Source: an uncultured Clostridia bacterium
GTDB taxonomy: Bacteria; Bacillota; Clostridia; Lachnospirales; CAG-274
Direction of reading: 5' to 3'
DNA length: 64,000 nucleotides
NCBI GenBank assembly: GCA_947630475.1
Contig: CANRHR010000006.1
Coordinates: 1-64,000 of the forward strand
The notes beneath the pieces were generated by a model. That model worked only from the letters and a program-made list of their open reading frames with translations. It was not told the origin of the DNA and did not search any database. Below are positions 1-64,000 of the stretch, in pieces. Position numbers and translations under genes: made by a program. Within the stretch, counting starts at the first letter, position 1; each line of letters begins with the position of its first letter.

Positions 1-75
1 GATGTGAGCGTGGAGAGCGCGCCGGAGAGCGGCAGTGTGTTTACCGTGCGGCTGCCCCGGCAGCGAGCGGGCTGA
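1..75 (+). CDS. C-terminal end of a sensor histidine kinase (partial)
   Basis: Only the last 24 codons lie in the window, ending at TGA 73-75. The translated tail reads ...ESGSVFTVRLPRQRAG. A glycine-serine turn followed by a V-F-T-V-R-L-P strand is the usual last beta strand of the HATPase_c domain of sensor histidine kinases, where it reads G-S-x-F-x-V-x-L-P. About 53 of the 75 bases are G or C, far above the rest of the window, which is strongly AT-rich. This suggests a gene of foreign origin or an assembly junction. The product call rests on this short motif alone. Confidence 0.5.
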   Translation, partial: DVSVESAPESGSVFTVRLPRQRAG

Positions 76-234
76 ACTGTTACCGCCATGCCGGCCAGGC
101 ACTGAAAATGACCGATCAGGCGCTTTGGCCCACGTTAAATTTATTTTTATAGCCTCGCAAAATCAAATCCGTTATCTGTTTCATGTAAAATGGATGTAAA
201 GTTTACCCTCCCGTTGAGCAAACCGGCAAGCAAT

Positions 235-254
235 GCAAACTTGTACAAGTTTGC
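235..254. repeat. Perfect 20-bp palindrome
   Basis: GCAAACTTGTACAAGTTTGC is self-complementary over its full length. It could be an operator or a remnant of a mobile element. No neighbouring gene start explains it. Confidence 0.5.
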
Positions 255-403
255 TTATTTTCGCGGATTTACCGTACCCGGCAAACCCGCGAAAACGCTT
301 GTTGGTGACATATATCCCCAAACCCCTGAGATCGCCACCTGCGGTGGCGGCTGCGCGCCCTTCGGACACTGAAATTTCGGATTGGGTATCCGAGGCAAAT
401 GAA

Positions 404-444
404 AAAACGCTATGTAATCGGATGAACCTTTTACATAGCGTTTT
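404..444. terminator. Stem-loop with 14-bp perfect arms, possible terminator
   Basis: Arms AAAACGCTATGTAA and TTACATAGCGTTTT are separated by 13 bases. T-rich DNA follows on both strands, so it could end transcription in either direction. It lies about 100 bp beyond the tuf terminator. Confidence 0.5.
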
Positions 445-550
445 CAATTTTTCCGTCTACTTGGCGCAAGTCATATTTTGTGAATGTTTCCTTATGGCTC
501 ACGCGCTTTAGGCAGTGGGCTTTTTTGCTCAGTAAACGCAGTATATAAAA

Positions 551-576
551 AAGACCGCAAAGCATTTTGCGGTCTT
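551..576 (-). terminator. Rho-independent terminator of tuf
   Basis: On the minus strand, just after the tuf stop codon, AAGACCGCAAA pairs with TTTGCGGTCTT across a 4-base loop and is followed by a run of T. This is a standard intrinsic terminator. Confidence 0.85.
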
Positions 577-587
577 AATGTCATATA

Positions 588-1775
588 TTACTCAATGATA
601 GATACAACAGAGCCTGAACCAACTGTTCTTCCACCCTCACGGATAGCGAAACGAAGACCTTGCTCCATAGCGATCTTGCTGATAAGCTCAACAGTCATTT
701 CAACGTTGTCACCAGGCATACACATTTCAGTTCCCTCAGGAAGAGTAATAACACCTGTAACGTCAGTTGTTCTGAAATAGAACTGAGGACGATAATTGTT
801 GAAGAAAGGCTTATGACGTCCGCCTTCATCAGCTGTCAAAACGTATACCTGAGCAGTAAACTTAGTATGAGGAGTAATAGTTCCCGGTTTAGCCAAAACC
901 TGACCTCTCTCTATTTCTGTTCTCTGCACGCCACGAAGAAGTGCGCCGATGTTGTCACCTGCTTCAGCCTCATCAAGAAGCTTACGGAACATCTCTATAC
1001 CTGTAACAACAACTTTGCGAGCCTCGTCTGCAAGACCAACGATTTCAACTTCATCAGAAATCTTAAGAACGCCTCTTTCAACTCTTCCTGTTGCAACAGT
1101 ACCACGGCCTGTAATAGAGAATACGTCCTCAACAGGCATAAGGAAAGGCTTTTGATCATCACGAACAGGAGTAGGAATATATTCGTCAACAACCTCAAGA
1201 AGCTTAATGATGCTGTCGCCCCATTCTCCTGATGTATCCTGAAGAGCCTGGAAAGCAGAACCTCTTACAATAGGAGAGCCTTCAAAGCCGTATTCTTCCA
1301 AAAGCTCTGTGATTTCCATTTCAACCAAATCAAGAAGCTCTTCATCATCAACCATATCGCACTTATTCATAAATACAACGATTTTAGGCACGCCAACCTG
1401 ACGAGAAAGAAGAATATGCTCTCTTGTCTGAGCCATAGGACCATCAGTTGCGGCAACAACAAGGATAGCGCCATCCATCTGAGCTGCGCCGGTAATCATG
1501 TTTTTAACATAGTCGGCATGACCGGGGCAGTCTACGTGAGCATAATGTCTGTTTGGAGTTTCATACTCAACGTGAGTTGTAGAGATAGTGATACCTCTTT
1601 CTTTTTCCTCCGGAGCTTTATCAATTTTATCAAAAGCAACCTCTTCGCCTAACTGATATCTGTCATGAAGAGTTTTTGTAATAGCTGCTGTTAAAGTAGT
1701 TTTACCATGGTCAACATGACCGATAGTACCGATATTAACATGAGGCTTAGTTCTCTCAAATTTTTGCTTAGCCAT
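588..1775 (-). CDS. tuf: Elongation factor Tu
   Basis: EF-Tu is the GTPase that carries aminoacyl-tRNA to the ribosomal A site. The 395-residue protein has the family's usual length. Visible motifs are the P-loop GHVDHGKT (residues 19-26), the effector region RGITIS (about 60), DCPGH (about 82) and NKCD (about 137), followed by the two beta-barrel domains. The ATG is preceded by AAGGAGG about 10 bases upstream. It lies last in the rpsL-rpsG-fusA-tuf group but has its own promoter in the 174-bp gap after fusA, so it can be expressed separately at high level. Confidence 0.98.
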
Positions 1776-1829
1776 TTTAAAGTTTTCCTCCTTAGATAAG
1801 TAAGTATAAAAATATCATTTTCTATACTA

Positions 1830-1858
1830 ATTATAGTTAATCTGTTTTGAATTTGCAA
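1830..1858 (-). promoter_or_regulatory. Sigma-A promoter of tuf
   Basis: Read on the minus strand, TTGCAA and TATAAT are separated by exactly 17 bases. It lies about 55 bases before the tuf start, between fusA and tuf. Confidence 0.75.
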
Positions 1859-1949
1859 GTATTTCTTGCCATATTTATTTATTTTTATAAAATATTAACC
1901 GAAATCAAAACAATATATACCTTAGCAATAATAAAAATTATGTTTTCGA

Positions 1950-4058
1950 TTAATTATTTGCCTTGCCTGAAGCAACTTTTTCCTGAATACTCTTAGGAAC
2001 GGCTTCATAATGGTGAACCTCCATAGCATAGGTTCCTCTTCCCTGAGTCTTTGAACGAAGATCGGTAGAATAGCCGAACATTTCCGCAAGAGGAACATAA
2101 GCATGAACTACTTGAACTCCGTTTTGCGGCTCCATACCTTCGATACGGCCTCTTCGGCTGTTAATATCGCCGATAACATCGCCCATATAATCTTCGGGAA
2201 CAGTTACGTCAACTTTCATAATAGGCTCTAAAAGAGCAGGATCGGATTTTTTCATAGCATCTTTAAATGCCATAGAGCCTGCAATTTTAAATGCCATTTC
2301 AGATGAGTCAACCTCATGGTATGAACCGTCATAACATACGGCTCTTACGCCAACAACAGGATAACCTCCGATAACGCCGGACTGCATAGCTTCCTGTATA
2401 CCGGCGTCAACAGCAGGTATATATTCCTTAGGTATTGCGCCGCCGACAACCTCATTTACAAATTCATAATTTTTCTCTTCGTTGGCATCAATAACCTCAA
2501 ACCTTATCTTACAGTGACCATACTGACCTCTACCGCCTGACTGACGAGCATATTTGCTTTCAACGTCAACATTTTTCCTAAATGATTCTCTGTAAGCTAC
2601 CTGAGGTGCGCCTACATTGGCTTCAACCTTAAATTCTCTTAACAAACGGTCAACTATTATCTCAAGATGAAGTTCACCCATTCCTGCAATAATTGTATCG
2701 CCTGTTTCCTGATTTGTGTAAGTTTTAAATGTAGGATCTTCCTCGGCAAGCTTTGCAAGGGCAATGCCCATTTTATCCCTTCCTGCCTTGGTTTTAGGCT
2801 CTATTGCAACTGATATAACAGGATCGGGGAAATTCATTGACTCAAGGATAACCTCGTTATTTTCATCACACAGAGTGTCGCCGGTGGTTGTAAGCTTAAG
2901 ACCTACGGCGGCAGCGATATCTCCGGCATATACCTTGTCTATTTCCTGACGTGCGTTAGCGTGCATCTGAAGTATACGGCCAATACGCTCTTTCTTTCCC
3001 TTTACAGAATTATAAACGTATGAACCTGCTTCAAGCACACCCGAATAAACTCTGAAGAAAGCAAGCTTGCCTACAAACGGATCGTTCATAATCTTAAAGG
3101 CAAGAGCTGCGAAAGGCTCTTCATCGGAAGAATGTCTTTCAACTATTTTTTCTTCATCATCAGGCTCGTGGCCCTTTATTGACGGTATATCAGTAGGAGC
3201 AGGCATATATTCAAGAACGCCGTCAAGCATCTTTTGAACGCCCTTATTCCTGTAAGCAGAGCCGCAGAAAACAGGAACAGCCTCACAAGCTATACAAGCC
3301 TTACGAAGAGCCGCTTTGAGCTCCGGTATTGTTAAGCTTTCTTCGCCCTCTTCAAGATATTTATTCATAAGATCTTCATCGGTTTCCGCTATAAGCTCAA
3401 CCATATCTGTTCTGTATTGAGCCGCTTTCTGCTGCATATCCTCCGGGATTTCTTCAACTGATATTTCAAGACCTTGCTTATCGTTATAGTAATATGCCTT
3501 CATTTCCATAAGATCTATAAGACCCTTGAATGAATCCTCAGCCCCGATAGGAAGCTGAACAGGAACGGCATTGGCGCTTAATCTATCTCTAATCATATCC
3601 ACAACGTTATAAAAATCAGCGCCCATAATATCCATTTTATTTACAAATGCCATACGCGGAACGTTATATCTGTCAGCTTGGCGCCAAACAGTTTCAGACT
3701 GAGGCTCAACGCCGCCCTTAGCGCAAAAAACGCCAACAGATCCGTCAAGCACACGCAAAGAACGCTCAACCTCTACCGTAAAATCAACGTGTCCGGGTGT
3801 ATCTATAATATTAATACGATGCATAGGCCCGTCGCCTATATGCCACTGTGTGGTGGTAGCCGCTGAAGTGATTGTAATTCCTCTTTCCTGCTCTTGCTCC
3901 ATCCAGTCCATAGTAGCGGTTCCATCGTGTGTATCACCTATTTTATAGGTTCTTCCTGTGTAAAACAATATACGTTCTGTAAGAGTAGTTTTACCTGCAT
4001 CGATATGAGCCATGATACCGATATTTCTTGTTAATTCAAGCGGACATGCTCTTGACAC
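1950..4058 (-). CDS. fusA: Elongation factor G
   Basis: EF-G is the GTPase that drives translocation and, with RRF, ribosome recycling. The protein has 702 residues, typical for bacterial EF-G. It begins with P-loop AHIDAGKT (17-24), then [12 protein letters not shown] (switch I), DTPGHVDF (switch II) and NKMD. The C-terminal part has the domain IV motif [12 protein letters not shown] and domain V ending in KTQGRGTY. The start ATG has an AGGAGG site. It follows rpsG by 110 bp, a gap that contains a GGGCGG/CCGCCC hairpin (about 4118-4136). Confidence 0.98.
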
Positions 4059-4168
4059 AATTATTCCTCCTTTTTATATACTGCCGAAATTTTAAGCATT
4101 AGGCATACAAGCCCAAAGGGCGGAAATAAACCGCCCAACAAATCCGACTTAATATTCCTTTTGGAATA

Positions 4169-4639
4169 TTACCATTTATAGTGTGAGAAAGCCTTATTGG
4201 CTTCAGCCATTTTATGGGTTTCTTCTTTCTTTTTGATAGCTCCGCCGGTATTATTCACAGCGTCCATTATCTCGCCTGCAAGACGTGCGTCCATAGTTCT
4301 TTCGCTGCGCTTTCTGCTGTAAAGAGTAAGCCACCTTAAGCCCAATGTCTGACGTCTGTCAGGTCTTATTTCTATAGGTACCTGGTATGTTGCTCCGCCT
4401 ACTCTGCGTGCTTTAACCTCAAGCACAGGCATAATGTTGTTAAGAGCTGTTTCAAACGCTTCCAAACCGTTCGTTCCCGTCTTTTCCTCTACTATTTTAA
4501 AAGCACTGTAGACTATTCTTTGAGCTACACCCTTTTTACCATCGAGCATAACAGAGTTAATAAGTTTTGTAACCAATTTACTTTTATACATAGGATCCGG
4601 CAGCACTTCTCTTTTTGAAACATGACCTTTTCTTGGCAC
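4169..4639 (-). CDS. rpsG: 30S ribosomal protein S7
   Basis: S7 is a primary 16S rRNA binder that organises the 30S head. The open frame extends upstream to an ATG at 4660, but an AGGAGGG site sits inside that extension, 7-8 bases before a GTG at 4639. Starting there gives a 156-residue protein beginning [10 protein letters not shown], the usual S7 length and N-terminus, so the GTG start is preferred. The body has the S7 signature ([16 protein letters not shown]) and ends in FSHYKW. It lies between rpsL and fusA. Confidence 0.96.
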
Positions 4640-4777
4640 GATTCTTCCCTCCTTAATCATAAAAATATTAATTCAACGGTACATCAATCCAAAAACAGAT
4701 TGTTTTCATGCCTTAAGCACTACCAATTTGCCAACCGCATGACAGATTATTGATAAAGCACAAGGCATCAATTATAA

Positions 4778-5194
4778 TTATTTCTTTTTGCCCCTCTTTG
4801 CGCCGTATTTTGAGCGGGCTTGTTTTCTGTCGGCAACGCCTGCCGTATCTAATGTTCCCCTGATGATATGATAACGCACACCGGGAACGTCCTTTACTCT
4901 TCCGCCCCTCAAAAGAACAACGCTATGCTCCTGAAGATTGTGACCTTCGCCCGGTATATATGCCGTAACCTCTATACCGTTTGAAAGACGAACTCTGGCA
5001 ATCTTTCTTAAAGCTGAGTTAGGCTTTTTTGGGGTAGCTGTTTTAACAGATGTGCATACGCCTCTTTTTTGAGGGGAGCTTACGTCTGTCTGTCTTCTTT
5101 TTAAAGAGTTGAAACCCTTTTGAAGAGCAGGCGCCGTTGATTTATCGGTCTTTGTTTGTCTGCCCTTTCTGACTAACTGATTAAATGTTGGCAT
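4778..5194 (-). CDS. rpsL: 30S ribosomal protein S12
   Basis: S12 helps control decoding accuracy at the ribosomal A site. The ATG at 5194 has AGGGAGGTGC about 7 bases upstream; the longer open frame starting at 5269 has no such site and adds an unrelated 25-residue leader. The resulting 138-residue protein carries [11 protein letters not shown] and [19 protein letters not shown], the conserved loops where streptomycin-resistance changes occur in other species. Its promoter at 5276-5304 makes it the first gene of this str group; rpoB and rpoC are not adjacent. Confidence 0.97.
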
Positions 5195-5275
5195 TAAACT
5201 GCACCTCCCTGCGTTTTTATTATATTCTGCCACTGCGTTGGCACAAGAAAAAATCTCACACCGACACATTTAAAA

Positions 5276-5304
5276 ATTTTAACATTTTAATTGAATTAAG
5301 TCAA
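5276..5304 (-). promoter_or_regulatory. Sigma-A promoter of rpsL-rpsG-fusA
   Basis: On the minus strand TTGACT and TAAAAT are spaced by 17 bases, about 80 bases before rpsL. The leader contains a small GCCA/TGGC hairpin. This is one of the strongest promoter matches in the window. Confidence 0.8.
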
Positions 5305-5440
5305 TAATTTTGAAAATTTATTTTTAACAAAAAAAGCAGCAAAAACCTTTTATTTTTTATAATATTTTATAACTAAAATTCGATCGGGCGTTTTCAGCTT
5401 TTTATTGTTTTGGCATAAGGGTAGATTTTTTATATTTTTT

Positions 5441-5458
5441 ATGATATCATTTTATCAT
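5441..5458. promoter_or_regulatory. Possible operator dyad upstream of the Rrf2-type gene
   Basis: ATGATA and TATCAT arms flank a 6-base centre; the left half alone, ATGATATCAT, is a perfect 10-bp palindrome. It lies about 40 bp before the regulator's start codon. Rrf2-family proteins often repress their own genes through dyads, so autoregulation is a reasonable inference but is not shown. Confidence 0.35.
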
Positions 5459-5498
5459 ACTATTTCTATCAGATTATACGAAAAGGGAGGTATAAAAC

Positions 5499-5930
5499 AT
5501 GAAAATATCTACAAAGGGCAGATATGGGCTTAGGCTAATGTTAGAGTTGGCTGCAAATTACACCAAAGGGAACATTCCTCTCAAATATATTTCTCAAAAG
5601 CAGAATATATCGGACAAATATCTTGAGCAAATAATAAACTCTCTGGGAAAGGCAGGGCTTGTAAAAAGCGCCAGAGGTTCTCAGGGGGGCTATCGTTTGG
5701 CATATCCGCCCGAAAAAATAAGCGTGGGCAGCATTTTAAGAACATTGGAAGGCTCGCTTAGCCCCGTACCCTGTCTTGACGGCGAAAACGAATGCGAAAA
5801 AAGAAATTCCTGCTTAACGCTTCCCCTTTGGGAGGAGCTTAACGACGCCATAAAAAATGTTGTCGACCAAAAAAGCCTTTCCGATTTATTAAAAGATATG
5901 CCTGATAACGGCGACGATTACTGCATATAA
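5499..5930 (+). CDS. Rrf2/IscR-family transcriptional regulator, probably Fe-S binding
   Basis: The 143-residue protein starts MKISTKGRYGLRLMLELA, the typical Rrf2 opening, followed by a winged helix with the family motif SARGSQGGYRLA (about 59-70). Three cysteines (CLDGENECEKRNSC, about 92-105) occur where IscR and related sensors hold an Fe-S cluster, with spacing C-x6-C-x5-C. CymR-type members lack these, so an Fe-S, nitrosative or redox sensor is more likely. The gene is transcribed alone, divergent from rpsL, with a GGGAGG site before the ATG. Its targets cannot be read from this window. Confidence 0.85.
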   Translation: MKISTKGRYGLRLMLELAANYTKGNIPLKYISQKQNISDKYLEQIINSLGKAGLVKSARGSQGGYRLAYPPEKISVGSILRTLEGSLSPVPCLDGENECEKRNSCLTLPLWEELNDAIKNVVDQKSLSDLLKDMPDNGDDYCI

Positions 5931-5936
5931 AAAGAA

Positions 5937-5972
5937 AAGCCCGACGGCGCTGCAATTCCGTCGAGCTTTTTT
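5937..5972. terminator. Bidirectional terminator between the Rrf2 gene and the first SLH gene
   Basis: AAGCCCGACGG pairs with CCGTCGAGCTT and is followed by TTTTTT on the plus strand and TTTTCTTTTT on the minus strand. It therefore serves both convergent genes. Confidence 0.8.
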
Positions 5973-6005
5973 ATTTAATTAAAGCTTAAAGCTAAAATCC
6001 AAGGA

Positions 6006-9000
6006 TTAAGCCTCTTCTGAGCTGTCTTCTGAATTTTCTGTATCTTCTGCATTTTCTTCGTCAGAATTTTCTTCATCAGACTTCTCTTCGTCAGCTGTTT
6101 CCTCGTCTGCTGATTCTTCTTCTGCTGTTTCTTCGTCAGTTGCTTCTTCTGTAGCTTCGTCAGTTGCCTCTTCAGCTGTTTCATCAGCTGCAGGCTCTTC
6201 TGCTGCTACTTCTTCAGCAACTTTGTCAGCTACAACATCATAAAGGTTAGACATAAGAACAGCCATCTGTGCTCTTGTCATATCAGTTGCAGGAGAAATT
6301 GTAGTATTGCTTGTTCCGTTTACAAGACCATTGCTTATAAGGAATGCAACAGACTCTCTTGCATAAGCTGAAATGCTGCCTGCGTCAACATAAGAGTTAA
6401 GAACAGATACGTCAACGTCACTTGCATCATAACCAACTGTTTCGAGTGCTCTTGCTACCAATACCATCATATCCTGACGAGAAATAGGAGCTTCAGGATT
6501 AAACATATTGTTTCCTGTTCCGCTTGCAAGACCAAGGTCTTTAGCAAGATTTATAGCGTTTGCATAGTACATTCCGCTTGGAACATCGGCAAAGCTTGAC
6601 TGAGGTGTTCCTGTGATACCAAGAACCTTAGTAAGCATAACCATGAAGTCGCCTCTCTTGCTTGTTGCATCAGGAGCAAACTGTCCGTTGCCAACGCCGT
6701 TGATAACGCCCATAGAAGCGAGCTTATTAATAGCGTTCTGCGCCCAAGCACGAGTAGCTATATCATTAAACTGTCCTGTTGAAACAAGGCTTGAACCGTT
6801 GAGGTTAGAACCTGCAACAATTCTGCCGTCTGAATCTCTAAGGGCAGGAGGATTAATAGTAAATCCGTTAGGTGTTTCATAAGCGCCTACGCTTGAAACT
6901 GTAGCTCTGTTTGCTGAGCTAGAACCTGTAGAAGATCCTGTTGAAGAACCTGTAGAAGATCCTGTTGAGCTGCCAGAGTTGCTAGAGTTGCTTGAAGACT
7001 TATGTGAAGAGCTTCCGTGGCTGCTTGAGCTTGAGCTTCCGCCGCCGCTGCCACTACCTGATGAACCGCTGCCAGAGCTTGAAGAGCTTGAAGAGCTTTC
7101 TTCGCTTGAAGCCTCACTTGAAGACTCTGTATTAGTAGTCTGCTCTTCTGTAGTAGAGGTTGCAGGTGTATTTCCTTCATCTGATGAAGTTGTTTCAGTT
7201 CCCGGCTCAGTGCTCTGATCTTCGCCTGATGCGCTCTGATCTTCACCTGATACGCTCTGATCTTCTGATGTTGCTTCACTGCCTGATTCAGTTTCACCAG
7301 GAGTTGCGCTGCCAGCTGCAATCTTTATTGTTGCGCTGCCAAGATCAATATCTAAAGCTGCTGTTCCAACATTAACATTATAAAATTCACTGCCAGCAAG
7401 ATCTACAACTGCATTGCCTGCTTCTGCGCCGTCTTTAACCTTGAAGTTAAGAACAAATAAGTCGCCGTTGCCCTTTGCTTCAGCTACCTTAGCTGGGTCA
7501 GGAAGGTCAGAAGCTGCAATTGAAGCAATTGCTGCTGATGATGCTGCAGGTACAAAGCCTAACTGGAATATAACAGTACTAGCGCCGCAGCCACCATAAT
7601 AGTAAGTTTTTCCTGCTTCTACTTCTACTGAAACAACTGTATATATGCTGCTTCCAGTTTCATTAGCAACTACTTTAAGAATCTTTCCATCGCCATCACA
7701 AACATATCCATATTTTGCGCTGCTTCCTGAACTAACTTTAGTATAAATATTAAGTGTTCCTGCTTCTTTAGCTTCATATTTTAAGCCATATTGTTCTGGA
7801 ATAACTGTAGTATCAGTAGTGTTTTCAATCATTTTAGAACTACTTATAGCAGCACCGCCATTTTGTGTCTTGTCCTTTGATTGAATATAATCTACAAACT
7901 TTGAAGCATCTTGGCCTTCAAATTTTGATGACTTATCTTGCTTTGAATCCCAATCAGCTGCAACAACCATACCATTTGTTAAAAGCTCAGCTGCTGTGAT
8001 AACTGTTTCCTGAACAGCTGGTGCTTCTGGTTTTCCAGGCATGTCTTTAGTATTGTTGTAGTTAACTGTTGAAATTTTAAGCTGTCCTGCTGTTTCTTTG
8101 TTTATATTGGCTTTGTCAAGTGCATATGAGCCACTATCAACTGCGAATACAGCCTGCTTTGTTTTATCAGCCAATTCGTATGTAACAGGATTAGCTGCAT
8201 TTTCAGCTGAAACAAATTCAAGTGCCTTGTCATTATATTTTACAACAACATCTGCATTTGTGAAGCCAGGGTTATCATTTATTTTAACAGTAACCTTAAC
8301 GTTCTCGCCTGCTTTTGCTTCTGTAACTGATGGAGTTGCCTCTACAGCTGAATGGCTTGTTGTAGGCTCAGGATCTGTACCAGGAGTTTTATCTTTCCAT
8401 TTTGCCTTAGCTTCATCATTTTTTGTTAATGTAACTGTAGCTCCGGGTTGCTTTTCAACTCCGCCTACAATCCAGCAGTCGAATTCTTTACCTTCTGGTG
8501 CTTCAAATGTACAAGCAGGAAGTTTTACGTTACCATCTGCATCTGCCTGCATTGGCTCCATTGCACCAGTACCGCCGTTTGCATCAAAGTTTAATGTAAA
8601 CTTTTCAGACGGAGCTGGGCCTTCTGATTTAGCTTCTGTAATCTTTATGCCGTAGAAATACATTTCTCCGCCACAAGATGCAACATAATAAGTTCTTCCC
8701 TCTTCTATAGGAGCTGCAAATACTCTATAGTCAATCTTAGTATCATCACTGTTAGTTACTTTGTTATATAATTTTCCTTGATCATCGCAAAGATATACAG
8801 TTTTTCCGCCTTTATTTACTCCGATAAGGAAATTTACATACTGCTGTGGTTCTGATGTAGGAACATCTGTTATTTTAAGCAAACTGCTAATTAATGATAC
8901 TTTTGCTGGGGATTGTGCTGGATATTTAGCATATGCATCGCCACCTGTAGGAACAATTTTAGCATCAGCTTTACCAAGCTCTAAGGCATTAACTGCATTC

Positions 9001-9416
9001 TTTATATCATTTTTACCTTGTTCAACTTTAGGTACTTTAACACCTTTAGAAACTACTAAAGATTCACCATCAACTTTAATATCTTCAAATGTAGCTGATG
9101 TGGCAACTTGACCTGAAATCGAAGAACCAACTAAAACACCATCATCAAGAAGCTTCTGAATGTTAACACTACCATCTTCATTCGCGTAAGTTGTAGAAAG
9201 ATCTGCTCCACCTTCAACAACTTCAACAGCGTCACCAGTAGGTACAACTGATGGACCACTAGGTACAACTGCTGGACCGCTAGAATCCTCGTCGCTACCA
9301 GCAACTGTTTCAATGCCATTCTCTGCCATAGTAACGGCAGTGTCGGCAAAAACTGTTGTAAACATCATACTTGCAGCTAAGATGAGGCCTACAACTCTGC
9401 CGTCTCGTTTTAACAT
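6006..9416 (-). CDS. Secreted SLH-anchored surface protein with cohesin-like domain
   Basis: The 1136-residue protein has a signal peptide (basic MLKRDGR then a hydrophobic stretch to about residue 25). Next come a beta-sandwich module (about 176-259), an InlB/Flg_new-type repeat (FDANGGTGAM, about 272-342) and a cohesin-like module beginning about 356 (AKAGENVKVTVKI...VVKYNDKALEF). A second copy of the first beta module (about 473-619) seems to interrupt it, and the cohesin-like fold resumes at 632-699 (LFVLNFKVKDGAEAG). A Ser/Thr/Glu and Ser/Gly linker (700-840) leads to three SLH repeats (about 880-1064; motifs SKRGDFM, SRQDMM, TRAQMA) and an acidic tail of about 70 residues. SLH repeats bind pyruvylated wall polymers, so the protein should sit on the cell surface. 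Whether the cohesin-like part binds a dockerin partner is unknown. The start has a strong AGGAGG site. Confidence 0.85.
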   Translation of the reverse strand: MLKRDGRVVGLILAASMMFTTVFADTAVTMAENGIETVAGSDEDSSGPAVVPSGPSVVPTGDAVEVVEGGADLSTTYANEDGSVNIQKLLDDGVLVGSSISGQVATSATFEDIKVDGESLVVSKGVKVPKVEQGKNDIKNAVNALELGKADAKIVPTGGDAYAKYPAQSPAKVSLISSLLKITDVPTSEPQQYVNFLIGVNKGGKTVYLCDDQGKLYNKVTNSDDTKIDYRVFAAPIEEGRTYYVASCGGEMYFYGIKITEAKSEGPAPSEKFTLNFDANGGTGAMEPMQADADGNVKLPACTFEAPEGKEFDCWIVGGVEKQPGATVTLTKNDEAKAKWKDKTPGTDPEPTTSHSAVEATPSVTEAKAGENVKVTVKINDNPGFTNADVVVKYNDKALEFVSAENAANPVTYELADKTKQAVFAVDSGSYALDKANINKETAGQLKISTVNYNNTKDMPGKPEAPAVQETVITAAELLTNGMVVAADWDSKQDKSSKFEGQDASKFVDYIQSKDKTQNGGAAISSSKMIENTTDTTVIPEQYGLKYEAKEAGTLNIYTKVSSGSSAKYGYVCDGDGKILKVVANETGSSIYTVVSVEVEAGKTYYYGGCGASTVIFQLGFVPAASSAAIASIAASDLPDPAKVAEAKGNGDLFVLNFKVKDGAEAGNAVVDLAGSEFYNVNVGTAALDIDLGSATIKIAAGSATPGETESGSEATSEDQSVSGEDQSASGEDQSTEPGTETTSSDEGNTPATSTTEEQTTNTESSSEASSEESSSSSSSSGSGSSGSGSGGGSSSSSSHGSSSHKSSSNSSNSGSSTGSSTGSSTGSSTGSSSANRATVSSVGAYETPNGFTINPPALRDSDGRIVAGSNLNGSSLVSTGQFNDIATRAWAQNAINKLASMGVINGVGNGQFAPDATSKRGDFMVMLTKVLGITGTPQSSFADVPSGMYYANAINLAKDLGLASGTGNNMFNPEAPISRQDMMVLVARALETVGYDASDVDVSVLNSYVDAGSISAYARESVAFLISNGLVNGTSNTTISPATDMTRAQMAVLMSNLYDVVADKVAEEVAAEEPAADETAEEATDEATEEATDEETAEEESADEETADEEKSDEENSDEENAEDTENSEDSSEEA

Positions 9417-9658
9417 TTTTTTTCCTCCTTATATATTTTTATTTGCCATTTGGCTGAAATGAATTACCTTATCATAGGAAAACACCAACATTTAAGTAAA
9501 ACCAAAAAGATTTACTTAAGCGGTTAAAAAAATATAAGCTTATTGAAATTAAAACAGACCGCTGAAAGATGTATCGAAACTTGAGGTACGAATTTAGCGT
9601 AAAAATCGATACCATCACAGCACCCTATTCCCGCAGGATTATGCCGAGAATATAAGTA

Positions 9659-9668
9659 CCCCCCCCCC
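9659..9668. repeat. Run of ten C in the upstream region of the SLH gene
   Basis: A C10 tract stands alone in strongly AT-rich DNA, about 245 bp before the start of the 6006-9416 gene, and is followed by a GCACTTTGTGC hairpin. Homopolymers of this length can slip during replication. Confidence 0.7.
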
Positions 9669-10080
9669 GCACTTTGTGCAGGAAGTCGGTTAAATCCCAT
9701 TTAAAACCAAAACAGCTTATTTCTCTATTCCTTATAACAAATCTAATTCATTTACAAATACATAATATCACTTATTACCTCCATATTCAATAGATTTTTT
9801 TAGATTTTTATTTTTTTAATATTTTTGAAACATTAGCGGATTAAATTTGTTTATTGTTATATAATTTTTTATCAAAAAATGCCGACAAACTGATGTTTAG
9901 AGCAGTAAATATACAAAAATTACCTGTTAAAAACAATTTTTTTGTGTATATTGTCTAAATCCGTAAAAATCCATTTAAAAAACTATACTAAAATTTTCAA
10001 ACTTTAACCGCTAACTTTGCAAATAAAAAAGAGAAAATATAACATTTTCTCACAACTGTAAAAAAATCCTTATTTTAATA

Positions 10081-10153
10081 AAGTAACTATAAAGCGCCGC
10101 AGGCTTTTAACCCTCTGCTTCACCTCGAAAAAATCCGAATGAATTTTTTTGAA
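10081..10153 (+). repeat. Dispersed structured repeat, truncated copy A'
   Basis: It has the repeat's left end (AAGTAACTATAAAGCGCCGC then AGGCTTTTAACC), then skips the middle stems and ends in the right-end hairpin type CGAAAAAATCCGAATGAATTTTTTTG. It abuts full copy A directly, so this locus is a tandem pair. Confidence 0.65.
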
Positions 10154-10300
10154 AAAGTAACTAAGTGCCGCAGGCCTTTAACCCGCAGGCGAAAATCGCA
10201 TTTTCGCCGAGGAAAACAGCGAGTTTCAAGGCTCTTTAGAGCCGCCGGAATGAGCTGTTTATACATCTACCTCGCAAAAATCCGAATGGATTTTTGCGAA
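10154..10300 (+). repeat. Dispersed structured repeat, full copy A
   Basis: Four stems can be drawn. P1 is GGCGAAAA/TTTTCGCC (10188-10208). P2 is AAACAGC (10214-10220) with GCTGTTT (10254-10260). P3, nested in P2, is GGCTC/GAGCC (10230-10243). P4 is CGCAAAAATCC/GGATTTTTGCG (10273-10298). The same plan recurs in the copies near 21110, 46660, 49740 and 58560 with different stem sequences. Confidence 0.8.
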
Positions 10301-10302
10301 AA

Positions 10303-10335
10303 AAATAAAGGGAGGATTCCTCCCCCCTTTTTAAA
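10303..10335 (-). terminator. Terminator of the pectinesterase gene
   Basis: On the minus strand GGGAGGA/TCCTCCC forms a stem and is followed by TTTATTTTTTT. It lies immediately after the stop codon of the 10338-16523 gene. Confidence 0.7.
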
Positions 10336-10337
10336 GA

Positions 10338-13300
10338 TTATGCATTTTCTGAATTTTCTTCTGAGTTTTCGTCAGATTCTTCTGATTCTGCATTTTCTTC
10401 TACATTTTCAGCCTCTTCAGCTTCTGTATTTTCAGCTTCTTCAGCCGCTGAAACTTCCTCAGAAACCTTATCGGCTACAACGTCATAGAGCTTAGACATA
10501 AGAACTGCCATTTGCGCCCTTGTCATATCCGCTGTAGGTGAAACTGTTGATTCACTTGTGCCGTTTACAATGCCATTGCTTATAAGGAAAGCAACATAAG
10601 GCCTTGCATATGCGGCAATGCTTCCGGCGTCTGCGTAAGAGTTAAGTACAGATACATCAACATTGCTTGTGTCGTACCCAACAGCCTCAAGAGCCCTTGC
10701 TGCAAATACCATCATATCCTGACGAGATATTGAAGATTCAGAATTAAACATATTGTCGCCTGTTCCGCTTGCAAGACCGAGGTCTTTAGCAAGATTTATA
10801 GCGTTTGCATAGTATGAGCCTGCCGGAACATCGGCAAAGCTGGATTGTGGTGTTCCTGTTATGCCGAGTGTCTTTGTAAGCATAACCATAAAGTCGCCTC
10901 TCTTGCTTGTTGCATCGGGGGCAAACTGTCCGTTGCCAACGCCGTTTATTATGCCCATAGAAGCAAGCTTATTTATAGCACCCTGTGCCCAAGAGCGTGA
11001 TGACGTATCGTTAAATCTGCCGCTCTGTACAAGGCTTGAGCTGTTAAGCTTAGAGCCTGTTACAACGTTTCCGTCTGAGCCTCTGAGGGCAGGCGGATTA
11101 ATTGTAAAGCCTTTAGGCGTTACGAAAGATCCTGTGCTTGCAACAGTGCCGGAGCTTGATGAATTTGAGCCTGATGCGCCCGTATTTGAGCCGGCTGCAT
11201 TTGTATTTCCGGTGTTTGCACTTCCTGTATTTGTACTTCCTGTATTTGTATTTCCTGTGTTTGTATTTGAACCTGCTGAGCTTGAAGAGCTTGAAGAGCC
11301 TGAAGCCTTATGTGAAGAGCTTCCGCCGCCTCCTGAAGAATGGCTTCCTCCGTTTGAGCTGCTTGTTTGCTCTGAAGATTCTTCCGCTGAAGTCTGTTCA
11401 TCAGATGATGTTTGTTCCGATGACGGCTCTGTTGCAGATTCGTCTGTTGATGTTTGCTCTGATGACGGCTCTGTTGCAGATTCGTCTGTTGATGTTTGTT
11501 CTGATGACGGCTCTGTTGCAGGTCCGTCTGTTGTTGTCTGCTCTGATGACGGCTCTGTTGCAGGTTCGTCTGTTGTTGTCTGCTCTGATGACGGATTTGT
11601 TGCAGATTCATCTGTTGTTGTCTGTTCTGATGATGAAGATTCTCCGTCTGTTGAAATCTCTTCTGAAGAGCTTTCTGTTGATGACTCTTCATCAGATCCG
11701 ATTTTTTTCCACTGAGCAGTAATATTTGTATCCGCCGTTACATAAATTTTGTCTTCGGCATTCCTAAGCACTTCGCCTACAAGCCAGCCTTCAAATTCCA
11801 TACCTTCAGGCGCTGTAAATTCGCACTCGGGAAGATTATATTTGCCGTCAACAGTCGCATTTGGCATTTCGCCTGTTCCTTCTCCTGCATCAAAGCTTAT
11901 TTTAAAGCTTGGCGCTGATTCATCGAGGTAAACAGGCTTCCAATCGCCAAAGTAAAGTGCGGTTGTAATGTCTTCGCCGTTAATTTTAGGTTCTTTCAAA
12001 ACTGAAGTTTCCGTATAAACACGGCTTGCTGAGTTATCTATATAGTTGTTATCGGCGTCAAGTGTAAGCTCTCTTGTATCATATTCATAATACTTTTTGG
12101 TTTCCAGCTCTTTGCCCTGACCGCCCCAAGCCTGCCAGCCTGCCGGTGCTATAAGTGATTCGCCCGGATTGCAGCTTTCCTCTATTGTTGTGTAAAGATA
12201 AGTAACCTCTGCCGCCGTTGTAGACCAAGGTCTGCCAAAGTAGCAAGGCTTAGCTCTTTTTTCGGAAGCTGTGTTAATACCCGGTGTTGTACTTGTTACA
12301 GTACAATATCTCATGAGATAACCTCTTTGGTTATCGGGGTTTTGCGTAGCTGTGATGTAAGCCACATCGTCTTTGTGATCGCTTATGTTAAGCATAAGTC
12401 GGCATTTGTCGAATATAGCTATCATGCCGCCGAATATGTAATCTGTTCCGCCCTGAACGGTACAGTCAACATAGTAGCTCTTTATGCCTGTAGTGCCATA
12501 TAAAGTATCCTGACGGCCTATAAAGTTACAGTTTTTAAACTCTGAGTTGTCGCCCAAAACTGCCAAAGCCGCAGCTCTTTCAACAAATGGCTTGTTTTGA
12601 ACGGCTGTGCTGCCGTATTCGGTAGGTCTTTCACCTTTTCCGTCGCCTTTGTGTTCAACAACAACGTCTTCGGATTCTTTCTTAGATATATACTGATTGA
12701 AAGAATTTTCGAATATAATGCCGTCCGCCTTAAAGCCTGCGCCTTGAACAACAACGGTTGCATTCCAGTATGAGCCGTTTGTAGTGCCTGCGCCGGGGTT
12801 TGTAAAGTGAGTATCTTTGCCGGCTGCCGCATTTGTCTTGTTAACTTCAAGTGCTTCTGCGCTCCACTTATTGTCTGTGCCCATGCTGTAGTAGTCGTAG
12901 CCGTGACCATAGTAAGAAGTAATTCTTACAGCATTATCATCTATATCTACGCCTTTGTTCTTTGTTTCGATGCTTGGTGATGCGCTTGCGTTTTTAAGGG
13001 TAATATTGTTTCCCTTAATAACGAGCATTTCTTCGTAGTTGCCCGGATCGATGAGAACAGTAACGCCTTGTTCGTCTGTCCTTACCATTTTATCGATTGC
13101 TTCTATTGCGTCTTTAATTGTTGTGTAATCCTTGTCGGCGCCTACTGTTATTGTATCCTTATACTCGATGGTATCGGATGCTTTTGTAATTTTAATTCCC
13201 GTAAGATATCCTGTTACGTCGGATGTATTTGTAAGCGTTACATAGCCTTCTGGGATATCTTCAGCCTTAACAACAAAGCTATAATTTTCGCTCTTGCCTG

Positions 13301-16300
13301 TGCTGTTTAAAGATGAAGTACATTCAAACGCTTCTGCAGCCGCACCTATTGTGTAGCTTCCTGAATAATAGAAACTTATATCAATTTTGTCGCCCACTTC
13401 CGCAGGTATGCCTATGCTTGAATTTGCGCCCATTGTTGCGTGATTTTTGCCGCTTTGTGCGCCAAAGCTTCCGCTTAATACCTTAAGACCAAGGTAATAT
13501 TCGGGGAATTCAGTTCTGCCGCCTGTTTCAGCGTCTGTAAACAGCCATTCATATTTAGGATTAAACTCAACTGATATCTCTGCCGCCTCAGAATCAACCT
13601 TAAACATAGGCGTTGTTTTTTGCTGAAGCGGATATTTATCGAGATTATTTACAGCTATCTCGTATGTTCCGTTTCTGAGCTTAATTTCGTCACCGTCGTT
13701 AAATGTATAGGTATATTGAGTTTTTCCGTCCGTATGCATTTCAAGGGTATTTGTAAAGGTATAGCTTACGCCTGTTTTGTCCTCTACGCCTGTTAAATTA
13801 ACGGTTACGGGGTATTTTTCTTTTTCTTTAAAGCTAAATACATGATCCGTTTTATCCTCTGAATATTTAATTGTTGGGTTTGTAAGCTCATAGTCGTTAA
13901 TATTGTTTACAACTATATTGTATTCAACGTCTTTTTCGAGCTTAAGCTCAAATGTCATAGCGTCTGAATCGATTGTAAGCTCCGGAACATAAATTATGCC
14001 CTCTGCAGTAGGTTCAAACACTATCTCGGCTGAATCGAGAGTTTTTTTGTCAAGGCCGCTTATTGTACCGCTTACATTGGTAAGGCCAACGGATTCTATA
14101 GTTACATCAAGAGAATAGTCTTCTCCTGCGTTTTCACTGCTTATGTTAAGGTCGCTTTCAGAGCTTATAACATAGCCGTTAGCGCCGTCAAGAGCTAATT
14201 TATAATCATATTGCTCATAAATATAAGCTTCATATTTTCCGTCTGTAACCTTAACTTTTTGAACATCTCCGGTAATCTGGTTGGTAAATGTAATCTTATA
14301 GCCATCAGGAATTCCCGAAGCCTTTTCGACATTAACGCTTCCGCTTATTTTTACAACATTAGGATGTTCTCTGTAAAGCCTTGCAACACAAAGCTTTTCG
14401 TCGGGGTAATAAATCTTATAATCTCCGTCTTCCGGGGCGTTGAATACTATTTCATAAACATCGCCTGAACTTTTTACGGCAATATCAACAGATTTTATAA
14501 CCTCGCCAACTTGGTTGCCGTCTGTATCCATCTTAGCAAATTTTGCGGTTGCGGCTGTACCGTTTGAGGTAAGCCAAGCTGTGATAATATCATTTTTCTT
14601 AACATTTCTTAAGCCAACATAATCATCGGCAGTTTTTCCTTTGTTGGAATAAAGTATGCCGTGTGCGGCAACATCTGTACCGTCAGCCTTGTGAACTGTG
14701 TAAGATTTGCTGTCGTAAACCGCAAGAGCGGAATTATCTGATCTTAAGCGTGTAAATTGTCCGCCTGAAGTAGCCCAAACAAGATCTCCCTCTTCAATCT
14801 TTCCTAAAAGATTACTTGTACTTACGCCGGGCACAGCATCATCGTTTTCTGTACAATCAACCCATGCGCCATTTTCAAGGATTTTATCTTTTTTATAAAA
14901 TCCGTTTATTACTTCCGCATTAAGCTTATTTTCGTATTTTTCGGCATCAAGCTGCTCTGCGCCAAAATCCCATACATCAATTTTGCCGTTTCCTTGAGTT
15001 TCAGGGGGCGCTGTTGATTCATGCACTACATCAATGCCGTGCAGATAACAAGTTCCTCCGTTAGAATAAGTAAACTCGATTGTTGCAGGCTCGTCGCCTT
15101 CATATTTAAATGTAATTCCATCTTTACATGCTGTTGTCTTTGCATCGGCTGAAGCCGGAATTACATCAGGTGAGCTTGTTGAAAGCGTTGAGCCTTCCTT
15201 CTGACCGTTAGTATACTGACAGCCTTTAAAGGTTATAGTTGCATTTCTGCCTACCATAACGCTTAATTTAGTGCCGCTTCCAAATTGTATACCATGATTA
15301 TCGGCATGCTTTTTGGCGCTTGAAACGCTTACCCAGCCGTCTTTCCATACTCCCTTTGATTCCGCAGCTGTTGTAAGACCGCCTGCCTCTGCCTCTGTTT
15401 CAAAATCAATTGAATAATCTTCTTCGGGTATCGGAATGGGGTCGCCTTCGTTTTCAACAATAACACCCGGCATATAAGTTCTATATGCCGCAAAAGAAAG
15501 CTTAATAACATTTTGTTCGCCCGTATAATTTATTGTAACATTCTCAGATGAATCAGGGTTCTGCAAAAATTGTGTACAACTCTTTTCTTCGCTTTGCAAG
15601 CTTTGAGCATCTGAAGGCTCTATGCTTCCGCCATCAAAAAGCGCTGAAGCTGTAACGGCTGGTCCTTGTTTATTGTTAGTGTCTTTGGGAAGAGTTATTT
15701 TTGCATTTCCCGCTACGTTAATGAGCAAATAAACTGGCGTGCTAAAAGTTATGCCATAACGTGCATCAGAAGAATTTAAGCTAACATCTCCGTTAATTTT
15801 AATGTATTTTGAATCATCGCCTAAACCATGACCTTCATCTGCTACATATTTTGTAAAATCATACTTCTGTGTGGTTCCTTTTTCTGGATATTCATATTCA
15901 TCTTTAGGAAGAAGATTGTAAATATTAAAGCCGTGTATATATGCCTGACCTGTGCCTGAAACATTAAATACCAAAGTTGTCGCTTTGCCTGTGTATGTAA
16001 ATTCCATAGGAGCATTACAACCGTTTTTATCATTTCCAAAATTCATAGTCTTTGGCGATACGGTTTCACTTTCAGCGGTAATGCTGTAAGTATTATTTGC
16101 ATACTGACATTCATAAAACGTAATTTTGGCATCTCCTGCAACCTTAACGCTAATTTTAGTGCCGCTTTGCATTTGGGCACCGTGACCGCCACCATTCTTC
16201 GTTGCATTTTCCATTGTCACCATGCCGCCAAGCCAAGAACCGGAACCGCTTTCCGTGCTTAAGCCGCCGTCGTCACCATTTTTAATATCCACGTTGTAGG

Positions 16301-16523
16301 TTTCCCCTGCGACAGGCTCGCCGTCTTCGGCGCTTGTAAGCTGTATGCCGTCATCGTTAGCTAAAAGATCGTATCCAACTGCGTCGCTGCTTAATACGGT
16401 ATCGCTGCCATCGGGGCTTGCTGATGATTCTGAATATGCCGTAAAAGCATTGCATAACATAGCGGAAACAATCATAACAAAAGCTATCAAGCCGCTTATT
16501 CTTCTTTTAAAAGCTATACTCAT
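10338..16523 (-). CDS. Giant SLH-anchored cell-surface pectinesterase
   Basis: Pectin methylesterases (CE8) remove methyl esters from pectin. This 2061-residue protein has a signal peptide (about 1-33), three related beta-rich, possibly carbohydrate-binding modules (about 76-205, 210-360, 370-515; two end in YIHGF or YLHGI), a fourth module and Fn3-like or regulatory-like repeats to about 1010, and another sandwich module. The catalytic beta helix spans about 1124-1530. CE8 motifs are GRQDTLYG (about 1338), GGTDYIFGG (about 1360) and GRPW (about 1430), which supply the two catalytic Asp and the Arg. An InlB-type repeat (1538-1604), a 14-residue Ser/Glu/Thr tandem repeat, a linker, three SLH repeats (about 1836-2014) and an acidic tail follow. 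It should act on plant pectin at the cell surface. GGAGGG precedes the ATG. Confidence 0.92.
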   Translation of the reverse strand: MSIAFKRRISGLIAFVMIVSAMLCNAFTAYSESSASPDGSDTVLSSDAVGYDLLANDDGIQLTSAEDGEPVAGETYNVDIKNGDDGGLSTESGSGSWLGGMVTMENATKNGGGHGAQMQSGTKISVKVAGDAKITFYECQYANNTYSITAESETVSPKTMNFGNDKNGCNAPMEFTYTGKATTLVFNVSGTGQAYIHGFNIYNLLPKDEYEYPEKGTTQKYDFTKYVADEGHGLGDDSKYIKINGDVSLNSSDARYGITFSTPVYLLINVAGNAKITLPKDTNNKQGPAVTASALFDGGSIEPSDAQSLQSEEKSCTQFLQNPDSSENVTINYTGEQNVIKLSFAAYRTYMPGVIVENEGDPIPIPEEDYSIDFETEAEAGGLTTAAESKGVWKDGWVSVSSAKKHADNHGIQFGSGTKLSVMVGRNATITFKGCQYTNGQKEGSTLSTSSPDVIPASADAKTTACKDGITFKYEGDEPATIEFTYSNGGTCYLHGIDVVHESTAPPETQGNGKIDVWDFGAEQLDAEKYENKLNAEVINGFYKKDKILENGAWVDCTENDDAVPGVSTSNLLGKIEEGDLVWATSGGQFTRLRSDNSALAVYDSKSYTVHKADGTDVAAHGILYSNKGKTADDYVGLRNVKKNDIITAWLTSNGTAATAKFAKMDTDGNQVGEVIKSVDIAVKSSGDVYEIVFNAPEDGDYKIYYPDEKLCVARLYREHPNVVKISGSVNVEKASGIPDGYKITFTNQITGDVQKVKVTDGKYEAYIYEQYDYKLALDGANGYVISSESDLNISSENAGEDYSLDVTIESVGLTNVSGTISGLDKKTLDSAEIVFEPTAEGIIYVPELTIDSDAMTFELKLEKDVEYNIVVNNINDYELTNPTIKYSEDKTDHVFSFKEKEKYPVTVNLTGVEDKTGVSYTFTNTLEMHTDGKTQYTYTFNDGDEIKLRNGTYEIAVNNLDKYPLQQKTTPMFKVDSEAAEISVEFNPKYEWLFTDAETGGRTEFPEYYLGLKVLSGSFGAQSGKNHATMGANSSIGIPAEVGDKIDISFYYSGSYTIGAAAEAFECTSSLNSTGKSENYSFVVKAEDIPEGYVTLTNTSDVTGYLTGIKITKASDTIEYKDTITVGADKDYTTIKDAIEAIDKMVRTDEQGVTVLIDPGNYEEMLVIKGNNITLKNASASPSIETKNKGVDIDDNAVRITSYYGHGYDYYSMGTDNKWSAEALEVNKTNAAAGKDTHFTNPGAGTTNGSYWNATVVVQGAGFKADGIIFENSFNQYISKKESEDVVVEHKGDGKGERPTEYGSTAVQNKPFVERAAALAVLGDNSEFKNCNFIGRQDTLYGTTGIKSYYVDCTVQGGTDYIFGGMIAIFDKCRLMLNISDHKDDVAYITATQNPDNQRGYLMRYCTVTSTTPGINTASEKRAKPCYFGRPWSTTAAEVTYLYTTIEESCNPGESLIAPAGWQAWGGQGKELETKKYYEYDTRELTLDADNNYIDNSASRVYTETSVLKEPKINGEDITTALYFGDWKPVYLDESAPSFKISFDAGEGTGEMPNATVDGKYNLPECEFTAPEGMEFEGWLVGEVLRNAEDKIYVTADTNITAQWKKIGSDEESSTESSSEEISTDGESSSSEQTTTDESATNPSSEQTTTDEPATEPSSEQTTTDGPATEPSSEQTSTDESATEPSSEQTSTDESATEPSSEQTSSDEQTSAEESSEQTSSSNGGSHSSGGGGSSSHKASGSSSSSSSAGSNTNTGNTNTGSTNTGSANTGNTNAAGSNTGASGSNSSSSGTVASTGSFVTPKGFTINPPALRGSDGNVVTGSKLNSSSLVQSGRFNDTSSRSWAQGAINKLASMGIINGVGNGQFAPDATSKRGDFMVMLTKTLGITGTPQSSFADVPAGSYYANAINLAKDLGLASGTGDNMFNSESSISRQDMMVFAARALEAVGYDTSNVDVSVLNSYADAGSIAAYARPYVAFLISNGIVNGTSESTVSPTADMTRAQMAVLMSKLYDVVADKVSEEVSAAEEAENTEAEEAENVEENAESEESDENSEENSENA
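11419..11628 (-). repeat. Five tandem 42-bp repeats inside the pectinesterase gene
   Basis: Each 42-bp unit encodes a 14-residue block of the type SSEQTTTDEPATEP. Units at 11419, 11461, 11503, 11545 and 11587 differ at a few positions. They form an extended, probably glycosylated or flexible linker between catalytic and SLH parts, and copy number may vary between strains. Confidence 0.85.
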
Positions 16524-16564
16524 TAAAAAATTTCCCTCCTTTATTTTTGTTTATTTTTGTTTTT

Positions 16565-16631
16565 GTCTATACATAGAAAAGGCTATCCCCATTTTTGCGG
16601 CTTTATGTGTTTAGCCTGTCTTTGAATAGAC
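16565..16631 (-). ncRNA. Possible structured leader of the pectinesterase mRNA
   Basis: The transcript leader can fold with an outer stem GUCUAU/AUAGAC and an inner stem AGGCUA/UAGCCU around a 26-base loop containing AAAGCCGC and GGGGA. It lies between the promoter and the ribosome binding site, where a cis-regulatory RNA would be expected. It does not match the c-di-GMP riboswitch consensus or any other class I know. Confidence 0.3.
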
Positions 16632-16663
16632 ATATAAGACTGTATGCAACAATCCTTAATTTA

Positions 16664-16691
16664 ATTATATCAAATTTCAAAATAAAAGCAA
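16664..16691 (-). promoter_or_regulatory. Promoter of the pectinesterase gene
   Basis: On the minus strand TTGCTT and TATAAT are spaced by 16 bases. It lies about 140 bases before the start codon and just after the tRNA terminator. Confidence 0.6.
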
Positions 16692-16723
16692 TAATGCGCA
16701 CAAATATTTTTTACACAAAAAAA

Positions 16724-16740
16724 GCCCATTAAAAATGGGC
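16724..16740 (-). terminator. Terminator of the tRNA-Leu gene
   Basis: On the minus strand GCCCATT/AATGGGC is followed by TTTTTTT, just after the tRNA 3' end. Confidence 0.8.
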
Positions 16741-16744
16741 AAAA

Positions 16745-16828
16745 TGCGGATAACAGGACTTGAACCTGCACGAGCAAAAAGCCACAGGAATCTGAATCCT
16801 GCGCGTCTACCAATTCCGCCATATCCGC
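16745..16828 (-). tRNA. tRNA-Leu (anticodon CAG)
   Basis: Acceptor arms GCGGATA and TATCCGC pair with discriminator A. The D-arm region GGCGGAATTGGTAGACGC is typical of tRNA-Leu, the anticodon stem CAGGA/TCCTG encloses TTCAGAT (anticodon CAG, reads CUG), a long variable arm GTGGCTTTTTGCTCGTG follows, and the T-arm holds GTTCAAGTC. The length is 84 bases and no CCA is encoded. Confidence 0.95.
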
Positions 16829-16842
16829 ATATGACAAATTGT

Positions 16843-16871
16843 ATTTTAGCATTTTTTTATATTAAAGTCAA
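16843..16871 (-). promoter_or_regulatory. Promoter of the tRNA-Leu gene
   Basis: On the minus strand TTGACT and TAAAAT are spaced by 17 bases, about 15 bases before the tRNA 5' end. Confidence 0.75.
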
Positions 16872-16898
16872 CAAAAATTTTTATTGTATAATTTATTT

Positions 16899-16918
16899 GG
16901 GGCTGATAAATCAGCCCC
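16899..16918 (-). terminator. Terminator after fliS
   Basis: GGGGCTGA/TCAGCCCC is a perfect 8-bp stem with a TTTA loop (minus strand), followed by AAATAAATTATAC. It lies 22 bp beyond the fliS stop codon and closes the fliD operon. Confidence 0.65.
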
Positions 16919-16940
16919 ATAAACAGACATATAAATCATA

Positions 16941-17327
16941 CTAATTTTTTCTGTCCGCTCTTGCGATTTTCATAGCTTCTTTCCAAGCATCTCTAAGCTC
17001 TCTCAATAGCCCCAACGCCTCTTCAAGCTTATCCTTATCCTTTTTCATATTAGCTGCGGAAAGCGCTCGGTAAATGTAATCATAAACCAAATTAAGCTGC
17101 TGTGAAATTTCATAATCCTTTTTTAAAGTAAATTGAAATTCTCTTACAATATCCTGCATTTTTTGGATAAGAGTATTTGTTTTTGCAAAATCCTTTTGCT
17201 CCAAGGCAATTAAGGCTTGATTGCCGAATTTCACAGCCCCGTCATAAAGCATAAGCGTAAGCTCTTCGGGTGTCGCCGTATAAATTGAATCTGCCTTAAG
17301 CTGTGCGTAAGGGTTGTTAATTGCCAT
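16941..17327 (-). CDS. fliS: Flagellin export chaperone FliS
   Basis: FliS binds the C-terminus of flagellin in the cytoplasm and stops it from polymerising before export. The 128-residue all-helical protein starts MAINNPYAQLKADSIYTATPE and contains P-E-E-L-T-L-M-L-Y-D-G-A, the FliS family motif. It is last in the fliD-flgN-like-flaG-fliS operon, and an AGGAGG-type site precedes its ATG. Flagellin itself lies 31 kb away, beside a second FliS-like gene. Confidence 0.95.
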   Translation of the reverse strand: MAINNPYAQLKADSIYTATPEELTLMLYDGAVKFGNQALIALEQKDFAKTNTLIQKMQDIVREFQFTLKKDYEISQQLNLVYDYIYRALSAANMKKDKDKLEEALGLLRELRDAWKEAMKIARADRKN

Positions 17328-17361
17328 ATGCCCCTCCTGTAATAAATTCCTTTAACGGATA

Positions 17362-17787
17362 CTATCTTTTTTCATCAATAATAATTCCGGCAAGCTCCTG
17401 CATTTTGGCAATCATATCAAGATTTTCTTCTGATGGGATTTCTTTTATAATCTCACCTGTTTCAGAATCCTTAACATCAACAATAAGTCTGCCTGTGGCC
17501 TCATGTATGCGATAACCGAATTCTCTTTTAATCATAAGAGCCTTAAGGCTTGAGTTTGCAGAATCAATCGCCTTTGAAAGCTTATTAAGATAATTTTCTG
17601 ACGTTTGGTTCTCTTTTTTTGAGTTTGCCGTCTGAGCATTGTTTGATCCTGAATTATTGTCAAAAACCTTAGCCTTAAGCTCGGCAGCGGAAGCTTTTTC
17701 ATGAGATATTTTAGGCGTTTCGTCCTGCTTTGGCTCATAAGAACCGGAATTTATTTTTGCTGTAACCTTCAGACTATCAAAATCCAT
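17362..17787 (-). CDS. flaG: FlaG family flagellar protein
   Basis: The 141-residue protein has a variable, polar N-terminal half and a conserved C-terminal half reading FGYRIHEATGRLIVDVKD then SETGEIIKEIPSEENL, the FlaG family signature. FlaG proteins lie next to fliD in many bacteria and affect filament length, though their mechanism is poorly known. It sits between the FlgN-like gene and fliS with short gaps, which supports co-transcription. GGGGGT-like purine-rich DNA precedes the ATG. Confidence 0.92.
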   Translation of the reverse strand: MDFDSLKVTAKINSGSYEPKQDETPKISHEKASAAELKAKVFDNNSGSNNAQTANSKKENQTSENYLNKLSKAIDSANSSLKALMIKREFGYRIHEATGRLIVDVKDSETGEIIKEIPSEENLDMIAKMQELAGIIIDEKR

Positions 17788-17811
17788 TTTAATAGACCCC
17801 CTTTTAAACTT

Positions 17812-18219
17812 TTACTGTTTGCTGTCAAACCTTGAGCCCCTTATATCCATAGAAGCATAGCCGCCGTATGAAACATTATACTTTTTTTGGATTTTGGTAT
17901 TTTTTAGGTTTGACCTCAGCTTTTCTTTAAGATTATTCATAGTTTTAAGATTTATTTTATCCAAACTTATGATATCTTTAATTAATTCATTATTTTTATT
18001 TTCAATGGCTTTTACATCCTTATAACCGCCATTATTTAAAGCCTTTATTTTTGTTTCCAAGCCGCTTAGCCTGTCGATATATTTTTGTTTTTGCTCGACA
18101 TAAGATAAGATATTGGGAATTTCTTCTTCGGTTTCATCAAAGCTGTGGCGGCTTATATAATCAAGAAATTCTTGAAGTATTTTATTTTTTTGATTAAGAA
18201 GGCTTAATAACTCACTCAT
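17812..18219 (-). CDS. Probable FlgN/FliT-like flagellar export chaperone
   Basis: The 135-residue protein is mostly alpha-helical and rich in Leu, Lys and Glu, with heptad-like spacing (LSYVEQKQKYIDRLSGLETKI...). Its C-terminus reads YGGYASMDIRGSRFDSKQ, resembling the F-D-x-K end common in FlgN-type proteins of Firmicutes. It lies between fliD and flaG, 12 bp after fliD, where FliT- or FlgN-like cap and hook-associated protein chaperones are often encoded. The chaperone role is inferred from shape and position, not from a decisive motif. Confidence 0.55.
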   Translation of the reverse strand: MSELLSLLNQKNKILQEFLDYISRHSFDETEEEIPNILSYVEQKQKYIDRLSGLETKIKALNNGGYKDVKAIENKNNELIKDIISLDKINLKTMNNLKEKLRSNLKNTKIQKKYNVSYGGYASMDIRGSRFDSKQ

Positions 18220-18231
18220 AAAATCACCCTG

Positions 18232-20445
18232 TTAAGCAAGCATGCTGTAAATTGCGTCAAGCTGAGAATTGCTGTTGTTTACAGCGCTTTCCATTGCTGA
18301 AAAAAGCTGATAATAGTGATTTTCCTTGCTGGCAAGCCTTGAAAGCTCTTTTTCAATCTGGTCGTTAAGAGCTGATATCTGCTTAGACAATGCATTTTCA
18401 CTTACAGAAGCTGTACCCACAATACCGGCTTTGTTTCTCAGCGAACCTGTAGAGCCTACAGCGCCTTTAAGTATTTCATTCATTTTGTCGCCAAGTCCCG
18501 TTTTGGTCTGTGTGAAAAGCTCTTGTATAGCATTGCCGTTGTTTTCGATTGCCTCTTTAAGCTTAGTTTCGTCAACCTCAAGCACACCGCCTTTAGTGTA
18601 GTCGCTTGTTGTTGTTACGCCGATTTGATAAAGAGAAATTTTTGTTCCGTCTGATGTTGTAACGCCGCTGTAGAGAGCAGAACGCATATTAGAAAGCAAA
18701 CCGCTTATTATGCTGTCGTTATAGAGCAAACCTTTTTTAGCTTCGGTTTCCCATTTTTCGATTTCATCTTCGCTCATTTCTTTCTTTTCTTCATCAAGCA
18801 GAGGCTCATAATAAGAATAATTGCCTTTTGTGCCGGATTTTGAGCGAGCTGTCTTTACTTCTGTCTGAAGCCCTTCTATAAGCTCGTTGTATTCCTTAAC
18901 AAATTCCTTTATTTTATCCACCATAGCATCGGAATCATAAGTTGAGCCAACCGTAACAACTCCGTCTGTTACGGAATTAAGCGTTATTTTCATTCCGTCC
19001 AAATCAACATCGTTGCTGCTTCTTGTGGTTTTAACGCCGTCTATTTCCAGTTCGGCGTCCTGAGCCTTAACGGTATGATTTGCTTCGCTTGATGTATCTA
19101 TGCCGATTTTTCCCATAAGATCGCTTGCATTTTTATCAAACGTAATCTGATTAACGGCGCCTGTTTCGTTTGCTTCAAGCTTGAAAACCTTTGTAACGGA
19201 ATTGTAGCTCATAGTAACGCCTGTGCCGGTGCTGATTTTTTTCATCATTTCGTTAAGACTGTCTTTGCCGGTAAGCGTAACATCTGTTCCGTTAATTTTG
19301 AGAGTATACTCCTCGCTATCGCCTATCTCAAGCAATCCGCCGACTGTTGAATTTGAAGAAACCATAGAGGTGGAATCTCCGCTGACAAAGCCCATATCTG
19401 CAAGGCTGCCGGTATGAGTAAGACTTTTACCCTGATTTTCTCCCTCAAAGCTTACAAGAGTACCCGTGCTTACCATAATATCGGTGTCGGCTGAAGAATT
19501 TGTAAATTTAATTTTATACTCTTTTTGGCCGTCAACAGTTTCTGTAACCAAAGAAGCGGATACTCCGCTAAATCCGCTGTCGCTTAAAGCGGTGTTAATC
19601 TTTTCGATAAGGCTGTCATTTGTTTCATTTGCATCTACTTTTACCAAAATACTTTTCCCGTTTACACTAAATGTGTACTCTTTAGGATCTTTTTTTAATT
19701 CTTCTATATCAAATTTTTCTGATGTAACACTTTGCGCATCTCTTGCGCCGCTTTCATTTAATGTAAGAACATGACCGCTGCCGCCGTCTGCATTAACTTT
19801 AAATTGGAATGTACCTTTGCTGCTGTCAGTTACCTCAACCTTTTGACTGCCGCTGCCGTCTGTGCCGAAAGCAGATTTAAGCTTTTCGTTTAATAAATTT
19901 TTAAGCTTTTCGCCGTCAGTACCTCCGCTTGCTGAATCAAACTCATCTCTTGTAACTTTAATAATCTTGCTTGTACCGTCCAAATTAGCGGCAAACTGGA
20001 GCGGCATATCCTCTGTTATTGTAGCGGCAACATCATCAAGGCTCTTGCTTGATGCCATTTCTCTGCTCATTTGAGAGCTTGTGTAAGTATCTGCGGTTGC
20101 CAGCTTGTTAACCTTAACATCAAAGCTTGCGCTGGATCTCGAGCTGTTAATGGTGATTGCCTTAGATTCTGTATCACCGCTCATAACTGTATTTTTAAAA
20201 TTTTGAAAAGCAACTGAATATCTAAAGTTTGTACTTGAGGATGAATTTCCAAACCATTTATCCTGGAAAGATTGGAGCTTGCTTATAATGCTTCTGTAAG
20301 CCTCTTGCTGCCATTGAAGCTTAGTAGACTTTCTCTGAAGATTATTATATTTGGATGATTCAGCTTTCATCATCTTTTCAACAAGGCCATCGATATCCAT
20401 ACCTGAGCTGAGGCCTGTAACTCTTGTTGTGCCGGTATAACTCAT
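18232..20445 (-). CDS. fliD: Flagellar filament cap protein FliD
   Basis: FliD (HAP2) forms the cap under which flagellin monomers fold into the filament. The 737-residue protein starts MSYTGTTRVTGLSSGMDIDGLVEKMMKAE, the classic FliD N-terminus. It has coiled-coil-forming ends and a C-terminal FliD_C region (YNELIEGLQTEV...; ending in NSQLDAIYSMLA). It is longer than the roughly 470 residues of E. coli FliD, with extra variable beta-rich central domains, as common in Clostridia. It is first in its operon, after a sigma-28-like promoter, and GGAGGAAATTTT precedes the ATG. Confidence 0.95.
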   Translation of the reverse strand: MSYTGTTRVTGLSSGMDIDGLVEKMMKAESSKYNNLQRKSTKLQWQQEAYRSIISKLQSFQDKWFGNSSSSTNFRYSVAFQNFKNTVMSGDTESKAITINSSRSSASFDVKVNKLATADTYTSSQMSREMASSKSLDDVAATITEDMPLQFAANLDGTSKIIKVTRDEFDSASGGTDGEKLKNLLNEKLKSAFGTDGSGSQKVEVTDSSKGTFQFKVNADGGSGHVLTLNESGARDAQSVTSEKFDIEELKKDPKEYTFSVNGKSILVKVDANETNDSLIEKINTALSDSGFSGVSASLVTETVDGQKEYKIKFTNSSADTDIMVSTGTLVSFEGENQGKSLTHTGSLADMGFVSGDSTSMVSSNSTVGGLLEIGDSEEYTLKINGTDVTLTGKDSLNEMMKKISTGTGVTMSYNSVTKVFKLEANETGAVNQITFDKNASDLMGKIGIDTSSEANHTVKAQDAELEIDGVKTTRSSNDVDLDGMKITLNSVTDGVVTVGSTYDSDAMVDKIKEFVKEYNELIEGLQTEVKTARSKSGTKGNYSYYEPLLDEEKKEMSEDEIEKWETEAKKGLLYNDSIISGLLSNMRSALYSGVTTSDGTKISLYQIGVTTTSDYTKGGVLEVDETKLKEAIENNGNAIQELFTQTKTGLGDKMNEILKGAVGSTGSLRNKAGIVGTASVSENALSKQISALNDQIEKELSRLASKENHYYQLFSAMESAVNNSNSQLDAIYSMLA

Positions 20446-20548
20446 AAAATTTCCTCCTTTCCGGAAACACGAAATAAATTTATTTATAGTCAGGCGCTTC
20501 CATTTATATTAGCAGAATACCTTTTTAATATCTATATTCTCTAAATAA

Positions 20549-20575
20549 TATATCGGAAAAAAAAATAAATTCTTA
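20549..20575 (-). promoter_or_regulatory. Sigma-28 (SigD/FliA) promoter of the fliD operon
   Basis: On the minus strand TAAG and TCCGATAT are separated by 14 bases, close to the flagellar consensus TAAA-N15-GCCGATAA. It lies about 105 bases before fliD. Confidence 0.65.
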
Positions 20576-20584
20576 ACACTCTAT

Positions 20585-21028
20585 TCAGATTTTTATAGGT
20601 TTAATCAAATATTTAATATTATCCGAAGCAATAAAGCCCGACTTTTTGTAAAACGTAAAGGATGGAATATTTTCTTCCGTCACAAGCTCTATAATTTCAA
20701 CCCCTTCAGCCGACAATATTTTTTCGCTTTGTAGTAAAAATTCTTTTCCCAAGCCTTTATTCTGCATAGCTCTCGATATAAATATTTCATTAATATAATA
20801 CCTTTTGTTTTTAAAGCGTTTGTTTATAACGCCTAAGCAGCCTCCTCTTATTTTATTATTTTGTGCAAAAATAAAACCCCTGAAATTAGGAGTATTTTCA
20901 AAATCGATAAAATATTTTGTTATACTGCTTCTGCTCATCCATTTATAATTAAAAGGGGGATTGTAATAGATATCGAAAAAGATATCTGCAAGCTCTTCTC
21001 TGTAATTATTTTTATAATTTAAAACCAT
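20585..21028 (-). CDS. GNAT family N-acetyltransferase
   Basis: The 147-residue protein has the GNAT fold pattern. Motif A is FISRAMQNKGLGKEFL (about 90-105) with Q-N-K-G-L-G as the acetyl-CoA phosphate loop, and motif B contains NIPSFTFYKKSGF, the usual N-x-x-S-x-x-F-Y-x-K-x-G-F pattern. It transfers an acetyl group to an amine; the substrate cannot be inferred. It is transcribed alone, flanked by the fliD promoter and the repeat at 21100. Confidence 0.85.
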   Translation of the reverse strand: MVLNYKNNYREELADIFFDIYYNPPFNYKWMSRSSITKYFIDFENTPNFRGFIFAQNNKIRGGCLGVINKRFKNKRYYINEIFISRAMQNKGLGKEFLLQSEKILSAEGVEIIELVTEENIPSFTFYKKSGFIASDNIKYLIKPIKI

Positions 21029-21108
21029 AAAAACACCCTCAATACAAACTTTTTTTATGTTATTCTCAGCCTTTTATAAGGAACAAAAGGCTCAAACTGT
21101 CAATAATT

Positions 21109-21260
21109 TTAACGAAGTAACTTAAAGCGTCGCAGACTTTTAATCCGCAGCAGGAATATTTCCTGCGAAGAAAAAGGTAGTTTCAAGGGTAATCCCGATG
21201 GAACGAACCTTTTATACCTCTGTTTATTTTCGAAAAAGTCCACTGACTTTTTCGAAGCTC
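21109..21260 (+). repeat. Dispersed structured repeat, copy B
   Basis: P1 is GCAGGAA/TTCCTGC (21150-21166), P2 is AAAAGGT (21172-21178) with ACCTTTT (21207-21213), P3 is a short GGG/CCC hairpin, and P4 is CGAAAAAGTC/GACTTTTTCG (21231-21254). P1 and P2 differ from copy A at both strands of each stem, so pairing is kept. Confidence 0.75.
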
Positions 21261-21261
21261 A

Positions 21262-21327
21262 AAGCCTTTTATAAGGAACAAAAGGCTCGTTTCACAGCCA
21301 CAAAAAGCCTTGAAACTCGCCTTTTCA
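21262..21327 (-). repeat. Dispersed structured repeat, inverted partial copy B2
   Basis: Read on the minus strand it gives AAAAGGCGAGTTTCAAGGC, an altered P3, and GAAACGAGCCTTTTG, i.e. the P2/P3 core of the repeat. It points toward copy B. The first and last stems are missing. Confidence 0.6.
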
Positions 21328-21350
21328 TTTGATAAATATAATTTTATTGA

Positions 21351-21887
21351 TTAAACAAGCTCGATTATAACCTCTTCAGCGCCGTCACCATGTCTTGCGC
21401 CTAATTTTATTATACGAGTATAACCGCCCTTGCGGTCTGTATATTTTGGCGCAATTTCATCAAACATTTTGGCAGCCATATCCACCTTTTTTGTGTTTGC
21501 TCTCTTTTTTCTGCCATCGGCAGGAGTTTCCACAACAGGATAAAGGACGCTTAACATTTTTCTTCTTGCATTTAAACGAGCAGGATTATCCTTTTTAATC
21601 GTTTTGTCAACCTCATCATAAACGGTAACTCTCTTGCCATTAACGTTTTCTTTAATTCTCTTGCCTTTATCATCTTTTTTGGCAACCTTAGCCTTAACAG
21701 TAACTTCAACAAAGTTATCTTTTTCCTTTACAGCAAGAGTAATTAACTTTTCGGCAATTTTTCTGATTTCCTTAGCCTTAGCTTCGGTAGTTTTAATTCT
21801 GCCGTGATATAATAAATTGGTCACCTGATTGCGAAGCAGCGCCTTACGCTGGCTTGAAGTGCGACCAAGCTTTCTGTATTTGGCCAT
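21351..21887 (-). CDS. rplQ: 50S ribosomal protein L17
   Basis: L17 binds 23S rRNA near the tunnel exit. The 178-residue protein starts [20 protein letters not shown] and ends in [19 protein letters not shown], both typical. It is about 60 residues longer than the 110-120 residue form because of a lysine-rich insertion after residue 60 ([20 protein letters not shown]...). Such insertions are known in Lachnospiraceae-type Clostridia. It is the last gene of the ribosomal cluster, 18 bp after rpoA. Confidence 0.96.
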
Positions 21888-21905
21888 TGCTAATCCTCCT
21901 TAATT

Positions 21906-22865
21906 TTATTCGTCATTTGGCTTTAACGAAAGGTCAAGTTCAGCCATTTTATTAAGCACTTCATCAAGGGACTTGCGTCCAAGATTACGTACTTTCATCA
22001 TGTCATCTTCAGTTTTGTTTGCAAGGTCTTCAACTGTGTTAATACCGGCACGTTTAAGGCAGTTATAAGAACGAACGGAAAGGTCAAGCTCTTCAATGCT
22101 AAGCTCAAGAACCTTTTCTTTTTTATCCTCTCCCTTTTCAACCATAACCTCTGTATTTTTTGCATTATCGGATAAATCGATAAAAAGCGCCAAATGTTCA
22201 CTAAGCACTTTTGCTCCTAAGCTGATAGCCTCATCGGGAGCTGTTGTTCCGTTTGTCCAAACCTCGATTGTAAGCTTGTCATAATCGGTAATTTGCCCAA
22301 CACGGGTATCCTCCACAAGGAAATTAACCCTGCGAACAGGAGTATACAAAGAGTCGACAGGTATAAGTCTAAGCGGTGAATCGGGCTTTTTATTTTTTGA
22401 TGCTTCAAAATAGCCTCTGCCCTTAGTGATAGTAATTTCAGCAAAAAGCTTGCTTTCAGAACCGCCGCTTAAGGTTGCGATATGAAGCTCAGGGTTGAGG
22501 ATTTCTATATCGGAATCAACCTTAATATCCTTTGCGGTAATTTCACCCTCGCCAACAAAATCGATATAAGCCATTTTAGGCTCATCGCTTTCGCTGTTGT
22601 TTTTGATTGCAAGATTTTTCAAATTCAAAATAATTTCCGTAACGTCTTCCTTAACTCCGGGTATAACGCTGAACTCATGAAGCACGCCGTCAATTTTAAC
22701 ATTGCTCACCGCCGCACCGGGTAAGGATGATAAAAGAATCCTTCTTAAGGAATTGCCTAAAGTAGTGCCATAGCCTCTTTCGAGGGGCTGAATGACAAAA
22801 CGGCCGTATTTGCCATCCGGTGACATTTCAGCAATTTCAATACGAGGCTTTTCAAATCCTAACAC
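21906..22865 (-). CDS. rpoA: DNA-directed RNA polymerase alpha subunit
   Basis: The alpha dimer starts RNA polymerase assembly, and its C-terminal domain contacts UP elements and activators. The 319-residue protein has the N-terminal assembly domain ([21 protein letters not shown], about 27-47) and the C-terminal helix-hairpin-helix domain ([16 protein letters not shown]... [12 protein letters not shown]). It lies between rpsD and rplQ as in nearly all Firmicutes. GGGAGG precedes the start. Confidence 0.98.
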
Positions 22866-22918
22866 TCATTGAACCTCCCTTATAAATTATCTTAAACAAC
22901 ATAAACGAATTACCGATA

Positions 22919-23509
22919 TTATTTAGAATAAAGCTCGACAATAAGAGTTTCGTTTACTTCAAAATCGAGCTGATCTCTTTCCGGAAGAGATAATACGCTG
23001 CCTGAAAGAGCTTCTTGATTGGAGCTAAGCCATGCGGGAACGATTCTTGATGAAGTAATCTCAAGAACATCTTTAAATCTTTGGAGATCTTTTTTGCTTT
23101 CCTTAACTTCTATAACATCTCCAACCTTAACCTGATAAGAAGGTATATTAACCTTTTTGCCGTTAACAACAATAAGATTGTGACGAACTATCTGTCTTGC
23201 TTCTCTTCTTGTGCGGCCAAGGCCCAATCTGTAAACGATATTATCAAGTCTTAATTCGAGCAGACGAAGAAGGTTTTCACCGGAAATACCATTCATTTTT
23301 TCAGCTTTTTTATAATAATTTCTAAACTGCTTTTCAAGCACGCCGTAAATAAATTTAACCTTTTGCTTTTCTTTAAGCTGAACACCGTATTCGCTTAATT
23401 TTCTCATAGACCTTTTGCGTTTGCTTGCCTTTTTTGTTACGCCAAGAACGCTTGGGTCAATACCAAGGTATCTGCATCTTTTAAGAACAGGACCCATTTC
23501 CTTTGCCAT
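22919..23509 (-). CDS. rpsD: 30S ribosomal protein S4
   Basis: S4 is a primary 16S rRNA binder that nucleates the 30S body and affects fidelity. The 196-residue protein has the S4 RNA-binding motif RLDNIVYRLGLGRTRREARQ (about 97-116) and VNGKKVNIPSYQVKVGD. The N-terminus holds only one cysteine (MAKEMGPVLKRCRYLGID), so it is the zinc-free type. It follows rpsK by 51 bp. Confidence 0.97.
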   Translation of the reverse strand: MAKEMGPVLKRCRYLGIDPSVLGVTKKASKRKRSMRKLSEYGVQLKEKQKVKFIYGVLEKQFRNYYKKAEKMNGISGENLLRLLELRLDNIVYRLGLGRTRREARQIVRHNLIVVNGKKVNIPSYQVKVGDVIEVKESKKDLQRFKDVLEITSSRIVPAWLSSNQEALSGSVLSLPERDQLDFEVNETLIVELYSK

Positions 23510-23560
23510 TTAAGCTTGCACCTCCATATATATCAAACAAAATTTTTAATACAAATATAA

Positions 23561-23962
23561 TTATACTCTTCTTCTTTTTGGCGGTCTGCATCCGTTGTGA
23601 GCAACGGGAGTAACGTCCTTAATCATAGTAACGTCAAGGCCTGCCGCCTGCAAAGCACGTATAGCCGCTTCACGTCCGCTTCCCGGGCCTTTAACAAAAA
23701 CCTCAACCGTTCTTAAGCCATAATTTTTTGCTGTAACGGCAGCCTTATCCGCAGCCATCTGCGCTGCGTAAGGAGTTGATTTTCTGGAACCTCTGAAGCC
23801 TAACTCTCCGGCGCTTGCCCAAGAAAGAGCATTTCCCTGAGAATCTGTAATAGTAACTATAGTATTGTTAAAAGTTGACTGTATATGAGCCTGACCACGG
23901 TCAACAACCCTTTTGTCACGACGTCTGCGGCCGGCTGTTTTGTTAACTGTCTTTCTAGCCAT
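23561..23962 (-). CDS. rpsK: 30S ribosomal protein S11
   Basis: S11 forms part of the mRNA exit-channel platform. The 133-residue protein shows [53 protein letters not shown] and the end [10 protein letters not shown], all conserved. It lies between rpsM and rpsD; AGGAGG precedes the ATG. Confidence 0.98.
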
Positions 23963-23983
23963 TTAAAATAGAGCCTCCTTAAA

Positions 23984-24352
23984 TTATTTTTTCTTGTTCG
24001 CAACAGTTCTTCTCGGACCTTTTCTGGTACGGGCATTAGTTTTGGTATTCTGTCCTCTTACGGGCAGTCCTTTTCTGTGACGTATGCCTCTGTAGCATCC
24101 GATTTCGACAAGACGCTTAATGTTAAGAGCGATCTCTCTTCTTAAATCACCTTCAACCTTTTGGGTATTATCTATAACCTCTCTTATTCTTGCTACCTCA
24201 TCGTCAGAGAGATCCCTTACTCTGGTATCCGGATTAACACCCGCCTCTTTAAGGATTCTGTTTGAGCTGGCACGGCCGATGCCGTAAACATAAGTAAGGC
24301 CTATTTCAATACGTTTTTCTCTAGGTAAATCTACACCCGCAATACGAGCCAT
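23984..24352 (-). CDS. rpsM: 30S ribosomal protein S13
   Basis: S13 sits at the top of the 30S head and touches the P-site tRNA and the 50S subunit. The frame runs to 24412, but AGGAGGTGC lies before the internal ATG at 24352, and from there the protein starts [21 protein letters not shown], the true S13 N-terminus. This gives 122 residues, the normal length. [15 protein letters not shown] and the basic tail [14 protein letters not shown] are present. Confidence 0.97.
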
Positions 24353-24478
24353 GTATAAACTGCACCTCCTGATAAAATCAACGGTTAAATAAACCGCTTC
24401 AACAACAATCAATAACCTAAATCATCGCTTTATATAGGCTATCGAGGGTTAGCGCCCCTCTTTAAACCATAGGATAAA

Positions 24479-24592
24479 TCAACCCTGTCTTTGTTTGTGC
24501 TTAGGGTTTTCGCAGATGATTCTTACGCTTCCTTTTCTTTTTATAACTCTGCACTTTTCGCACATAGGCTTGACAGATGGTCTAACCTTCAT
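24479..24592 (-). CDS. rpmJ: 50S ribosomal protein L36
   Basis: Reading the minus strand from ATG at 24592 gives a 37-residue protein starting [14 protein letters not shown] and ending [10 protein letters not shown] before TGA. It has the zinc ligands C-x2-C, C and H of the classic L36. AGGAG lies 9 bases upstream. It sits between infA and rpsM as expected. Confidence 0.97.
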
Positions 24593-24609
24593 TTTCAAAA
24601 CTCCTTTCA

Positions 24610-24828
24610 TCATTTATCTCTCCAAGTAATTCTGCCCTTTGTCAAATCATATGGCGACATTTCAACTCTAACCTTGTCGCCCGGTATAATTCTTATAAAA
24701 TTCATACGCAGCTTACCTGATATATGAGCCAATATTTGATGTCCATTTTCCAACTCTACCTTAAACATAGCGTTTGGAAGCTTATCGATAACAACACCGT
24801 CCACTTCAATAGCGTCGTTTTTAGACAA
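24610..24828 (-). CDS. infA: Translation initiation factor IF-1
   Basis: IF-1 covers the 30S A site during initiation. The 72-residue protein is a single OB fold: [58 protein letters not shown]. Length and motifs match exactly. It follows the KOW-domain gene and precedes rpmJ. Confidence 0.98.
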
Positions 24829-24849
24829 GGCGTCAACCTCCTTAAACCA

Positions 24850-25113
24850 TTACAACTGATTAATATAAGCTTTTAATGCTTTTCTTATATCTGCATCGTT
24901 CAGATAGATATTTTCATCAAGCTTCGTTTTTATATTATAATCTATTTTCTTGATAATTTGAATATGTTTTTTGTTTTTCTTCTTAGGATTATCGAGCTTT
25001 CTCAAATCTCCGTCAACAATATAAACATAGTTCTCATCAAAATCAAAAACGATAAACGGCCTGTGCTTATCACGGCCTGCCTTTGAATATACAAACTGAC
25101 CCTTCATGCACAA
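24850..25113 (-). CDS. KOW-domain RNA-binding protein (L14e-like)
   Basis: The 87-residue basic protein begins with a KOW-like beta motif (KGQFVYSKAGRDKHRPFIVF, then YVYIVDGDLRKLDNPKKKNKKH). Small KOW proteins are found between adk/map and infA in many Clostridia; their role is probably in ribosome function but is not established. GGGAG lies 9 bases before a TTG at 25113, which is preferred over the ATG six bases later because of spacing. It is in the ribosomal operon between adk and infA. Confidence 0.8.
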   Translation of the reverse strand: MCMKGQFVYSKAGRDKHRPFIVFDFDENYVYIVDGDLRKLDNPKKKNKKHIQIIKKIDYNIKTKLDENIYLNDADIRKALKAYINQL

Positions 25114-25150
25114 TGTATTTCACTCCCAGCCGTATCTTTTTTTGCATCTC

Positions 25151-25792
25151 TTATTTAAAGGTCTGCTCAAGAGTATTTATAATTTCACGGCTTATCTTTT
25201 CAATTTCTCCCTCTCCGTTAAATTCGCATACAAGGCCTTTTTGCCTGTAGTATTCGATAACGGGAGCGGTATTGGAATGATAAACCTCAAGTCTGTTTTT
25301 TACGGTCTGTTCATTGTCATCCTTGCGCTGTATAAGCTCAGCGCCGCAGGAATCACATATTCCCTCTGATTTTGGGGGATTGTACTTAATATGATACATC
25401 TGTGCACATTTGGGACAGCTTCGGCGTCCTGCCATACGCTCGATGATCTTGTCATCCTCAACGCTTATAAGTATAACCTTGTCAATGCCGCCTGTAATAT
25501 CATTTAAACCTTCGGCTTGGCTTACATTTCTGGGATATCCATCGAGGATATATCCTTTTTTGCAGTCATCTTTTTTAATTCTTTTTGCCAAAAGGGCGCT
25601 TACGATATCATCGGAAACAAGACCTCCCGAGTTCATAATATCTATAATTTTAAGACCCAGTTCTGTTTTGTTGTTTGTTTCTTCTCTAAGCAAATCGCCC
25701 GTTGAAATATGAGCTATGCCAAAATGTTTGGATAAAATTTTTGCCTGAGTGCCCTTGCCGGCGCCGGGGCATCCGATAAGTATAAGCTTCAC
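25151..25792 (-). CDS. adk: Adenylate kinase
   Basis: Adk interconverts ATP plus AMP and two ADP. GGGAGG lies 9 bases before a GTG at 25792, giving a 213-residue protein that starts MKLILIGCPGAGKGTQAK, so this start is preferred to the TTG at 25801. It has the P-loop GCPGAGKGTQ, DGYPRN, and a long LID with four zinc-type cysteines (CPKC and CDSC), usual in Gram-positive Adk. It lies between secY and the KOW gene; map, usually next to it, is absent. Confidence 0.97.
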   Translation of the reverse strand: MKLILIGCPGAGKGTQAKILSKHFGIAHISTGDLLREETNNKTELGLKIIDIMNSGGLVSDDIVSALLAKRIKKDDCKKGYILDGYPRNVSQAEGLNDITGGIDKVILISVEDDKIIERMAGRRSCPKCAQMYHIKYNPPKSEGICDSCGAELIQRKDDNEQTVKNRLEVYHSNTAPVIEYYRQKGLVCEFNGEGEIEKISREIINTLEQTFK

Positions 25793-25839
25793 AGCCAACA
25801 ACCTCCCTTTAAATTATACACAAAATTCATATAAATAAA

Positions 25840-25878
25840 CCGACCTAACCCCGAAAGGAGTGCGAAGCGCACCCCATC
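25840..25878 (-). other. Stem-loop between secY and adk
   Basis: On the minus strand GGGTGCG and CGCACTCC form a GC-rich stem with a small loop (GTGCGCTTCGCAC core). No T-run follows, so it may tune mRNA stability or processing between secY and adk instead of ending transcription. Confidence 0.4.
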
Positions 25879-25880
25879 GG

Positions 25881-27122
25881 CTAGCTTAAAAAGCCCTTGT
25901 AATGGCGCATCAGCATCTGGGATTCAAGCTGTTTGATAATTTCAAGCGCAACACCTGTTACGATAAGCAGAGTAGTTCCGCCAAAGCCTATGTTATTAAT
26001 ACCGAAAGCCCATTCCAACGCTACCGGAATCATTGCTATTATAGCATAAAAGCAAGCTCCTATAAGTGAGATTCTGTCAACAACATTCTGAATAAAATCA
26101 GACGTAGGCTTTCCGGGTCTTATGCCCGGGATAAATCCGCCGCTTTTCTTCATATTTTCCGCAACCTCAATAGGATTAAACGCAAAAGATGTATAGAAGA
26201 ATGTAAAGCAGAATATCAAAATTATATACAATATAGCCCCTACCGGATGAGAAGTTTCCAAAACAGCGGCAACGCTTCCAAGCCAATCGGGTTTCCAGAG
26301 CTGATAAATTGTACGAGGAAACTGTAAAAGAGAAATTGCAAAGATAATTGACATAACACCTGCTATATTAACCTTTATAGGTATATAAGTGCTTTGTCCT
26401 CCAAGCATTTTCCTTCCAACCATTTTTTTGGAATACTGAACCGGTATCCTTCTTTCGCCGTCCTGCACAAGAATTACAAATCCGACAAGCACAGCAAATA
26501 TCAGCACAAGAGCAACAACCTTAAGCCAGCCGTTTGTTCCGCCTTGGCTTCCTATAAGATAGAGGTTCTGCGCTCCGTTTTTAAGCCCTGCCAAAATATT
26601 GGCAAAAATGATAAATGAAGAACCGTTTCCTATTCCTTTTTCAGTAAGCTGCTCACCAAGCCACATAATAAATATAGTACCCGTTACCATAGAAAGCAGC
26701 GCAATGCCATAAACGAAGAAATTTTGATAGGTAAATGCCGAATGTATGGAATAAACCTGCCCTGCGCCTTGGAAGAATGAAAGCGCAACGGCGACAACTC
26801 TTGTATATTGGGCAATTTTTTTTCTGCCTTCTTCGCCTTCTTTGTTAAGCTGCTCAAGCTTGGGTATTGCAACTGTTAAAAGCTGCATAATAATTGAAGA
26901 AGTAATATAAGGTCCGATACCCATAGCAAATATTGTTCCGTATGCACCGCCTGTAATCAGGTTAAACAGAGTACTGTTTTCGTTGCCCGAAAGCTTTGTT
27001 ATATCGATGCCGGGAACATAAATTGCCGTACCTATTCTTATAATAAGAAGCACTAAAAGCATATAAAACAATCTTTGACGAATCTCTTTAATTTTCCACG
27101 CATTTCTGAACGTAGCAAACAA
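25881..27122 (-). CDS. secY: Protein translocase subunit SecY
   Basis: SecY is the channel of the Sec translocon in the membrane. The 413-residue protein has ten predicted membrane segments and the conserved ALGIGPYI-like stretch (here AMGIGPYITSSIIMQLL), GERRIPVQYSKKM in the large cytoplasmic loop, and RPGKPTSDFI. The start is a TTG at 27122, preceded by GAGGTGA at good spacing and directly abutting the rplO stop codon; no ATG lies near. Translation is thus probably coupled to rplO. Confidence 0.96.
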   Translation of the reverse strand: MFATFRNAWKIKEIRQRLFYMLLVLLIIRIGTAIYVPGIDITKLSGNENSTLFNLITGGAYGTIFAMGIGPYITSSIIMQLLTVAIPKLEQLNKEGEEGRKKIAQYTRVVAVALSFFQGAGQVYSIHSAFTYQNFFVYGIALLSMVTGTIFIMWLGEQLTEKGIGNGSSFIIFANILAGLKNGAQNLYLIGSQGGTNGWLKVVALVLIFAVLVGFVILVQDGERRIPVQYSKKMVGRKMLGGQSTYIPIKVNIAGVMSIIFAISLLQFPRTIYQLWKPDWLGSVAAVLETSHPVGAILYIILIFCFTFFYTSFAFNPIEVAENMKKSGGFIPGIRPGKPTSDFIQNVVDRISLIGACFYAIIAMIPVALEWAFGINNIGFGGTTLLIVTGVALEIIKQLESQMLMRHYKGFLS

Positions 27123-27563
27123 TTAGATCACCTCTGCTTTTCCGCCTGCCGCTTCAATCTTTTCTTTAGCACTTTTGCTGTATTTATTAACCTTTACTGT
27201 TAATTTTTTATTAAGCTCACCAACACCGAGTATTTTAACTCCATCCTTAGGGTTTGAAACCAATCCTTTTGACTGAAGAGCCGCTATATCAACAACGGCG
27301 CCGTCTTCAAAAACATTAAGATGAGTAAGATTAACGGCAATAATTTCCTTGTGGTTGATGCAAGTAAATCCTCTTTTTGGTATTCTTCTGTAAAGCGGCA
27401 TCTGACCGCCCTCAAAGCCCGGTCTTACACCGCCGCCTGAACGAGCGTTTTGTCCTTTATGACCCTTGCCTGCTGTTTTGCCGTTTCCTGAGCCATGACC
27501 TCTGCCCCTGCGGAAAGAATTGTGTTTGGAACCCTCTGCCGGTTTTAATTCATGCAACTTCAT
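27123..27563 (-). CDS. rplO: 50S ribosomal protein L15
   Basis: L15 is a late 50S assembly protein. AAGGAGGTGC lies before the ATG at 27563, giving 146 residues starting [20 protein letters not shown]. The upstream extension to 27602 has no ribosome site and would overlap rpm[20 protein letters not shown] and [18 protein letters not shown] are typical. It is followed directly by secY. Confidence 0.97.
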
Positions 27564-27588
27564 TAAGGCGCACCTCCTTTTTTTAAAA

Positions 27589-27765
27589 TTAAATTTCCTC
27601 AACCTTTAATAAATGGCTTACCTGCTTAATCATACCTCTTATAGCCTCGTTATCTTCTTTAATAACGCTTCTGTTGGTTTTTCTTAAGCCAAGAGCCTCA
27701 ACAGTTTTTTTATGCTTAGGAATAGAACCTATAGTAGATTTAGCCAATGTAATTTTCAAACTCAT
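27589..27765 (-). CDS. rpmD: 50S ribosomal protein L30
   Basis: Reading from ATG at 27765 gives a 58-residue protein that starts [20 protein letters not shown], with [14 protein letters not shown] and ending KVEEI. This is the short bacterial L30. A GGGGGC-type purine-rich site precedes it. It lies between rpsE and rplO, 25 bp before the latter. Confidence 0.96.
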
Positions 27766-27779
27766 TGTTAAAAGCCCCC

Positions 27780-28286
27780 TTAGCCTAAAATTTCTTCAAC
27801 AGACTTTCCACGAAGTCTTGCAACCCTTTCGGGAGTGGTAATGCTTTCAAGCCCTGCAATGGTTGCATTTACAACATTGCGTTTGTTGTTGGAGCCTAAA
27901 GATTTTGTTCTGATATTTTTAATTCCCGCAAGCTCAAGCACAGCTCTTGCCGGGCCGCCTGCTATAATGCCTGTTCCTTCCGGAGCCGGCTTAAGAAGAA
28001 CATTTGCGCTTCCGAATTTTCCTATTGTTTCATGATAGATGCTTCCGGCTTCATTTCTTTCAACATATATAAGATGCTTAAGAGCATCGTCCTTTCCCTT
28101 TCTGATAGCTTCCGGAATTTCGGTTGCTTTGCCAAGGCCCACGCCTACATGACCCTGCTCGTCGCCTACAACCACCAATGCTGCAAAACGGAAGGTACGG
28201 CCGCCTTTAACAACCTTTGTAACTCTTTTGATAGTTACAACATTATCTTTTAAATCAAGCGCACTTGCGTCAATTTTTTTTCTCAA
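27780..28286 (-). CDS. rpsE: 30S ribosomal protein S5
   Basis: S5 affects accuracy and mRNA unwinding at the entry channel. The 168-residue protein has the S5 N-terminal RNA-binding motif ([20 protein letters not shown]) and [17 protein letters not shown], then the C-terminal domain ([19 protein letters not shown]). It is between rplR and rpmD; AAGGGAGG precedes the ATG. Confidence 0.98.
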
Positions 28287-28301
28287 AATACTCCCTCCCT
28301 T

Positions 28302-28670
28302 TTAAAATTGTAATCCGGCTTCTCTTGCCGCATCAGCCAACGCCTGTATTTTGCCGTGATAAACATATCCGCCTCTGTCAAAAACAACGGCTTTAATACC
28401 CTTTTCAAGCGCTCTGCGGGCAACCTCTTCGCCTACAGCCTTTGCCGCTTCAACATTGGAGGTTTTGGAAATTTTTTCTTTAACCGAAGCCTCCATAGTG
28501 GAAGCAGCGCATATTGTATTTCCAAGTGTATCATCGATAACCTGAGCATAAATATGCTGATTGCTTCTAAAAACCGCCAACCTAGGCTTCTGTGCCGTAC
28601 CGGATATCTTATTGCGAAGCCTAAAGTGACGCTTAGCTCTTGCTTTAGCTCGTGATGGCTTATTAATCAT
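28302..28670 (-). CDS. rplR: 50S ribosomal protein L18
   Basis: L18 binds 5S rRNA with L5 and L25. The 122-residue protein has a basic N-terminus ([22 protein letters not shown]), [18 protein letters not shown] and the end [13 protein letters not shown], all family features. It follows rplF by 18 bp and has an AGGAG site. Confidence 0.98.
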
Positions 28671-28688
28671 AGAGATTTCACTCCTTTA

Positions 28689-29231
28689 TTATTTCTTGCC
28701 GGTTTTGCCGACCTTGCGTCTGATAGTTTCAGTTTCATATTTAATACCCTTGCCCTTATAAGGCTCCGGCGGACGTTTAGTTCTTATTTCGGCTGCAAAC
28801 TGACCAACCTTTTCCTTATCTATGCCTGAAACGGTAATTTTATTTGTTCCCTCAAGAGTAGTTGTAATTCCCTCGGGATCAAACATCTCAACAGGATGAG
28901 AATATCCTAATGTAAGTGTAAGCTTATTTCCGCTTTTTGCAGCTCTGTAGCCTACGCCGTTAATTTCGAGAACCTTTTTATATCCGTTAGTAACGCCCTC
29001 AATCATATTTGCTATAAGCGTTCTTGTAAGCCCATGCAAAGACTTATATCTCTTTAAATCACTGGGGCGCTTAACAACAACCTGTGCATCCTCCACGGTA
29101 ATTGTCAAATCGTCTACCAATTTTCTTGTTAAAGTACCCTTGGGGCCTTTAACGGTAATAACGTTGCCTTCCTCAAGCTTAACATCCACGCCGGCAGGGA
29201 TTGCAACAGGCAATTTACCAATTCTTGACAT
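28689..29231 (-). CDS. rplF: 50S ribosomal protein L6
   Basis: L6 lies near the sarcin-ricin loop and factor-binding site. The 180-residue protein starts [17 protein letters not shown], has KGPKGTL, GVGYRA and the C-terminal signature [17 protein letters not shown]. It follows rpsH with AAGGAGG upstream. Confidence 0.98.
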
Positions 29232-29258
29232 TTCTTTACACCTCCTTAAAATTAAATA

Positions 29259-29660
29259 TTACCAAACAAAAGCGATAACCTCGCCGCCAACGCCAAGCTT
29301 TCTTGCTTCCTTGTCGGTAACGATACCCTTATTTGTAGATACGATAGCGGTACCGAGTCCTCCCAACACCCTTGGAAGCTCATCTCTGTTGGCATAAACT
29401 CTAAGGCCCGGCTTAGATATTCTTTTAATGCCGGAAATTGTCTTTTCGTTTTTGTCTTTACCGTATTTAAGAGTAATGCGCATTGTTCTTTTTACGCCGT
29501 CCTCAATAATTTCAAAACCTTTAACATAACCTTCGTTTGTTAAGATAGAAGCGATTGCTTCTTTCACTTTTGATGAAGGTACATCTACTGTATTGTGTTT
29601 AGCAGTGTTTGCATTTCTGATTCTTGTAAGCATATCTGCAATAGGATCGCTCATTGACAT
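29259..29660 (-). CDS. rpsH: 30S ribosomal protein S8
   Basis: S8 binds the central domain of 16S rRNA and in E. coli represses the spc operon. AAGGAGG lies 9 bases before the ATG at 29660; a TTG six bases upstream is too close to it. This gives 133 residues starting [17 protein letters not shown], with the conserved end GGEVIAFVW. It is between rpsZ and rplF. Confidence 0.97.
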
Positions 29661-29683
29661 TTTCAAAAACCTCCTTTCTGTGA

Positions 29684-29869
29684 TTACCAGCTGGCCTTCT
29701 TAACTCCCGGGATTTGACCTTTATAAGCTAATTCACGGAAGCAGATACGACAAATGCCAAACTTTCTCAAATAACCATGCGGTCTGCCGCAGATTCTGCA
29801 GCGAGAGTATTCTTGAGTAGAGAATTTTTTAGTTCTCTTCTGTTTTACGACCATAGATTTTTTAGCCAT
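29684..29869 (-). CDS. rpsZ: 30S ribosomal protein S14, zinc type
   Basis: The 61-residue protein has two C-x2-C pairs (CRIC at 24-27 and CRIC at 40-43) that bind zinc, and ends PGVKKASW, matching the short zinc-binding S14 of Gram-positive bacteria. It lies between rplE and rpsH. Residues between the cysteines ([12 protein letters not shown]) are conserved. Confidence 0.98.
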
Positions 29870-29884
29870 AATTCCTGCTCCTCC

Positions 29885-30424
29885 TTATTTTCTAAAAGGC
29901 ATACCGAACAATCTCAGCAGCTCTCTTGCTTCCTCGTCTGTTTTTGCTGTTGTAACAAAAACAATATCCATTCCTCTGATTTTGTCAATCTTGTCATATT
30001 GTATTTCCGGGAACATAAGCTGCTCTTTAACACCTAATGTATAATTTCCTCTGCCATCGAAAGAATCGGCGCTTACGCCTCTGAAGTCACGTACACGAGG
30101 CAAAGCAAGATTAATAAGCTTGCTTGCAAAGCTGTACATTTTTTCGCCTCTTAATGTAACCTTGCAGCCAATAGGCATTCCTGCTCTGAGCTTAAAAGCG
30201 GCGATTGATTTTTTAGCCTTTGTAACGATAGGCTTCTGACCTGAGATAATTGATAAATCATTTACGGCATTTTCAATAGCCTTAGCATTTTCTTTTGCTT
30301 CGCCAAGTCCCATATTGATAACTATCTTTTCAATTTTCGGAACCTCTAATTTATTTTTGTATGAAAACTTTTTGATCATTTCATCAACAATCTTAGTTTC
30401 ATATAATTCTCTGAATGCGTTCAC
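29885..30424 (-). CDS. rplE: 50S ribosomal protein L5
   Basis: L5 binds 5S rRNA and contacts the P-site tRNA. The 179-residue protein has [45 protein letters not shown] and ends RLFGMPFRK, all conserved. It follows rplX by 21 bp with a GGGAGG site. Confidence 0.98.
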
Positions 30425-30445
30425 GTTTAATTTACCTCCCTTCTA

Positions 30446-30763
30446 TCAGTCGATTGCTTCTGAGCTTATTTTTGCAATTCTTGTTTTAACATTTTTGCCT
30501 TCGCTGTTTTTTTCCACTTTATATCCGATTCTGGTAGGCTTTCCTTTATATAAATACATAACGTTTGAAGCATCAATGGCAGCCTCGACTGAAATAATGC
30601 CCCCCTGCTGATTCATTGCATTTGGTTTTCTGTGTTTTTTAACAATATTAACGCCCTCAACAATAACTTTGTTGTTTTTTGCGTCAACCTTAAGGATCTT
30701 TCCCTGCTTGCCTTTATCCTTGCCTGCGATAACAACAACCTTGTCATTCTTTTTAAGCTTCAC
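30446..30763 (-). CDS. rplX: 50S ribosomal protein L24
   Basis: L24 starts 50S assembly. AAGGAGG is 10 bases before a GTG at 30763, giving 105 residues that begin [25 protein letters not shown] three codons earlier lies only one base from the ribosome site and is less likely. The KOW motif ([16 protein letters not shown]) and [15 protein letters not shown] are typical. It is between rplN and rplE. Confidence 0.96.
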
Positions 30764-30781
30764 AGTCAGCACACCTCCTTA

Positions 30782-31150
30782 TTATAACACTTCGGGTGCA
30801 AGAGATAATATCTTCATATACTGCTTTTCTCTAAGCTCTCTTGCAACCGGCCCGAAAATACGGGTACCTCTGGGATTTTTGTCATCTCTTATAATAACTG
30901 CCGCATTTTCATCAAACTTAATATAAGAACCATCCGGACGAGAAGCTCCTTTTTTTGTTCTTACTATAACAGCCTTAACAACCTCGCCCTTTTTAACAAC
31001 GCCGCCCGGTGTTGCATCTTTTACGGTTGCAACAATTACGTCGCCTATATTAGCGTATCTTCTGGTTGAACCGCCTAAAACTCTGATGCACAACAATTCT
31101 TTAGCGCCTGAGTTATCGGCAACCACAAGTCTTGATTCCTGTTGTATCAA
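30782..31150 (-). CDS. rplN: 50S ribosomal protein L14
   Basis: L14 forms an intersubunit bridge. The 122-residue protein starts at a TTG (31150) with GGAGGC upstream, reading [20 protein letters not shown], the exact L14 N-terminus. It ends in [16 protein letters not shown] sequence ([12 protein letters not shown]). It lies between rpsQ and rplX. Confidence 0.97.
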
Positions 31151-31174
31151 TGTAACTGCCTCCTTTCAAGGAAA

Positions 31175-31429
31175 TTATTTAGCCTTTTCGATAATGCTTA
31201 CAAGTCTCCATCTCTTTTCTTTTGAGAGAGGTCTTGTTTCCATAACCTTAACGGTATCGCCTATGCCGCATTCGTTATTTTCGTCATGGGCCTTTAATTT
31301 GTAGGTTTTCTTAACTATTTTTTTGTATAACGGATGTCTTACATTATCCATAACGGCAACAACGATAGTTTTGTCCATCTTATCGCTTACAACCTTGCCG
31401 ATTCTAGTTTTACGAAGATTTCTTTCCAC
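31175..31429 (-). CDS. rpsQ: 30S ribosomal protein S17
   Basis: S17 is an OB-fold 16S rRNA binder. The 84-residue protein starts at GTG (31429) with GGAGGG upstream, reading [21 protein letters not shown], and contains [21 protein letters not shown], the S17 signature. It is between rpmC and rplN. Confidence 0.97.
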
Positions 31430-31444
31430 TAAGTGTCCCTCCTT

Positions 31445-31651
31445 TTACAGACCCTTTTGCTTTTGAGTGATTACAGTCTGAATACGAGCGATATTTTTTC
31501 TTACCTCTTTAATTCTGGCTGTATTGCTCAATTGATTGGTAGCGTTTTGGAATCTTAAGTTAAACAGCTCTTTTTTTGCAGAAACCAAATCATTATTTAA
31601 TTCTTCGCCGGATTTGCCTCTAAGTTCTTCAAGATAATTTTTACTCTTCAC
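31445..31651 (-). CDS. rpmC: 50S ribosomal protein L29
   Basis: L29 lies at the tunnel exit where SRP and trigger factor dock. The most likely start is GTG at 31651, giving 68 residues starting [28 protein letters not shown] about 7 bases upstream is the only ribosome site seen and lies inside the end of rplP. The start overlaps the rplP stop codon, so translation is probably coupled. An ATG at 31663 is the alternative. [20 protein letters not shown] is typical. Confidence 0.92.
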
Positions 31652-32081
31652 TGCTATCACCATCCATTCCCTGATCCTGACGGGACACAATCTTACACTT
31701 TATGGGAAGCTTGTGTACTGCAAGGCGCAATGCTTCTTTGGCAGTTTCTTCATTTACACCTGCTATTTCAAACATAACTCTGCCCGGCTTAACAACCGCA
31801 ACCCAATATTCGGGAGAGCCTTTACCGGAACCCATTCTTGTTTCGGCGGGCTTTTCTGTAATCGGCTTATCCGGGAAAATTTTTATCCAAACTTTACCGC
31901 CTCTTTTGATATATCTTGTCATAGCGATACGGGCAGCCTCAATCTGATTTGAGCTGATCCAGCTTGGCTCCATAGCCACAATACCGTATTCACCGTAAGT
32001 AATCTTATTGCCTCTTGTAGCCTTTCCCTTCATACGGCCCCTAAACTGCTTACGTCTTTTAACTCTTTTAGGCATTAACAT
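31641..32081 (-). CDS. rplP: 50S ribosomal protein L16
   Basis: L16 helps shape the A site and tRNA binding. The 146-residue protein starts [21 protein letters not shown], the invariant L16 N-terminus, and holds the arginine region around [10 protein letters not shown]. Its ATG overlaps the rpsC stop codon by one base (TAATG), so translation is coupled; its 3' end overlaps rpmC. Confidence 0.98.
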
Positions 32082-32755
32082 TACTCTTCACTCCCTTCCT
32101 TTTTATCCTTTTGAGGAAGAATTTCACCTTTATAAATCCAAACCTTAACGCCGATCTTGCCATAAGTGGTATTAGCTTCGGCAAAACCATAATCTATATC
32201 CGCTCTTAAAGTCTGAAGAGGGATTGTTCCATCATGATAATGCTCTGTACGAGCCATTTCAGCGCCGCCCAAACGTCCTGAGCAAGTTGTTTTGATGCCT
32301 TTTGCGCCAAATTTCATTGTTCTTGACATAGCCATTTTCATAGCGCGTCTGAATGTAACACGATTTTCAAGCTGACGAGCAATATCTTCCGCAACAAGCT
32401 GTGAATCAAGCTCAGGTTTTTTAATTTCCTCTATATTGATGGAAATTTTTTGAGAAGTAAGCTTTTGAAGCTCATTGCTCAATTCCTGTATTGCTTCGCC
32501 CTTTCTTCCGATTATTATGCCGGGCTTTGAGGTGTGGATAGTAATTTTAACCCTTGCTTTTTCGTTAGCTCCGTTAATTCTTTCTATATTAATCTTTGAA
32601 ACGCTTGAATTTGCCAATTTCTTTTTGATATATGTTCTGAGTGTGTTATCCTCAACCAAAAAATCAGCGTAATTTTTTTTATCGGCATACCAAACTGAAT
32701 CCCAGTCTTTAATAATACCGACTCTTAATCCATGTGGATTTACTTTCTGGCCCAT
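32081..32755 (-). CDS. rpsC: 30S ribosomal protein S3
   Basis: S3 lines the mRNA entry tunnel. The 224-residue protein starts [20 protein letters not shown] and has a KH domain ([16 protein letters not shown], about 75-90) and the C-terminal [22 protein letters not shown] region. It lies between rplV and rplP. Confidence 0.98.
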
Positions 32756-32766
32756 CGTTAACCTCC

Positions 32767-33156
32767 TTATCTCTCATTCAGATATATTGAAATATGAGCT
32801 GTACGTTTATTGATTCTGTAAGCCCTTCCCTGCGCTCTTGGGCGGATTCTTTTAAGAGTAGGCCCCTGATTGGCAACAGCCTCTTCAACATACAATTTAT
32901 TAACGTCTAATTCCAAATTATTTTCAGCGTTGGCAACAGCCGATTTAAGAACCTTTCCGATAACCTCAGCGGCATATCTGGGTGAATATGCAAGAATACC
33001 CATAGCTTCTCCTACGCTTTTGCCTTTTATCTGGTCCAAAATAATTTTAGCTTTTGTATTGGAAACTCTCACAAATCTGGCATGAGCATGGGCTCTTTTT
33101 TCTTTGTTTTGTTCGTTTCTTGCTTTTTTAATCTGGCTTCTGTGTCCTTTTGCCAT
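32767..33156 (-). CDS. rplV: 50S ribosomal protein L22
   Basis: L22 lines the peptide exit tunnel; its loop forms part of the constriction. The 129-residue protein has [38 protein letters not shown] and the end [20 protein letters not shown]. The N-terminus is extended by about 15 basic residues relative to the shortest family members. AAGGAGGGG precedes the start. Confidence 0.97.
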
Positions 33157-33183
33157 TTTTACCCCTCCTTCCGAAAGCGATTT

Positions 33184-33468
33184 TTATTTAACCTTTGATT
33201 TCTTTTCAGCATCTTTTCCATGCCCTCTGTAGGTTCTTGTCAAAGCAAATTCGCCAAGCTTATGACCTACCATATCCTCGGTAATATAAACAGGAACGTG
33301 CTTTCTTCCGTCATGAACGGCGATTGTGTGACCAATCATTTCCGGAAATATAGTAGAACGGCGAGACCATGTTTTAATTACATTTTTTGTATTTGCAGCG
33401 TTTTGCGCTTCAATCTTTTTTAAAAGATGATCATCGCAAAACGGTCCTTTTTTAAGTGATCTGCTCAT
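33184..33468 (-). CDS. rpsS: 30S ribosomal protein S19
   Basis: S19 sits in the 30S head with S13. The 94-residue protein starts [20 protein letters not shown] and contains [19 protein letters not shown] and [20 protein letters not shown], all invariant. It is between rplB and rplV. Confidence 0.98.
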
Positions 33469-33486
33469 TTAAAGGTCCTCCTTCTT

Positions 33487-34317
33487 TTATTTGCTTCTGC
33501 TGCGGATTATATATTTATTGCTTGCCTTATGCTTCTTTCTTGTCTTGTAACCGAGAGCCGGCTTGCCCCAAGGTGTACACGGAGCCGGACGTCCAATAGG
33601 CGCTCTTCCTTCGCCGCCGCCGTGAGGGTGATCGTTAGGGTTCATAACAGAACCTCTTACTGTAGGCCTGATGCCCATATGGCGTTTTTTGCCGGCCTTG
33701 CCGATATTAATAAGCTCGTGATCTATATTTCCAACCTGACCGATTGTCGCGCGGCAGTCTATCGGCAAAAGTCTCATTTCTCCGGATGGAAGTCTTACGG
33801 TTGCATACTTGCCTTCTTTAGCCATAAGCTGAGCAACATTGCCTGCGGAACGTACAAGCTGACCGCCTGCGCCGGGCTTCATTTCGATATTGTGAATTTC
33901 GGAGCCTATCGGGATATTTTTCATAGGCAAAGCGTTTCCGATGTGAATTTCTGCATTTTCACCGCTTGTTAAAACATCTCCGACTTTTAAGCCGTTAGGT
34001 GCAAGGATATATCTTTTTTCACCATCGGCATAAAATAACAAAGCAATGTTTGCCGTTCTGTTAGGATCATACTCTATAGCGGCAACTTTAGCCGGAACTC
34101 CGTCTTTGTTGCGCTTAAAATCGATAATTCTGTATTTTTTCTTTGCTCCGCCGCCGTGATGACGAACGGTTATTTTACCCTGAGCATTTCTTCCCGCTGT
34201 TTTTTTGATATGAACAACAAGACTTTTCTCAGGCTCGGATTTTGTAATCTCAGAGAAGTCTGACACTGTCATATGTCTTCTCGAAGGTGTATAAGGCTTA
34301 AATCTCTTAATACCCAT
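33487..34317 (-). CDS. rplB: 50S ribosomal protein L2
   Basis: L2 is needed for subunit joining and peptidyl transfer. The 276-residue protein has [20 protein letters not shown], and near the C-terminus [19 protein letters not shown] with the conserved histidine by the active centre. It lies between rplW and rpsS. Confidence 0.98.
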
Positions 34318-34394
34318 TTTTTACACTCCTTTCAAAGCTTTTGTTATTACACGCTGCCGTGTGTTTCATTTTAAAAATCAATTCTTATAAAATA

Positions 34395-34694
34395 TTACAT
34401 TCCCTGGAATATTTCTATATCATTGCTTGAATCGGTAAGCTTAACAATAGCTTTCTTTCTTTTTCTGGTTTTGCCGCTGGTATAGCCTCTTCTTTTAACC
34501 TTTCCATCTAAGTTCATGGTGTTTACCTTATCAACCTTAACGCCATCGAACATTCTTTCAACGGCCTCTTTTATCTGAACCTTAGTTGCATCGGGATGCA
34601 CATAGAAAGCATATTTTTTAGAAGCTATGTCATTCATTGATTTTTCTGTAACGACAGGCTTCAAAATAATATCATAATACTTAAGATCTGCCAT
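34395..34694 (-). CDS. rplW: 50S ribosomal protein L23
   Basis: L23 at the tunnel exit is the docking site for trigger factor and SRP. The 99-residue protein shows DIILKPVVTEKSM, KYAFYVHPDATKVQIKEAVE and GKVKRRGYTSGKTRKRKKAI. Its ATG overlaps the rplD stop by one base (TAATG). A 77-bp gap separates it from rplB. Confidence 0.97.
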   Translation of the reverse strand: MADLKYYDIILKPVVTEKSMNDIASKKYAFYVHPDATKVQIKEAVERMFDGVKVDKVNTMNLDGKVKRRGYTSGKTRKRKKAIVKLTDSSNDIEIFQGM

Positions 34695-35314
34695 TATGCG
34701 TATACCTCCTCAATTTTTGCGACTGCCTCTTTTGTAACAACAAAGGTATCATACTTAAGGATATCATAAACGTTTATAGTATTTACTCCTGCTGTTTTAA
34801 CATCGGCAATATTTCTTGCGGAAAGAACAACATTTTTGTTTCCATCTTCAACAACTATCAAAGCTTTGCCAACTTTAATGTTATCGAGAACATTTTTCAT
34901 TTTTTTAGTTTTAATCTCATCAAGCTTAAGCTCATCCATAACAATAAACTTATTTTCGTTAACCTTGGATGTGAGAGCTGATTTAAGAGCAAGTCTTTTA
35001 ACCTTTTTATTTAATTTAAAAGAAAAATCTCTTGGCTTCGGAGCAAAAACAACGCCGCCGCCTGTCCACTGAGGCGCACGAATAGAACCTTGTCTTGCTC
35101 TTCCCGTACTTTTCTGACGCCACGGTTTTCTTCCGCCGCCTCTTACCTCCGCACGAGTTTTTGCGCTTTTTGTTCCTTGTCTTTGGTTGGCGAGATACTG
35201 AACAACAGCCTGATGAAGAACGTGTTCGTTTACTTCAACAGCAAAAATTTCATCTTTTAAATCTATTGTGCCAACTTCACTTCCGCTCATATTAAAAACC
35301 TTTACATTTGCCAT
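34694..35314 (-). CDS. rplD: 50S ribosomal protein L4
   Basis: L4 has a loop in the exit tunnel and in E. coli represses the S10 operon. The 206-residue protein carries the tunnel-loop sequence [19 protein letters not shown] and [19 protein letters not shown]. It lies between rplC and rplW. AGGAGG precedes the start. Confidence 0.98.
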
Positions 35315-35345
35315 TATGGTTACTCCTCCTTTCGCAAAGTATCTG

Positions 35346-35975
35346 TCAAACCTTTACGCTGTCTTTAACAACAAGCACAGTACCCTTGTTTCCGGGAACC
35401 GCACCTTTTATAAGCAGCAGATTTTTTTGTGCATCGGCTCTTACAACCTCAAGATTTTGAACGGTAACCTTAACGCTTCCCATATGTCCCGGCATTTTTT
35501 TGCCTTTTTTAACCTTACCGGGTGTTGTTGCTGATGAAAGTGAACCGAGGCCTCTGTGGTATTTTGAACCGTGAGCCATAGGTCCTCTGTGCTGGTTATG
35601 TCTTTTAATGGCGCCCTGGAAACCTTTGCCCTTTGAAATTCCGCTTACATCAACTTTATCGCCCTTTGCAAAAATATCGGCTTTAATTTCTGCTCCGATT
35701 TCCATTTCCTGCGCATTTTCAAGCTTAAGTTCTTTCAAAACCTTTTTAGGCTCAACCTTAGCCTTTTCAAAATGACCCATGGAAGGCTTATTTACACGTT
35801 TTGCCTTAACCTCGCCAAAGCCAACCTGAACAGCCGAATATCCATCGTTTTCAACAGTTTTTTTCTGAGTTACGACACATGGGCCTGCTTCCAAAACAGT
35901 TACGGGAATTAATGTTCCGTCTTCGGCAAAAACTTGTGTCATACCTATTTTTTTAGCTAAAATAGCCTTTTTCAT
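35346..35975 (-). CDS. rplC: 50S ribosomal protein L3
   Basis: L3 is an early 50S assembly protein reaching toward the peptidyl-transferase centre. AGGAGG lies 8 bases before the ATG at 35975, so this is preferred over the GTG at 35984 that touches the site. The 209-residue protein starts [20 protein letters not shown] and has [26 protein letters not shown] loop residues (Gly-Lys-Gly-Phe-Gln-Gly then HNQHRGP) and [20 protein letters not shown]. Confidence 0.97.
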
Positions 35976-36068
35976 TTTTTGCACCTCCTATACTCTACAG
36001 CGGATTATCCTAAGGATAATCATTCTAGGTTAATATAAGATGTAACTTATATAAACCGAACATGGATT

Positions 36069-36380
36069 TTACATCATTTTAAGTGTGATATCAACACCGG
36101 CAGGAAGATCAAGACGGCTTAATGTATCCATTGTCTTGGCTGTCGGCATCAAAATGTCAATCAATCTTTTATGTGTTCTCATCTCAAACTGCTCTCTTGA
36201 GTATTTGTATTTATGAACCGCTCTTAATATAGTAACAACTTCTTTTTTTGTCGGAAGCGGAATAGGCCCGCTTACCTTAGCTCCGGAATTTTTTGCGGTT
36301 TCGATAATTTTTGCAGCAGACTGGTCGATTAACTTATGGTCATACGCCTTAAGACTGATTCTTAACTTTTGATTAGCCAT
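36069..36380 (-). CDS. rpsJ: 30S ribosomal protein S10
   Basis: S10 is in the 30S head and, as NusE, takes part in antitermination. The 103-residue protein starts [20 protein letters not shown] and contains [34 protein letters not shown] residues (S-G-P-I-P-L-P-T-K). It is the first gene of the S10-spc-alpha cluster, with a 5' leader of about 330 bases and a strong promoter at 36719-36747. Confidence 0.98.
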
Positions 36381-36611
36381 AAAAAAAGTCCCCTCCTTTT
36401 CGCACTTTTTTAGACTTCAGTACGACAGCGGTGACTGCACATCGCATATATCGGCCGAAAAAACGCATAACGGCAGATATATAAATATAGTACAGTGACT
36501 TGTCGCCCGGTTTCTTGAACTGGACATCGCTCTGCAGGAAAAACCCGATTTACGGCAACCTCCCGCTTCATCGCTCTTATGCCACAACATTTACATTGCA
36601 TCACATATCAA

Positions 36612-36640
36612 TGATATTTGTACCTTGCTTGCGCTGTGTA
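36612..36640 (+). repeat. Second dispersed repeat, copy 1
   Basis: GATATTTGTACCTTGCTTGCGCTGTGTA-like sequence (28 bases) recurs near 41871, 48171, 58459, 59051 (inverted) and 62690 (inverted). Here it lies antisense inside the rpsJ leader. Confidence 0.55.
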
Positions 36641-36718
36641 CTCATAGCCTGCCGAATTAATTCGGCGATTAAAACAATTCAAGCCTTAAATTCCTCATTT
36701 TGTAACGCAACAAGGTAT

Positions 36719-36747
36719 ATTTTACCGCATATTTATTATAATGTCAA
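36719..36747 (-). promoter_or_regulatory. Sigma-A promoter of the S10-spc-alpha ribosomal cluster
   Basis: On the minus strand a perfect TTGACA and TAAAAT are spaced by 17 bases. It is the best promoter match in the window and faces rpsJ. Confidence 0.85.
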
Positions 36748-36808
36748 GCATTTTTTAATAATAAGTTTTGAGCCCTTTTCAATCAGCCTGCCTGCCGATA
36801 TTACAATA

Positions 36809-36830
36809 GGCAGGAGCTAACACTCCTGCC
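36809..36830 (-). terminator. Stem-loop after hflX
   Basis: GGCAGGAG/CTCCTGCC is an 8-bp GC-rich stem just after the hflX stop codon. The following bases (TATTGTAATAT on the minus strand) form a weak T-rich tail, so termination is likely but may be partial. Confidence 0.5.
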
Positions 36831-36837
36831 GAAAATT

Positions 36838-38115
36838 TTATATTTTTTGTATAAAATAATTCTTAAGTCTGCCTCTTGTCTGTTCGTCTGCAAAACATTC
36901 TATATATACTCCCTCCGCCTTATGCTGTGTATCGATGATCTCACATCGGGAATATATCGTATCGATAACGGAACCCTTGTCATAAGGGATCATTACAAAA
37001 ACACGTTTTTTAAAGCTGTTTGCGGTATCTTCGATACAGCTTAAAAGCTCATCGACGCCCTTTCCGGTTTTTGCCGATATTTCCATGCATTTAACCGCAT
37101 CGATATCATTTGGGAAAGGCCTTTGCGTATCTTTGTCTGTTTTGTTGTATACCGTTATTATAGGCTTGCCTTCACAGCCAAGCTCTTTAAGGGTTTTGTA
37201 AACGGTATCCATCTGATTTTTTGCCGCCGCATTTGACACATCAACAACATGAACCAGAATATCCGCATATTTAACCTCTTCGAGCGTGGCTTTGAATGCC
37301 TGTATAAGATTGTGAGGAAGTTTTTGTATAAAGCCTACGGTATCCGTAAAAATATATTCTCCTCCGGAGGGAAGCTCTATTTTTCTTGTTGTTGTATCAA
37401 GGGTTGCAAAAAGCTTGTTTTCCGCTAAGACATCGGCGTTTGTTATTTTGTTCATAAGGGTTGACTTTCCCGCATTGGTATAGCCTACAAGGGCAACAAT
37501 TGCAGCCGAAGACTTCATTCTCTTTTCCCTCATAACCTGACGGTGACGCTCTATATCCTTAAGGCTTCTCTGAAGCTCGCTTATTCTCTCGGATATATTT
37601 CTTCTGTCTGTTTCAAGCTTTTTTTCGCCCGGTCCTCTTGTTCCTATGCCGCCGCCAAGCCTGCTTAGATTTTTTCTTAAGCCCACCAAATGAGAAAGAC
37701 TGTATTTAAGCTGGGCAAGCTCCACCTGAAGCTTGCCTTCTGCGGAAACGGCTCTCGATGCAAAAATATCGAGGATTAAAAGAGTCCTGTTCATAATTTT
37801 AACATTTAAAATATCTTCAAGATTTTTCATTTGGTTTGGCGTCAGCTCATCATCGCATATAATTCCGTTTGCATCAAGCTCAGCTATATAAGCCTTAAGC
37901 TCTTCAAGCTTTCCCTTTCCGAGATAATGCGCCCTGTGCACAGCCTCTCGGCGCTGTATCATTCTGCCTACGCTTACGGCGCCGGCAGTGCGGGCAAGCT
38001 CCTGAAGCTCATCTAAGCTCTGCTGTGCGTCTGTATTTTCTTTTTCTCTTTCAACGGCTACAAGTATAACCCTTTCTTCCTGCTTTCCCGTTTCATATGT
38101 TCTTGCTTCATTCAT
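36838..38115 (-). CDS. hflX: Ribosome-associated GTPase HflX
   Basis: HflX binds 50S subunits and splits stalled ribosomes under stress. The 425-residue protein has the glycine-rich N-terminal HflX domain ending in GGGIGTRGPGEKKLETDRR (about 155-173), coiled coil, then the GTPase domain with P-loop GYTNAGKST, LFATLD, DTVGFIQKLPH and NKTD. The C-terminal region is shorter and resembles the usual nucleotide-domain tail. It is transcribed with the aminopeptidase gene upstream (24-bp gap). Confidence 0.96.
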   Translation of the reverse strand: MNEARTYETGKQEERVILVAVEREKENTDAQQSLDELQELARTAGAVSVGRMIQRREAVHRAHYLGKGKLEELKAYIAELDANGIICDDELTPNQMKNLEDILNVKIMNRTLLILDIFASRAVSAEGKLQVELAQLKYSLSHLVGLRKNLSRLGGGIGTRGPGEKKLETDRRNISERISELQRSLKDIERHRQVMREKRMKSSAAIVALVGYTNAGKSTLMNKITNADVLAENKLFATLDTTTRKIELPSGGEYIFTDTVGFIQKLPHNLIQAFKATLEEVKYADILVHVVDVSNAAAKNQMDTVYKTLKELGCEGKPIITVYNKTDKDTQRPFPNDIDAVKCMEISAKTGKGVDELLSCIEDTANSFKKRVFVMIPYDKGSVIDTIYSRCEIIDTQHKAEGVYIECFADEQTRGRLKNYFIQKI

Positions 38116-38139
38116 ATAATTCCTCTCCGATCTTATCGT

Positions 38140-39252
38140 TTAAACGAGGTTTTCCGGATTAAGCCCCTCAAGCTCGGGTATCACAAACAAACCGTTTTTT
38201 CTTATAAGCCTGTCATCAAAATATATTTCTCCGCCGCCGTATTCCTCTGTCTGTATCATAACCAAATCCCAATGTATTGCGCTTCTGTTTCCGTTATCGG
38301 CATCCTCGTAAGCATTGCCCGGAGTAAAGTGAATACTTCCTCTTATTTTTTCATCAAAAAGAATATTTTTCATTGCCTTTGTGATATAAGGATTTACTCC
38401 TATTGCAAATTCTCCTACATATCTTGCGCCATCATCGGTATCAAAAATTTCATTTATGCGTTTTTTATCGCTTCCGTCGGCGTTTATAATTTTTCCGTCT
38501 TTAAACTCCAGCATAACTTTATCAAATTCCATTCCGTTATAATGGGTTGGAGTATTATAGGTAATTTTTCCGTTTACGCTGTTTTTTACGGGGGCAGTAT
38601 ACACCTCTCCGTCAGGTATATTCATTTCTCCCGCACATTTTACAGCCGGTATATTCTTTATAGAAAAGCTTAAGTCTGTTCCGGCTCCGACTATTCTTAC
38701 TTTGTCGGTTTTATTCATAAGCTGTGCAAGGCTGTCCATGGCTTTATTCATCTTGCTGTAATCAAGACAGCATACCCTAAAATAAAAATCCTCAAAAGCC
38801 TCTAGGCTTGTTCCGGCGGACTGAGCCATAGAATAAGTCGGATATCTTAAAACAACCCATTTCTTTTTAAGCCTTATATCATTATGCACCTTTTTTGAAT
38901 AAACCCTTGCATAAAGCTCATTTTTTTCAGCAGGCACATCGGCTGTTTCCGATGGGTTGGGCTGTGAACCTATTCCTATATATGCATCCATCTGTTCCAT
39001 CTTTTTAGCGTCTACATCAGCCAAAAGCTTTAACTGCTCTTCGCTTGCCCCCATAAGCAATTCTCTTTGTATCGAATTGTGGGTAAGCTCAACATACGGT
39101 ATCGCCCCAACCGCATAAATTTCTTTTATAAGCGCCCTTACAAGAGGGATACAATCTAAGCCTCCCGCTCCTATAAGTACCTTTTCGCCTTTTTTTATTT
39201 TGCATGAATAACCGACAAGATTTTTTGCAAGTCTTATAATTCTTTCATCCAT
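38140..39252 (-). CDS. M29 family aminopeptidase
   Basis: M29 (AmpS/PepS, thermophilic) aminopeptidases are cytosolic two-metal enzymes that release N-terminal residues. The 370-residue protein has the family motifs around the metal ligands: CAGEMNIPDGEVYTAP (first Glu), YVGEFAIGVNPYI (second Glu), GSIHFTPGNAY and SAIHWDLVMI (His and Asp). There is no signal peptide. It precedes hflX in what looks like a two-gene unit. Its preferred substrate cannot be told. Confidence 0.92.
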   Translation of the reverse strand: MDERIIRLAKNLVGYSCKIKKGEKVLIGAGGLDCIPLVRALIKEIYAVGAIPYVELTHNSIQRELLMGASEEQLKLLADVDAKKMEQMDAYIGIGSQPNPSETADVPAEKNELYARVYSKKVHNDIRLKKKWVVLRYPTYSMAQSAGTSLEAFEDFYFRVCCLDYSKMNKAMDSLAQLMNKTDKVRIVGAGTDLSFSIKNIPAVKCAGEMNIPDGEVYTAPVKNSVNGKITYNTPTHYNGMEFDKVMLEFKDGKIINADGSDKKRINEIFDTDDGARYVGEFAIGVNPYITKAMKNILFDEKIRGSIHFTPGNAYEDADNGNRSAIHWDLVMIQTEEYGGGEIYFDDRLIRKNGLFVIPELEGLNPENLV

Positions 39253-39432
39253 TTTATTTCCTCCTTAAAAATCAAGTAAATTTTTCTTTAATCAAATTAT
39301 TTTTATTATAGCATAAATTTAATAATATATTATAATTTTTTATTATATATATGATATAATTGATTAATCATTAAAAACTATTGGCTGTTTTTTGCAAACA
39401 TCTTAAGCGTATGCAAATAAAGGAGATTTTTT

Positions 39433-41802
39433 ATGTACAGCTATACCGTTCACTGTTCGGTCAGGCAGATGGTTGAATTTATTTTAAGAAGCGGATCTGT
39501 TGACTATCGCCGCAAAAGCATGAAAAAAGCCCTTAAAGGTATTCAAATTCATAATATAATTCAAAAAAAGCATTTTAAAGAAGCTCTTCTTAACGGCTTT
39601 GATTATGAAAGCGAATTTCCTCTTAAAGCTGAAATTTTATACAAAGATATAAAATTTGAAATAGAAGGCAGAGCCGATGCAATAGTCGCCGTTAAAAATC
39701 ATATTCATATAGAAGAAATCAAATCCACTTCAAAAAGGCTTGAAAATATAGAAGCCCCCAACGAGCTGCATCTTGCTCAGGCAAAATGCTACGGCTATTT
39801 ATACTGCCTGGAGCATAAAGCCGAATCCGCCTTTATCCATCTTTGCTATGCAGACGTCAGCGGCAGCGAAACAAAAGTATTTTCACAGCAGCTTAAGCTT
39901 TGCGAGCTTAAAGATTATTTTTACAAAATTTTAGACAGACTTTACTTTTGGGCGGAATTTTCATTTAAAATGACAGAAGAAAGAAACGCCTCCTGCCTTG
40001 AGCTTAAATTTCCTTACGGGGAGTTTAGAAAAGGCCAAAGAGATTTTTGCGCAGCAGTTTACAGGAGCCTGTTTTCAAAAAAGAAGCTCTTTGCTCAGGC
40101 GCCGACCGGCACGGGGAAAACCGTATCCACCCTTTTCCCTGCCGTTAAATTTCTTCCGCAAATAAAAAATTCATCCGGCAAAATATTTTATCTTACGGCA
40201 AAAAACATAACAAGAACCATTGCCGAAGATTGTGTAAGAGCAATGGTAAAAAACGGCCTTAAGATAAAAGCTGTTGTTTTGTCCTCAAAAGAAAAAACCT
40301 GCCCGTTTAACGGTAAAATTCCTTGTGAGCCGTCAAGCTGCGAATATGCCTGCGGACATTATGACAGGGTTAACAACGCCGTTTTGGATATTTTAAATAC
40401 TATTGATGTGATAAACCTTGAGGATATAACAAATTACTGCAAAAAATACAGCGTTTGCCCGTTTGAGCTTGGTCTTGATATAGCTCTTTTTGCCGATATA
40501 ATCATATGCGACTATAATTACGCCTATGATCCAAAAGTAAAGCTTAAACGTTTTTTTTCAGAAAACAAAGGTGATTATATTGCCCTTGTTGATGAAGCGC
40601 ATAACCTTGTTGATAGAGCAAGAGAAATGTTTTCAGCCGAAATATCCGAAGATGATTTTGCAAAGCTTAAAGCTGTTTTTAAAAAATCTTCATCCCGAAT
40701 AATTAAAGAAGTGAAAAAAATAGACTCTTTTTTTGCAGACGGGCTTTCGCAGCTTGACGACGAGCAAAGCGCCTTAGTTAAAACCGCCGCAAACCAAGAG
40801 CTTTTTAATGTTATATCGGATTTTATATATGATGCGGACTTTTGGCTTAGCGAAAACGAAGGAAATGAAGCATATGACACTGTTTTGCAAATTTATTTTA
40901 AGGCACAGGATTTTTTGAGAATAGCCGATCTTTACGACAGCAGATTTGTTTATGTGCTTGAAAAAAAAGATTATTCAGCCTCCATAAAACTTTTTTGCAT
41001 CGATCCGTCATATCTGCTTAAAAATGAAGAAGCAAATTTTATATCCACAATATTTTTTTCGGCTACCCTTACGCCGCTTAATTATTTTATAGAAGTTTTG
41101 GGCGGAAAAAGCGATGATAATTATATGGCGGCTGCTTCTTCGTTTGATAAAAAAAATCTTTTTGTCGCCATAAATCCAAACATTCACACAACATACCGAA
41201 AAAGACACGAAAGTTATTCTTTGGCTGCCGAAAGTATATATTGCATGGTTAATGCAAAAAAAGGAAATTATTTTGCATTTTTCCCGTCTTATCAATATTT
41301 AAATGAAGTTTACTCCGTTTTCAGCCAAAAATATGATAATATAAGCGTAATTATTCAAAGAAAAAATATGACGGAAGCCGAAAAAGCTGATTTTATAGCT
41401 TCTTTCAGTGAAAATAACGACGTCGCCAGGGTCGGCTTTGTTGTTTTGGGAGGAGCATTTTCAGAGGGTATAGATCTTACGGGAAACAGGCTTATCGGCG
41501 CCGCTGTTGTTGGAGTCGGCCTGCCTATGCTGTGTACCGAAAAAAATATTATATCAAATTATTATAATTCAAAAAACAATATGGGCTTTGAATACGCTTA
41601 TCGCTACCCGGGCATGAACAAAGTTCTTCAGGCGGCGGGAAGAGTAATAAGGACCCACAGCGACAAAGGCGTTGTTTTGCTTATGGACAGCAGATATGCA
41701 GATAACGAATATAAAAATCTTTTCCCGGGACATTGGGATAAAGTTAATTATGTTAACATTAAAAATCTTTACGATTCTCTTAAGGATTTTTGGCAGCGCT
41801 GA
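39433..41802 (+). CDS. Fusion of PD-(D/E)XK nuclease and DinG/XPD-like helicase
   Basis: The 789-residue protein begins with a Cas4/RecB-type nuclease module: GRADAI (Asp82), EEIKST (Glu95, Lys97) and Q-A-K-C-Y-G-Y (about 116-122) form the PD-(D/E)XK plus QxxxY pattern. From about 195 it is a superfamily 2 XPD/DinG-type 5'-3' helicase: Q-motif RKGQRDF, Walker A APTGTGKT (about 224), a cysteine cluster (CPFNGKIPC, then C and C; about 290-310) that could hold an Fe-S cluster, DEAH at about 386, and a C-terminal Arg-finger motif QAAGRVIRTHSDKG. It probably acts in DNA repair or replication restart. It is transcribed alone with AAGGAGA upstream. Confidence 0.9.
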   Translation: MYSYTVHCSVRQMVEFILRSGSVDYRRKSMKKALKGIQIHNIIQKKHFKEALLNGFDYESEFPLKAEILYKDIKFEIEGRADAIVAVKNHIHIEEIKSTSKRLENIEAPNELHLAQAKCYGYLYCLEHKAESAFIHLCYADVSGSETKVFSQQLKLCELKDYFYKILDRLYFWAEFSFKMTEERNASCLELKFPYGEFRKGQRDFCAAVYRSLFSKKKLFAQAPTGTGKTVSTLFPAVKFLPQIKNSSGKIFYLTAKNITRTIAEDCVRAMVKNGLKIKAVVLSSKEKTCPFNGKIPCEPSSCEYACGHYDRVNNAVLDILNTIDVINLEDITNYCKKYSVCPFELGLDIALFADIIICDYNYAYDPKVKLKRFFSENKGDYIALVDEAHNLVDRAREMFSAEISEDDFAKLKAVFKKSSSRIIKEVKKIDSFFADGLSQLDDEQSALVKTAANQELFNVISDFIYDADFWLSENEGNEAYDTVLQIYFKAQDFLRIADLYDSRFVYVLEKKDYSASIKLFCIDPSYLLKNEEANFISTIFFSATLTPLNYFIEVLGGKSDDNYMAAASSFDKKNLFVAINPNIHTTYRKRHESYSLAAESIYCMVNAKKGNYFAFFPSYQYLNEVYSVFSQKYDNISVIIQRKNMTEAEKADFIASFSENNDVARVGFVVLGGAFSEGIDLTGNRLIGAAVVGVGLPMLCTEKNIISNYYNSKNNMGFEYAYRYPGMNKVLQAAGRVIRTHSDKGVVLLMDSRYADNEYKNLFPGHWDKVNYVNIKNLYDSLKDFWQR

Positions 41803-41870
41803 GCTTATGCAAAAATTGTTTTTTATAATTGAAATAGCTTTTAATTTATGTTAAACTAAAAATAATTAAG

Positions 41871-41900
41871 CATATTTGTACTGACCTTACGCTGTGTAAT
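41871..41900 (+). repeat. Second dispersed repeat, copy 2
   Basis: CATATTTGTACTGACCTTACGCTGTGTAAT-like 30-base match to the repeat at 36612 and 58459. It lies in the 204-bp gap between the helicase and the sensor kinase, which holds no gene. Confidence 0.55.
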
Positions 41901-42006
41901 TGCAGCCGAGTTGATAATTTCATCGTTTTTTAAGGTTATGCCGATATTTTTGAGCTTTTCTTCCAAAGCAAAAGAGCGCAATATTTAACATATAACAAGA
42001 TAGAAG

Positions 42007-44586
42007 GTGATTTTTATTAATACTCCAACGGTAAAAAATCTGCTTGTCTCGGCAAAAAAAAATATAAGTTTAACTCTTAAAATTTATTCCTTTATTATTT
42101 TGCTTTGTATGGTTTTTGCTCTTTTATTCAATAACCTTTTCAGTTCGGTAAAACCGGATATGGAAAGCGAATTTTACGATGATTTCGTCAGGCTTAAGAA
42201 TATGCTTGAAAGCACCGAGAAAACATTAAACAAATGTGTTGACTCTTTAAATGTGCTGAGCAACAACGGCAAATTTTCCGAATATGATTGTGACAAATAT
42301 CTGTCAAGCTTTCCCAAAAATTATTTTGTAAACGGAAAGGAATTTACAGGATATTTTTATACAATACAAGGCAAAAACAGTGCCAAAAGCTGGTTTTACA
42401 GCTCATCGAGCGGTGTGCTGACAGATCTTCAGATTAAAAACAGCGATGACATTTTAAAAAGCGTCGAGCTTAACAAATGGCTCTATTTTAAAAACTCCGC
42501 CGGAACCAACGTTCTTATCTATGTTGTGCCGATAGAGTTAAATAATGAAAGAATAGGATATATAGGCGCCGTCTTAAATATGTATTTTACCCAAAATTCT
42601 CTTTTTAGGGATAATTACAACAAAGCGTTTGAGCTGTCGTTTTTGGACAGCGACGGCAATTTTATATTTAGCTCAAAATACGGAAAATACGCAAGTATAA
42701 ATGAACTCGAACAAAAAGAGTCGGATATATTCAAAGAAATACTCGAAAATACAAATAGCGAAACAATATCAAACAAAAAAGTCGGACATACCGCTTTTAT
42801 GTATGAAAGCTTAACCGATAATTTAACACTGGTTTGTCAAGCCAATATTTTTGAGCTTCAAAAAGCAGGCAATGCCATCATAATTTTTGTTTCCTGTATT
42901 CTTCTTGTCTGCTTCTTTATGTACCAAATAATGAAAGGCAGAGAAAACGACATAATATTAAACATTTGCAAATATGTAAACGATGCCGGAAGCATGGAAT
43001 CACAAAAAATAGCAATCGAGCATAAAACTTATCATATAGCGTTTTTGATTATTCTGCTTACAACAATTGTGGCTTTTGTATACGGCTTTTTCAGCCGAAG
43101 CGGATTTTATCTTCCATCCATGATAATATCCATAGGCATACTTGAATTTTTTAAGCTTCATAACTCCGATGTAAACGCCGGAAAGCCTGACGAGCTAAAT
43201 AAAAAAACCGAATACATAATAGATATATGCGTTGTTTTAATACCTGCCGCTTTTTTGTTTTTCTCTCCCATGCAGGAAAATTATTCAACAATGCTTATTT
43301 TCTTTTTTGCAACATCTATAATTATTACAAAAATGTTTTGCTCAAACCTTTCAAGGAGTATGAACCTTTACTGTCTTAGCATGACTTCTATGTTTATCGC
43401 TCAAGTTTTGGGTATATTGGTTTGGAAAAAAGGCGTGGATCGTGATACGCTTATATTTACGGCTTATTCCGCCTTTGTAAGCTTGTTTGTAAATTCCGCA
43501 TTCATAGTATTTAAATATTTTGACGACTTAAACCACAACAATATGAAAATTCTTGTTGATAAGGTAAACGACACTCAGTCAACCCTTGTGCAAAACGAAA
43601 AAATGACCGCATTGGGCAGAATTATGGCAGGTCTTTCTCACGAAATAAACACCCCTATAGGCGCTATTAAAGCCTCCGCCGATACCTTTAACTCAAGGCT
43701 TATCGACGCCTTGGATATAATAGCAAACAACACCAGAAATTTTTCGCCCGATGATTTAAACTGCCTTTTTACATTTATAAATCTCTCTTTTGATTCGGTA
43801 AAAAAAATGCTTACCACATCCGATTTAAGAAAAGGCAAAAATAAAGTATATAAAATGCTGCTTGAAGAGGGCTTTGAAGATGATAAGGCATACCACGTTG
43901 CAAATATGCTTTCAAGAATCGAAATTTGCGATCTGGATAAAATAAAAGAAACTATGAATATGCTGAAAAAAGATAATATTCAAGATATTTTAAAAATAAT
44001 TTGTGATATATTCTTCCTTATAACCGGCACAAACACAATACAGCTTGCCACAAATAAGGTTTCAAAAATAATGTTCGCTTTAAGAACCTACTCCAATATT
44101 GTTACTTCCGATTCTATCGGCGAATTTAATATAGTTGAATGTATCGACAGTGTCTTAACGCTTTATGCAAGCCAATTCAATCCATCGATTAAAATATCAA
44201 AAATATATCAGGATGATATTCCTCCTATAATCGGAAATCCCGAAGGATTGGGTCAGGTATGTACAAATATTATTCAAAACGCCTTTTACGCCTTAAAAGA
44301 CGGAGGCTCCTTGATAATCACAATAAAATACGACCATGAAAATATTTATGTTGACTTTGCCGATACAGGCTGTGGTATTGCCGAAGAAAATCTCGATAAA
44401 ATTTTCGAACCGCTCTTTTCTACAAAATCATTGGGAGAAGGCAGCGGTTTAGGTCTTGATATATGTAAAAATATTATTAATAATCACGGGGGTTCCATTT
44501 CAGTTAAAAGTAAGCTTGGCGAAGGTACAACTTTCTTTGTTACGCTGCCTTTAAATAAAAACTCTGCCCCTGTTAAGGAGGATTAA
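42007..44586 (+). CDS. Membrane sensor histidine kinase with Cache-like sensor
   Basis: The protein (856-859 residues) has a first membrane helix (about 25-45), an extracytoplasmic Cache-like sensor (about 46-290; NKWLYFKNSAGTNVLIYVVP), a helix at about 292-312, and a second block of five to six membrane helices (about 340-500). The kinase core has H-box GLSHEINTP (about 541-549), N-box QNAFYAL (about 757), G1 DTGCGI and G2 GEGSGLGL. The H-to-N distance of about 215 residues is roughly twice the usual, so an extra helical segment is present. The frame opens at GTG 42007, but this lies within the ribosome site GAAGGTGAT; an ATT at 42016 has correct spacing. Its partner is the REC-HD protein downstream. 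Confidence 0.88.
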   Translation: MIFINTPTVKNLLVSAKKNISLTLKIYSFIILLCMVFALLFNNLFSSVKPDMESEFYDDFVRLKNMLESTEKTLNKCVDSLNVLSNNGKFSEYDCDKYLSSFPKNYFVNGKEFTGYFYTIQGKNSAKSWFYSSSSGVLTDLQIKNSDDILKSVELNKWLYFKNSAGTNVLIYVVPIELNNERIGYIGAVLNMYFTQNSLFRDNYNKAFELSFLDSDGNFIFSSKYGKYASINELEQKESDIFKEILENTNSETISNKKVGHTAFMYESLTDNLTLVCQANIFELQKAGNAIIIFVSCILLVCFFMYQIMKGRENDIILNICKYVNDAGSMESQKIAIEHKTYHIAFLIILLTTIVAFVYGFFSRSGFYLPSMIISIGILEFFKLHNSDVNAGKPDELNKKTEYIIDICVVLIPAAFLFFSPMQENYSTMLIFFFATSIIITKMFCSNLSRSMNLYCLSMTSMFIAQVLGILVWKKGVDRDTLIFTAYSAFVSLFVNSAFIVFKYFDDLNHNNMKILVDKVNDTQSTLVQNEKMTALGRIMAGLSHEINTPIGAIKASADTFNSRLIDALDIIANNTRNFSPDDLNCLFTFINLSFDSVKKMLTTSDLRKGKNKVYKMLLEEGFEDDKAYHVANMLSRIEICDLDKIKETMNMLKKDNIQDILKIICDIFFLITGTNTIQLATNKVSKIMFALRTYSNIVTSDSIGEFNIVECIDSVLTLYASQFNPSIKISKIYQDDIPPIIGNPEGLGQVCTNIIQNAFYALKDGGSLIITIKYDHENIYVDFADTGCGIAEENLDKIFEPLFSTKSLGEGSGLGLDICKNIINNHGGSISVKSKLGEGTTFFVTLPLNKNSAPVKED

Positions 44587-44589
44587 ACA

Positions 44590-45621
44590 ATGCGTTCAAC
44601 CATAATATGTGTAGATGATGAAAAAGTTCTTTTAAATGTTCTTGCCGAGCAGCTTCAGTCGTGGTTCGGCGAACATTATATAATAGAAAAAGCCCTCAGC
44701 GGCGCCGAATGTCTGGAGATAATAGATAACTGCATTGAAGAGCACAGAGATGTATCTGTTGTTATAAGCGACTATATCATGCCTGTTATGAAAGGCGATG
44801 AGCTGCTTGAAAAAATAAAAGAAAAAGACCCTAAGATAAAAAAGATAATGCTTACAGGATATTCTTCCATAGAGGGTATAATAAACGCAATAAATAAAGC
44901 CGGCTTATACAGATTTATATCAAAGCCTTGGGATAACAAAGATCTTATGCTTACCCTGCTTGAAGCCATAAAAAGCTATGAGCATGAAAATATCACATTG
45001 GATCTTGCGCATAAATACGAGGCGCTTAATGCAAAATATCAAACGCTTGTGGATACAAACAACAAAGCCGTTTCAAGCATAGTTGAGGTTTTGGCGGCGG
45101 CAGCCGATTCCCGCTCCGGCGCAAAAGAGGGACACAGCAAAAGAGTTGCTCAATTTGCCGTATTTTTGGGCAATGCCCTAAAGCTTGATAAAAATGAAAT
45201 TACCGAGCTTTCAAAGGCAGCGCTTCTGCACGATGTAGGTAAATTAATGCTCTCCGATGAAGATATTAACGAAATAAACGAATGTAAAGACAGCAATGTT
45301 ACATCAACCGCAATAAGGAAAAAACAAATAGAAAATACAGAGTTTCTTTTAAAAACTCTGCCTGATTTTAATAAATTGTTTGAAGCCATTAAATATCAAT
45401 ATGAAGAATTTATAGGCTCAGGTCCGTTTAATGCCGCAGGGACCGAAATTCCGCTTCATTCAAGGATTATAGCCATATCAAACCAATTTGATTATCTTAA
45501 GAACAAACCTGAAAAGCTCTCGCTTAACGATGTGGTAAATCAGCTTAACGACGGAAAAGATATTCTTTACGATCCAAAACTTATAGATTTGTTTGTTAAG
45601 ATAATCAAACCTTCAATTTAA
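44590..45621 (+). CDS. Response regulator with REC and degenerate HD-GYP domain
   Basis: The 343-residue protein has a REC domain (ICVDDE, phospho-acceptor Asp in VVISDYIMP about 60, MLTGY, KPW), a short helical linker, and an HD domain (KEGHSKRVAQFA; LLHDVGKLM about 213-221). RpfG-type HD-GYP enzymes cleave cyclic-di-GMP and carry HHE and GxGYP motifs. Here those positions read YQYEE and GSGPF, so metal binding may be incomplete. The start ATG has AAGGAGG, three bases after the kinase stop codon, so the two form a two-component pair. It may bind rather than cut cyclic-di-GMP, or control motility; this is inference. Confidence 0.85.
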   Translation: MRSTIICVDDEKVLLNVLAEQLQSWFGEHYIIEKALSGAECLEIIDNCIEEHRDVSVVISDYIMPVMKGDELLEKIKEKDPKIKKIMLTGYSSIEGIINAINKAGLYRFISKPWDNKDLMLTLLEAIKSYEHENITLDLAHKYEALNAKYQTLVDTNNKAVSSIVEVLAAAADSRSGAKEGHSKRVAQFAVFLGNALKLDKNEITELSKAALLHDVGKLMLSDEDINEINECKDSNVTSTAIRKKQIENTEFLLKTLPDFNKLFEAIKYQYEEFIGSGPFNAAGTEIPLHSRIIAISNQFDYLKNKPEKLSLNDVVNQLNDGKDILYDPKLIDLFVKIIKPSI

Positions 45622-45739
45622 AAAATATTTTAATAAAGGAAATCCTCGCTTTAACTTGGCAGGATTTCCTTATCTGTCGGCGGGATAAAGCTGCCGATGA
45701 ATAGTTTTGCAATACAAAACTATCAAGCGAGGGATAAAA

Positions 45740-46576
45740 ATGAAAAAAAAGGTAAATCTGACCGATTATTGGATACTGTGGTCACTGGCTATAATTGCAG
45801 TATTTTGGCTGATTTTGGTGCATCAGATGAGATTCAGTCATTTGATAATGCTGCCTGTTATAATAATATATTTGATAATAAACGCACTAATATTTAACTC
45901 TTATTTTTTAGGCCTTGCCGGCACTTATTTTCTTTACAGGGGCAAAACAGATAAGGCATTTCATCTTTATGAAAAAGCAATCAAGAAAAATACCAGAAAT
46001 GTAAGCGCGCTGTATCACTGGGCTGTAAGGCTGCTTCAAAGTGGAAAAGGAGAAGAGGCTCTTGTCTTTCTCGAAAAAGCAAAAAGAATAAACACAAGAG
46101 TTATTATGAATAAAAACATAATGCTTGCAATGGGAAGCTGTTATTGGACAATGGGAAATATCGATAAAGCCATTGAAACAATAGAAGATCTTATGGAAAA
46201 ATACACATACGTAAATGCTTCTGTTTTAACAACAATAGGTTATCTTTATTTTCTTAAAAAGGATTACGAGCTTGCCGAGAAATACAGCCAAATGGCTATA
46301 AAAGACAACCCTGAGCACAGTGCCGCATGGGATAATATGGGGCAAATATATTATGCAAAAAATGAACTGGAAGAAGCAAAATCAGCTTTTAATACTGCCC
46401 TTAATTACAACAGCAGGATGCCAGACAGCCTTTTTTATATGGGCAAGATAGCGCTGGCAGAAAATAATAAAAATCTTGCTAAACAATATTTCACAAAAGC
46501 GTCAGAATGTGATATTTCAGCCCTAAACACAGTAACCCATGAACAGGTTGAACAGGAACTTAAAAATTTATCTTAA
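45740..46576 (+). CDS. Membrane-anchored TPR protein
   Basis: The 278-residue protein has two N-terminal membrane helices (about 10-30 and 35-60) followed by five or so tetratricopeptide repeats (ALYHWAVRLLQSGKGEEALVF; AMGSCYWTMGNIDKAIETI; TTIGYLYFLKKDYELAEKY; AWDNMGQIYYAKNELEEAK; SLFYMGKIALAENNKNLAK). The repeats should face the cytoplasm or outside as a protein-binding platform. ATG 45740 has GCGAGGG 6 bases upstream and starts MKKKVNLTDYW; the earlier ATG at 45707 has no site. Function is unknown. Confidence 0.8.
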   Translation: MKKKVNLTDYWILWSLAIIAVFWLILVHQMRFSHLIMLPVIIIYLIINALIFNSYFLGLAGTYFLYRGKTDKAFHLYEKAIKKNTRNVSALYHWAVRLLQSGKGEEALVFLEKAKRINTRVIMNKNIMLAMGSCYWTMGNIDKAIETIEDLMEKYTYVNASVLTTIGYLYFLKKDYELAEKYSQMAIKDNPEHSAAWDNMGQIYYAKNELEEAKSAFNTALNYNSRMPDSLFYMGKIALAENNKNLAKQYFTKASECDISALNTVTHEQVEQELKNLS

Positions 46577-46590
46577 AATATGATAAAAAA

Positions 46591-46615
46591 GGCTCTTGAT
46601 AAGGTATCAAAAGCC
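46591..46615 (-). terminator. Possible terminator after tyrS
   Basis: On the minus strand GGCTTTTGATA pairs with TATCAAGAGCC (one mismatch) and is followed by TTTTTTATC. It lies about 175 bp beyond the tyrS stop codon, on the far side of repeat copy C. Confidence 0.5.
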
Positions 46616-46659
46616 TCAGACTGTCAATAAACCTAAATTTTGTTGAGTTTATAAGTTTT

Positions 46660-46770
46660 TAAGAGCGTCGCAGACATCAAATCCGCAGGCGGAAATCGCA
46701 TTTTCGCCGAGGAAAAAGGCGAGTTTCAAGGCTTTTAAAGCCGCTGGAATGAGCCTTTTTTTTAATCAAA
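46660..46770 (+). repeat. Dispersed structured repeat, copy C
   Basis: P1 is GGCGGAAA/TTTTCGCC with a G-U pair, P2 is AAAAGGC (46714-46720) with GCCTTTT (46753-46759), and P3 is GGCTTTTAAAGCC (46730-46742). The right-end hairpin P4 is missing. P2 and P3 differ from copies A and D on both strands but still pair. Confidence 0.75.
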
Positions 46771-46791
46771 CTCCGGCTTTTTTAAACCAAA

Positions 46792-48024
46792 TTATACGAG
46801 CTTTATTCTATGAAAACTCTTTTTTCCCTTTTGTATAAGAGCCGTACTATCCTGATTAAAATCCGATGGAGCAAGTATATGCTCTATGCTTTCTATTTTT
46901 GCATCATTCACTTTAACGCCGCCCTGAAATATCATACGTCTTGCATCACTCTTTGATTGACAAAGCTTTGTTAAAACCAAAAGATCGATAACAGTCATTC
47001 CATTGCCATATTGCTGAGCGCTTATTTCAGTTGTCGGAACAGAGCCCTCTGCTCCAGAGCCTCCAAAAAGAGAGCGGGCGGCATTTTGAGCCTTTTTAGC
47101 CTCTTCTCTTCCATGCACAATCTGAGTAATCTCAAAAGCAAGCACCTCTTTAGCCTTGTTTATTTCACTGTCTTTAAGCGCCGAAAGCTCATTAACCTCC
47201 TCCATAGGCAAAAATGTTAAAAGCCCCAAGCATTTTCCTACATCAGAATCATCTATATTTCTCCAGTACTGATAAAATTCATAAGGAGATGTTTTATTCG
47301 GATCAAGCCAAACTGCCCCTTTTTGGGTTTTACCCATTTTTTTGCCATCTGAGGTTGTAAGCAAACGGAACGTTACGCCATAAACGTTTTCATTTTCCAT
47401 TCTTCTTACAAGGTCGACTCCGCCCAATATATTTGACCATTGGTCATTTCCGCCCATCTGAAGCTTACAGTTATATCGTCGATTAAGCTCAAGAAAGTCA
47501 TAGCTTTGCATCAGCATATAATTAAACTCAAAAAACGAAAGCCCTCTTTCCATTCGTGTTTTAAAACACTCCGCAGTAAGCATTCTGTTTACTGAAAAAT
47601 GTACTCCTATTTCTCTTATAAAATCAATATAATTAAGGTTTCTGAGCCAATCTGCATTATTTACAATAATAGCTTTTCCATCGCTAAAATCTATAAACCT
47701 TGAAAACTGCTTTTTAAAACATTCAACATTATGCTCTATCGTATCATCATCCATCATTTTTCTCATATCGGTTCTGTCTGTAGGATCTCCTACCATACCT
47801 GTGCCGCCGCCCATAAGCGCTATAGGCCTGTGCCCAGCTTTCTGCATATGGCTCATTGCCATTACTGTAAGAAAATGACCTACCGTAAGGCTATCCGCTG
47901 TTGGATCAAAGCCGATATAAAAGCTTATCTTTTCTTTGCCTAAAAGCTCTCTTATTTCTTTTTCATGTGTTGTCTGCTCTATAAATCCTCTTTGTTCAAG
48001 AATATCAAATACATTTTCTGACAT
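46792..48024 (-). CDS. tyrS: Tyrosyl-tRNA synthetase
   Basis: TyrRS charges tRNA-Tyr. AGGAGG lies 8 bases before ATG 48024, giving 410 residues starting [19 protein letters not shown]; the frame up to 48117 has no site. Class I motifs are [16 protein letters not shown] (HIGH equivalent, GHF) and KKMGKTQKG (KMSKS equivalent, KMGKT), with a C-terminal S4 domain ([15 protein letters not shown]). No T-box leader is found upstream, unlike many Firmicutes tyrS genes. Confidence 0.97.
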
Positions 48025-48099
48025 TATTAATCCTCCTATCGGCTCAATTTTTTGACAGCCGCTTTTAAAGATGATAATTTGTTTGAATAAATAAATATA

Positions 48100-48128
48100 A
48101 TTATACACGTTATGCAAAAATTATTCAA
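48100..48128 (-). promoter_or_regulatory. Sigma-A promoter of tyrS
   Basis: On the minus strand TTGAAT and TATAAT are spaced by 17 bases, about 76 bases before tyrS. The transcript leader is too short for a T-box. Confidence 0.75.
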
Positions 48129-48170
48129 TAAATTTTGAAAAAAAGGCGAGGACTTACTTGCCGAATCAAT

Positions 48171-48240
48171 GATATTCATACTTCGCTGAGCTAAATTACT
48201 CATAACCGACGGCTTCTGACGAAGTCGGTTGTCGGTTAAA
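48171..48240 (+). repeat. Second dispersed repeat, copy 3, with hairpin
   Basis: GATATTCATACTTCGCTGAG matches the left part of the repeat, followed by CTCATAACC and a hairpin with ACCGACGGC...GTCGGT arms. The middle differs from other copies. Confidence 0.45.
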
Positions 48241-48258
48241 ATATTATTATTTTACCGT

Positions 48259-48285
48259 TAAGATTAGATGGGTTTTTGCCGAAAT
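48259..48285 (+). promoter_or_regulatory. Sigma-28 (SigD/FliA) promoter of flagellin
   Basis: TAAG, 15 bases, then GCCGAAAT closely match the flagellar consensus TAAA-N15-GCCGATAA. It lies about 65 bases before the flagellin start. Confidence 0.75.
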
Positions 48286-48349
48286 ATATTTAGGATAAAA
48301 ATTAACAGGACGTTAAAAATATTATAAAATTTTGGAAAAAGGTGATAGT

Positions 48350-49174
48350 ATGATTATTAACCATAACGTTGCTGCTCTTGTTACAAACAATTCATTGGCT
48401 AAAGCCGGCACAAGAGCTGATAAAGCATCTAAAAGGCTTTCAACCGGTCTTAAAATAAACTCAGCGGCAGATAATGCGGCAGGCCTTGCCATAGCCAACA
48501 AAATGAAAGCTCAGGTAAGCGGCTTGGAACTTGCCAACAGAAATTGTAACGATGCGGTATCTCTTATTCAAACGGCTGAAGGCGGTCTTGCCGAAATTAC
48601 AAATATGCTCCAAAGAGTAAGAGAGCTTGCAGTGCAAGGCGCAACCGATGCGGTAACCGACAGTGACAGGGAAAAAATCCAAACAGAGGTTAATCAGCTT
48701 GTTGATGAAATAGAAGAAACATCAAAAAAAATACAGTTTAACAACAAAACTCTTTTTGATGCGGATGCCGAAGAATTTGTTTTCCAAATAGGCGCAAATA
48801 TGGAAAATAAAGTTGGATTTCAAATGGAAAGCATTACTTCCGAAACTCTTAATGTTAAAATATTTAAAGATGACGAGATGTATAAAAGTATAACAGGCTG
48901 TGAAGATGCCATTGATATTTGCGATGATGCACTCAGCATTGTTTCATCTTTTAGGGCTAAGCTTGGTTCCTTCCAAAACAGATTGGACTATACTTCAGCT
49001 TCCCTTGATACATCAACCATAAATGCCCAATCTTCATTATCACGCATAGAAGATACCGATATGGCGGCTGAAATGACAGAATACACGACCTATAACGTTA
49101 TTACCCAAGCGGCGATATCTGTTCTTGCGCAGGCTAACCAAAGGCCTAATCAGCTTCTTTCACTGTTACAATAA
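48350..49174 (+). CDS. Flagellin
   Basis: The 274-residue protein starts MIINHNVAALVTNNSLAKA at ATG 48350 with AAAAAGGTGA 6 bases upstream; the frame's earlier start at 48332 has no site. The D0/D1 N-terminal helices (RLSTGLKINSAADNAAGLAI; IQTAEGGLAEITNMLQR) and C-terminal D0 (YNVITQAAISVLAQANQRP; ending LLSLLQ) are intact. The central variable region is very short, so the filament should be thin and lack surface D2/D3 domains. A sigma-28 promoter precedes it and a FliS-like gene follows by 25 bp. Confidence 0.97.
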   Translation: MIINHNVAALVTNNSLAKAGTRADKASKRLSTGLKINSAADNAAGLAIANKMKAQVSGLELANRNCNDAVSLIQTAEGGLAEITNMLQRVRELAVQGATDAVTDSDREKIQTEVNQLVDEIEETSKKIQFNNKTLFDADAEEFVFQIGANMENKVGFQMESITSETLNVKIFKDDEMYKSITGCEDAIDICDDALSIVSSFRAKLGSFQNRLDYTSASLDTSTINAQSSLSRIEDTDMAAEMTEYTTYNVITQAAISVLAQANQRPNQLLSLLQ

Positions 49175-49199
49175 TTTTTAAGAATTGAGGGCTGAAAAA

Positions 49200-49670
49200 A
49201 TGAGAATATCTACAGAGGATTATGTTGCAAGGATTGCCAACGCTACTCAATTACAGCTTGTCATAATTAATTATGAAATTATTATAGATTACCTTAATGC
49301 GGCAAAAGGAAGCGTAAATAAAAAAAAGGATTTTGATTTTAATCTTGAAAAAGCAAGACAGTTTTTAAACGAACTTAGGGTTTCTTTAGATATGCAGTAT
49401 ACATTGTCAAAATACCTCATGCGGCTTTATCTCTATGTTGATCAGCAAATAGCATACTGTCAGTTTAACAGCCGCACAGAACACATTGACGAATCTATTA
49501 AAATTTTAAACTCTTTACTTGAGGGCTGGAAAAAAATTGAAACAAACGAAAAAGACAAAACTCCTGTTATGGAAAATGCCCAACAGCTTTATGCAGGCTT
49601 AACCTACGGAAAAAACGGAAGCCTTAACGAATATGTTGATATGAAAACAAACAGAGGCTTTAAGGTTTAA
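49200..49670 (+). CDS. Second FliS-like flagellin chaperone
   Basis: The 156-residue helical protein starts at ATG 49200 with GAGGG 8 bases upstream. The stretch ATQLQLVIINYEIIIDYLNAA resembles the FliS motif (Q-L-x-x-M-L-Y-D-G-A-I), and YMRLYLYVDQQI-like residues follow (LMRLYLYVDQQIAYC). It is only distantly similar to the FliS encoded at 16941, but its place 25 bp after flagellin strongly suggests a dedicated flagellin chaperone. The C-terminal 40 residues are extra and end in NEYVDMKTNRGFKV. Confidence 0.65.
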   Translation: MRISTEDYVARIANATQLQLVIINYEIIIDYLNAAKGSVNKKKDFDFNLEKARQFLNELRVSLDMQYTLSKYLMRLYLYVDQQIAYCQFNSRTEHIDESIKILNSLLEGWKKIETNEKDKTPVMENAQQLYAGLTYGKNGSLNEYVDMKTNRGFKV

Positions 49671-49685
49671 TAATTTTGATAAAAC

Positions 49686-49717
49686 AAAAGGCTTCGCATT
49701 ATAATGCGAAGCCTTTT
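49686..49717. terminator. 32-bp perfect palindrome after the FliS-like gene, likely terminator
   Basis: AAAAGGCTTCGCATTA is followed directly by its exact complement TAATGCGAAGCCTTTT, and then GTTTGT. It lies 16 bp beyond the stop codon at 49670 and probably ends the flagellin transcript. Its 24-bp core is repeated at 49903-49926. Confidence 0.7.
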
Positions 49718-49734
49718 GTTTGTAAATAAAATCT

Positions 49735-49898
49735 TATTTTAACAAAATAACTTAAAGCGCCACGGACTTTTAATCCGCAGGCGAAATTTATTTCCGCCGA
49801 GGAAAACAGCGAGTTTCAAGGGATTTTTAATCCCGATGGAATGAGCTGTTTATACATCTGTTCTCTTCGAAAAAGTCCACTTGAAATTTTTCGAAGTT
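49735..49898 (+). repeat. Dispersed structured repeat, copy D
   Basis: P1 is GGCGAAA...TTTCCGCC with a bulge, P2 is AAACAGC (49804-49810) with GCTGTTT (49845-49851), P3 is GGGATT/AATCCC (49820-49834), and P4 is CTTCGAAAAA/TTTTTCGAAG (49865-49896). P3 replaces the GGCTC/GAGCC stem of copy A by a fully different but still paired stem. Confidence 0.8.
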
Positions 49899-49899
49899 A

Positions 49900-49929
49900 A
49901 ATGGCTTCGCATTATAATGCGAAGCCATT
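49900..49929. repeat. Second palindrome with same core as 49686-49717
   Basis: AATGGCTTCGCATTA/TAATGCGAAGCCATT is a perfect 30-bp palindrome. Its inner 24 bases are identical to those on the other side of repeat copy D, while the outermost bases differ. Confidence 0.75.
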
Positions 49930-49953
49930 TTTAAAATAAAGGAGTTTTGGAAT

Positions 49954-50007
49954 ATGATGGGCGGGGAAACCCATCATAATGTGAGAGGAGTATCTATATC
50001 AATATAA
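49954..50007 (+). CDS. Micro-ORF of 17 codons (uncertain)
   Basis: ATG at 49954 is preceded by AAAGGAG at 8-9 bases and reads MMGGETHHNVRGVSISI before TAA. The first half of the frame is also an ATGATGGG/CCCATCAT hairpin. It could be a real short peptide, a leader, or the start of a decayed gene. It is convergent with the htrA-like gene. Confidence 0.3.
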   Translation: MMGGETHHNVRGVSISI

Positions 50008-50022
50008 AACTTGTACGCTTAA

Positions 50023-51282
50023 TTAAAAATTAGAGTTTGGCTCGGCAAGCAACTTAACTTTTATCGTTTTCATACTTCTGCCGTTTCTTATTACTTTAAC
50101 GGAAATTTCATCACCTATCTTATAGCTGCTTATGGCATCGGTCAGTTGTTCTTTTGTAAAAATCGGCTTATCATCTATTCCCGTTATTATGTCGGTTTCC
50201 TTAAGCTCCGAAGCTGCAGCGCTTGAGCGTGGCACAATCTGGGTTATCATAACGCCTGTTTGGGGAAGATTGTACGCAGTGGCAAAATCCTCTGATATAT
50301 CCGAAATATAAACCCCCAAAAACGGAGCGCTTTGATTATTCATAATTTTTTCTATAATCGGCTTGGCTGAATTGGCAGTTATGCTGTAGCCGACACCTTC
50401 AACAGAATTCATTGAAAGCTTAGCAGTATTTATGCCCACAACCTCACCCTTTGAGTTTATTAATGCTCCGCCGCTGTTTCCGGGATTTATTGCTGCGTCT
50501 GTCTGAATAACGGTAAGCTGTCTTCCGCTTACGTTTATCTCTTTATTAACCCTGCTTACAACGCCTGAAGTAGCAATATTTCCCTCTCCTAAGGCATTTC
50601 CTATGGCTATAACTGATGAACCCTCGATAAGATTGTCGGAATCTCCAAAACTTATCGCTTTTATATCTTTTATTCCTTTTGCTTTTAAATCTTCAATGCT
50701 TACGGAAATAACAGCCAAATCACTTGCTGTGTTTTTCCCCACAAGCTTTGCAGGTATAAAGACATCGGAATCAAATGATATATTTACTTTTTTTGCGCCG
50801 TCAATAACATGATTATTTGTGACTATATAAACATTCTCGTCATTTTTGCTAAAAATTATGCCTGAACCGGAGCTGTCAGATTCATAAAACATATCAAAAA
50901 AAGTTTCCGTCTGAGTTGTAGACGTTATGCAGACAACAGCAGGCTTTACCTTTTTGATTATATCAACATTAACCGCCGAAGCATATCCCAGCGAAGAATC
51001 TTTTGTTTTTGAGTTTTTAAAATCTTTTGATTTAACATCATCAGCGTTGTCATTAAAGCTTAATCCAGCCTTATCGATATTTTTTAAATTTTTTAAACCG
51101 GACTGAATAAAAACGATACCGCTGCCAATCAAAAAACCCAAGAGTGTACAGCCTATAAAGGCTGCAAATATTTTCCAAATTTTTTTTGTGCGTTTTTTAG
51201 GGGCAGCACCCCCGTTATTTTCGGAATAAGGCTGTTCTGAATCATTTTGGTAATAATCAGTATTTTTTTCAAATTCGCCCAC
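50023..51282 (-). CDS. HtrA/DegP-like membrane serine protease (first copy)
   Basis: HtrA proteases degrade misfolded proteins outside the membrane. The 419-residue protein has a polar cytoplasmic N-terminus, one membrane helix (KIFAAFIGCTLLGFLIGSGI, about 37-56), a trypsin-like domain with His in NNHVIDGA (about 155), Asp in SDLAVISV (about 190) and Ser in NPGNSGGALI (about 268), and one C-terminal PDZ domain (FLGVYISDISEDFATAYNLP...). It lies 219 bp after a paralog in the same direction. Confidence 0.93.
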   Translation of the reverse strand: MGEFEKNTDYYQNDSEQPYSENNGGAAPKKRTKKIWKIFAAFIGCTLLGFLIGSGIVFIQSGLKNLKNIDKAGLSFNDNADDVKSKDFKNSKTKDSSLGYASAVNVDIIKKVKPAVVCITSTTQTETFFDMFYESDSSGSGIIFSKNDENVYIVTNNHVIDGAKKVNISFDSDVFIPAKLVGKNTASDLAVISVSIEDLKAKGIKDIKAISFGDSDNLIEGSSVIAIGNALGEGNIATSGVVSRVNKEINVSGRQLTVIQTDAAINPGNSGGALINSKGEVVGINTAKLSMNSVEGVGYSITANSAKPIIEKIMNNQSAPFLGVYISDISEDFATAYNLPQTGVMITQIVPRSSAAASELKETDIITGIDDKPIFTKEQLTDAISSYKIGDEISVKVIRNGRSMKTIKVKLLAEPNSNF

Positions 51283-51501
51283 AATTAAAACCTCCGCAGG
51301 TCAAGAAGCAGAACAGGCAAAGATTTATATTTTGCAAATCTGTCTAATCTGTGCCATTCATTGCTTCCTGACTTTAATAATATTATAAAGCATTAAAATG
51401 AATAAAGTATGAACAATTTATTAAAATTTATTAATAATTAACAAATTTTAAAAATATATCCATAAAACCGATAATATCCGTCTTAATAAACGGCAGTTTT
51501 A

Positions 51502-52983
51502 TCAGAATGTTTGGTTATAATTGTTCAAAACGGCTGTCAATGTCATTTCAACAGAGCCATTTCTTATAATATCCACAGAAACGCTGTCATTTGCCTTGCA
51601 TTTTGAAATTTCATTTGAAAGCTCCTCTATTGTAGATATCTTTTTTCCGTTAAAACCTGTTATAATATCAGTCCTTTTAAGCCCTGCAATATCTGCAGCA
51701 CTTCCCTCTTCAACGGAGGTTAAAAATACACCGTCAATATCTATGTTATATGTTCTCTTAAAGCTGTCGTTTATTGTAAAGCCGACAATGCCTAAATAAG
51801 GTCTTTCTATACTTCCGTTTTGTCTTAATTCATTTATAATACTTTTTGCGTATGATGACGGGATTGCATAACCTATTCCCTCTATAGATGAGCTTGAAAG
51901 CTTTGCCGTATTAATACCAACTACCTCTCCATCTGTATTTATCAAAGCTCCGCCGCTGTTTCCCGGGTTTATAGCCGCATCTGTCTGAAGAACCGTAAGT
52001 TTTTTGCCGTCAATATTTATTTCTTTGTTGCTTGCGCTTATTATTCCCTGTGTAACTGTTTTGCCCTGACCCAAAGCATTGCCGAGCGCAAGCACATATT
52101 CTCCTACTTCCATTTGGTCGGAGTCAGCAAATACAGCCGTTTTTACTTCATTTATGCCTGCCTTGGCAAGCTCTGTTTTTAAAACGCTTATCAAAGCCAA
52201 ATCGGAGCTTGCGTCTTTTCCCACAAGGCTTGCCGGCACCTGCTCAGTGCCTGTAATTGAGATTGAAACAGTGCTTGCGCCATCTATAACATGATTATTG
52301 GTAACTATATAAACCTTTTCATCATCCTGATCGTAAATAATGCCGGAGCCCGCTCCTTCACTCTCATATACCTGATTAAAAAATCCTGTTTCTTTGGTTT
52401 TTATTGAAATATTTACAACGCTGTCCTTAACCTTATCTAAAATAGGAGCAATTGTATTTGTTCCTGTAAAGATAATATTTTCATCCTGCAAAGAATTTTT
52501 ATCGGTATCCTTTGAAACTGTTTCCGGAAAAGCAAAATCACCCGTTCTGCTTTTGTCGGCATATCTGTTTGATACGTTAAAGCCGATTCCCGCCCCTGCT
52601 CCGATGCAGGCGCAGCAAAGAGCAAGAACAGATACTTTTTTTACAGCCTTTGAAAACTTGTTTTTATTCTTTTGCTTTTCATTAAAATCTGTGTTTTTAA
52701 TTGTTATATATTTTTGAGAAGATTTATCGGAATCAGAATACAAAATATCTTTTATTTCATCTCCTATGCCTTTGTTCGTCAAATCAGAAGCACCAGAATA
52801 TTCTTTGCTGTCGGCGTCAAATACCATAGGAGCATCTTCATATTTATATTCCTGCTCTTCATCTTTTCTATATGCTGCTTCATCTGTATTTGTACAATCT
52901 ACAAGCTCTTTTGTATAATCTATGCTTTCATTTTCTTTTTCGTTAAAATCAAAATCATTGTTAAATTCTTTAAATTCATCCAT
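51502..52983 (-). CDS. HtrA/DegP-like membrane serine protease (second copy)
   Basis: The 493-residue paralog of the neighbouring protease has a longer acidic N-terminus (about 115 residues, rich in Asp, Glu and Tyr), a membrane helix (VSVLALCCACIGAGAGIGF, about 122-140), catalytic His (NNHVIDGA, about 232), Asp (SDLALISV, about 262) and Ser (NPGNSGGALI, about 342), and one PDZ domain (PYLGIVGFTINDSFKRTYNI...). The two proteases share the core but not the cytoplasmic part, so they may answer to different signals. AGGAGG precedes the start. Confidence 0.93.
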   Translation of the reverse strand: MDEFKEFNNDFDFNEKENESIDYTKELVDCTNTDEAAYRKDEEQEYKYEDAPMVFDADSKEYSGASDLTNKGIGDEIKDILYSDSDKSSQKYITIKNTDFNEKQKNKNKFSKAVKKVSVLALCCACIGAGAGIGFNVSNRYADKSRTGDFAFPETVSKDTDKNSLQDENIIFTGTNTIAPILDKVKDSVVNISIKTKETGFFNQVYESEGAGSGIIYDQDDEKVYIVTNNHVIDGASTVSISITGTEQVPASLVGKDASSDLALISVLKTELAKAGINEVKTAVFADSDQMEVGEYVLALGNALGQGKTVTQGIISASNKEINIDGKKLTVLQTDAAINPGNSGGALINTDGEVVGINTAKLSSSSIEGIGYAIPSSYAKSIINELRQNGSIERPYLGIVGFTINDSFKRTYNIDIDGVFLTSVEEGSAADIAGLKRTDIITGFNGKKISTIEELSNEISKCKANDSVSVDIIRNGSVEMTLTAVLNNYNQTF

Positions 52984-53346
52984 AAGTATTCCTCCTATGA
53001 TAATTATAATAATTTTTATATGTTAAGGCAGAAGCTTATAAATAAGCTATAATTAAAGCGTAAACTTTTATGCCTTAATTTTTATTATTTATTTTTTACA
53101 GTATTAAGTATACTCAATTAATTTGAACAAAATATTAAGAAAATGTAAATATATAAAAATTATTTGTAAAAAATTTTTATTATTGATTATAAGGTTTTAT
53201 ACGCCCAAACGAGCTGTTTATACATACGGCTTTTTTAACCAATATTGTTATGCTTAACAAAAGATATAAATTATGTTATTATTATGTTATATTTCTCCGA
53301 TTTTTTCAATATTATTTATAACATCATAAAAAACGGAGGAAAATAA
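52984..53346. other. AT-rich divergent region before htrA and the amidase
   Basis: No gene is seen in these 363 bp. At about 53206-53237 AAACGAGCTGTTTATACATACGG-like sequence is a right-half fragment of the dispersed structured repeat (its P2 3' arm and following bases). No clear promoter could be assigned. Confidence 0.5.
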
Positions 53347-53877
53347 ATGAAAATATTCATAGACCCTGGCCATGGAGGAAATAATCCCGGCGCAGTTTCT
53401 CAAACAGGGCTTAAAGAAGCGGATGTTAACCTTGATGTTGCCCTCAAGCTTGGAAGAATATTAACAACATGGGGTTATGAGGTAAAATATTCAAGAACAG
53501 ACAACATAACAGTAAGCCTTACCCAAAGAGCAAATATGGCTAATGAATGGGGAGCCGATTATTTTGTAAGTATTCACTGCAACTCTAATGAAAACCCAAA
53601 TATAACAGGCACCTCTACTTATTTTTATCGCCGGGGCACAACCGCCGAAAGCTTTGCCATTGTTGTAAACAACAATCTTGTAAGACAAATAGAGCTTAAA
53701 GATTTAGGCGTGTTTGCTGCAAATTTTGCCGTTTTGAGAAAAACCTATATGCCTGCAATTTTGGTAGAGCTTGCCTTTATTTCAAACCCTAATGAAGCAT
53801 TGCTTTTATCAACCAACACTTTCCGCCAAAACTGTGCCATAGGCATAGCAAACGGAATAGCTCAATTTACACAATAA
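53347..53877 (+). CDS. N-acetylmuramoyl-L-alanine amidase (Amidase_3) without signal peptide
   Basis: The enzyme cuts the bond between muramic acid and the stem peptide of peptidoglycan. The 176-residue protein is only the catalytic domain: zinc ligands His9 (DPGHGG), Glu24 and His77 (SIHCNSN), and catalytic Glu141 (VELAFISN). It has neither signal peptide nor wall-binding domain. Small signal-less amidases such as CwlC act from the mother cell at the end of sporulation, and cotJABC lies 2 kb away. It could also be a phage-type lysin, but no phage genes are nearby. Confidence 0.92.
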   Translation: MKIFIDPGHGGNNPGAVSQTGLKEADVNLDVALKLGRILTTWGYEVKYSRTDNITVSLTQRANMANEWGADYFVSIHCNSNENPNITGTSTYFYRRGTTAESFAIVVNNNLVRQIELKDLGVFAANFAVLRKTYMPAILVELAFISNPNEALLLSTNTFRQNCAIGIANGIAQFTQ

Positions 53878-53909
53878 AAAAACATAAATAATAACAAAGG
53901 AGAATTAAT

Positions 53910-54272
53910 ATGAAAGTATTATTTTTGGAATATCCAAAATGCAGCACATGCAAAAAAGCTAAATTATGGCTTACCGAAAACGGGGTTGACTTTTGCGACA
54001 GGCATATAGTCGAGAATAATCCCACTTCGGATGAGCTTAAAGGCTGGATAGAAAAAAGCTCTCAGCCTATCAAAAAATTTTTTAACACAAGCGGTATCAT
54101 GTATAAGGAATTGGAGCTTAAAAGCAAGCTTGAAAATATGAGTGATGATGAAAAAATTCAGCTTCTTTCAACAAACGGCATGCTTGTTAAGCGCCCTCTT
54201 ATTATAGGCGAAGATTTTGTTTTGATAGGCTTTAAGTCGGAAGAATGGAAAAACCGCCTTTTACAGCCGTAA
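53910..54272 (+). CDS. ArsC/Spx-family thioredoxin-fold protein
   Basis: The 120-residue protein starts MKVLFLEYPKCSTCKKAKLW with a redox-type C-x2-C (Cys11, Cys14) and has the ArsC/Spx C-terminal feature LVKRPLIIGEDFVLIGF. Spx controls transcription by binding RNA polymerase, while ArsC relatives reduce arsenate with glutaredoxin. The short YffB/YusI-like form seen here is usually an uncharacterised reductase. It lies 32 bp after the amidase gene with AAGGAG upstream, so the two may be co-transcribed. Confidence 0.8.
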   Translation: MKVLFLEYPKCSTCKKAKLWLTENGVDFCDRHIVENNPTSDELKGWIEKSSQPIKKFFNTSGIMYKELELKSKLENMSDDEKIQLLSTNGMLVKRPLIIGEDFVLIGFKSEEWKNRLLQP

Positions 54273-54353
54273 GCCCGGGCTTTAAAATATATTCATCTTT
54301 TGCAAAAACCGATATTATAGGCGATTTTATCACATAAAGCCTATAATATCTTT

Positions 54354-55421
54354 TTATTTCCAATTTGGCAAAAGCTCCGCTTCCTGCATGGCTTTTACAA
54401 CAATAACAAACATAGGCCCTATAACTATCCCCAAAACCCCAAAAAGCTTAAGCCCACAGTAAACAGAAGTTAAAGTTACAAGGGGATTTACGCCTATTTG
54501 GCTTCCCAAAACCCTCGGCTCAAGCATTTGCCTTGCCAATAGAACGGTAATATTTACAACAATCAAATATATAGCTCTTTTATATTCGCCGTTTAAAAAG
54601 GAATAAAGTGCCCATGGCCAAAACACTGCCCCGCTTCCAAAAACAGGCAGAGCATCTATAACAGCAATAACGGCAGCCAAAAACAAAGCGTATGGAGAGC
54701 CTAAAATAGAAAGAAAAACCGCACATATACTTCCGCTTATAAGCATCATTATGCACTGCGCCCTTACATAGCCGCTTACCGCCTCTATAATTCCAACCCT
54801 TATAACCTTTGCCCTTTTTTGTATTGACATTGGCAGCTGTCTTAAAAAGAAAGCATCTATTTCTTTTTTATCCTTTAGTATAAAAAAGCATGAAATAAAA
54901 CCAAAAACAACCGTCATAATCACAGATGGAATTTTTTTAAATATCCCCATAGATCCGCTTTTTACTCCATCCCCCAGCACAGATGTTAAAATAGATATTA
55001 TGTTGTCAAAATTATTGCTCACCTGAGTTTTAAGCCAAGACGGCAAATTTTCTGTTCTGTTTTCAAAAAAAGTCCTTAAATTTTCAACATTTTTTATAAC
55101 GGACTGAACATATCCCGGCGCATCATTAGAAAAAGCCTTTGCTTCATATATTATTTTCATAACTATGCCAGTTCCCAATGAGCCTACAAAAATAAGCAAA
55201 ATTGAAATGGCAATAAATGAACATGAGCCCTTGGATATTTTAAATTTTTTATGCAGAAATTCAGCTATAGGAAACAAAAGCACAGAAAGAATATAGCCAA
55301 AAATAAAAGGGGCGAAATATTTGGCAACAAACCTAAAAAAAATAAAAATTATAAATAAAAAAATTAAAAACATCAGTATTTTATCTATATTTTCTTTATT
55401 GTTTTTATAAAATTTTATCAT
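54354..55421 (-). CDS. AI-2E family transporter (PerM/YtvI type)
   Basis: The 355-residue membrane protein has about eight predicted membrane helices and the family region ALPVFGSGAVFWPWALYSFL and LVTLTSVYCGLKLFGVLGIVIGP. Members export small molecules or ions; only some export autoinducer-2. The size, and the nearby spore-coat operon, fit YtvI-type proteins made during sporulation, but the substrate is unknown. It is transcribed alone, convergent with the ArsC-like gene. Confidence 0.85.
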   Translation of the reverse strand: MIKFYKNNKENIDKILMFLIFLFIIFIFFRFVAKYFAPFIFGYILSVLLFPIAEFLHKKFKISKGSCSFIAISILLIFVGSLGTGIVMKIIYEAKAFSNDAPGYVQSVIKNVENLRTFFENRTENLPSWLKTQVSNNFDNIISILTSVLGDGVKSGSMGIFKKIPSVIMTVVFGFISCFFILKDKKEIDAFFLRQLPMSIQKRAKVIRVGIIEAVSGYVRAQCIMMLISGSICAVFLSILGSPYALFLAAVIAVIDALPVFGSGAVFWPWALYSFLNGEYKRAIYLIVVNITVLLARQMLEPRVLGSQIGVNPLVTLTSVYCGLKLFGVLGIVIGPMFVIVVKAMQEAELLPNWK

Positions 55422-55589
55422 CGCCTTTTCTCCTTTGCTTTACACTTAAAGCGGAAGCAGCCGCCGCCTAAGAGTAAGGATTTACTCGGGTTAAAAAACT
55501 CATTTTGCATTAATTCAGCCGCTTAGCGTACATAAATTATCTTTGGCAGTTTCTGTAACATAAGTATTGCTTGAGAATAATATAACATT

Positions 55590-55626
55590 ATACCGACAAA
55601 AAAACAATATCTTAAGTCGGTTTTTA
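55590..55626 (+). other. ACCGAC/GTCGGT stem-loop upstream of cotJA
   Basis: ACCGAC and GTCGGT arms are separated by about 18 bases and followed by TTTTTATTATA. It resembles an intrinsic terminator reading toward cotJA, with only about 25 bp left before the coat gene's start. It could be an attenuator or a leftover hairpin. Confidence 0.4.
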
Positions 55627-55650
55627 TTATAAGCTTGCGGAGGTGAAATT

Positions 55651-55857
55651 ATGTATAGCGCCAAAAATTGTCCATCTAATTGTATACCCTATCAAACGCC
55701 TATAGAGCCGTCATCATTGTCAAGAGCTTATGTTCCTTTCCAGATTTACTGCTCAATATACGGTGAAAAGCAAAGCCTTTTAAGCGGAACTGTTTTCCCG
55801 GGGCTGTATAAGCCTTATGTTAAAAAAAATGAAAACTGTGGTAACTGTGGCAAATAA
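55651..55857 (+). CDS. cotJA: Spore coat-associated protein CotJA
   Basis: The 68-residue protein contains SLSRAYVPFQIYCSIYGEKQ and GTVFPGLYKPY, the CotJA signature (L-A-R-A-Y-V-P-x-Q and G-T-x-F-P-E-L). CotJA is a minor spore coat component. It opens the cotJA-cotJB-cotJC operon; GGAGGTG precedes the ATG. The C-terminus is cysteine-rich (NCGNCGK), as in CotJC here. Confidence 0.93.
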   Translation: MYSAKNCPSNCIPYQTPIEPSSLSRAYVPFQIYCSIYGEKQSLLSGTVFPGLYKPYVKKNENCGNCGK

Positions 55858-55891
55858 TTTCAAATCTATACAATAAAAGGAGGCTCAGAAA

Positions 55892-56173
55892 ATGAACAAT
55901 AAAAGAGACAGCATTTTAAATCGACTTACTATGCTTGATTTTATGGCTGTAGATCTTCATCTTTATCTGAACACACATCCTAATGACAAAGAAGTTATAG
56001 AAAAATACAACGAAATTATAAAAGAAGCCGAAGAGGTACGCTATGAATATGAAAAAAATTTTGCTCCGTTATGCTCATTCCGTTCAGCAAGCTCCGAACA
56101 CCATTTTAATTGGATAAACAACCCATGGCCTTGGAGCCGCAAATTTAATTATTATATTGAAGGGGAGGAATAA
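55892..56173 (+). CDS. cotJB: Spore coat protein CotJB
   Basis: The 93-residue protein reads LTMLDFMAVDLHLYLNTHP and ends with a WPWSR segment (INNPWPWSRKFN), both CotJB family features. CotJB is needed, with CotJA and CotJC, for the inner spore coat. It follows cotJA by 34 bp and has AGGAGG upstream; cotJC starts 3 bp after its stop codon. Confidence 0.95.
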   Translation: MNNKRDSILNRLTMLDFMAVDLHLYLNTHPNDKEVIEKYNEIIKEAEEVRYEYEKNFAPLCSFRSASSEHHFNWINNPWPWSRKFNYYIEGEE

Positions 56174-56176
56174 TAA

Positions 56177-56809
56177 ATGTGGGTTTACGAAAAAAAATTG
56201 GAGTTTCCCGTAAAAATCAAAAAAACCAATCCCGCTCTTGCTAAATGTATTCTCACTCAATACGGCGGCCCTGACGGCGAGCTTGCGGCATCTCTTCGCT
56301 ATTTAAGCCAAAGATTTACCACAGTCACGCCCGAAGCAAAGGCTACTTTAAACGATATAGGTACAGAAGAGCTGGCTCATCTTGAGATGATAGGCTCCAT
56401 TGTTATGCAGCTTTCAGAAGATGCCGATATGCAAGAAATCAAAAATCAAGGCTTTGACTCATATTATGTTGACCATGGCTTGGGAATATATCCCGCTTCC
56501 GCGTCCGGCGTACCGTTTACGGCGGCATATCTTCAATCAAAAGGCGACCCAATTACAGATCTTTATGAAGATATGGCGGCGGAGCAAAAGGCTCGTTCAA
56601 CCTACGAATATCTACTCAATCTTACAGATGATCCTGATGTTGCAGAGCCTTTAAAATTTTTAAGAGAAAGAGAGATTGTTCATTTCCAACGCTTTGGAGA
56701 AGCTTTGAGAACAGTACAGGATTATCTTGATTCGGAAAGATGCTTTGTTATTCCTAAGCCTAATTTTATGAATAATGATAAAAACTGCGGCTGCAAAAAA
56801 TGCAAATAA
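56177..56809 (+). CDS. cotJC: Spore coat protein CotJC, manganese catalase type
   Basis: The 210-residue protein starts MWVYEKKLEFPVKI and has the manganese-catalase ferritin-like helices with metal ligands in GGPDGELAASLRYL, GTEELAHLEMI and MAAEQKARSTYEYLL, plus REREIVHFQRFGEAL. It should break down hydrogen peroxide in the spore coat or assist coat assembly. The C-terminus is cysteine-rich (CGCKKCK), an unusual add-on that may aid cross-linking or metal binding. Confidence 0.95.
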   Translation: MWVYEKKLEFPVKIKKTNPALAKCILTQYGGPDGELAASLRYLSQRFTTVTPEAKATLNDIGTEELAHLEMIGSIVMQLSEDADMQEIKNQGFDSYYVDHGLGIYPASASGVPFTAAYLQSKGDPITDLYEDMAAEQKARSTYEYLLNLTDDPDVAEPLKFLREREIVHFQRFGEALRTVQDYLDSERCFVIPKPNFMNNDKNCGCKKCK

Positions 56810-56821
56810 GCTTGCAAAACC

Positions 56822-56851
56822 GTCGAAAAAGTCCGAAAGGACTTTTTCGAC
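56822..56851. terminator. Perfect 13-bp stem-loop after cotJC, isolated repeat hairpin
   Basis: GTCGAAAAAGTCC/GGACTTTTTCGAC with a GAAA loop lies just after cotJC. Its sequence is the same type as the right-end hairpin P4 of the dispersed repeat, standing alone here, and it may act as the operon's terminator. Confidence 0.6.
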
Positions 56852-56972
56852 ATCAAAAATATAAAATTTTCAAAAATTATTAATAAAATTTTTGATTTAT
56901 ATGATATAATATAATTAAATTGGGGAAAATCTTATTAACGCCTAATAAATTTATGAAAAACGGAGGAAAATT

Positions 56973-58427
56973 ATGAAAAAAATACTATTTGTTGCATCCG
57001 AATGTGTACCATTTATAAAAACAGGAGGACTTGCCGATGTAGTTGGAGCCCTTCCTAAGATGATGGATAAAAACCTCTATGATGTAAGAGTTATACTGCC
57101 CAATTATACCTGCATAAATAAAGAGCATAGAGATAAATTTAGATATATAACTCATTTTTATATGGATATGGGTTATAAGGCTGATCATGTCCATGTAGGA
57201 ATAATGGAATATGAGCTTGACGGCATTAAATACTATTTTATAGATAATGAATATTATTTTGGAGGAGGCTACCCTTACAGCACATTTCGTTTTGATATAG
57301 AAAAATTCTGTTTCTTTTCAAAGGCTGCTCTGGCTATTCTTCCGGTTATAGATTTTAAGCCTGATATAATACATTGTCATGACTGGCAGGCAGGCCTTAT
57401 TCCTGTTTTTGTAAAGACAAAATTTAACTGTATGTCATTTTTCAGAGATATAAAAACAATCATGACCATACATAACTTAAAATTTCAGGGAGTTTGGGAT
57501 ATAGACACTATAAAATTTTACACCGCTCTCGATGACTATCTTTTTACTAATGATAAGCTTGAATATTATTCCGATGCAAATATGCTTAAAGGCGGCTTGG
57601 TATATGCCGATTATATTACAACGGTAAGCGAAACTTATGCCGATGAGATAAAAATGCAGTATTACGGAGAGGGGCTTGACGGCTTGCTTAGGGCAAAAAG
57701 TCAATTTGTATCCGGAATTTTAAACGGAATCGACTATACAATATACGATCCTAAAACAGATAAAAATATAACTAAAAATTATTCTTCCGATAATTTTGTC
57801 GAGGCAAAAGCCGCAAACAAGCTTGCCCTTCAAAAGGAGCTGGGTCTTGCTGAGGAAAAAGACATATTTATGATCACAATCATATCAAGATTAACCGACC
57901 AAAAAGGCCTTGATTTGGTAGATTGGGTTATAAAAAGACTTTGCACCGAAAATGTACAATTCGTCGTTTTGGGAACAGGTGAAAGCAATTATGAAAATCT
58001 GTTTAAGCATTTTGCATGGCTTTATCCAAAAAGAGTTTCTGCAAATATAGGATTTTCCGATAAATTGGCGCACAAGCTCTATGCTTCATCCGATGCTGTT
58101 TTGATGCCGTCAAAATTTGAGCCATGCGGATTAACTCAGCTTATAGCGCTTAGATACGGTTCCGTTCCTATTGTAAGAGAAACAGGCGGGCTTAAAGATA
58201 CCGTTGAAGCATATAATGAATATGAAAAAACCGGAACCGGCTTCTCATTCCAAAATTATAATGCTGATGAAATGCTTAACACAGTCAATTATGCAAAAAG
58301 CGTATATTATAACGACAGAAAAGCTTGGAACGACATTGTAAAGCGTGGAATGAATATGGATTTTTCATGGAAAAGTTCTTCCGAAAAATACAGCAGGCTT
58401 TATGAAAAGCTTACCGAAAATATTTAA
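56973..58427 (+). CDS. glgA: Glycogen synthase (ADP-glucose type, GT5)
   Basis: GlgA transfers glucose from ADP-glucose to alpha-1,4-glucan. The 484-residue protein has the N-terminal substrate loop KTGGLADVVGALPK, the HCHDWQAGLIPV region, and the C-terminal motif KFEPCGLTQLIALRYGSVPI followed by RETGGLKDTV. It stands alone here; glgB, glgC and glgD are not adjacent. Glycogen is often made before sporulation, which fits the neighbouring coat operon. AACGGAGG precedes the ATG. Confidence 0.97.
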   Translation: MKKILFVASECVPFIKTGGLADVVGALPKMMDKNLYDVRVILPNYTCINKEHRDKFRYITHFYMDMGYKADHVHVGIMEYELDGIKYYFIDNEYYFGGGYPYSTFRFDIEKFCFFSKAALAILPVIDFKPDIIHCHDWQAGLIPVFVKTKFNCMSFFRDIKTIMTIHNLKFQGVWDIDTIKFYTALDDYLFTNDKLEYYSDANMLKGGLVYADYITTVSETYADEIKMQYYGEGLDGLLRAKSQFVSGILNGIDYTIYDPKTDKNITKNYSSDNFVEAKAANKLALQKELGLAEEKDIFMITIISRLTDQKGLDLVDWVIKRLCTENVQFVVLGTGESNYENLFKHFAWLYPKRVSANIGFSDKLAHKLYASSDAVLMPSKFEPCGLTQLIALRYGSVPIVRETGGLKDTVEAYNEYEKTGTGFSFQNYNADEMLNTVNYAKSVYYNDRKAWNDIVKRGMNMDFSWKSSSEKYSRLYEKLTENI

Positions 58428-58458
58428 CAAAAACAAATAAAATATCGGATACTGTATA

Positions 58459-58492
58459 TGATATTCGTACTTCGCTTACGCTATGTACTATA
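58459..58492 (+). repeat. Second dispersed repeat, copy 4
   Basis: GATATTCGTACTTCGCTTACGCTATGTACTA-like sequence gives one of the clearest copies. It directly precedes the inverted part of structured repeat copy E. Confidence 0.6.
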
Positions 58493-58557
58493 ATCAGATG
58501 TATAAAAATCTCATTCCATCGGGATTAAAAATCTCTCGAAACTTGCTGTTTTCTTCA
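58486..58557 (-). repeat. Dispersed structured repeat, inverted partial copy E'
   Basis: Read on the minus strand it gives AAAACAGCAAGTTTC, GAGATTTTTAATCCCGATGGAATGAGA and TATACATCTG, matching the middle of copy D. It abuts the forward copy E head to head. Confidence 0.7.
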
Positions 58558-58680
58558 GCGGAAATAGCATTTTCGCCGAGGAAAAAGGCGAGTTTCAAGG
58601 CTTTTAAAGCCGCCGGAACGAGCCTTTTGTTCATCTGTTTAACTTCGAAAAAGCTGCTGCAATCTGCAGCAGCTTTAATT
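58558..58680 (+). repeat. Dispersed structured repeat, forward copy E
   Basis: P2 is AAAAGGC (58583-58589) with GCCTTTT (58622-58628), P3 is GGCTTTTAAAGCC (58599-58611), and the right-end hairpin is replaced by AAGCTGCTGCA/TGCAGCAGCTT (58651-58675). The left part of P1 is lost in the junction with E'. Confidence 0.75.
58651..58675 (-). terminator. Terminator of the SASP gene
   Basis: AAGCTGCTGCA/TGCAGCAGCTT is a perfect 11-bp stem with a 3-base loop, and TTTTTCG follows on the minus strand. It lies 22 bp beyond the SASP stop codon and is at the same time the last hairpin of repeat copy E. Confidence 0.75.
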
Positions 58681-58697
58681 TTTTTACATAATTCATA

Positions 58698-58907
58698 TTA
58701 TGAATTATGTTTATTTGCCATATCTCTTTCGTAAGATTCTATCATTTTTTTAACCATATAACCGCCTACAGATCCGTTTTGATAGCTTGTTAAATCACCA
58801 TTATAGCCTCGCTTTAACGGTACACCGATTTCATTGGCTACCTCATATTTAAAGGCATCTAGGGCGGCTCTCGCCTCCGGCACTGCTTTTCTGTTTGAGC
58901 TGGACAT
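58698..58907 (-). CDS. Small acid-soluble spore protein, alpha/beta type
   Basis: These proteins coat spore DNA and protect it; the GPR protease degrades them at germination. ATG 58907 has GGAGGCG about 8 bases upstream, giving 69 residues starting MSSSNRKAVPEARAALDAFK. Family motifs are FKYEVANEIGV (GPR site region) and LTSYQNGSVGGYMVKKMIE. It is transcribed alone, presumably by sigma-G, though no clear promoter was seen. Confidence 0.97.
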   Translation of the reverse strand: MSSSNRKAVPEARAALDAFKYEVANEIGVPLKRGYNGDLTSYQNGSVGGYMVKKMIESYERDMANKHNS

Positions 58908-59234
58908 TAAAATCGCCTCCATTATTAAGCTTATTTATTGTCAGGGCTTTATAGCCCCTATTATCAAAAGACTAAATTGTAATTTAACCAACAAGTAGGT
59001 ACTCATCTCCTAAGGCGATGTGTACTTCGTTAAAAATTGTTGGTTATTATCACGCAGCGTAAGCGGAATACAAATTTACCTATTCTAAACTGCTGAATCG
59101 GCTGATATTTTTAACATCGCCATAAAATTTAAATCAAGCTTTCTTATTTGAGATAAATAACTCTGCGATGTTACACTTATATTATTACTCTTAAATTTTT
59201 TTATATTCGTCAAAATTATGTCTTTTTTTACATT
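58908..59234. other. Gene-free region with inverted copy of the second repeat
   Basis: These 327 bp hold an AGGGGCT/AAGCCCT-type dyad upstream of the SASP gene (58943-58960) and an inverted copy of the second dispersed repeat (about 59051-59076) with an associated CGCCTTAGGAG hairpin-like stretch near 59009-59022. Nothing else is recognised. Confidence 0.5.
59051..59076 (-). repeat. Second dispersed repeat, copy 5 (inverted)
   Basis: On the minus strand TTTGTATTCCGCTTACGCTGCGTG matches the repeat core TTTGTACTTCGCTTACGCTGTGTA with few changes. Confidence 0.5.
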
Positions 59235-59690
59235 TTATTCTTTTTTTATGTATTCTTCAAATTCTATTTTGCTCTCTTTAATGAGCTTACGGCTAAGCTC
59301 ATCCGGATATTTTTCCAGAGCTATTATTTTAACTATTCCGGCGTTAATAATCTGCTTAAGACACATAGAGCATGGGCTTGCGGTAACATAAAGACAAGCG
59401 CCCATACAAGATACTCCATTTACCGCACATTGAATTATTGCGTTTGCTTCTGCGTGCACCGCTCTGCAAAGCTCTTGTCGCTGACCTCTCGGAACATTTA
59501 GCTGTTCTCTTAAACATTCTCCCATATCACAGCAATTTTTAAGCCCTTTTGGGGCTCCGTTGTATCCCGTTGCCAATATCTGGTTATCTTTAACCAAAAC
59601 CGCTCCAACTTTTCTCCTTAAACAGGTTGAACGTTTGGCGGCAAGCACAGCCATTTCCATAAAATATTCATCCCAGCTTATTCTGCTCAT
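59235..59690 (-). CDS. Deoxycytidylate (dCMP) deaminase
   Basis: The enzyme converts dCMP to dUMP for thymidylate synthesis (ComEB type). The 151-residue protein has zinc-site motifs HAEANAI (about 80-86) and PCSMC (about 106-110), and the substrate region GYNGAPKGLKNCCDMGECLRE. It lies 15 bp after the TrmH-like gene, so it is probably last in the ktrB-ktrA-trmH-dCMP deaminase unit. AACATGG-AGG-type site precedes the ATG. Confidence 0.95.
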   Translation of the reverse strand: MSRISWDEYFMEMAVLAAKRSTCLRRKVGAVLVKDNQILATGYNGAPKGLKNCCDMGECLREQLNVPRGQRQELCRAVHAEANAIIQCAVNGVSCMGACLYVTASPCSMCLKQIINAGIVKIIALEKYPDELSRKLIKESKIEFEEYIKKE

Positions 59691-59705
59691 AGCCTAACCT
59701 CCATT

Positions 59706-60482
59706 TCATACAAGCCTTTGTCTTAAACATTCATAAATTATAACAGCGGCAGCGGCGGCGGCGTTTATGGATTCAGCCTTGCCTATCATAGGTATTTTTA
59801 TAAGCATATCGGCTTTTTCGGAAATCTCATCCGACAAGCCGTTTGCTTCATTGCCGATTAAAACAGCCGCTGAAGAACCTAAATCCGCTTTATATAAAGA
59901 TTTTCCCGATAAATGGGCGGCATAAATCTTTATTCCCTGCGCCTTAAGCTTATCGATAATAAAATTTAGATTGACATTTGTAACAATCGGAATATGAAAT
60001 ACAGAACCCATAGTAGAGCGTATTGTTTTGGGATTATATAAATCGGCGCAGCCTTCCGACAAAACGACACAGTCGCAGCCGGCAGCATCGGCAGTCCTTA
60101 TAACAGAGCCTAAATTACCCGGATCATTTATTTTTTCAAGCATAACCAAAAATATATTTTTATTTTTTATTATTGCGTTTATATCAAATTTCTTTTGTCG
60201 GCATACGGCTATTATACCCTGAGAATTTACCGTATCGCAAATTTTTAAAAAAATTTTTTCATCTATAATAAAAACCTCGCCCCTTTTTTTTAATTTGGCA
60301 ATATCGGTTTTTTCAATACGACTATTGGACACAGCATAATAAATAACCTCCCAATCGGGCGGTATTTCATTTACAAGCCTTTCGCCTTCCAAAACAAAAA
60401 GAGAGCTTTTATCTCTTTCTTTTTTTTGTTTTAAAGCCGAAAGCTGTTTAACTGTTTTATTTTGGGCGCTCTTTATTATCAT
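59706..60482 (-). CDS. TrmH/SpoU-family rRNA or tRNA 2'-O-methyltransferase
   Basis: The 258-residue protein has an N-terminal SpoU substrate-binding domain and a C-terminal knotted SPOUT domain with motifs NDPGNLGSVIRTADAAG (1), LIGNEANGLSDEI (2) and IPMIGKAESINAAAAAAV (3), as in 23S rRNA methylases such as RlmB and TsnR. The target RNA is not known. AAGAGG lies 8-9 bases before ATG 60482; an ATG six bases earlier is too close. It follows ktrA by 43 bp. Confidence 0.93.
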   Translation of the reverse strand: MIIKSAQNKTVKQLSALKQKKERDKSSLFVLEGERLVNEIPPDWEVIYYAVSNSRIEKTDIAKLKKRGEVFIIDEKIFLKICDTVNSQGIIAVCRQKKFDINAIIKNKNIFLVMLEKINDPGNLGSVIRTADAAGCDCVVLSEGCADLYNPKTIRSTMGSVFHIPIVTNVNLNFIIDKLKAQGIKIYAAHLSGKSLYKADLGSSAAVLIGNEANGLSDEISEKADMLIKIPMIGKAESINAAAAAAVIIYECLRQRLV

Positions 60483-60525
60483 AAACATACCTCTTATAAA
60501 AATACTTGCGAAAAATATTGCTTAT

Positions 60526-61188
60526 TTAATTATTTACATACATTTTAATGCTTTTGCTCTCTCCTATTACAACAAGTATATCATCCTCTTTTATTATTTC
60601 ATCTGGGCGTGGAGAAACGATTATTTTTTTTCTGTTGTTTCTCTTTATTGCAACTATATTAAGCCCGTATTCCGCACGAATATTTGATTTTTGAAGCGAC
60701 TTGTCAAGCCAAACCTTTTTCGGCTCTATCTCGGCTATTGTAAATTCATCCGAAAGATTTATATAATCGATTACATTAGATGTAACAAGATTTGTGGCTA
60801 TTCTTATTCCCATATCCCTTTCCGGCATAACAACTCTGTCTGCGCCAAGCTTTTCCAAAATAGAGCGCTGCATTTCATCCTTTGCCTTAACTATAACAAG
60901 AGGACAGCCTTTTTCTTTGGCAACAAGAGTAGCCATTATGCTTGCCTCAAGATTTTCACCTATGGCTACTATAACAACATCAAAATTATTAAGACCCAAG
61001 GCATCTGCGGCATGAGGCTCCATTATATCCACCTGAACGGCATGATCTGCAACGCTGCTCATCTCGTTTACAGCCTCAAGCTTTATATCGCAGCACATAA
61101 CCTCACAATTATGCCCAACAAGTGTATTAACTATGCTTTTGCCAAATCTTCCCAAGCCTATTACGGCAAATTGCTTTCTTTTTTTCAT
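60526..61188 (-). CDS. ktrA: Potassium uptake regulator KtrA (RCK protein)
   Basis: KtrA forms an octameric ring that gates the KtrB channel in answer to ATP/ADP or c-di-AMP. The 220-residue protein has an N-terminal Rossmann domain (GLGRFGKSIV; CDIKLEAV) and a C-terminal RCK_C domain (PDEIIKEDDILVVIGE). It starts 11 bp after ktrB ends, with AAGGAGG, so they form one transcript. Confidence 0.95.
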   Translation of the reverse strand: MKKRKQFAVIGLGRFGKSIVNTLVGHNCEVMCCDIKLEAVNEMSSVADHAVQVDIMEPHAADALGLNNFDVVIVAIGENLEASIMATLVAKEKGCPLVIVKAKDEMQRSILEKLGADRVVMPERDMGIRIATNLVTSNVIDYINLSDEFTIAEIEPKKVWLDKSLQKSNIRAEYGLNIVAIKRNNRKKIIVSPRPDEIIKEDDILVVIGESKSIKMYVNN

Positions 61189-61199
61189 ATTTATCCTCC

Positions 61200-62603
61200 T
61201 TAGCCAACAATTATCTTTTCTTCCGGATAATGAAGAAGATTTTTAGCGCCGTTTTTTGCTGCAATGGCAACGGCAACCGTTATAGGCCCAAGCCTGCCGA
61301 CAAACATACAAATTATAAGAACAATTTTGCTAAATGTATGAAGCTGCGGCGTTATTCCTGTTGAAAGGCCTGTTGTACCCATTGCCGAAGCCGTTTCAAA
61401 AAGTATATCTATAAACTCAATATCAGATCCGGATTCCGTTATCGAAACAAGAATTGTTGAAACAAATATAAAAAGCAGAAGCATTATTGAAACAGCAAGC
61501 GCTTTTTGCAGCGTATAAAAACTTATGCTTTTTTTAAATGCCGATATAGAGTCGTTTCCTCTTACAACAGATGCTACAGCCATCAAAACAATACCTAGTG
61601 TAACAGTTTTTATTCCTCCTGCCGTTCCTCCCGGAGAACCTCCTATTGTCATAAATATAATAGATATAAACTTTGAGGCATCCTTTAAGCCCATCTGATT
61701 TACAGAAAAAAAACCTGCCGTCCTCAGTGTAACGCTTTGAAAAAACGCCGCCACAACTTTGTTTGCAAAGCCCATCTTTCCTAAGGTTTGCGGATTGGTG
61801 TATTCTATAATAAGGAAAAAGAGAAAACCGGATATTATCATTATGCCTGTTATAAGAACAGCCAGCTTTGAATGAAGCTTAAGCCTTTTTACAGCAACAA
61901 TAGGCCTGCACTCATCTTTAAGCACACTGTGAAAATTATTTTTTACATCCAAAAGCACCGGAAAACCTATGCCACCTAATATTATTAAAATCATTAAAAT
62001 GGGCATTATTATATAATCACCCGAATAATTTATAAGGGAATTTTCGCCCAAAATATCAAAGCCTGCATTGCAGAAAGCTGATACAGAATGAAATATTCCG
62101 TTTATAAGCGCATCCTTAAAACCATAATCCTTTAAAAAGCCGACCGTCAAAAAAGCTGCGCCTATACTTTCTATAAAAAAAGTTGCCTTAATAACAGTTC
62201 TGATAAATGAAACCATACCGCTTATTGTATTTAGGTTAAAAGATTCTTGTATAATTATTCTATCTCTAAGGGTTATCTGTCTGCCTAAAAAAACAAGTAT
62301 GCTCATCATTATGCTTACAAATCCAAGCCCTCCAACCTGTATAAGTATAAGTATAACAGCCTTGCCAAAAAACGTCCACTGTGAAGCTGTGCAAAGAGTT
62401 GTAAGCCCTGTTACGCATACGGCTGATGTAGCCGTAAAAAGAGCATCGACAAATTTTGGGGATTCTCCGGTTTTGTCGGCAAAGGGCAGCATTAATAAAA
62501 CAGCGCCTATAAAAATAACAAAAGCAAAACCCATAACAATTATCTGAGTCGGATTAAACTTATATCTTATTTTTTGAAAAAACATTTTTATCTTTATATT
62601 CAT
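61200..62603 (-). CDS. ktrB: Potassium transporter KtrB (TrkH family)
   Basis: KtrB is the membrane channel subunit for potassium uptake. The 467-residue protein has eight main membrane helices with four pore loops; visible selectivity-filter-type glycines are in AVCVTGLTTL, SAFCNAGFDI, LRTAGFFSV and MGTTGLSTGI. The pore-associated stretch GSPGGTAGGIKT is typical of KtrB. It is first of the ktrB-ktrA unit. Confidence 0.95.
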   Translation of the reverse strand: MNIKIKMFFQKIRYKFNPTQIIVMGFAFVIFIGAVLLMLPFADKTGESPKFVDALFTATSAVCVTGLTTLCTASQWTFFGKAVILILIQVGGLGFVSIMMSILVFLGRQITLRDRIIIQESFNLNTISGMVSFIRTVIKATFFIESIGAAFLTVGFLKDYGFKDALINGIFHSVSAFCNAGFDILGENSLINYSGDYIIMPILMILIILGGIGFPVLLDVKNNFHSVLKDECRPIVAVKRLKLHSKLAVLITGIMIISGFLFFLIIEYTNPQTLGKMGFANKVVAAFFQSVTLRTAGFFSVNQMGLKDASKFISIIFMTIGGSPGGTAGGIKTVTLGIVLMAVASVVRGNDSISAFKKSISFYTLQKALAVSIMLLLFIFVSTILVSITESGSDIEFIDILFETASAMGTTGLSTGITPQLHTFSKIVLIICMFVGRLGPITVAVAIAAKNGAKNLLHYPEEKIIVG

Positions 62604-62639
62604 TTTTTTACACCGGCTTTAATTTTTTATTAATTTTTT

Positions 62640-62730
62640 TAATTTATAACTTCGTTTAATCGAGCGCCCGCCTCTTAGGCGGTGATTACTCACATTGACT
62701 GTAAGCTAAGTACGAGTATTGTCGCTTACA
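62640..62730 (-). repeat. Second dispersed repeat, copy 6 (inverted), with hairpin
   Basis: On the minus strand AATACTCGTACTTAGCTTAC resembles the repeat core, followed by GTGAGTAATCACCGCCT and a CCGCCTCTTAGGCGG palindrome. It lies in the 273-bp gap between ktrB and aroC; no gene or clear promoter is seen there. Confidence 0.45.
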
Positions 62731-62876
62731 TTATATCACAAACAACTATCATAAAAAATATATTTTGCAAAAATGTTTTATGAAAGTTGTAATGGGGTTA
62801 AAAAAATGATAAAATAAAATTACTTATTTTTTTACATAAAATAATATGGCAGTCTTAAACAAGAAAGGAGCTAAAT

Positions 62877-63983
62877 ATGTCAGGCTCAGTATTTGGAAAT
62901 ATATTTAAAATCTCAACCTGGGGCGAATCCCACGGAAAAGCTCTTGGAGTTATAATAGACGGATGCCCTGCCGGAATAGAAATCTCTGAGGATTATATAC
63001 AAAAAGATCTTGACAGAAGAAAACCCGGACAAAACAAATACTCGACCCAAAGAAAAGAAGCCGACAGAGTTGAAATAATGTCAGGAGTTTTTGAAGGAAA
63101 AACTACGGGAACTCCTATTTCTCTCATTATTATGAATACCGATCAGCGCTCTAAGGATTACTCCGAAATCTCAAATATATTTAGGCCCGGTCATGCCGAT
63201 TATGGCTATGAGTCAAAATATGGATTCAGAGATTACAGGGGCGGAGGACGATCTTCCGGAAGAGAAACAGCGGCAAGGGTAGCGGCAGGCGCCGTTGCAA
63301 AAAAGCTTCTGTCAATTCTCGGCATAAGCATAACAGCCTATACGCTTTCTATCGGAAGCATTGTAATAGATAAAGCAAATTTTGATAAAAACGAAATTTT
63401 TGAAAATCCATTTGCCATGCCCGATATGGCGGCGGCAAACAAAGCCGCTCTTCTTTTGGACAGGGCTGTAAAAAATCAGGATTCGGCAGGCGGTATAGTC
63501 CAATGCGAAGTATCCGGCATAAAACCCGGAATAGGAGAGCCTGTTTTTGACAAGCTTGACGCCTGCCTTGCCAAAGCAATATTATCTATAGGCGCAACAA
63601 AGGGTATAGAATTTGGGCTTGGCTTTGATGCATCAAGGGTAAGCGGCTCCTTTAACAATGATGAGTTTTTTATGAGCGGCGAAAAAATTGTTAAATACAC
63701 AAACAATTCGGGCGGTATACTGGGCGGTATATCGGACGGCGCTCCTATTGTTTTCAGAACCGCATTCAAGCCTACGCCCTCTATTGCTCAAAAACAAAAA
63801 ACCGTAACCTCAGACGGCAGAAACACCTCTGTTGAGATTAAAGGCCGCCATGATCCTATAGTTGTGGCAAGGGGCGTTATTGTGGTTGAAGCCATGACTG
63901 CCATAACGCTTGCGGATCTCATTCTTCTTAATATGTGTTCAAAAATGGAAAATGTTAAAAAATTTTATGATTCAATTCAATGA
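62877..63983 (+). CDS. aroC: Chorismate synthase
   Basis: AroC makes chorismate from EPSP with reduced FMN, the last common step to aromatic amino acids and folate. The 368-residue protein starts MSGSVFGNIFKISTWGESHG (family motif 1) and has RPGHADYGYESKYGFRDYRG, GGRSSGRETAARVAAG (motif 2), and near the C-terminus RHDPIVVARGVIVVEAMTAI-type sequence (GRHDPIVVARGV). AAGGAG lies 7 bases before the ATG. The stop is at 63983; other aro genes are not in the window. Confidence 0.97.
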   Translation: MSGSVFGNIFKISTWGESHGKALGVIIDGCPAGIEISEDYIQKDLDRRKPGQNKYSTQRKEADRVEIMSGVFEGKTTGTPISLIIMNTDQRSKDYSEISNIFRPGHADYGYESKYGFRDYRGGGRSSGRETAARVAAGAVAKKLLSILGISITAYTLSIGSIVIDKANFDKNEIFENPFAMPDMAAANKAALLLDRAVKNQDSAGGIVQCEVSGIKPGIGEPVFDKLDACLAKAILSIGATKGIEFGLGFDASRVSGSFNNDEFFMSGEKIVKYTNNSGGILGGISDGAPIVFRTAFKPTPSIAQKQKTVTSDGRNTSVEIKGRHDPIVVARGVIVVEAMTAITLADLILLNMCSKMENVKKFYDSIQ

Positions 63984-64000
63984 TATTTCTGTCCAGTTTA

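Follow-up and report, generated by a model that had tools for sequence, protein, structure and literature searches.

A palindrome-duplicating, MITE-like element with a covarying folded core in an uncultured Clostridia bacterium and its relatives

The window analysed in this study, a stretch of 64,000 nt (positions 1-64000 of contig C6), belongs to the draft genome of an uncultured Clostridia bacterium (G000; 2.18 Mb, 48 contigs, 99.62% complete) and carries five near-full copies, A to E, of an intergenic repeat that had been reported in a preliminary description. All five lie where that description placed them and contain the stems that it named, with scores of 93.6-168.9 bits against a covariance model (R1) that was built from 27 copies of G000 and includes copies A, B, and D among its rows. 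The copies, their target duplications, and the smaller remnants in the window are as follows.

10054..10154, plus strand: decayed copy directly 5′ of copy A (R1, 58.9 bits)
10129..10301, plus strand: copy A, left end decayed (R1, 154.8 bits)
21068..21093, no strand: left target duplication of copy B, palindrome AGCCTTTTATAAGGAACAAAAGGCTC (strict duplication test)
21095..21257, plus strand: copy B (R1, 150.8 bits)
21263..21288, no strand: right target duplication of copy B, same sequence as the left one (strict duplication test)
21228..21372, minus strand: remnant overlapping P4 of copy B and the stretch GCCTTGAAACTCGCC (R1, 56.4 bits)
46587..46616, no strand: palindrome at the left end of copy C, the sole one remaining; right end of copy C lost
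46617..46768, plus strand: copy C, left end CAGACTGTCAATAAACC, without P4 (R1, 134.5 bits for 46619-46768)
49686..49717, no strand: left target duplication of copy D, palindrome AAAAGGCTTCGCATTATAATGCGAAGCCTTTT (strict duplication test)
49718..49896, plus strand: copy D, whole element (R1, 168.9 bits)
49780..49798, plus strand: hairpin P1 of copy D (sequence; aligned helix 3)
49804..49851, plus strand: P2 span of copy D, 49804-49810 paired with 49845-49851 (sequence, aligned helices 4-6, fold)
49813-49817 with 49838-49842, plus strand: P2b of copy D, inside P2
49820-49834, plus strand: P3 of copy D, inside P2
49867..49894, plus strand: right-end hairpin P4 of copy D (sequence; aligned helix 7)
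49899..49930, no strand: right target duplication of copy D, differing from the left one by a compensated pair change
53206..53226, plus strand: remnant of the P2 3′ arm, CGAGCTGTTTATACAT (by eye; no R1 match at E ≤ 0.01)
56822..56852, plus strand: lone P4-like hairpin (R1 hit 56746-56852, 32.6 bits)
58462..58635, minus strand: inverted partial copy overlapping copy E (R1, 43.5 bits)
58496..58688, plus strand: copy E, with the inverted partial copy in place of its left part (R1, 93.6 bits)

Several fragments in the preliminary description have acquired a more precise identity: that near 10081 is the decayed copy at 10054-10154, that near 21262 is the right duplication of copy B followed by the minus-strand remnant, and those near 53206, 56822, and 58486 are the P2 3′-arm remnant, the lone P4-like hairpin, and the inverted partial copy, respectively. 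The element ends and the target duplications had been overlooked; both duplications are present at copies B and D, and the left palindrome only at copy C. At copy A no target duplication was recognised, the flank repeat score of 8 being not above controls. A terminator scan of 46400-50100 picked out the left palindrome of copy C (46589-46617, minus strand) as terminator-like and did not name the palindromes of copy D. No open reading frame of at least 80 aa lies within copies B, C, and D, and the two that overlap copies A and E extend beyond the element.

The repeat was described as dispersed, and its family turned out to be larger than had been noted. A search with R1, as the preliminary description had proposed, matched 141 places across the whole of G000 at E ≤ 0.01, 77 of them above 90 bits, together with 30 of 61 relatives, of which 29 belong to the 37 genomes of the same family and 1 to the 24 outside it. 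In a wider sample of the order, 70 of 295 genomes were matched: 33 of the 48 that belong to the own family (f1), and a further 33, 3, and 1 in f17, f16, and f5, respectively. Many of the weak R1 hits are antisense matches to the P4 hairpin. The core is found in many gut Clostridia, and its pattern was also identified in named records, including Anaerotignum sp. MSJ-24, Lachnospiraceae B68, and uncultured Clostridia MAGs. In viral contigs one core pattern gave a single match and another none, and spread by phage is therefore not supported. As far as the titles and opening lines of abstracts in the open-licence literature go, no description of the element or its core was found.

Intact copies in G000 typically start with CAGACTGTCAATAAACC, and their right end, read inverted, is TTGASTGTCGAAAAAGTCC (30 loci set side by side); the same palindrome occurs twice, outside both ends. 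The tests of flanks, strict duplication, and gene ends covered 91 of the 141 R1 hits, namely the 87 best-scoring ones and 4 of lower score, with 50 weak hits (including two from the window) set aside. A flank score of at least 15 was reached by 33 of these 91 copies versus 2 of 455 mismatched control pairs, and many of the 58 copies without duplication at this score are truncated or old. In the stricter test, duplications of 17-35 nt hug both ends in 34 of the 91 copies. Across these 34, duplication length tracks palindrome length (r = 0.69), the borders of duplication and palindrome coincide (median offsets of 0 and 1 nt), and 28 of the duplicated palindromes exceed the 95th percentile of shuffles, which places the insertions at inverted repeats. 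At one site (L004/L008) two elements stand in tandem, and one terminator-like palindrome is present three times, between them and on either outer side; whether a palindrome is a terminator was judged mostly by eye. With the longest open frames taken as a proxy for genes, the copies in G000 show a preference for gaps between converging frames, where 41 of 82 lie, and 9 of 82 are between diverging ones, compared with 5 convergent and 7 divergent among the 31 larger gaps of the window.

Similar arrangements are found outside G000. The ends of elements in other genomes take the form CAGNNTGTCRAWAAA, and the module ATCCGCAG-P1-GAGGA is kept, with the P2/P3 part falling into several sequence types. 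In several genera, duplications scoring at least 15 flank 29 of 70 copies versus 0 of 350 controls, a sample from which L116 (right flank too short), the same-place repeats L133 and L033, and L174-L180 were left out. Genome G268 (one contig) carries perfect duplications of 24-30 nt at six of its nine copies, with identity of up to 96-97%, and this suggests recent movement of the copies in that genome. Elements with similar ends and no core are present in G268 as well, and the core may therefore be dispensable for movement.

The repeat is a non-autonomous mobile element of approximately 180-245 nt, with inverted ends that carry TGTCRAWAAA, and it occupies palindromes close to the ends of genes. 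Its defined ends, dispersed copies, and target duplications in several genera bear out the earlier proposal of a non-autonomous hairpin element, and both its mobility and its targeting of palindromes, in G000 and in other genomes, are close to certain. A conventional family of structured RNA genes, or a terminator cassette, that was multiplied by recombination rather than transposition would also have a folded structure and an intergenic place, but it is already contradicted by the duplication of unrelated palindromes from site to site with the same element ends between them, and we regard it as scarcely credible.

Covariation in the core was assessed on an alignment of 100 loci, which gave 105 matches and 103 distinct rows. 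In these rows 97.0% of structural cells pair, as against 87.7% in shuffled and 38.9-64.4% in slid structures, and 26 of 39 structural pairs change on both sides together; the outcome that the preliminary description had named as contrary to its covarying stems, a lack of significant covariation, was not seen. Against a tree-aware null (a script of our own in the manner of R-scape, run with 40 simulations on an alignment that had been fitted to the structure under test), 12 of the 39 structural pairs have E < 0.05 with E-values taken over 39 tests: 4 of 7 in P1, 2 of 7 in P2, 5 of 12 in P4, and 1 of 3 in P0. Among other pairs, with E-values taken over 15,361 tests, 2 of 15,361 pass, both inside P2, and when all column pairs are counted as tests only two structural pairs, both in P2, stay significant. 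The four-stem plan itself stands, with P4 absent from copy C, and is completed by two features that had escaped notice, the small hairpin GYC-GCA-GRC and a TCC/GGA helix enclosing P1. The stretch GAGTTTCAAG, taken earlier to be single-stranded, is only partly so: its GTTTC pairs with GGAAY of the joiner to form the helix P2b, in which 99.4% of cells are paired. P2b hardly varies and therefore provides little covariation evidence. The Rfam comparison proposed earlier gave no match for the window copies at the gathering score of Rfam 15 (group I intron included), and on nine further loci searched at E ≤ 2 no match overlaps the element.

Beyond covariation, one strand of the core appears to be favoured. 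Wobble cells number 261 for G-T versus 57 for A-C, in favour of the plus strand, an excess that rests largely on P2b (92 and 55 without it); in P1 the counts are 42 and 14. RNA folding z-scores of four type I copies are -4.15, -3.76, -3.38, and -5.29 on the plus strand and -2.36, -1.99, -1.62, and -1.78 on the minus strand, so that the plus strand folds better in all four. Conservation averages 0.85 in the unpaired columns of the core versus 0.76 and 0.73 in the linkers. From these patterns we infer that the core is predicted to act as RNA of the plus strand. Its hairpins might instead be kept as DNA, acting on single-stranded or extruded DNA during transposition. Such a role would suit an element that itself seeks hairpin targets, and neither P4, which has no strand bias in its wobble pairs (G-T 20, A-C 17), nor the type II cores, which fold equally well on both strands (z of -6.36 and -6.69 for the stretch of one type II copy), distinguishes the plus strand. 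The wobble pairs of P1 and P2b, the folding of the type I copies, and the conserved unpaired columns favour RNA, and a core kept as DNA seems to us rather unlikely, although it deserves serious thought. Covariation beyond the tree-aware null, together with the strand preference seen in the folding and wobble pairs of the four type I copies, upholds the structured core that the preliminary description had put forward as an alternative to mobility, and the evidence supports both of its readings, a mobile element and a structured RNA family, as holding at once.

A candidate for the transposase was identified in relatives. With an IS1182-family model, 30 of 61 relatives give a match at E ≤ 1e-3, and 5 of them exceed its cut-off. 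Locus L207, from a genome of another genus (G005), encodes a transposase of 475 aa that scores 416.9 bits against the IS1182 cut-off of 270 and contains the Pfam domains DDE_Tnp_1_6 and DUF772. This gene is flanked by CAGTCTGTCAATAAACC and, inverted, by CAGTCTGTCAAAAAAGTCC, and TGTCAATAAACC on the left and TGTCRAAAAAGTCC on the right are common to the ends of the L207 insertion sequence and those of the G000 element. A terminator-like palindrome is duplicated on both sides of this insertion sequence, with a third copy beyond an adjoining core-bearing element; one palindrome is duplicated around both the insertion sequence and the element. Hairpins like P4 were seen by eye inside the ends of the insertion sequence. 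At 9 of 12 loci with an L207-type transposase one end lies directly against (0 nt) a palindrome with a score of at least 7, a count made without a shuffled control. The L207-type transposase occurs in 9 of 48 family genomes, and several of its copies are broken.

Group IIC introns use reverse transcription at terminators, and the element might likewise have spread through an RNA intermediate, which would agree with the RNA-like core and with insertion at terminator-like palindromes. The inverted terminal repeats that match a DDE insertion sequence, and the palindrome-sized duplications on both sides, speak against such a route and make it very improbable.

An IS1182-type transposase is likely to move the element in trans, as judged from the ends and target that the two have in common. 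The earlier suggestion of a transposase encoded elsewhere holds in so far as relatives possess an insertion sequence of the IS1182 family whose ends and target are the same; in G000 itself none was matched, either with the IS1182-family model at E ≤ 1e-3 or with the L207-type protein at E ≤ 1e-20 or 1e-5, and G268 has no L207-type match at E ≤ 1e-5. Among 37 family genomes, IS1182 matches occur in 15 of 29 with the element and in 5 of 8 without it, and the presence of the two is therefore not associated. The partner enzyme in G000, whose existence we infer, may have been lost, may be unassembled, or may be a different one. The last case can be framed more broadly: the element is mobile as described, and the copies in G000 and G268 were moved by a transposase from a different family that uses the same ends and target, whether shared or reached by convergence. 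The missing matches in these two genomes and the lack of association within the family would be expected from this, but among the IS1182, IS1202, and IS1634 types searched, the IS1182 family supplied the only transposon with both the ends and the whole-palindrome duplication, and the IS1202 and IS1634 types do not fit. We consider an enzyme of another family unlikely and retain the IS1182-type transposase as the probable partner.

Several other candidates were examined. An IS1202-type enzyme, prompted by the TGT..ACA ends and long duplications, was rejected as the partner for the own family. The IS1202 family is described as having TGT..ACA ends, and one subgroup makes duplications of 16-28 bp, with no known target (PMC10132070). 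The element resembles the family, as described there, in its end motif and long target duplications; unlike it, the TGTC of the element lies 5 nt inside the border, and its duplications vary with the palindrome. The IS1202 model NF033594 exceeds its cut-off in 1 of 61 genomes and in none of the 37 of the own family; two weak partial matches occur in G000 (best E of 5.4e-5), and an IS1202-type copy in G059 (L162) has no clear target duplication. No IS1634-type enzyme occurs in G000, and the IS1634-type copy L195, which carries a direct repeat of 96 nt, differs from the element in its ends. The family also contains a further IS1182 subgroup (L211), whose ends, CGAGACCAGTGAAAAAGTCCC, are not those of the element.

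The search for an autonomous copy in G000 considered seven left ends without an R1 hit and found none: the open frames of L145 and L146 are not transposase-like, and the other five were inspected around the end. With the exact end pattern, 20 stretches with an unpaired end were collected, comprising all 8 such ends of G268 that did not belong to a known element and 12 from among those of G013. No larger element was found in them, and most are small elements whose other end has diverged. The L207 protein gave only chance-level tblastn matches to these stretches (best E of 0.77), and open frames were examined in two of them, L271 and L281.

Known transposons offer a possible route for the duplications. 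For IS1272, a member of the IS1182 family, transposition is described as structure-dependent and as targeting inverted repeats. One possible pathway drawn there has the ends joined to the 5′ feet of a stem-loop, with the result that the entire stem-loop is duplicated; in IS1272 itself the stem-loop is replaced and no duplication remains (PMC5678879). The L207 insertion sequence agrees with the drawn pathway in its whole-palindrome duplication and has the ends of our element. The element differs from IS1272, as described there, in having no transposase gene, a conserved folded core, and a duplication that is left behind. In the mechanism that we propose, a target palindrome near a gene end would extrude as a hairpin or cruciform, the transposase would join the two 3′ ends of the element to the 5′ feet of the hairpin on opposite strands, and gap repair would copy the hairpin, leaving the whole palindrome on both sides. 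Duplication length would then follow palindrome length because joining occurs at the hairpin feet and repair copies the hairpin. Where the palindrome is a terminator, each neighbouring gene would keep one, and insertion would be nearly harmless; P4 could be one further terminator. The core might be retained since it aids movement of the element or makes its insertion tolerable.

Taken together, we consider it probable that these repeats are palindrome-duplicating, MITE-like elements, likely moved in trans by an IS1182-type transposase, with a covarying core that is predicted to work as plus-strand RNA. A more speculative proposal, which we hold to be doubtful, is that the core serves the IS1182-type DDE transposase as an RNA cofactor. 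It might, for instance, hold the enzyme or present a hairpin that helps the enzyme to find or open the target, the element being inserted at the feet of the extruded palindrome and whole terminators being duplicated.

The absence of an internal transposase gene, the ends shared with an autonomous element, and the like target duplication make the element MITE-like. As bacterial MITEs are portrayed in two sources (PMC6382973, PMC10969869), the likeness extends to short, non-coding, dispersed copies with inverted ends shared with an insertion sequence and with target duplication; the element departs from that portrayal in its whole-palindrome duplication of variable length and in a core that covaries across genera. 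IStrons are presented as combining a DNA transposon with a structured RNA, which possibly softens insertion, and they carry a group I intron (PMC4227781). Our element similarly joins a DNA transposon to a structured, RNA-like core, and differs from that account in the lack of Rfam matches noted above, group I introns included, in the window copies and the nine further loci. REPs are reported to depend on tyrosine (Y1) transposases encoded elsewhere (PMC2817692). The element resembles REPs, as outlined there, in its abundant intergenic palindromic copies and in its likely reliance on a transposase encoded elsewhere. REPs are not known to show palindrome duplication.

The element unites three features that are usually found apart, namely a MITE, insertion with duplication of a whole terminator-like hairpin, and a core that covaries and looks like RNA. 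Whole-hairpin duplication, which in the model of IS1182-family transposition was a drawn possibility (PMC5678879), is observed here at many independent sites, several of them with perfect duplicates. Duplication of terminators would offer a simple account of how such elements reach dozens of copies, and the core represents a candidate RNA class beyond Rfam that extends across several families of one order.

One further genome (G089) holds three identical copies, which were considered as recent transposition and rejected as such, as they represent copies of one element in rRNA loci. Among all the copies, these are the only ones whose position would lead to transcription: one of them ends 4 nt before the 23S rRNA gene in the same orientation and would therefore be transcribed there.

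The two copies of a target palindrome duplicated around the element are sometimes separated by paired differences that preserve the hairpin (AAAAGGC/GCCTTTT versus AAATGGC/GCCATTT), as at two insertions:

Window 49686-49717 and 49899-49930, palindromes flanking one plus-strand copy
Flanks of G000:C8:79901-80077, a copy on another contig of the source genome (G000)

These hairpin-preserving differences hint that both hairpins have been under selection since the insertion.

Elements with a reduced core, or without one, were also identified. Most of the core is deleted in two copies in the source genome that still have both ends recognisable, and elsewhere in this genome two left ends lie back to back, separated by a few bases and without a core. 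Another genome, G268, contains AT-rich elements that lack the core, have inverted ends similar to those of the element and share internal sequence with each other.

L153, G000:C8 about 20,100, core-deleted copy
L154, G000:C12 about 55,270, core-deleted copy
L146:2301-2331, G000:C3 about 67,800-67,830, back-to-back left ends
L272:121-277 and L274:114-320, core-less AT-rich elements of G268

At three rRNA loci of genome G089 (L249, L250 and L251), a sense-oriented element is located 4 nt upstream of the 23S rRNA. In a search with the exact core-module pattern, the sole viral contig with a match was IMGVR_UViG_3300035512_000922. In genome G009, a 96-nt direct repeat bounds an IS1634-type element, and the window itself encodes an S10-Clostridia ribosomal protein leader.

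L249:801-994, sense, G089 element before 23S rRNA
L194:785-805, core-module match in the viral contig
L195:1194 and 3286, 96-nt direct repeat in G009
Window 36500-36579, minus strand, S10-Clostridia leader (58 bits)
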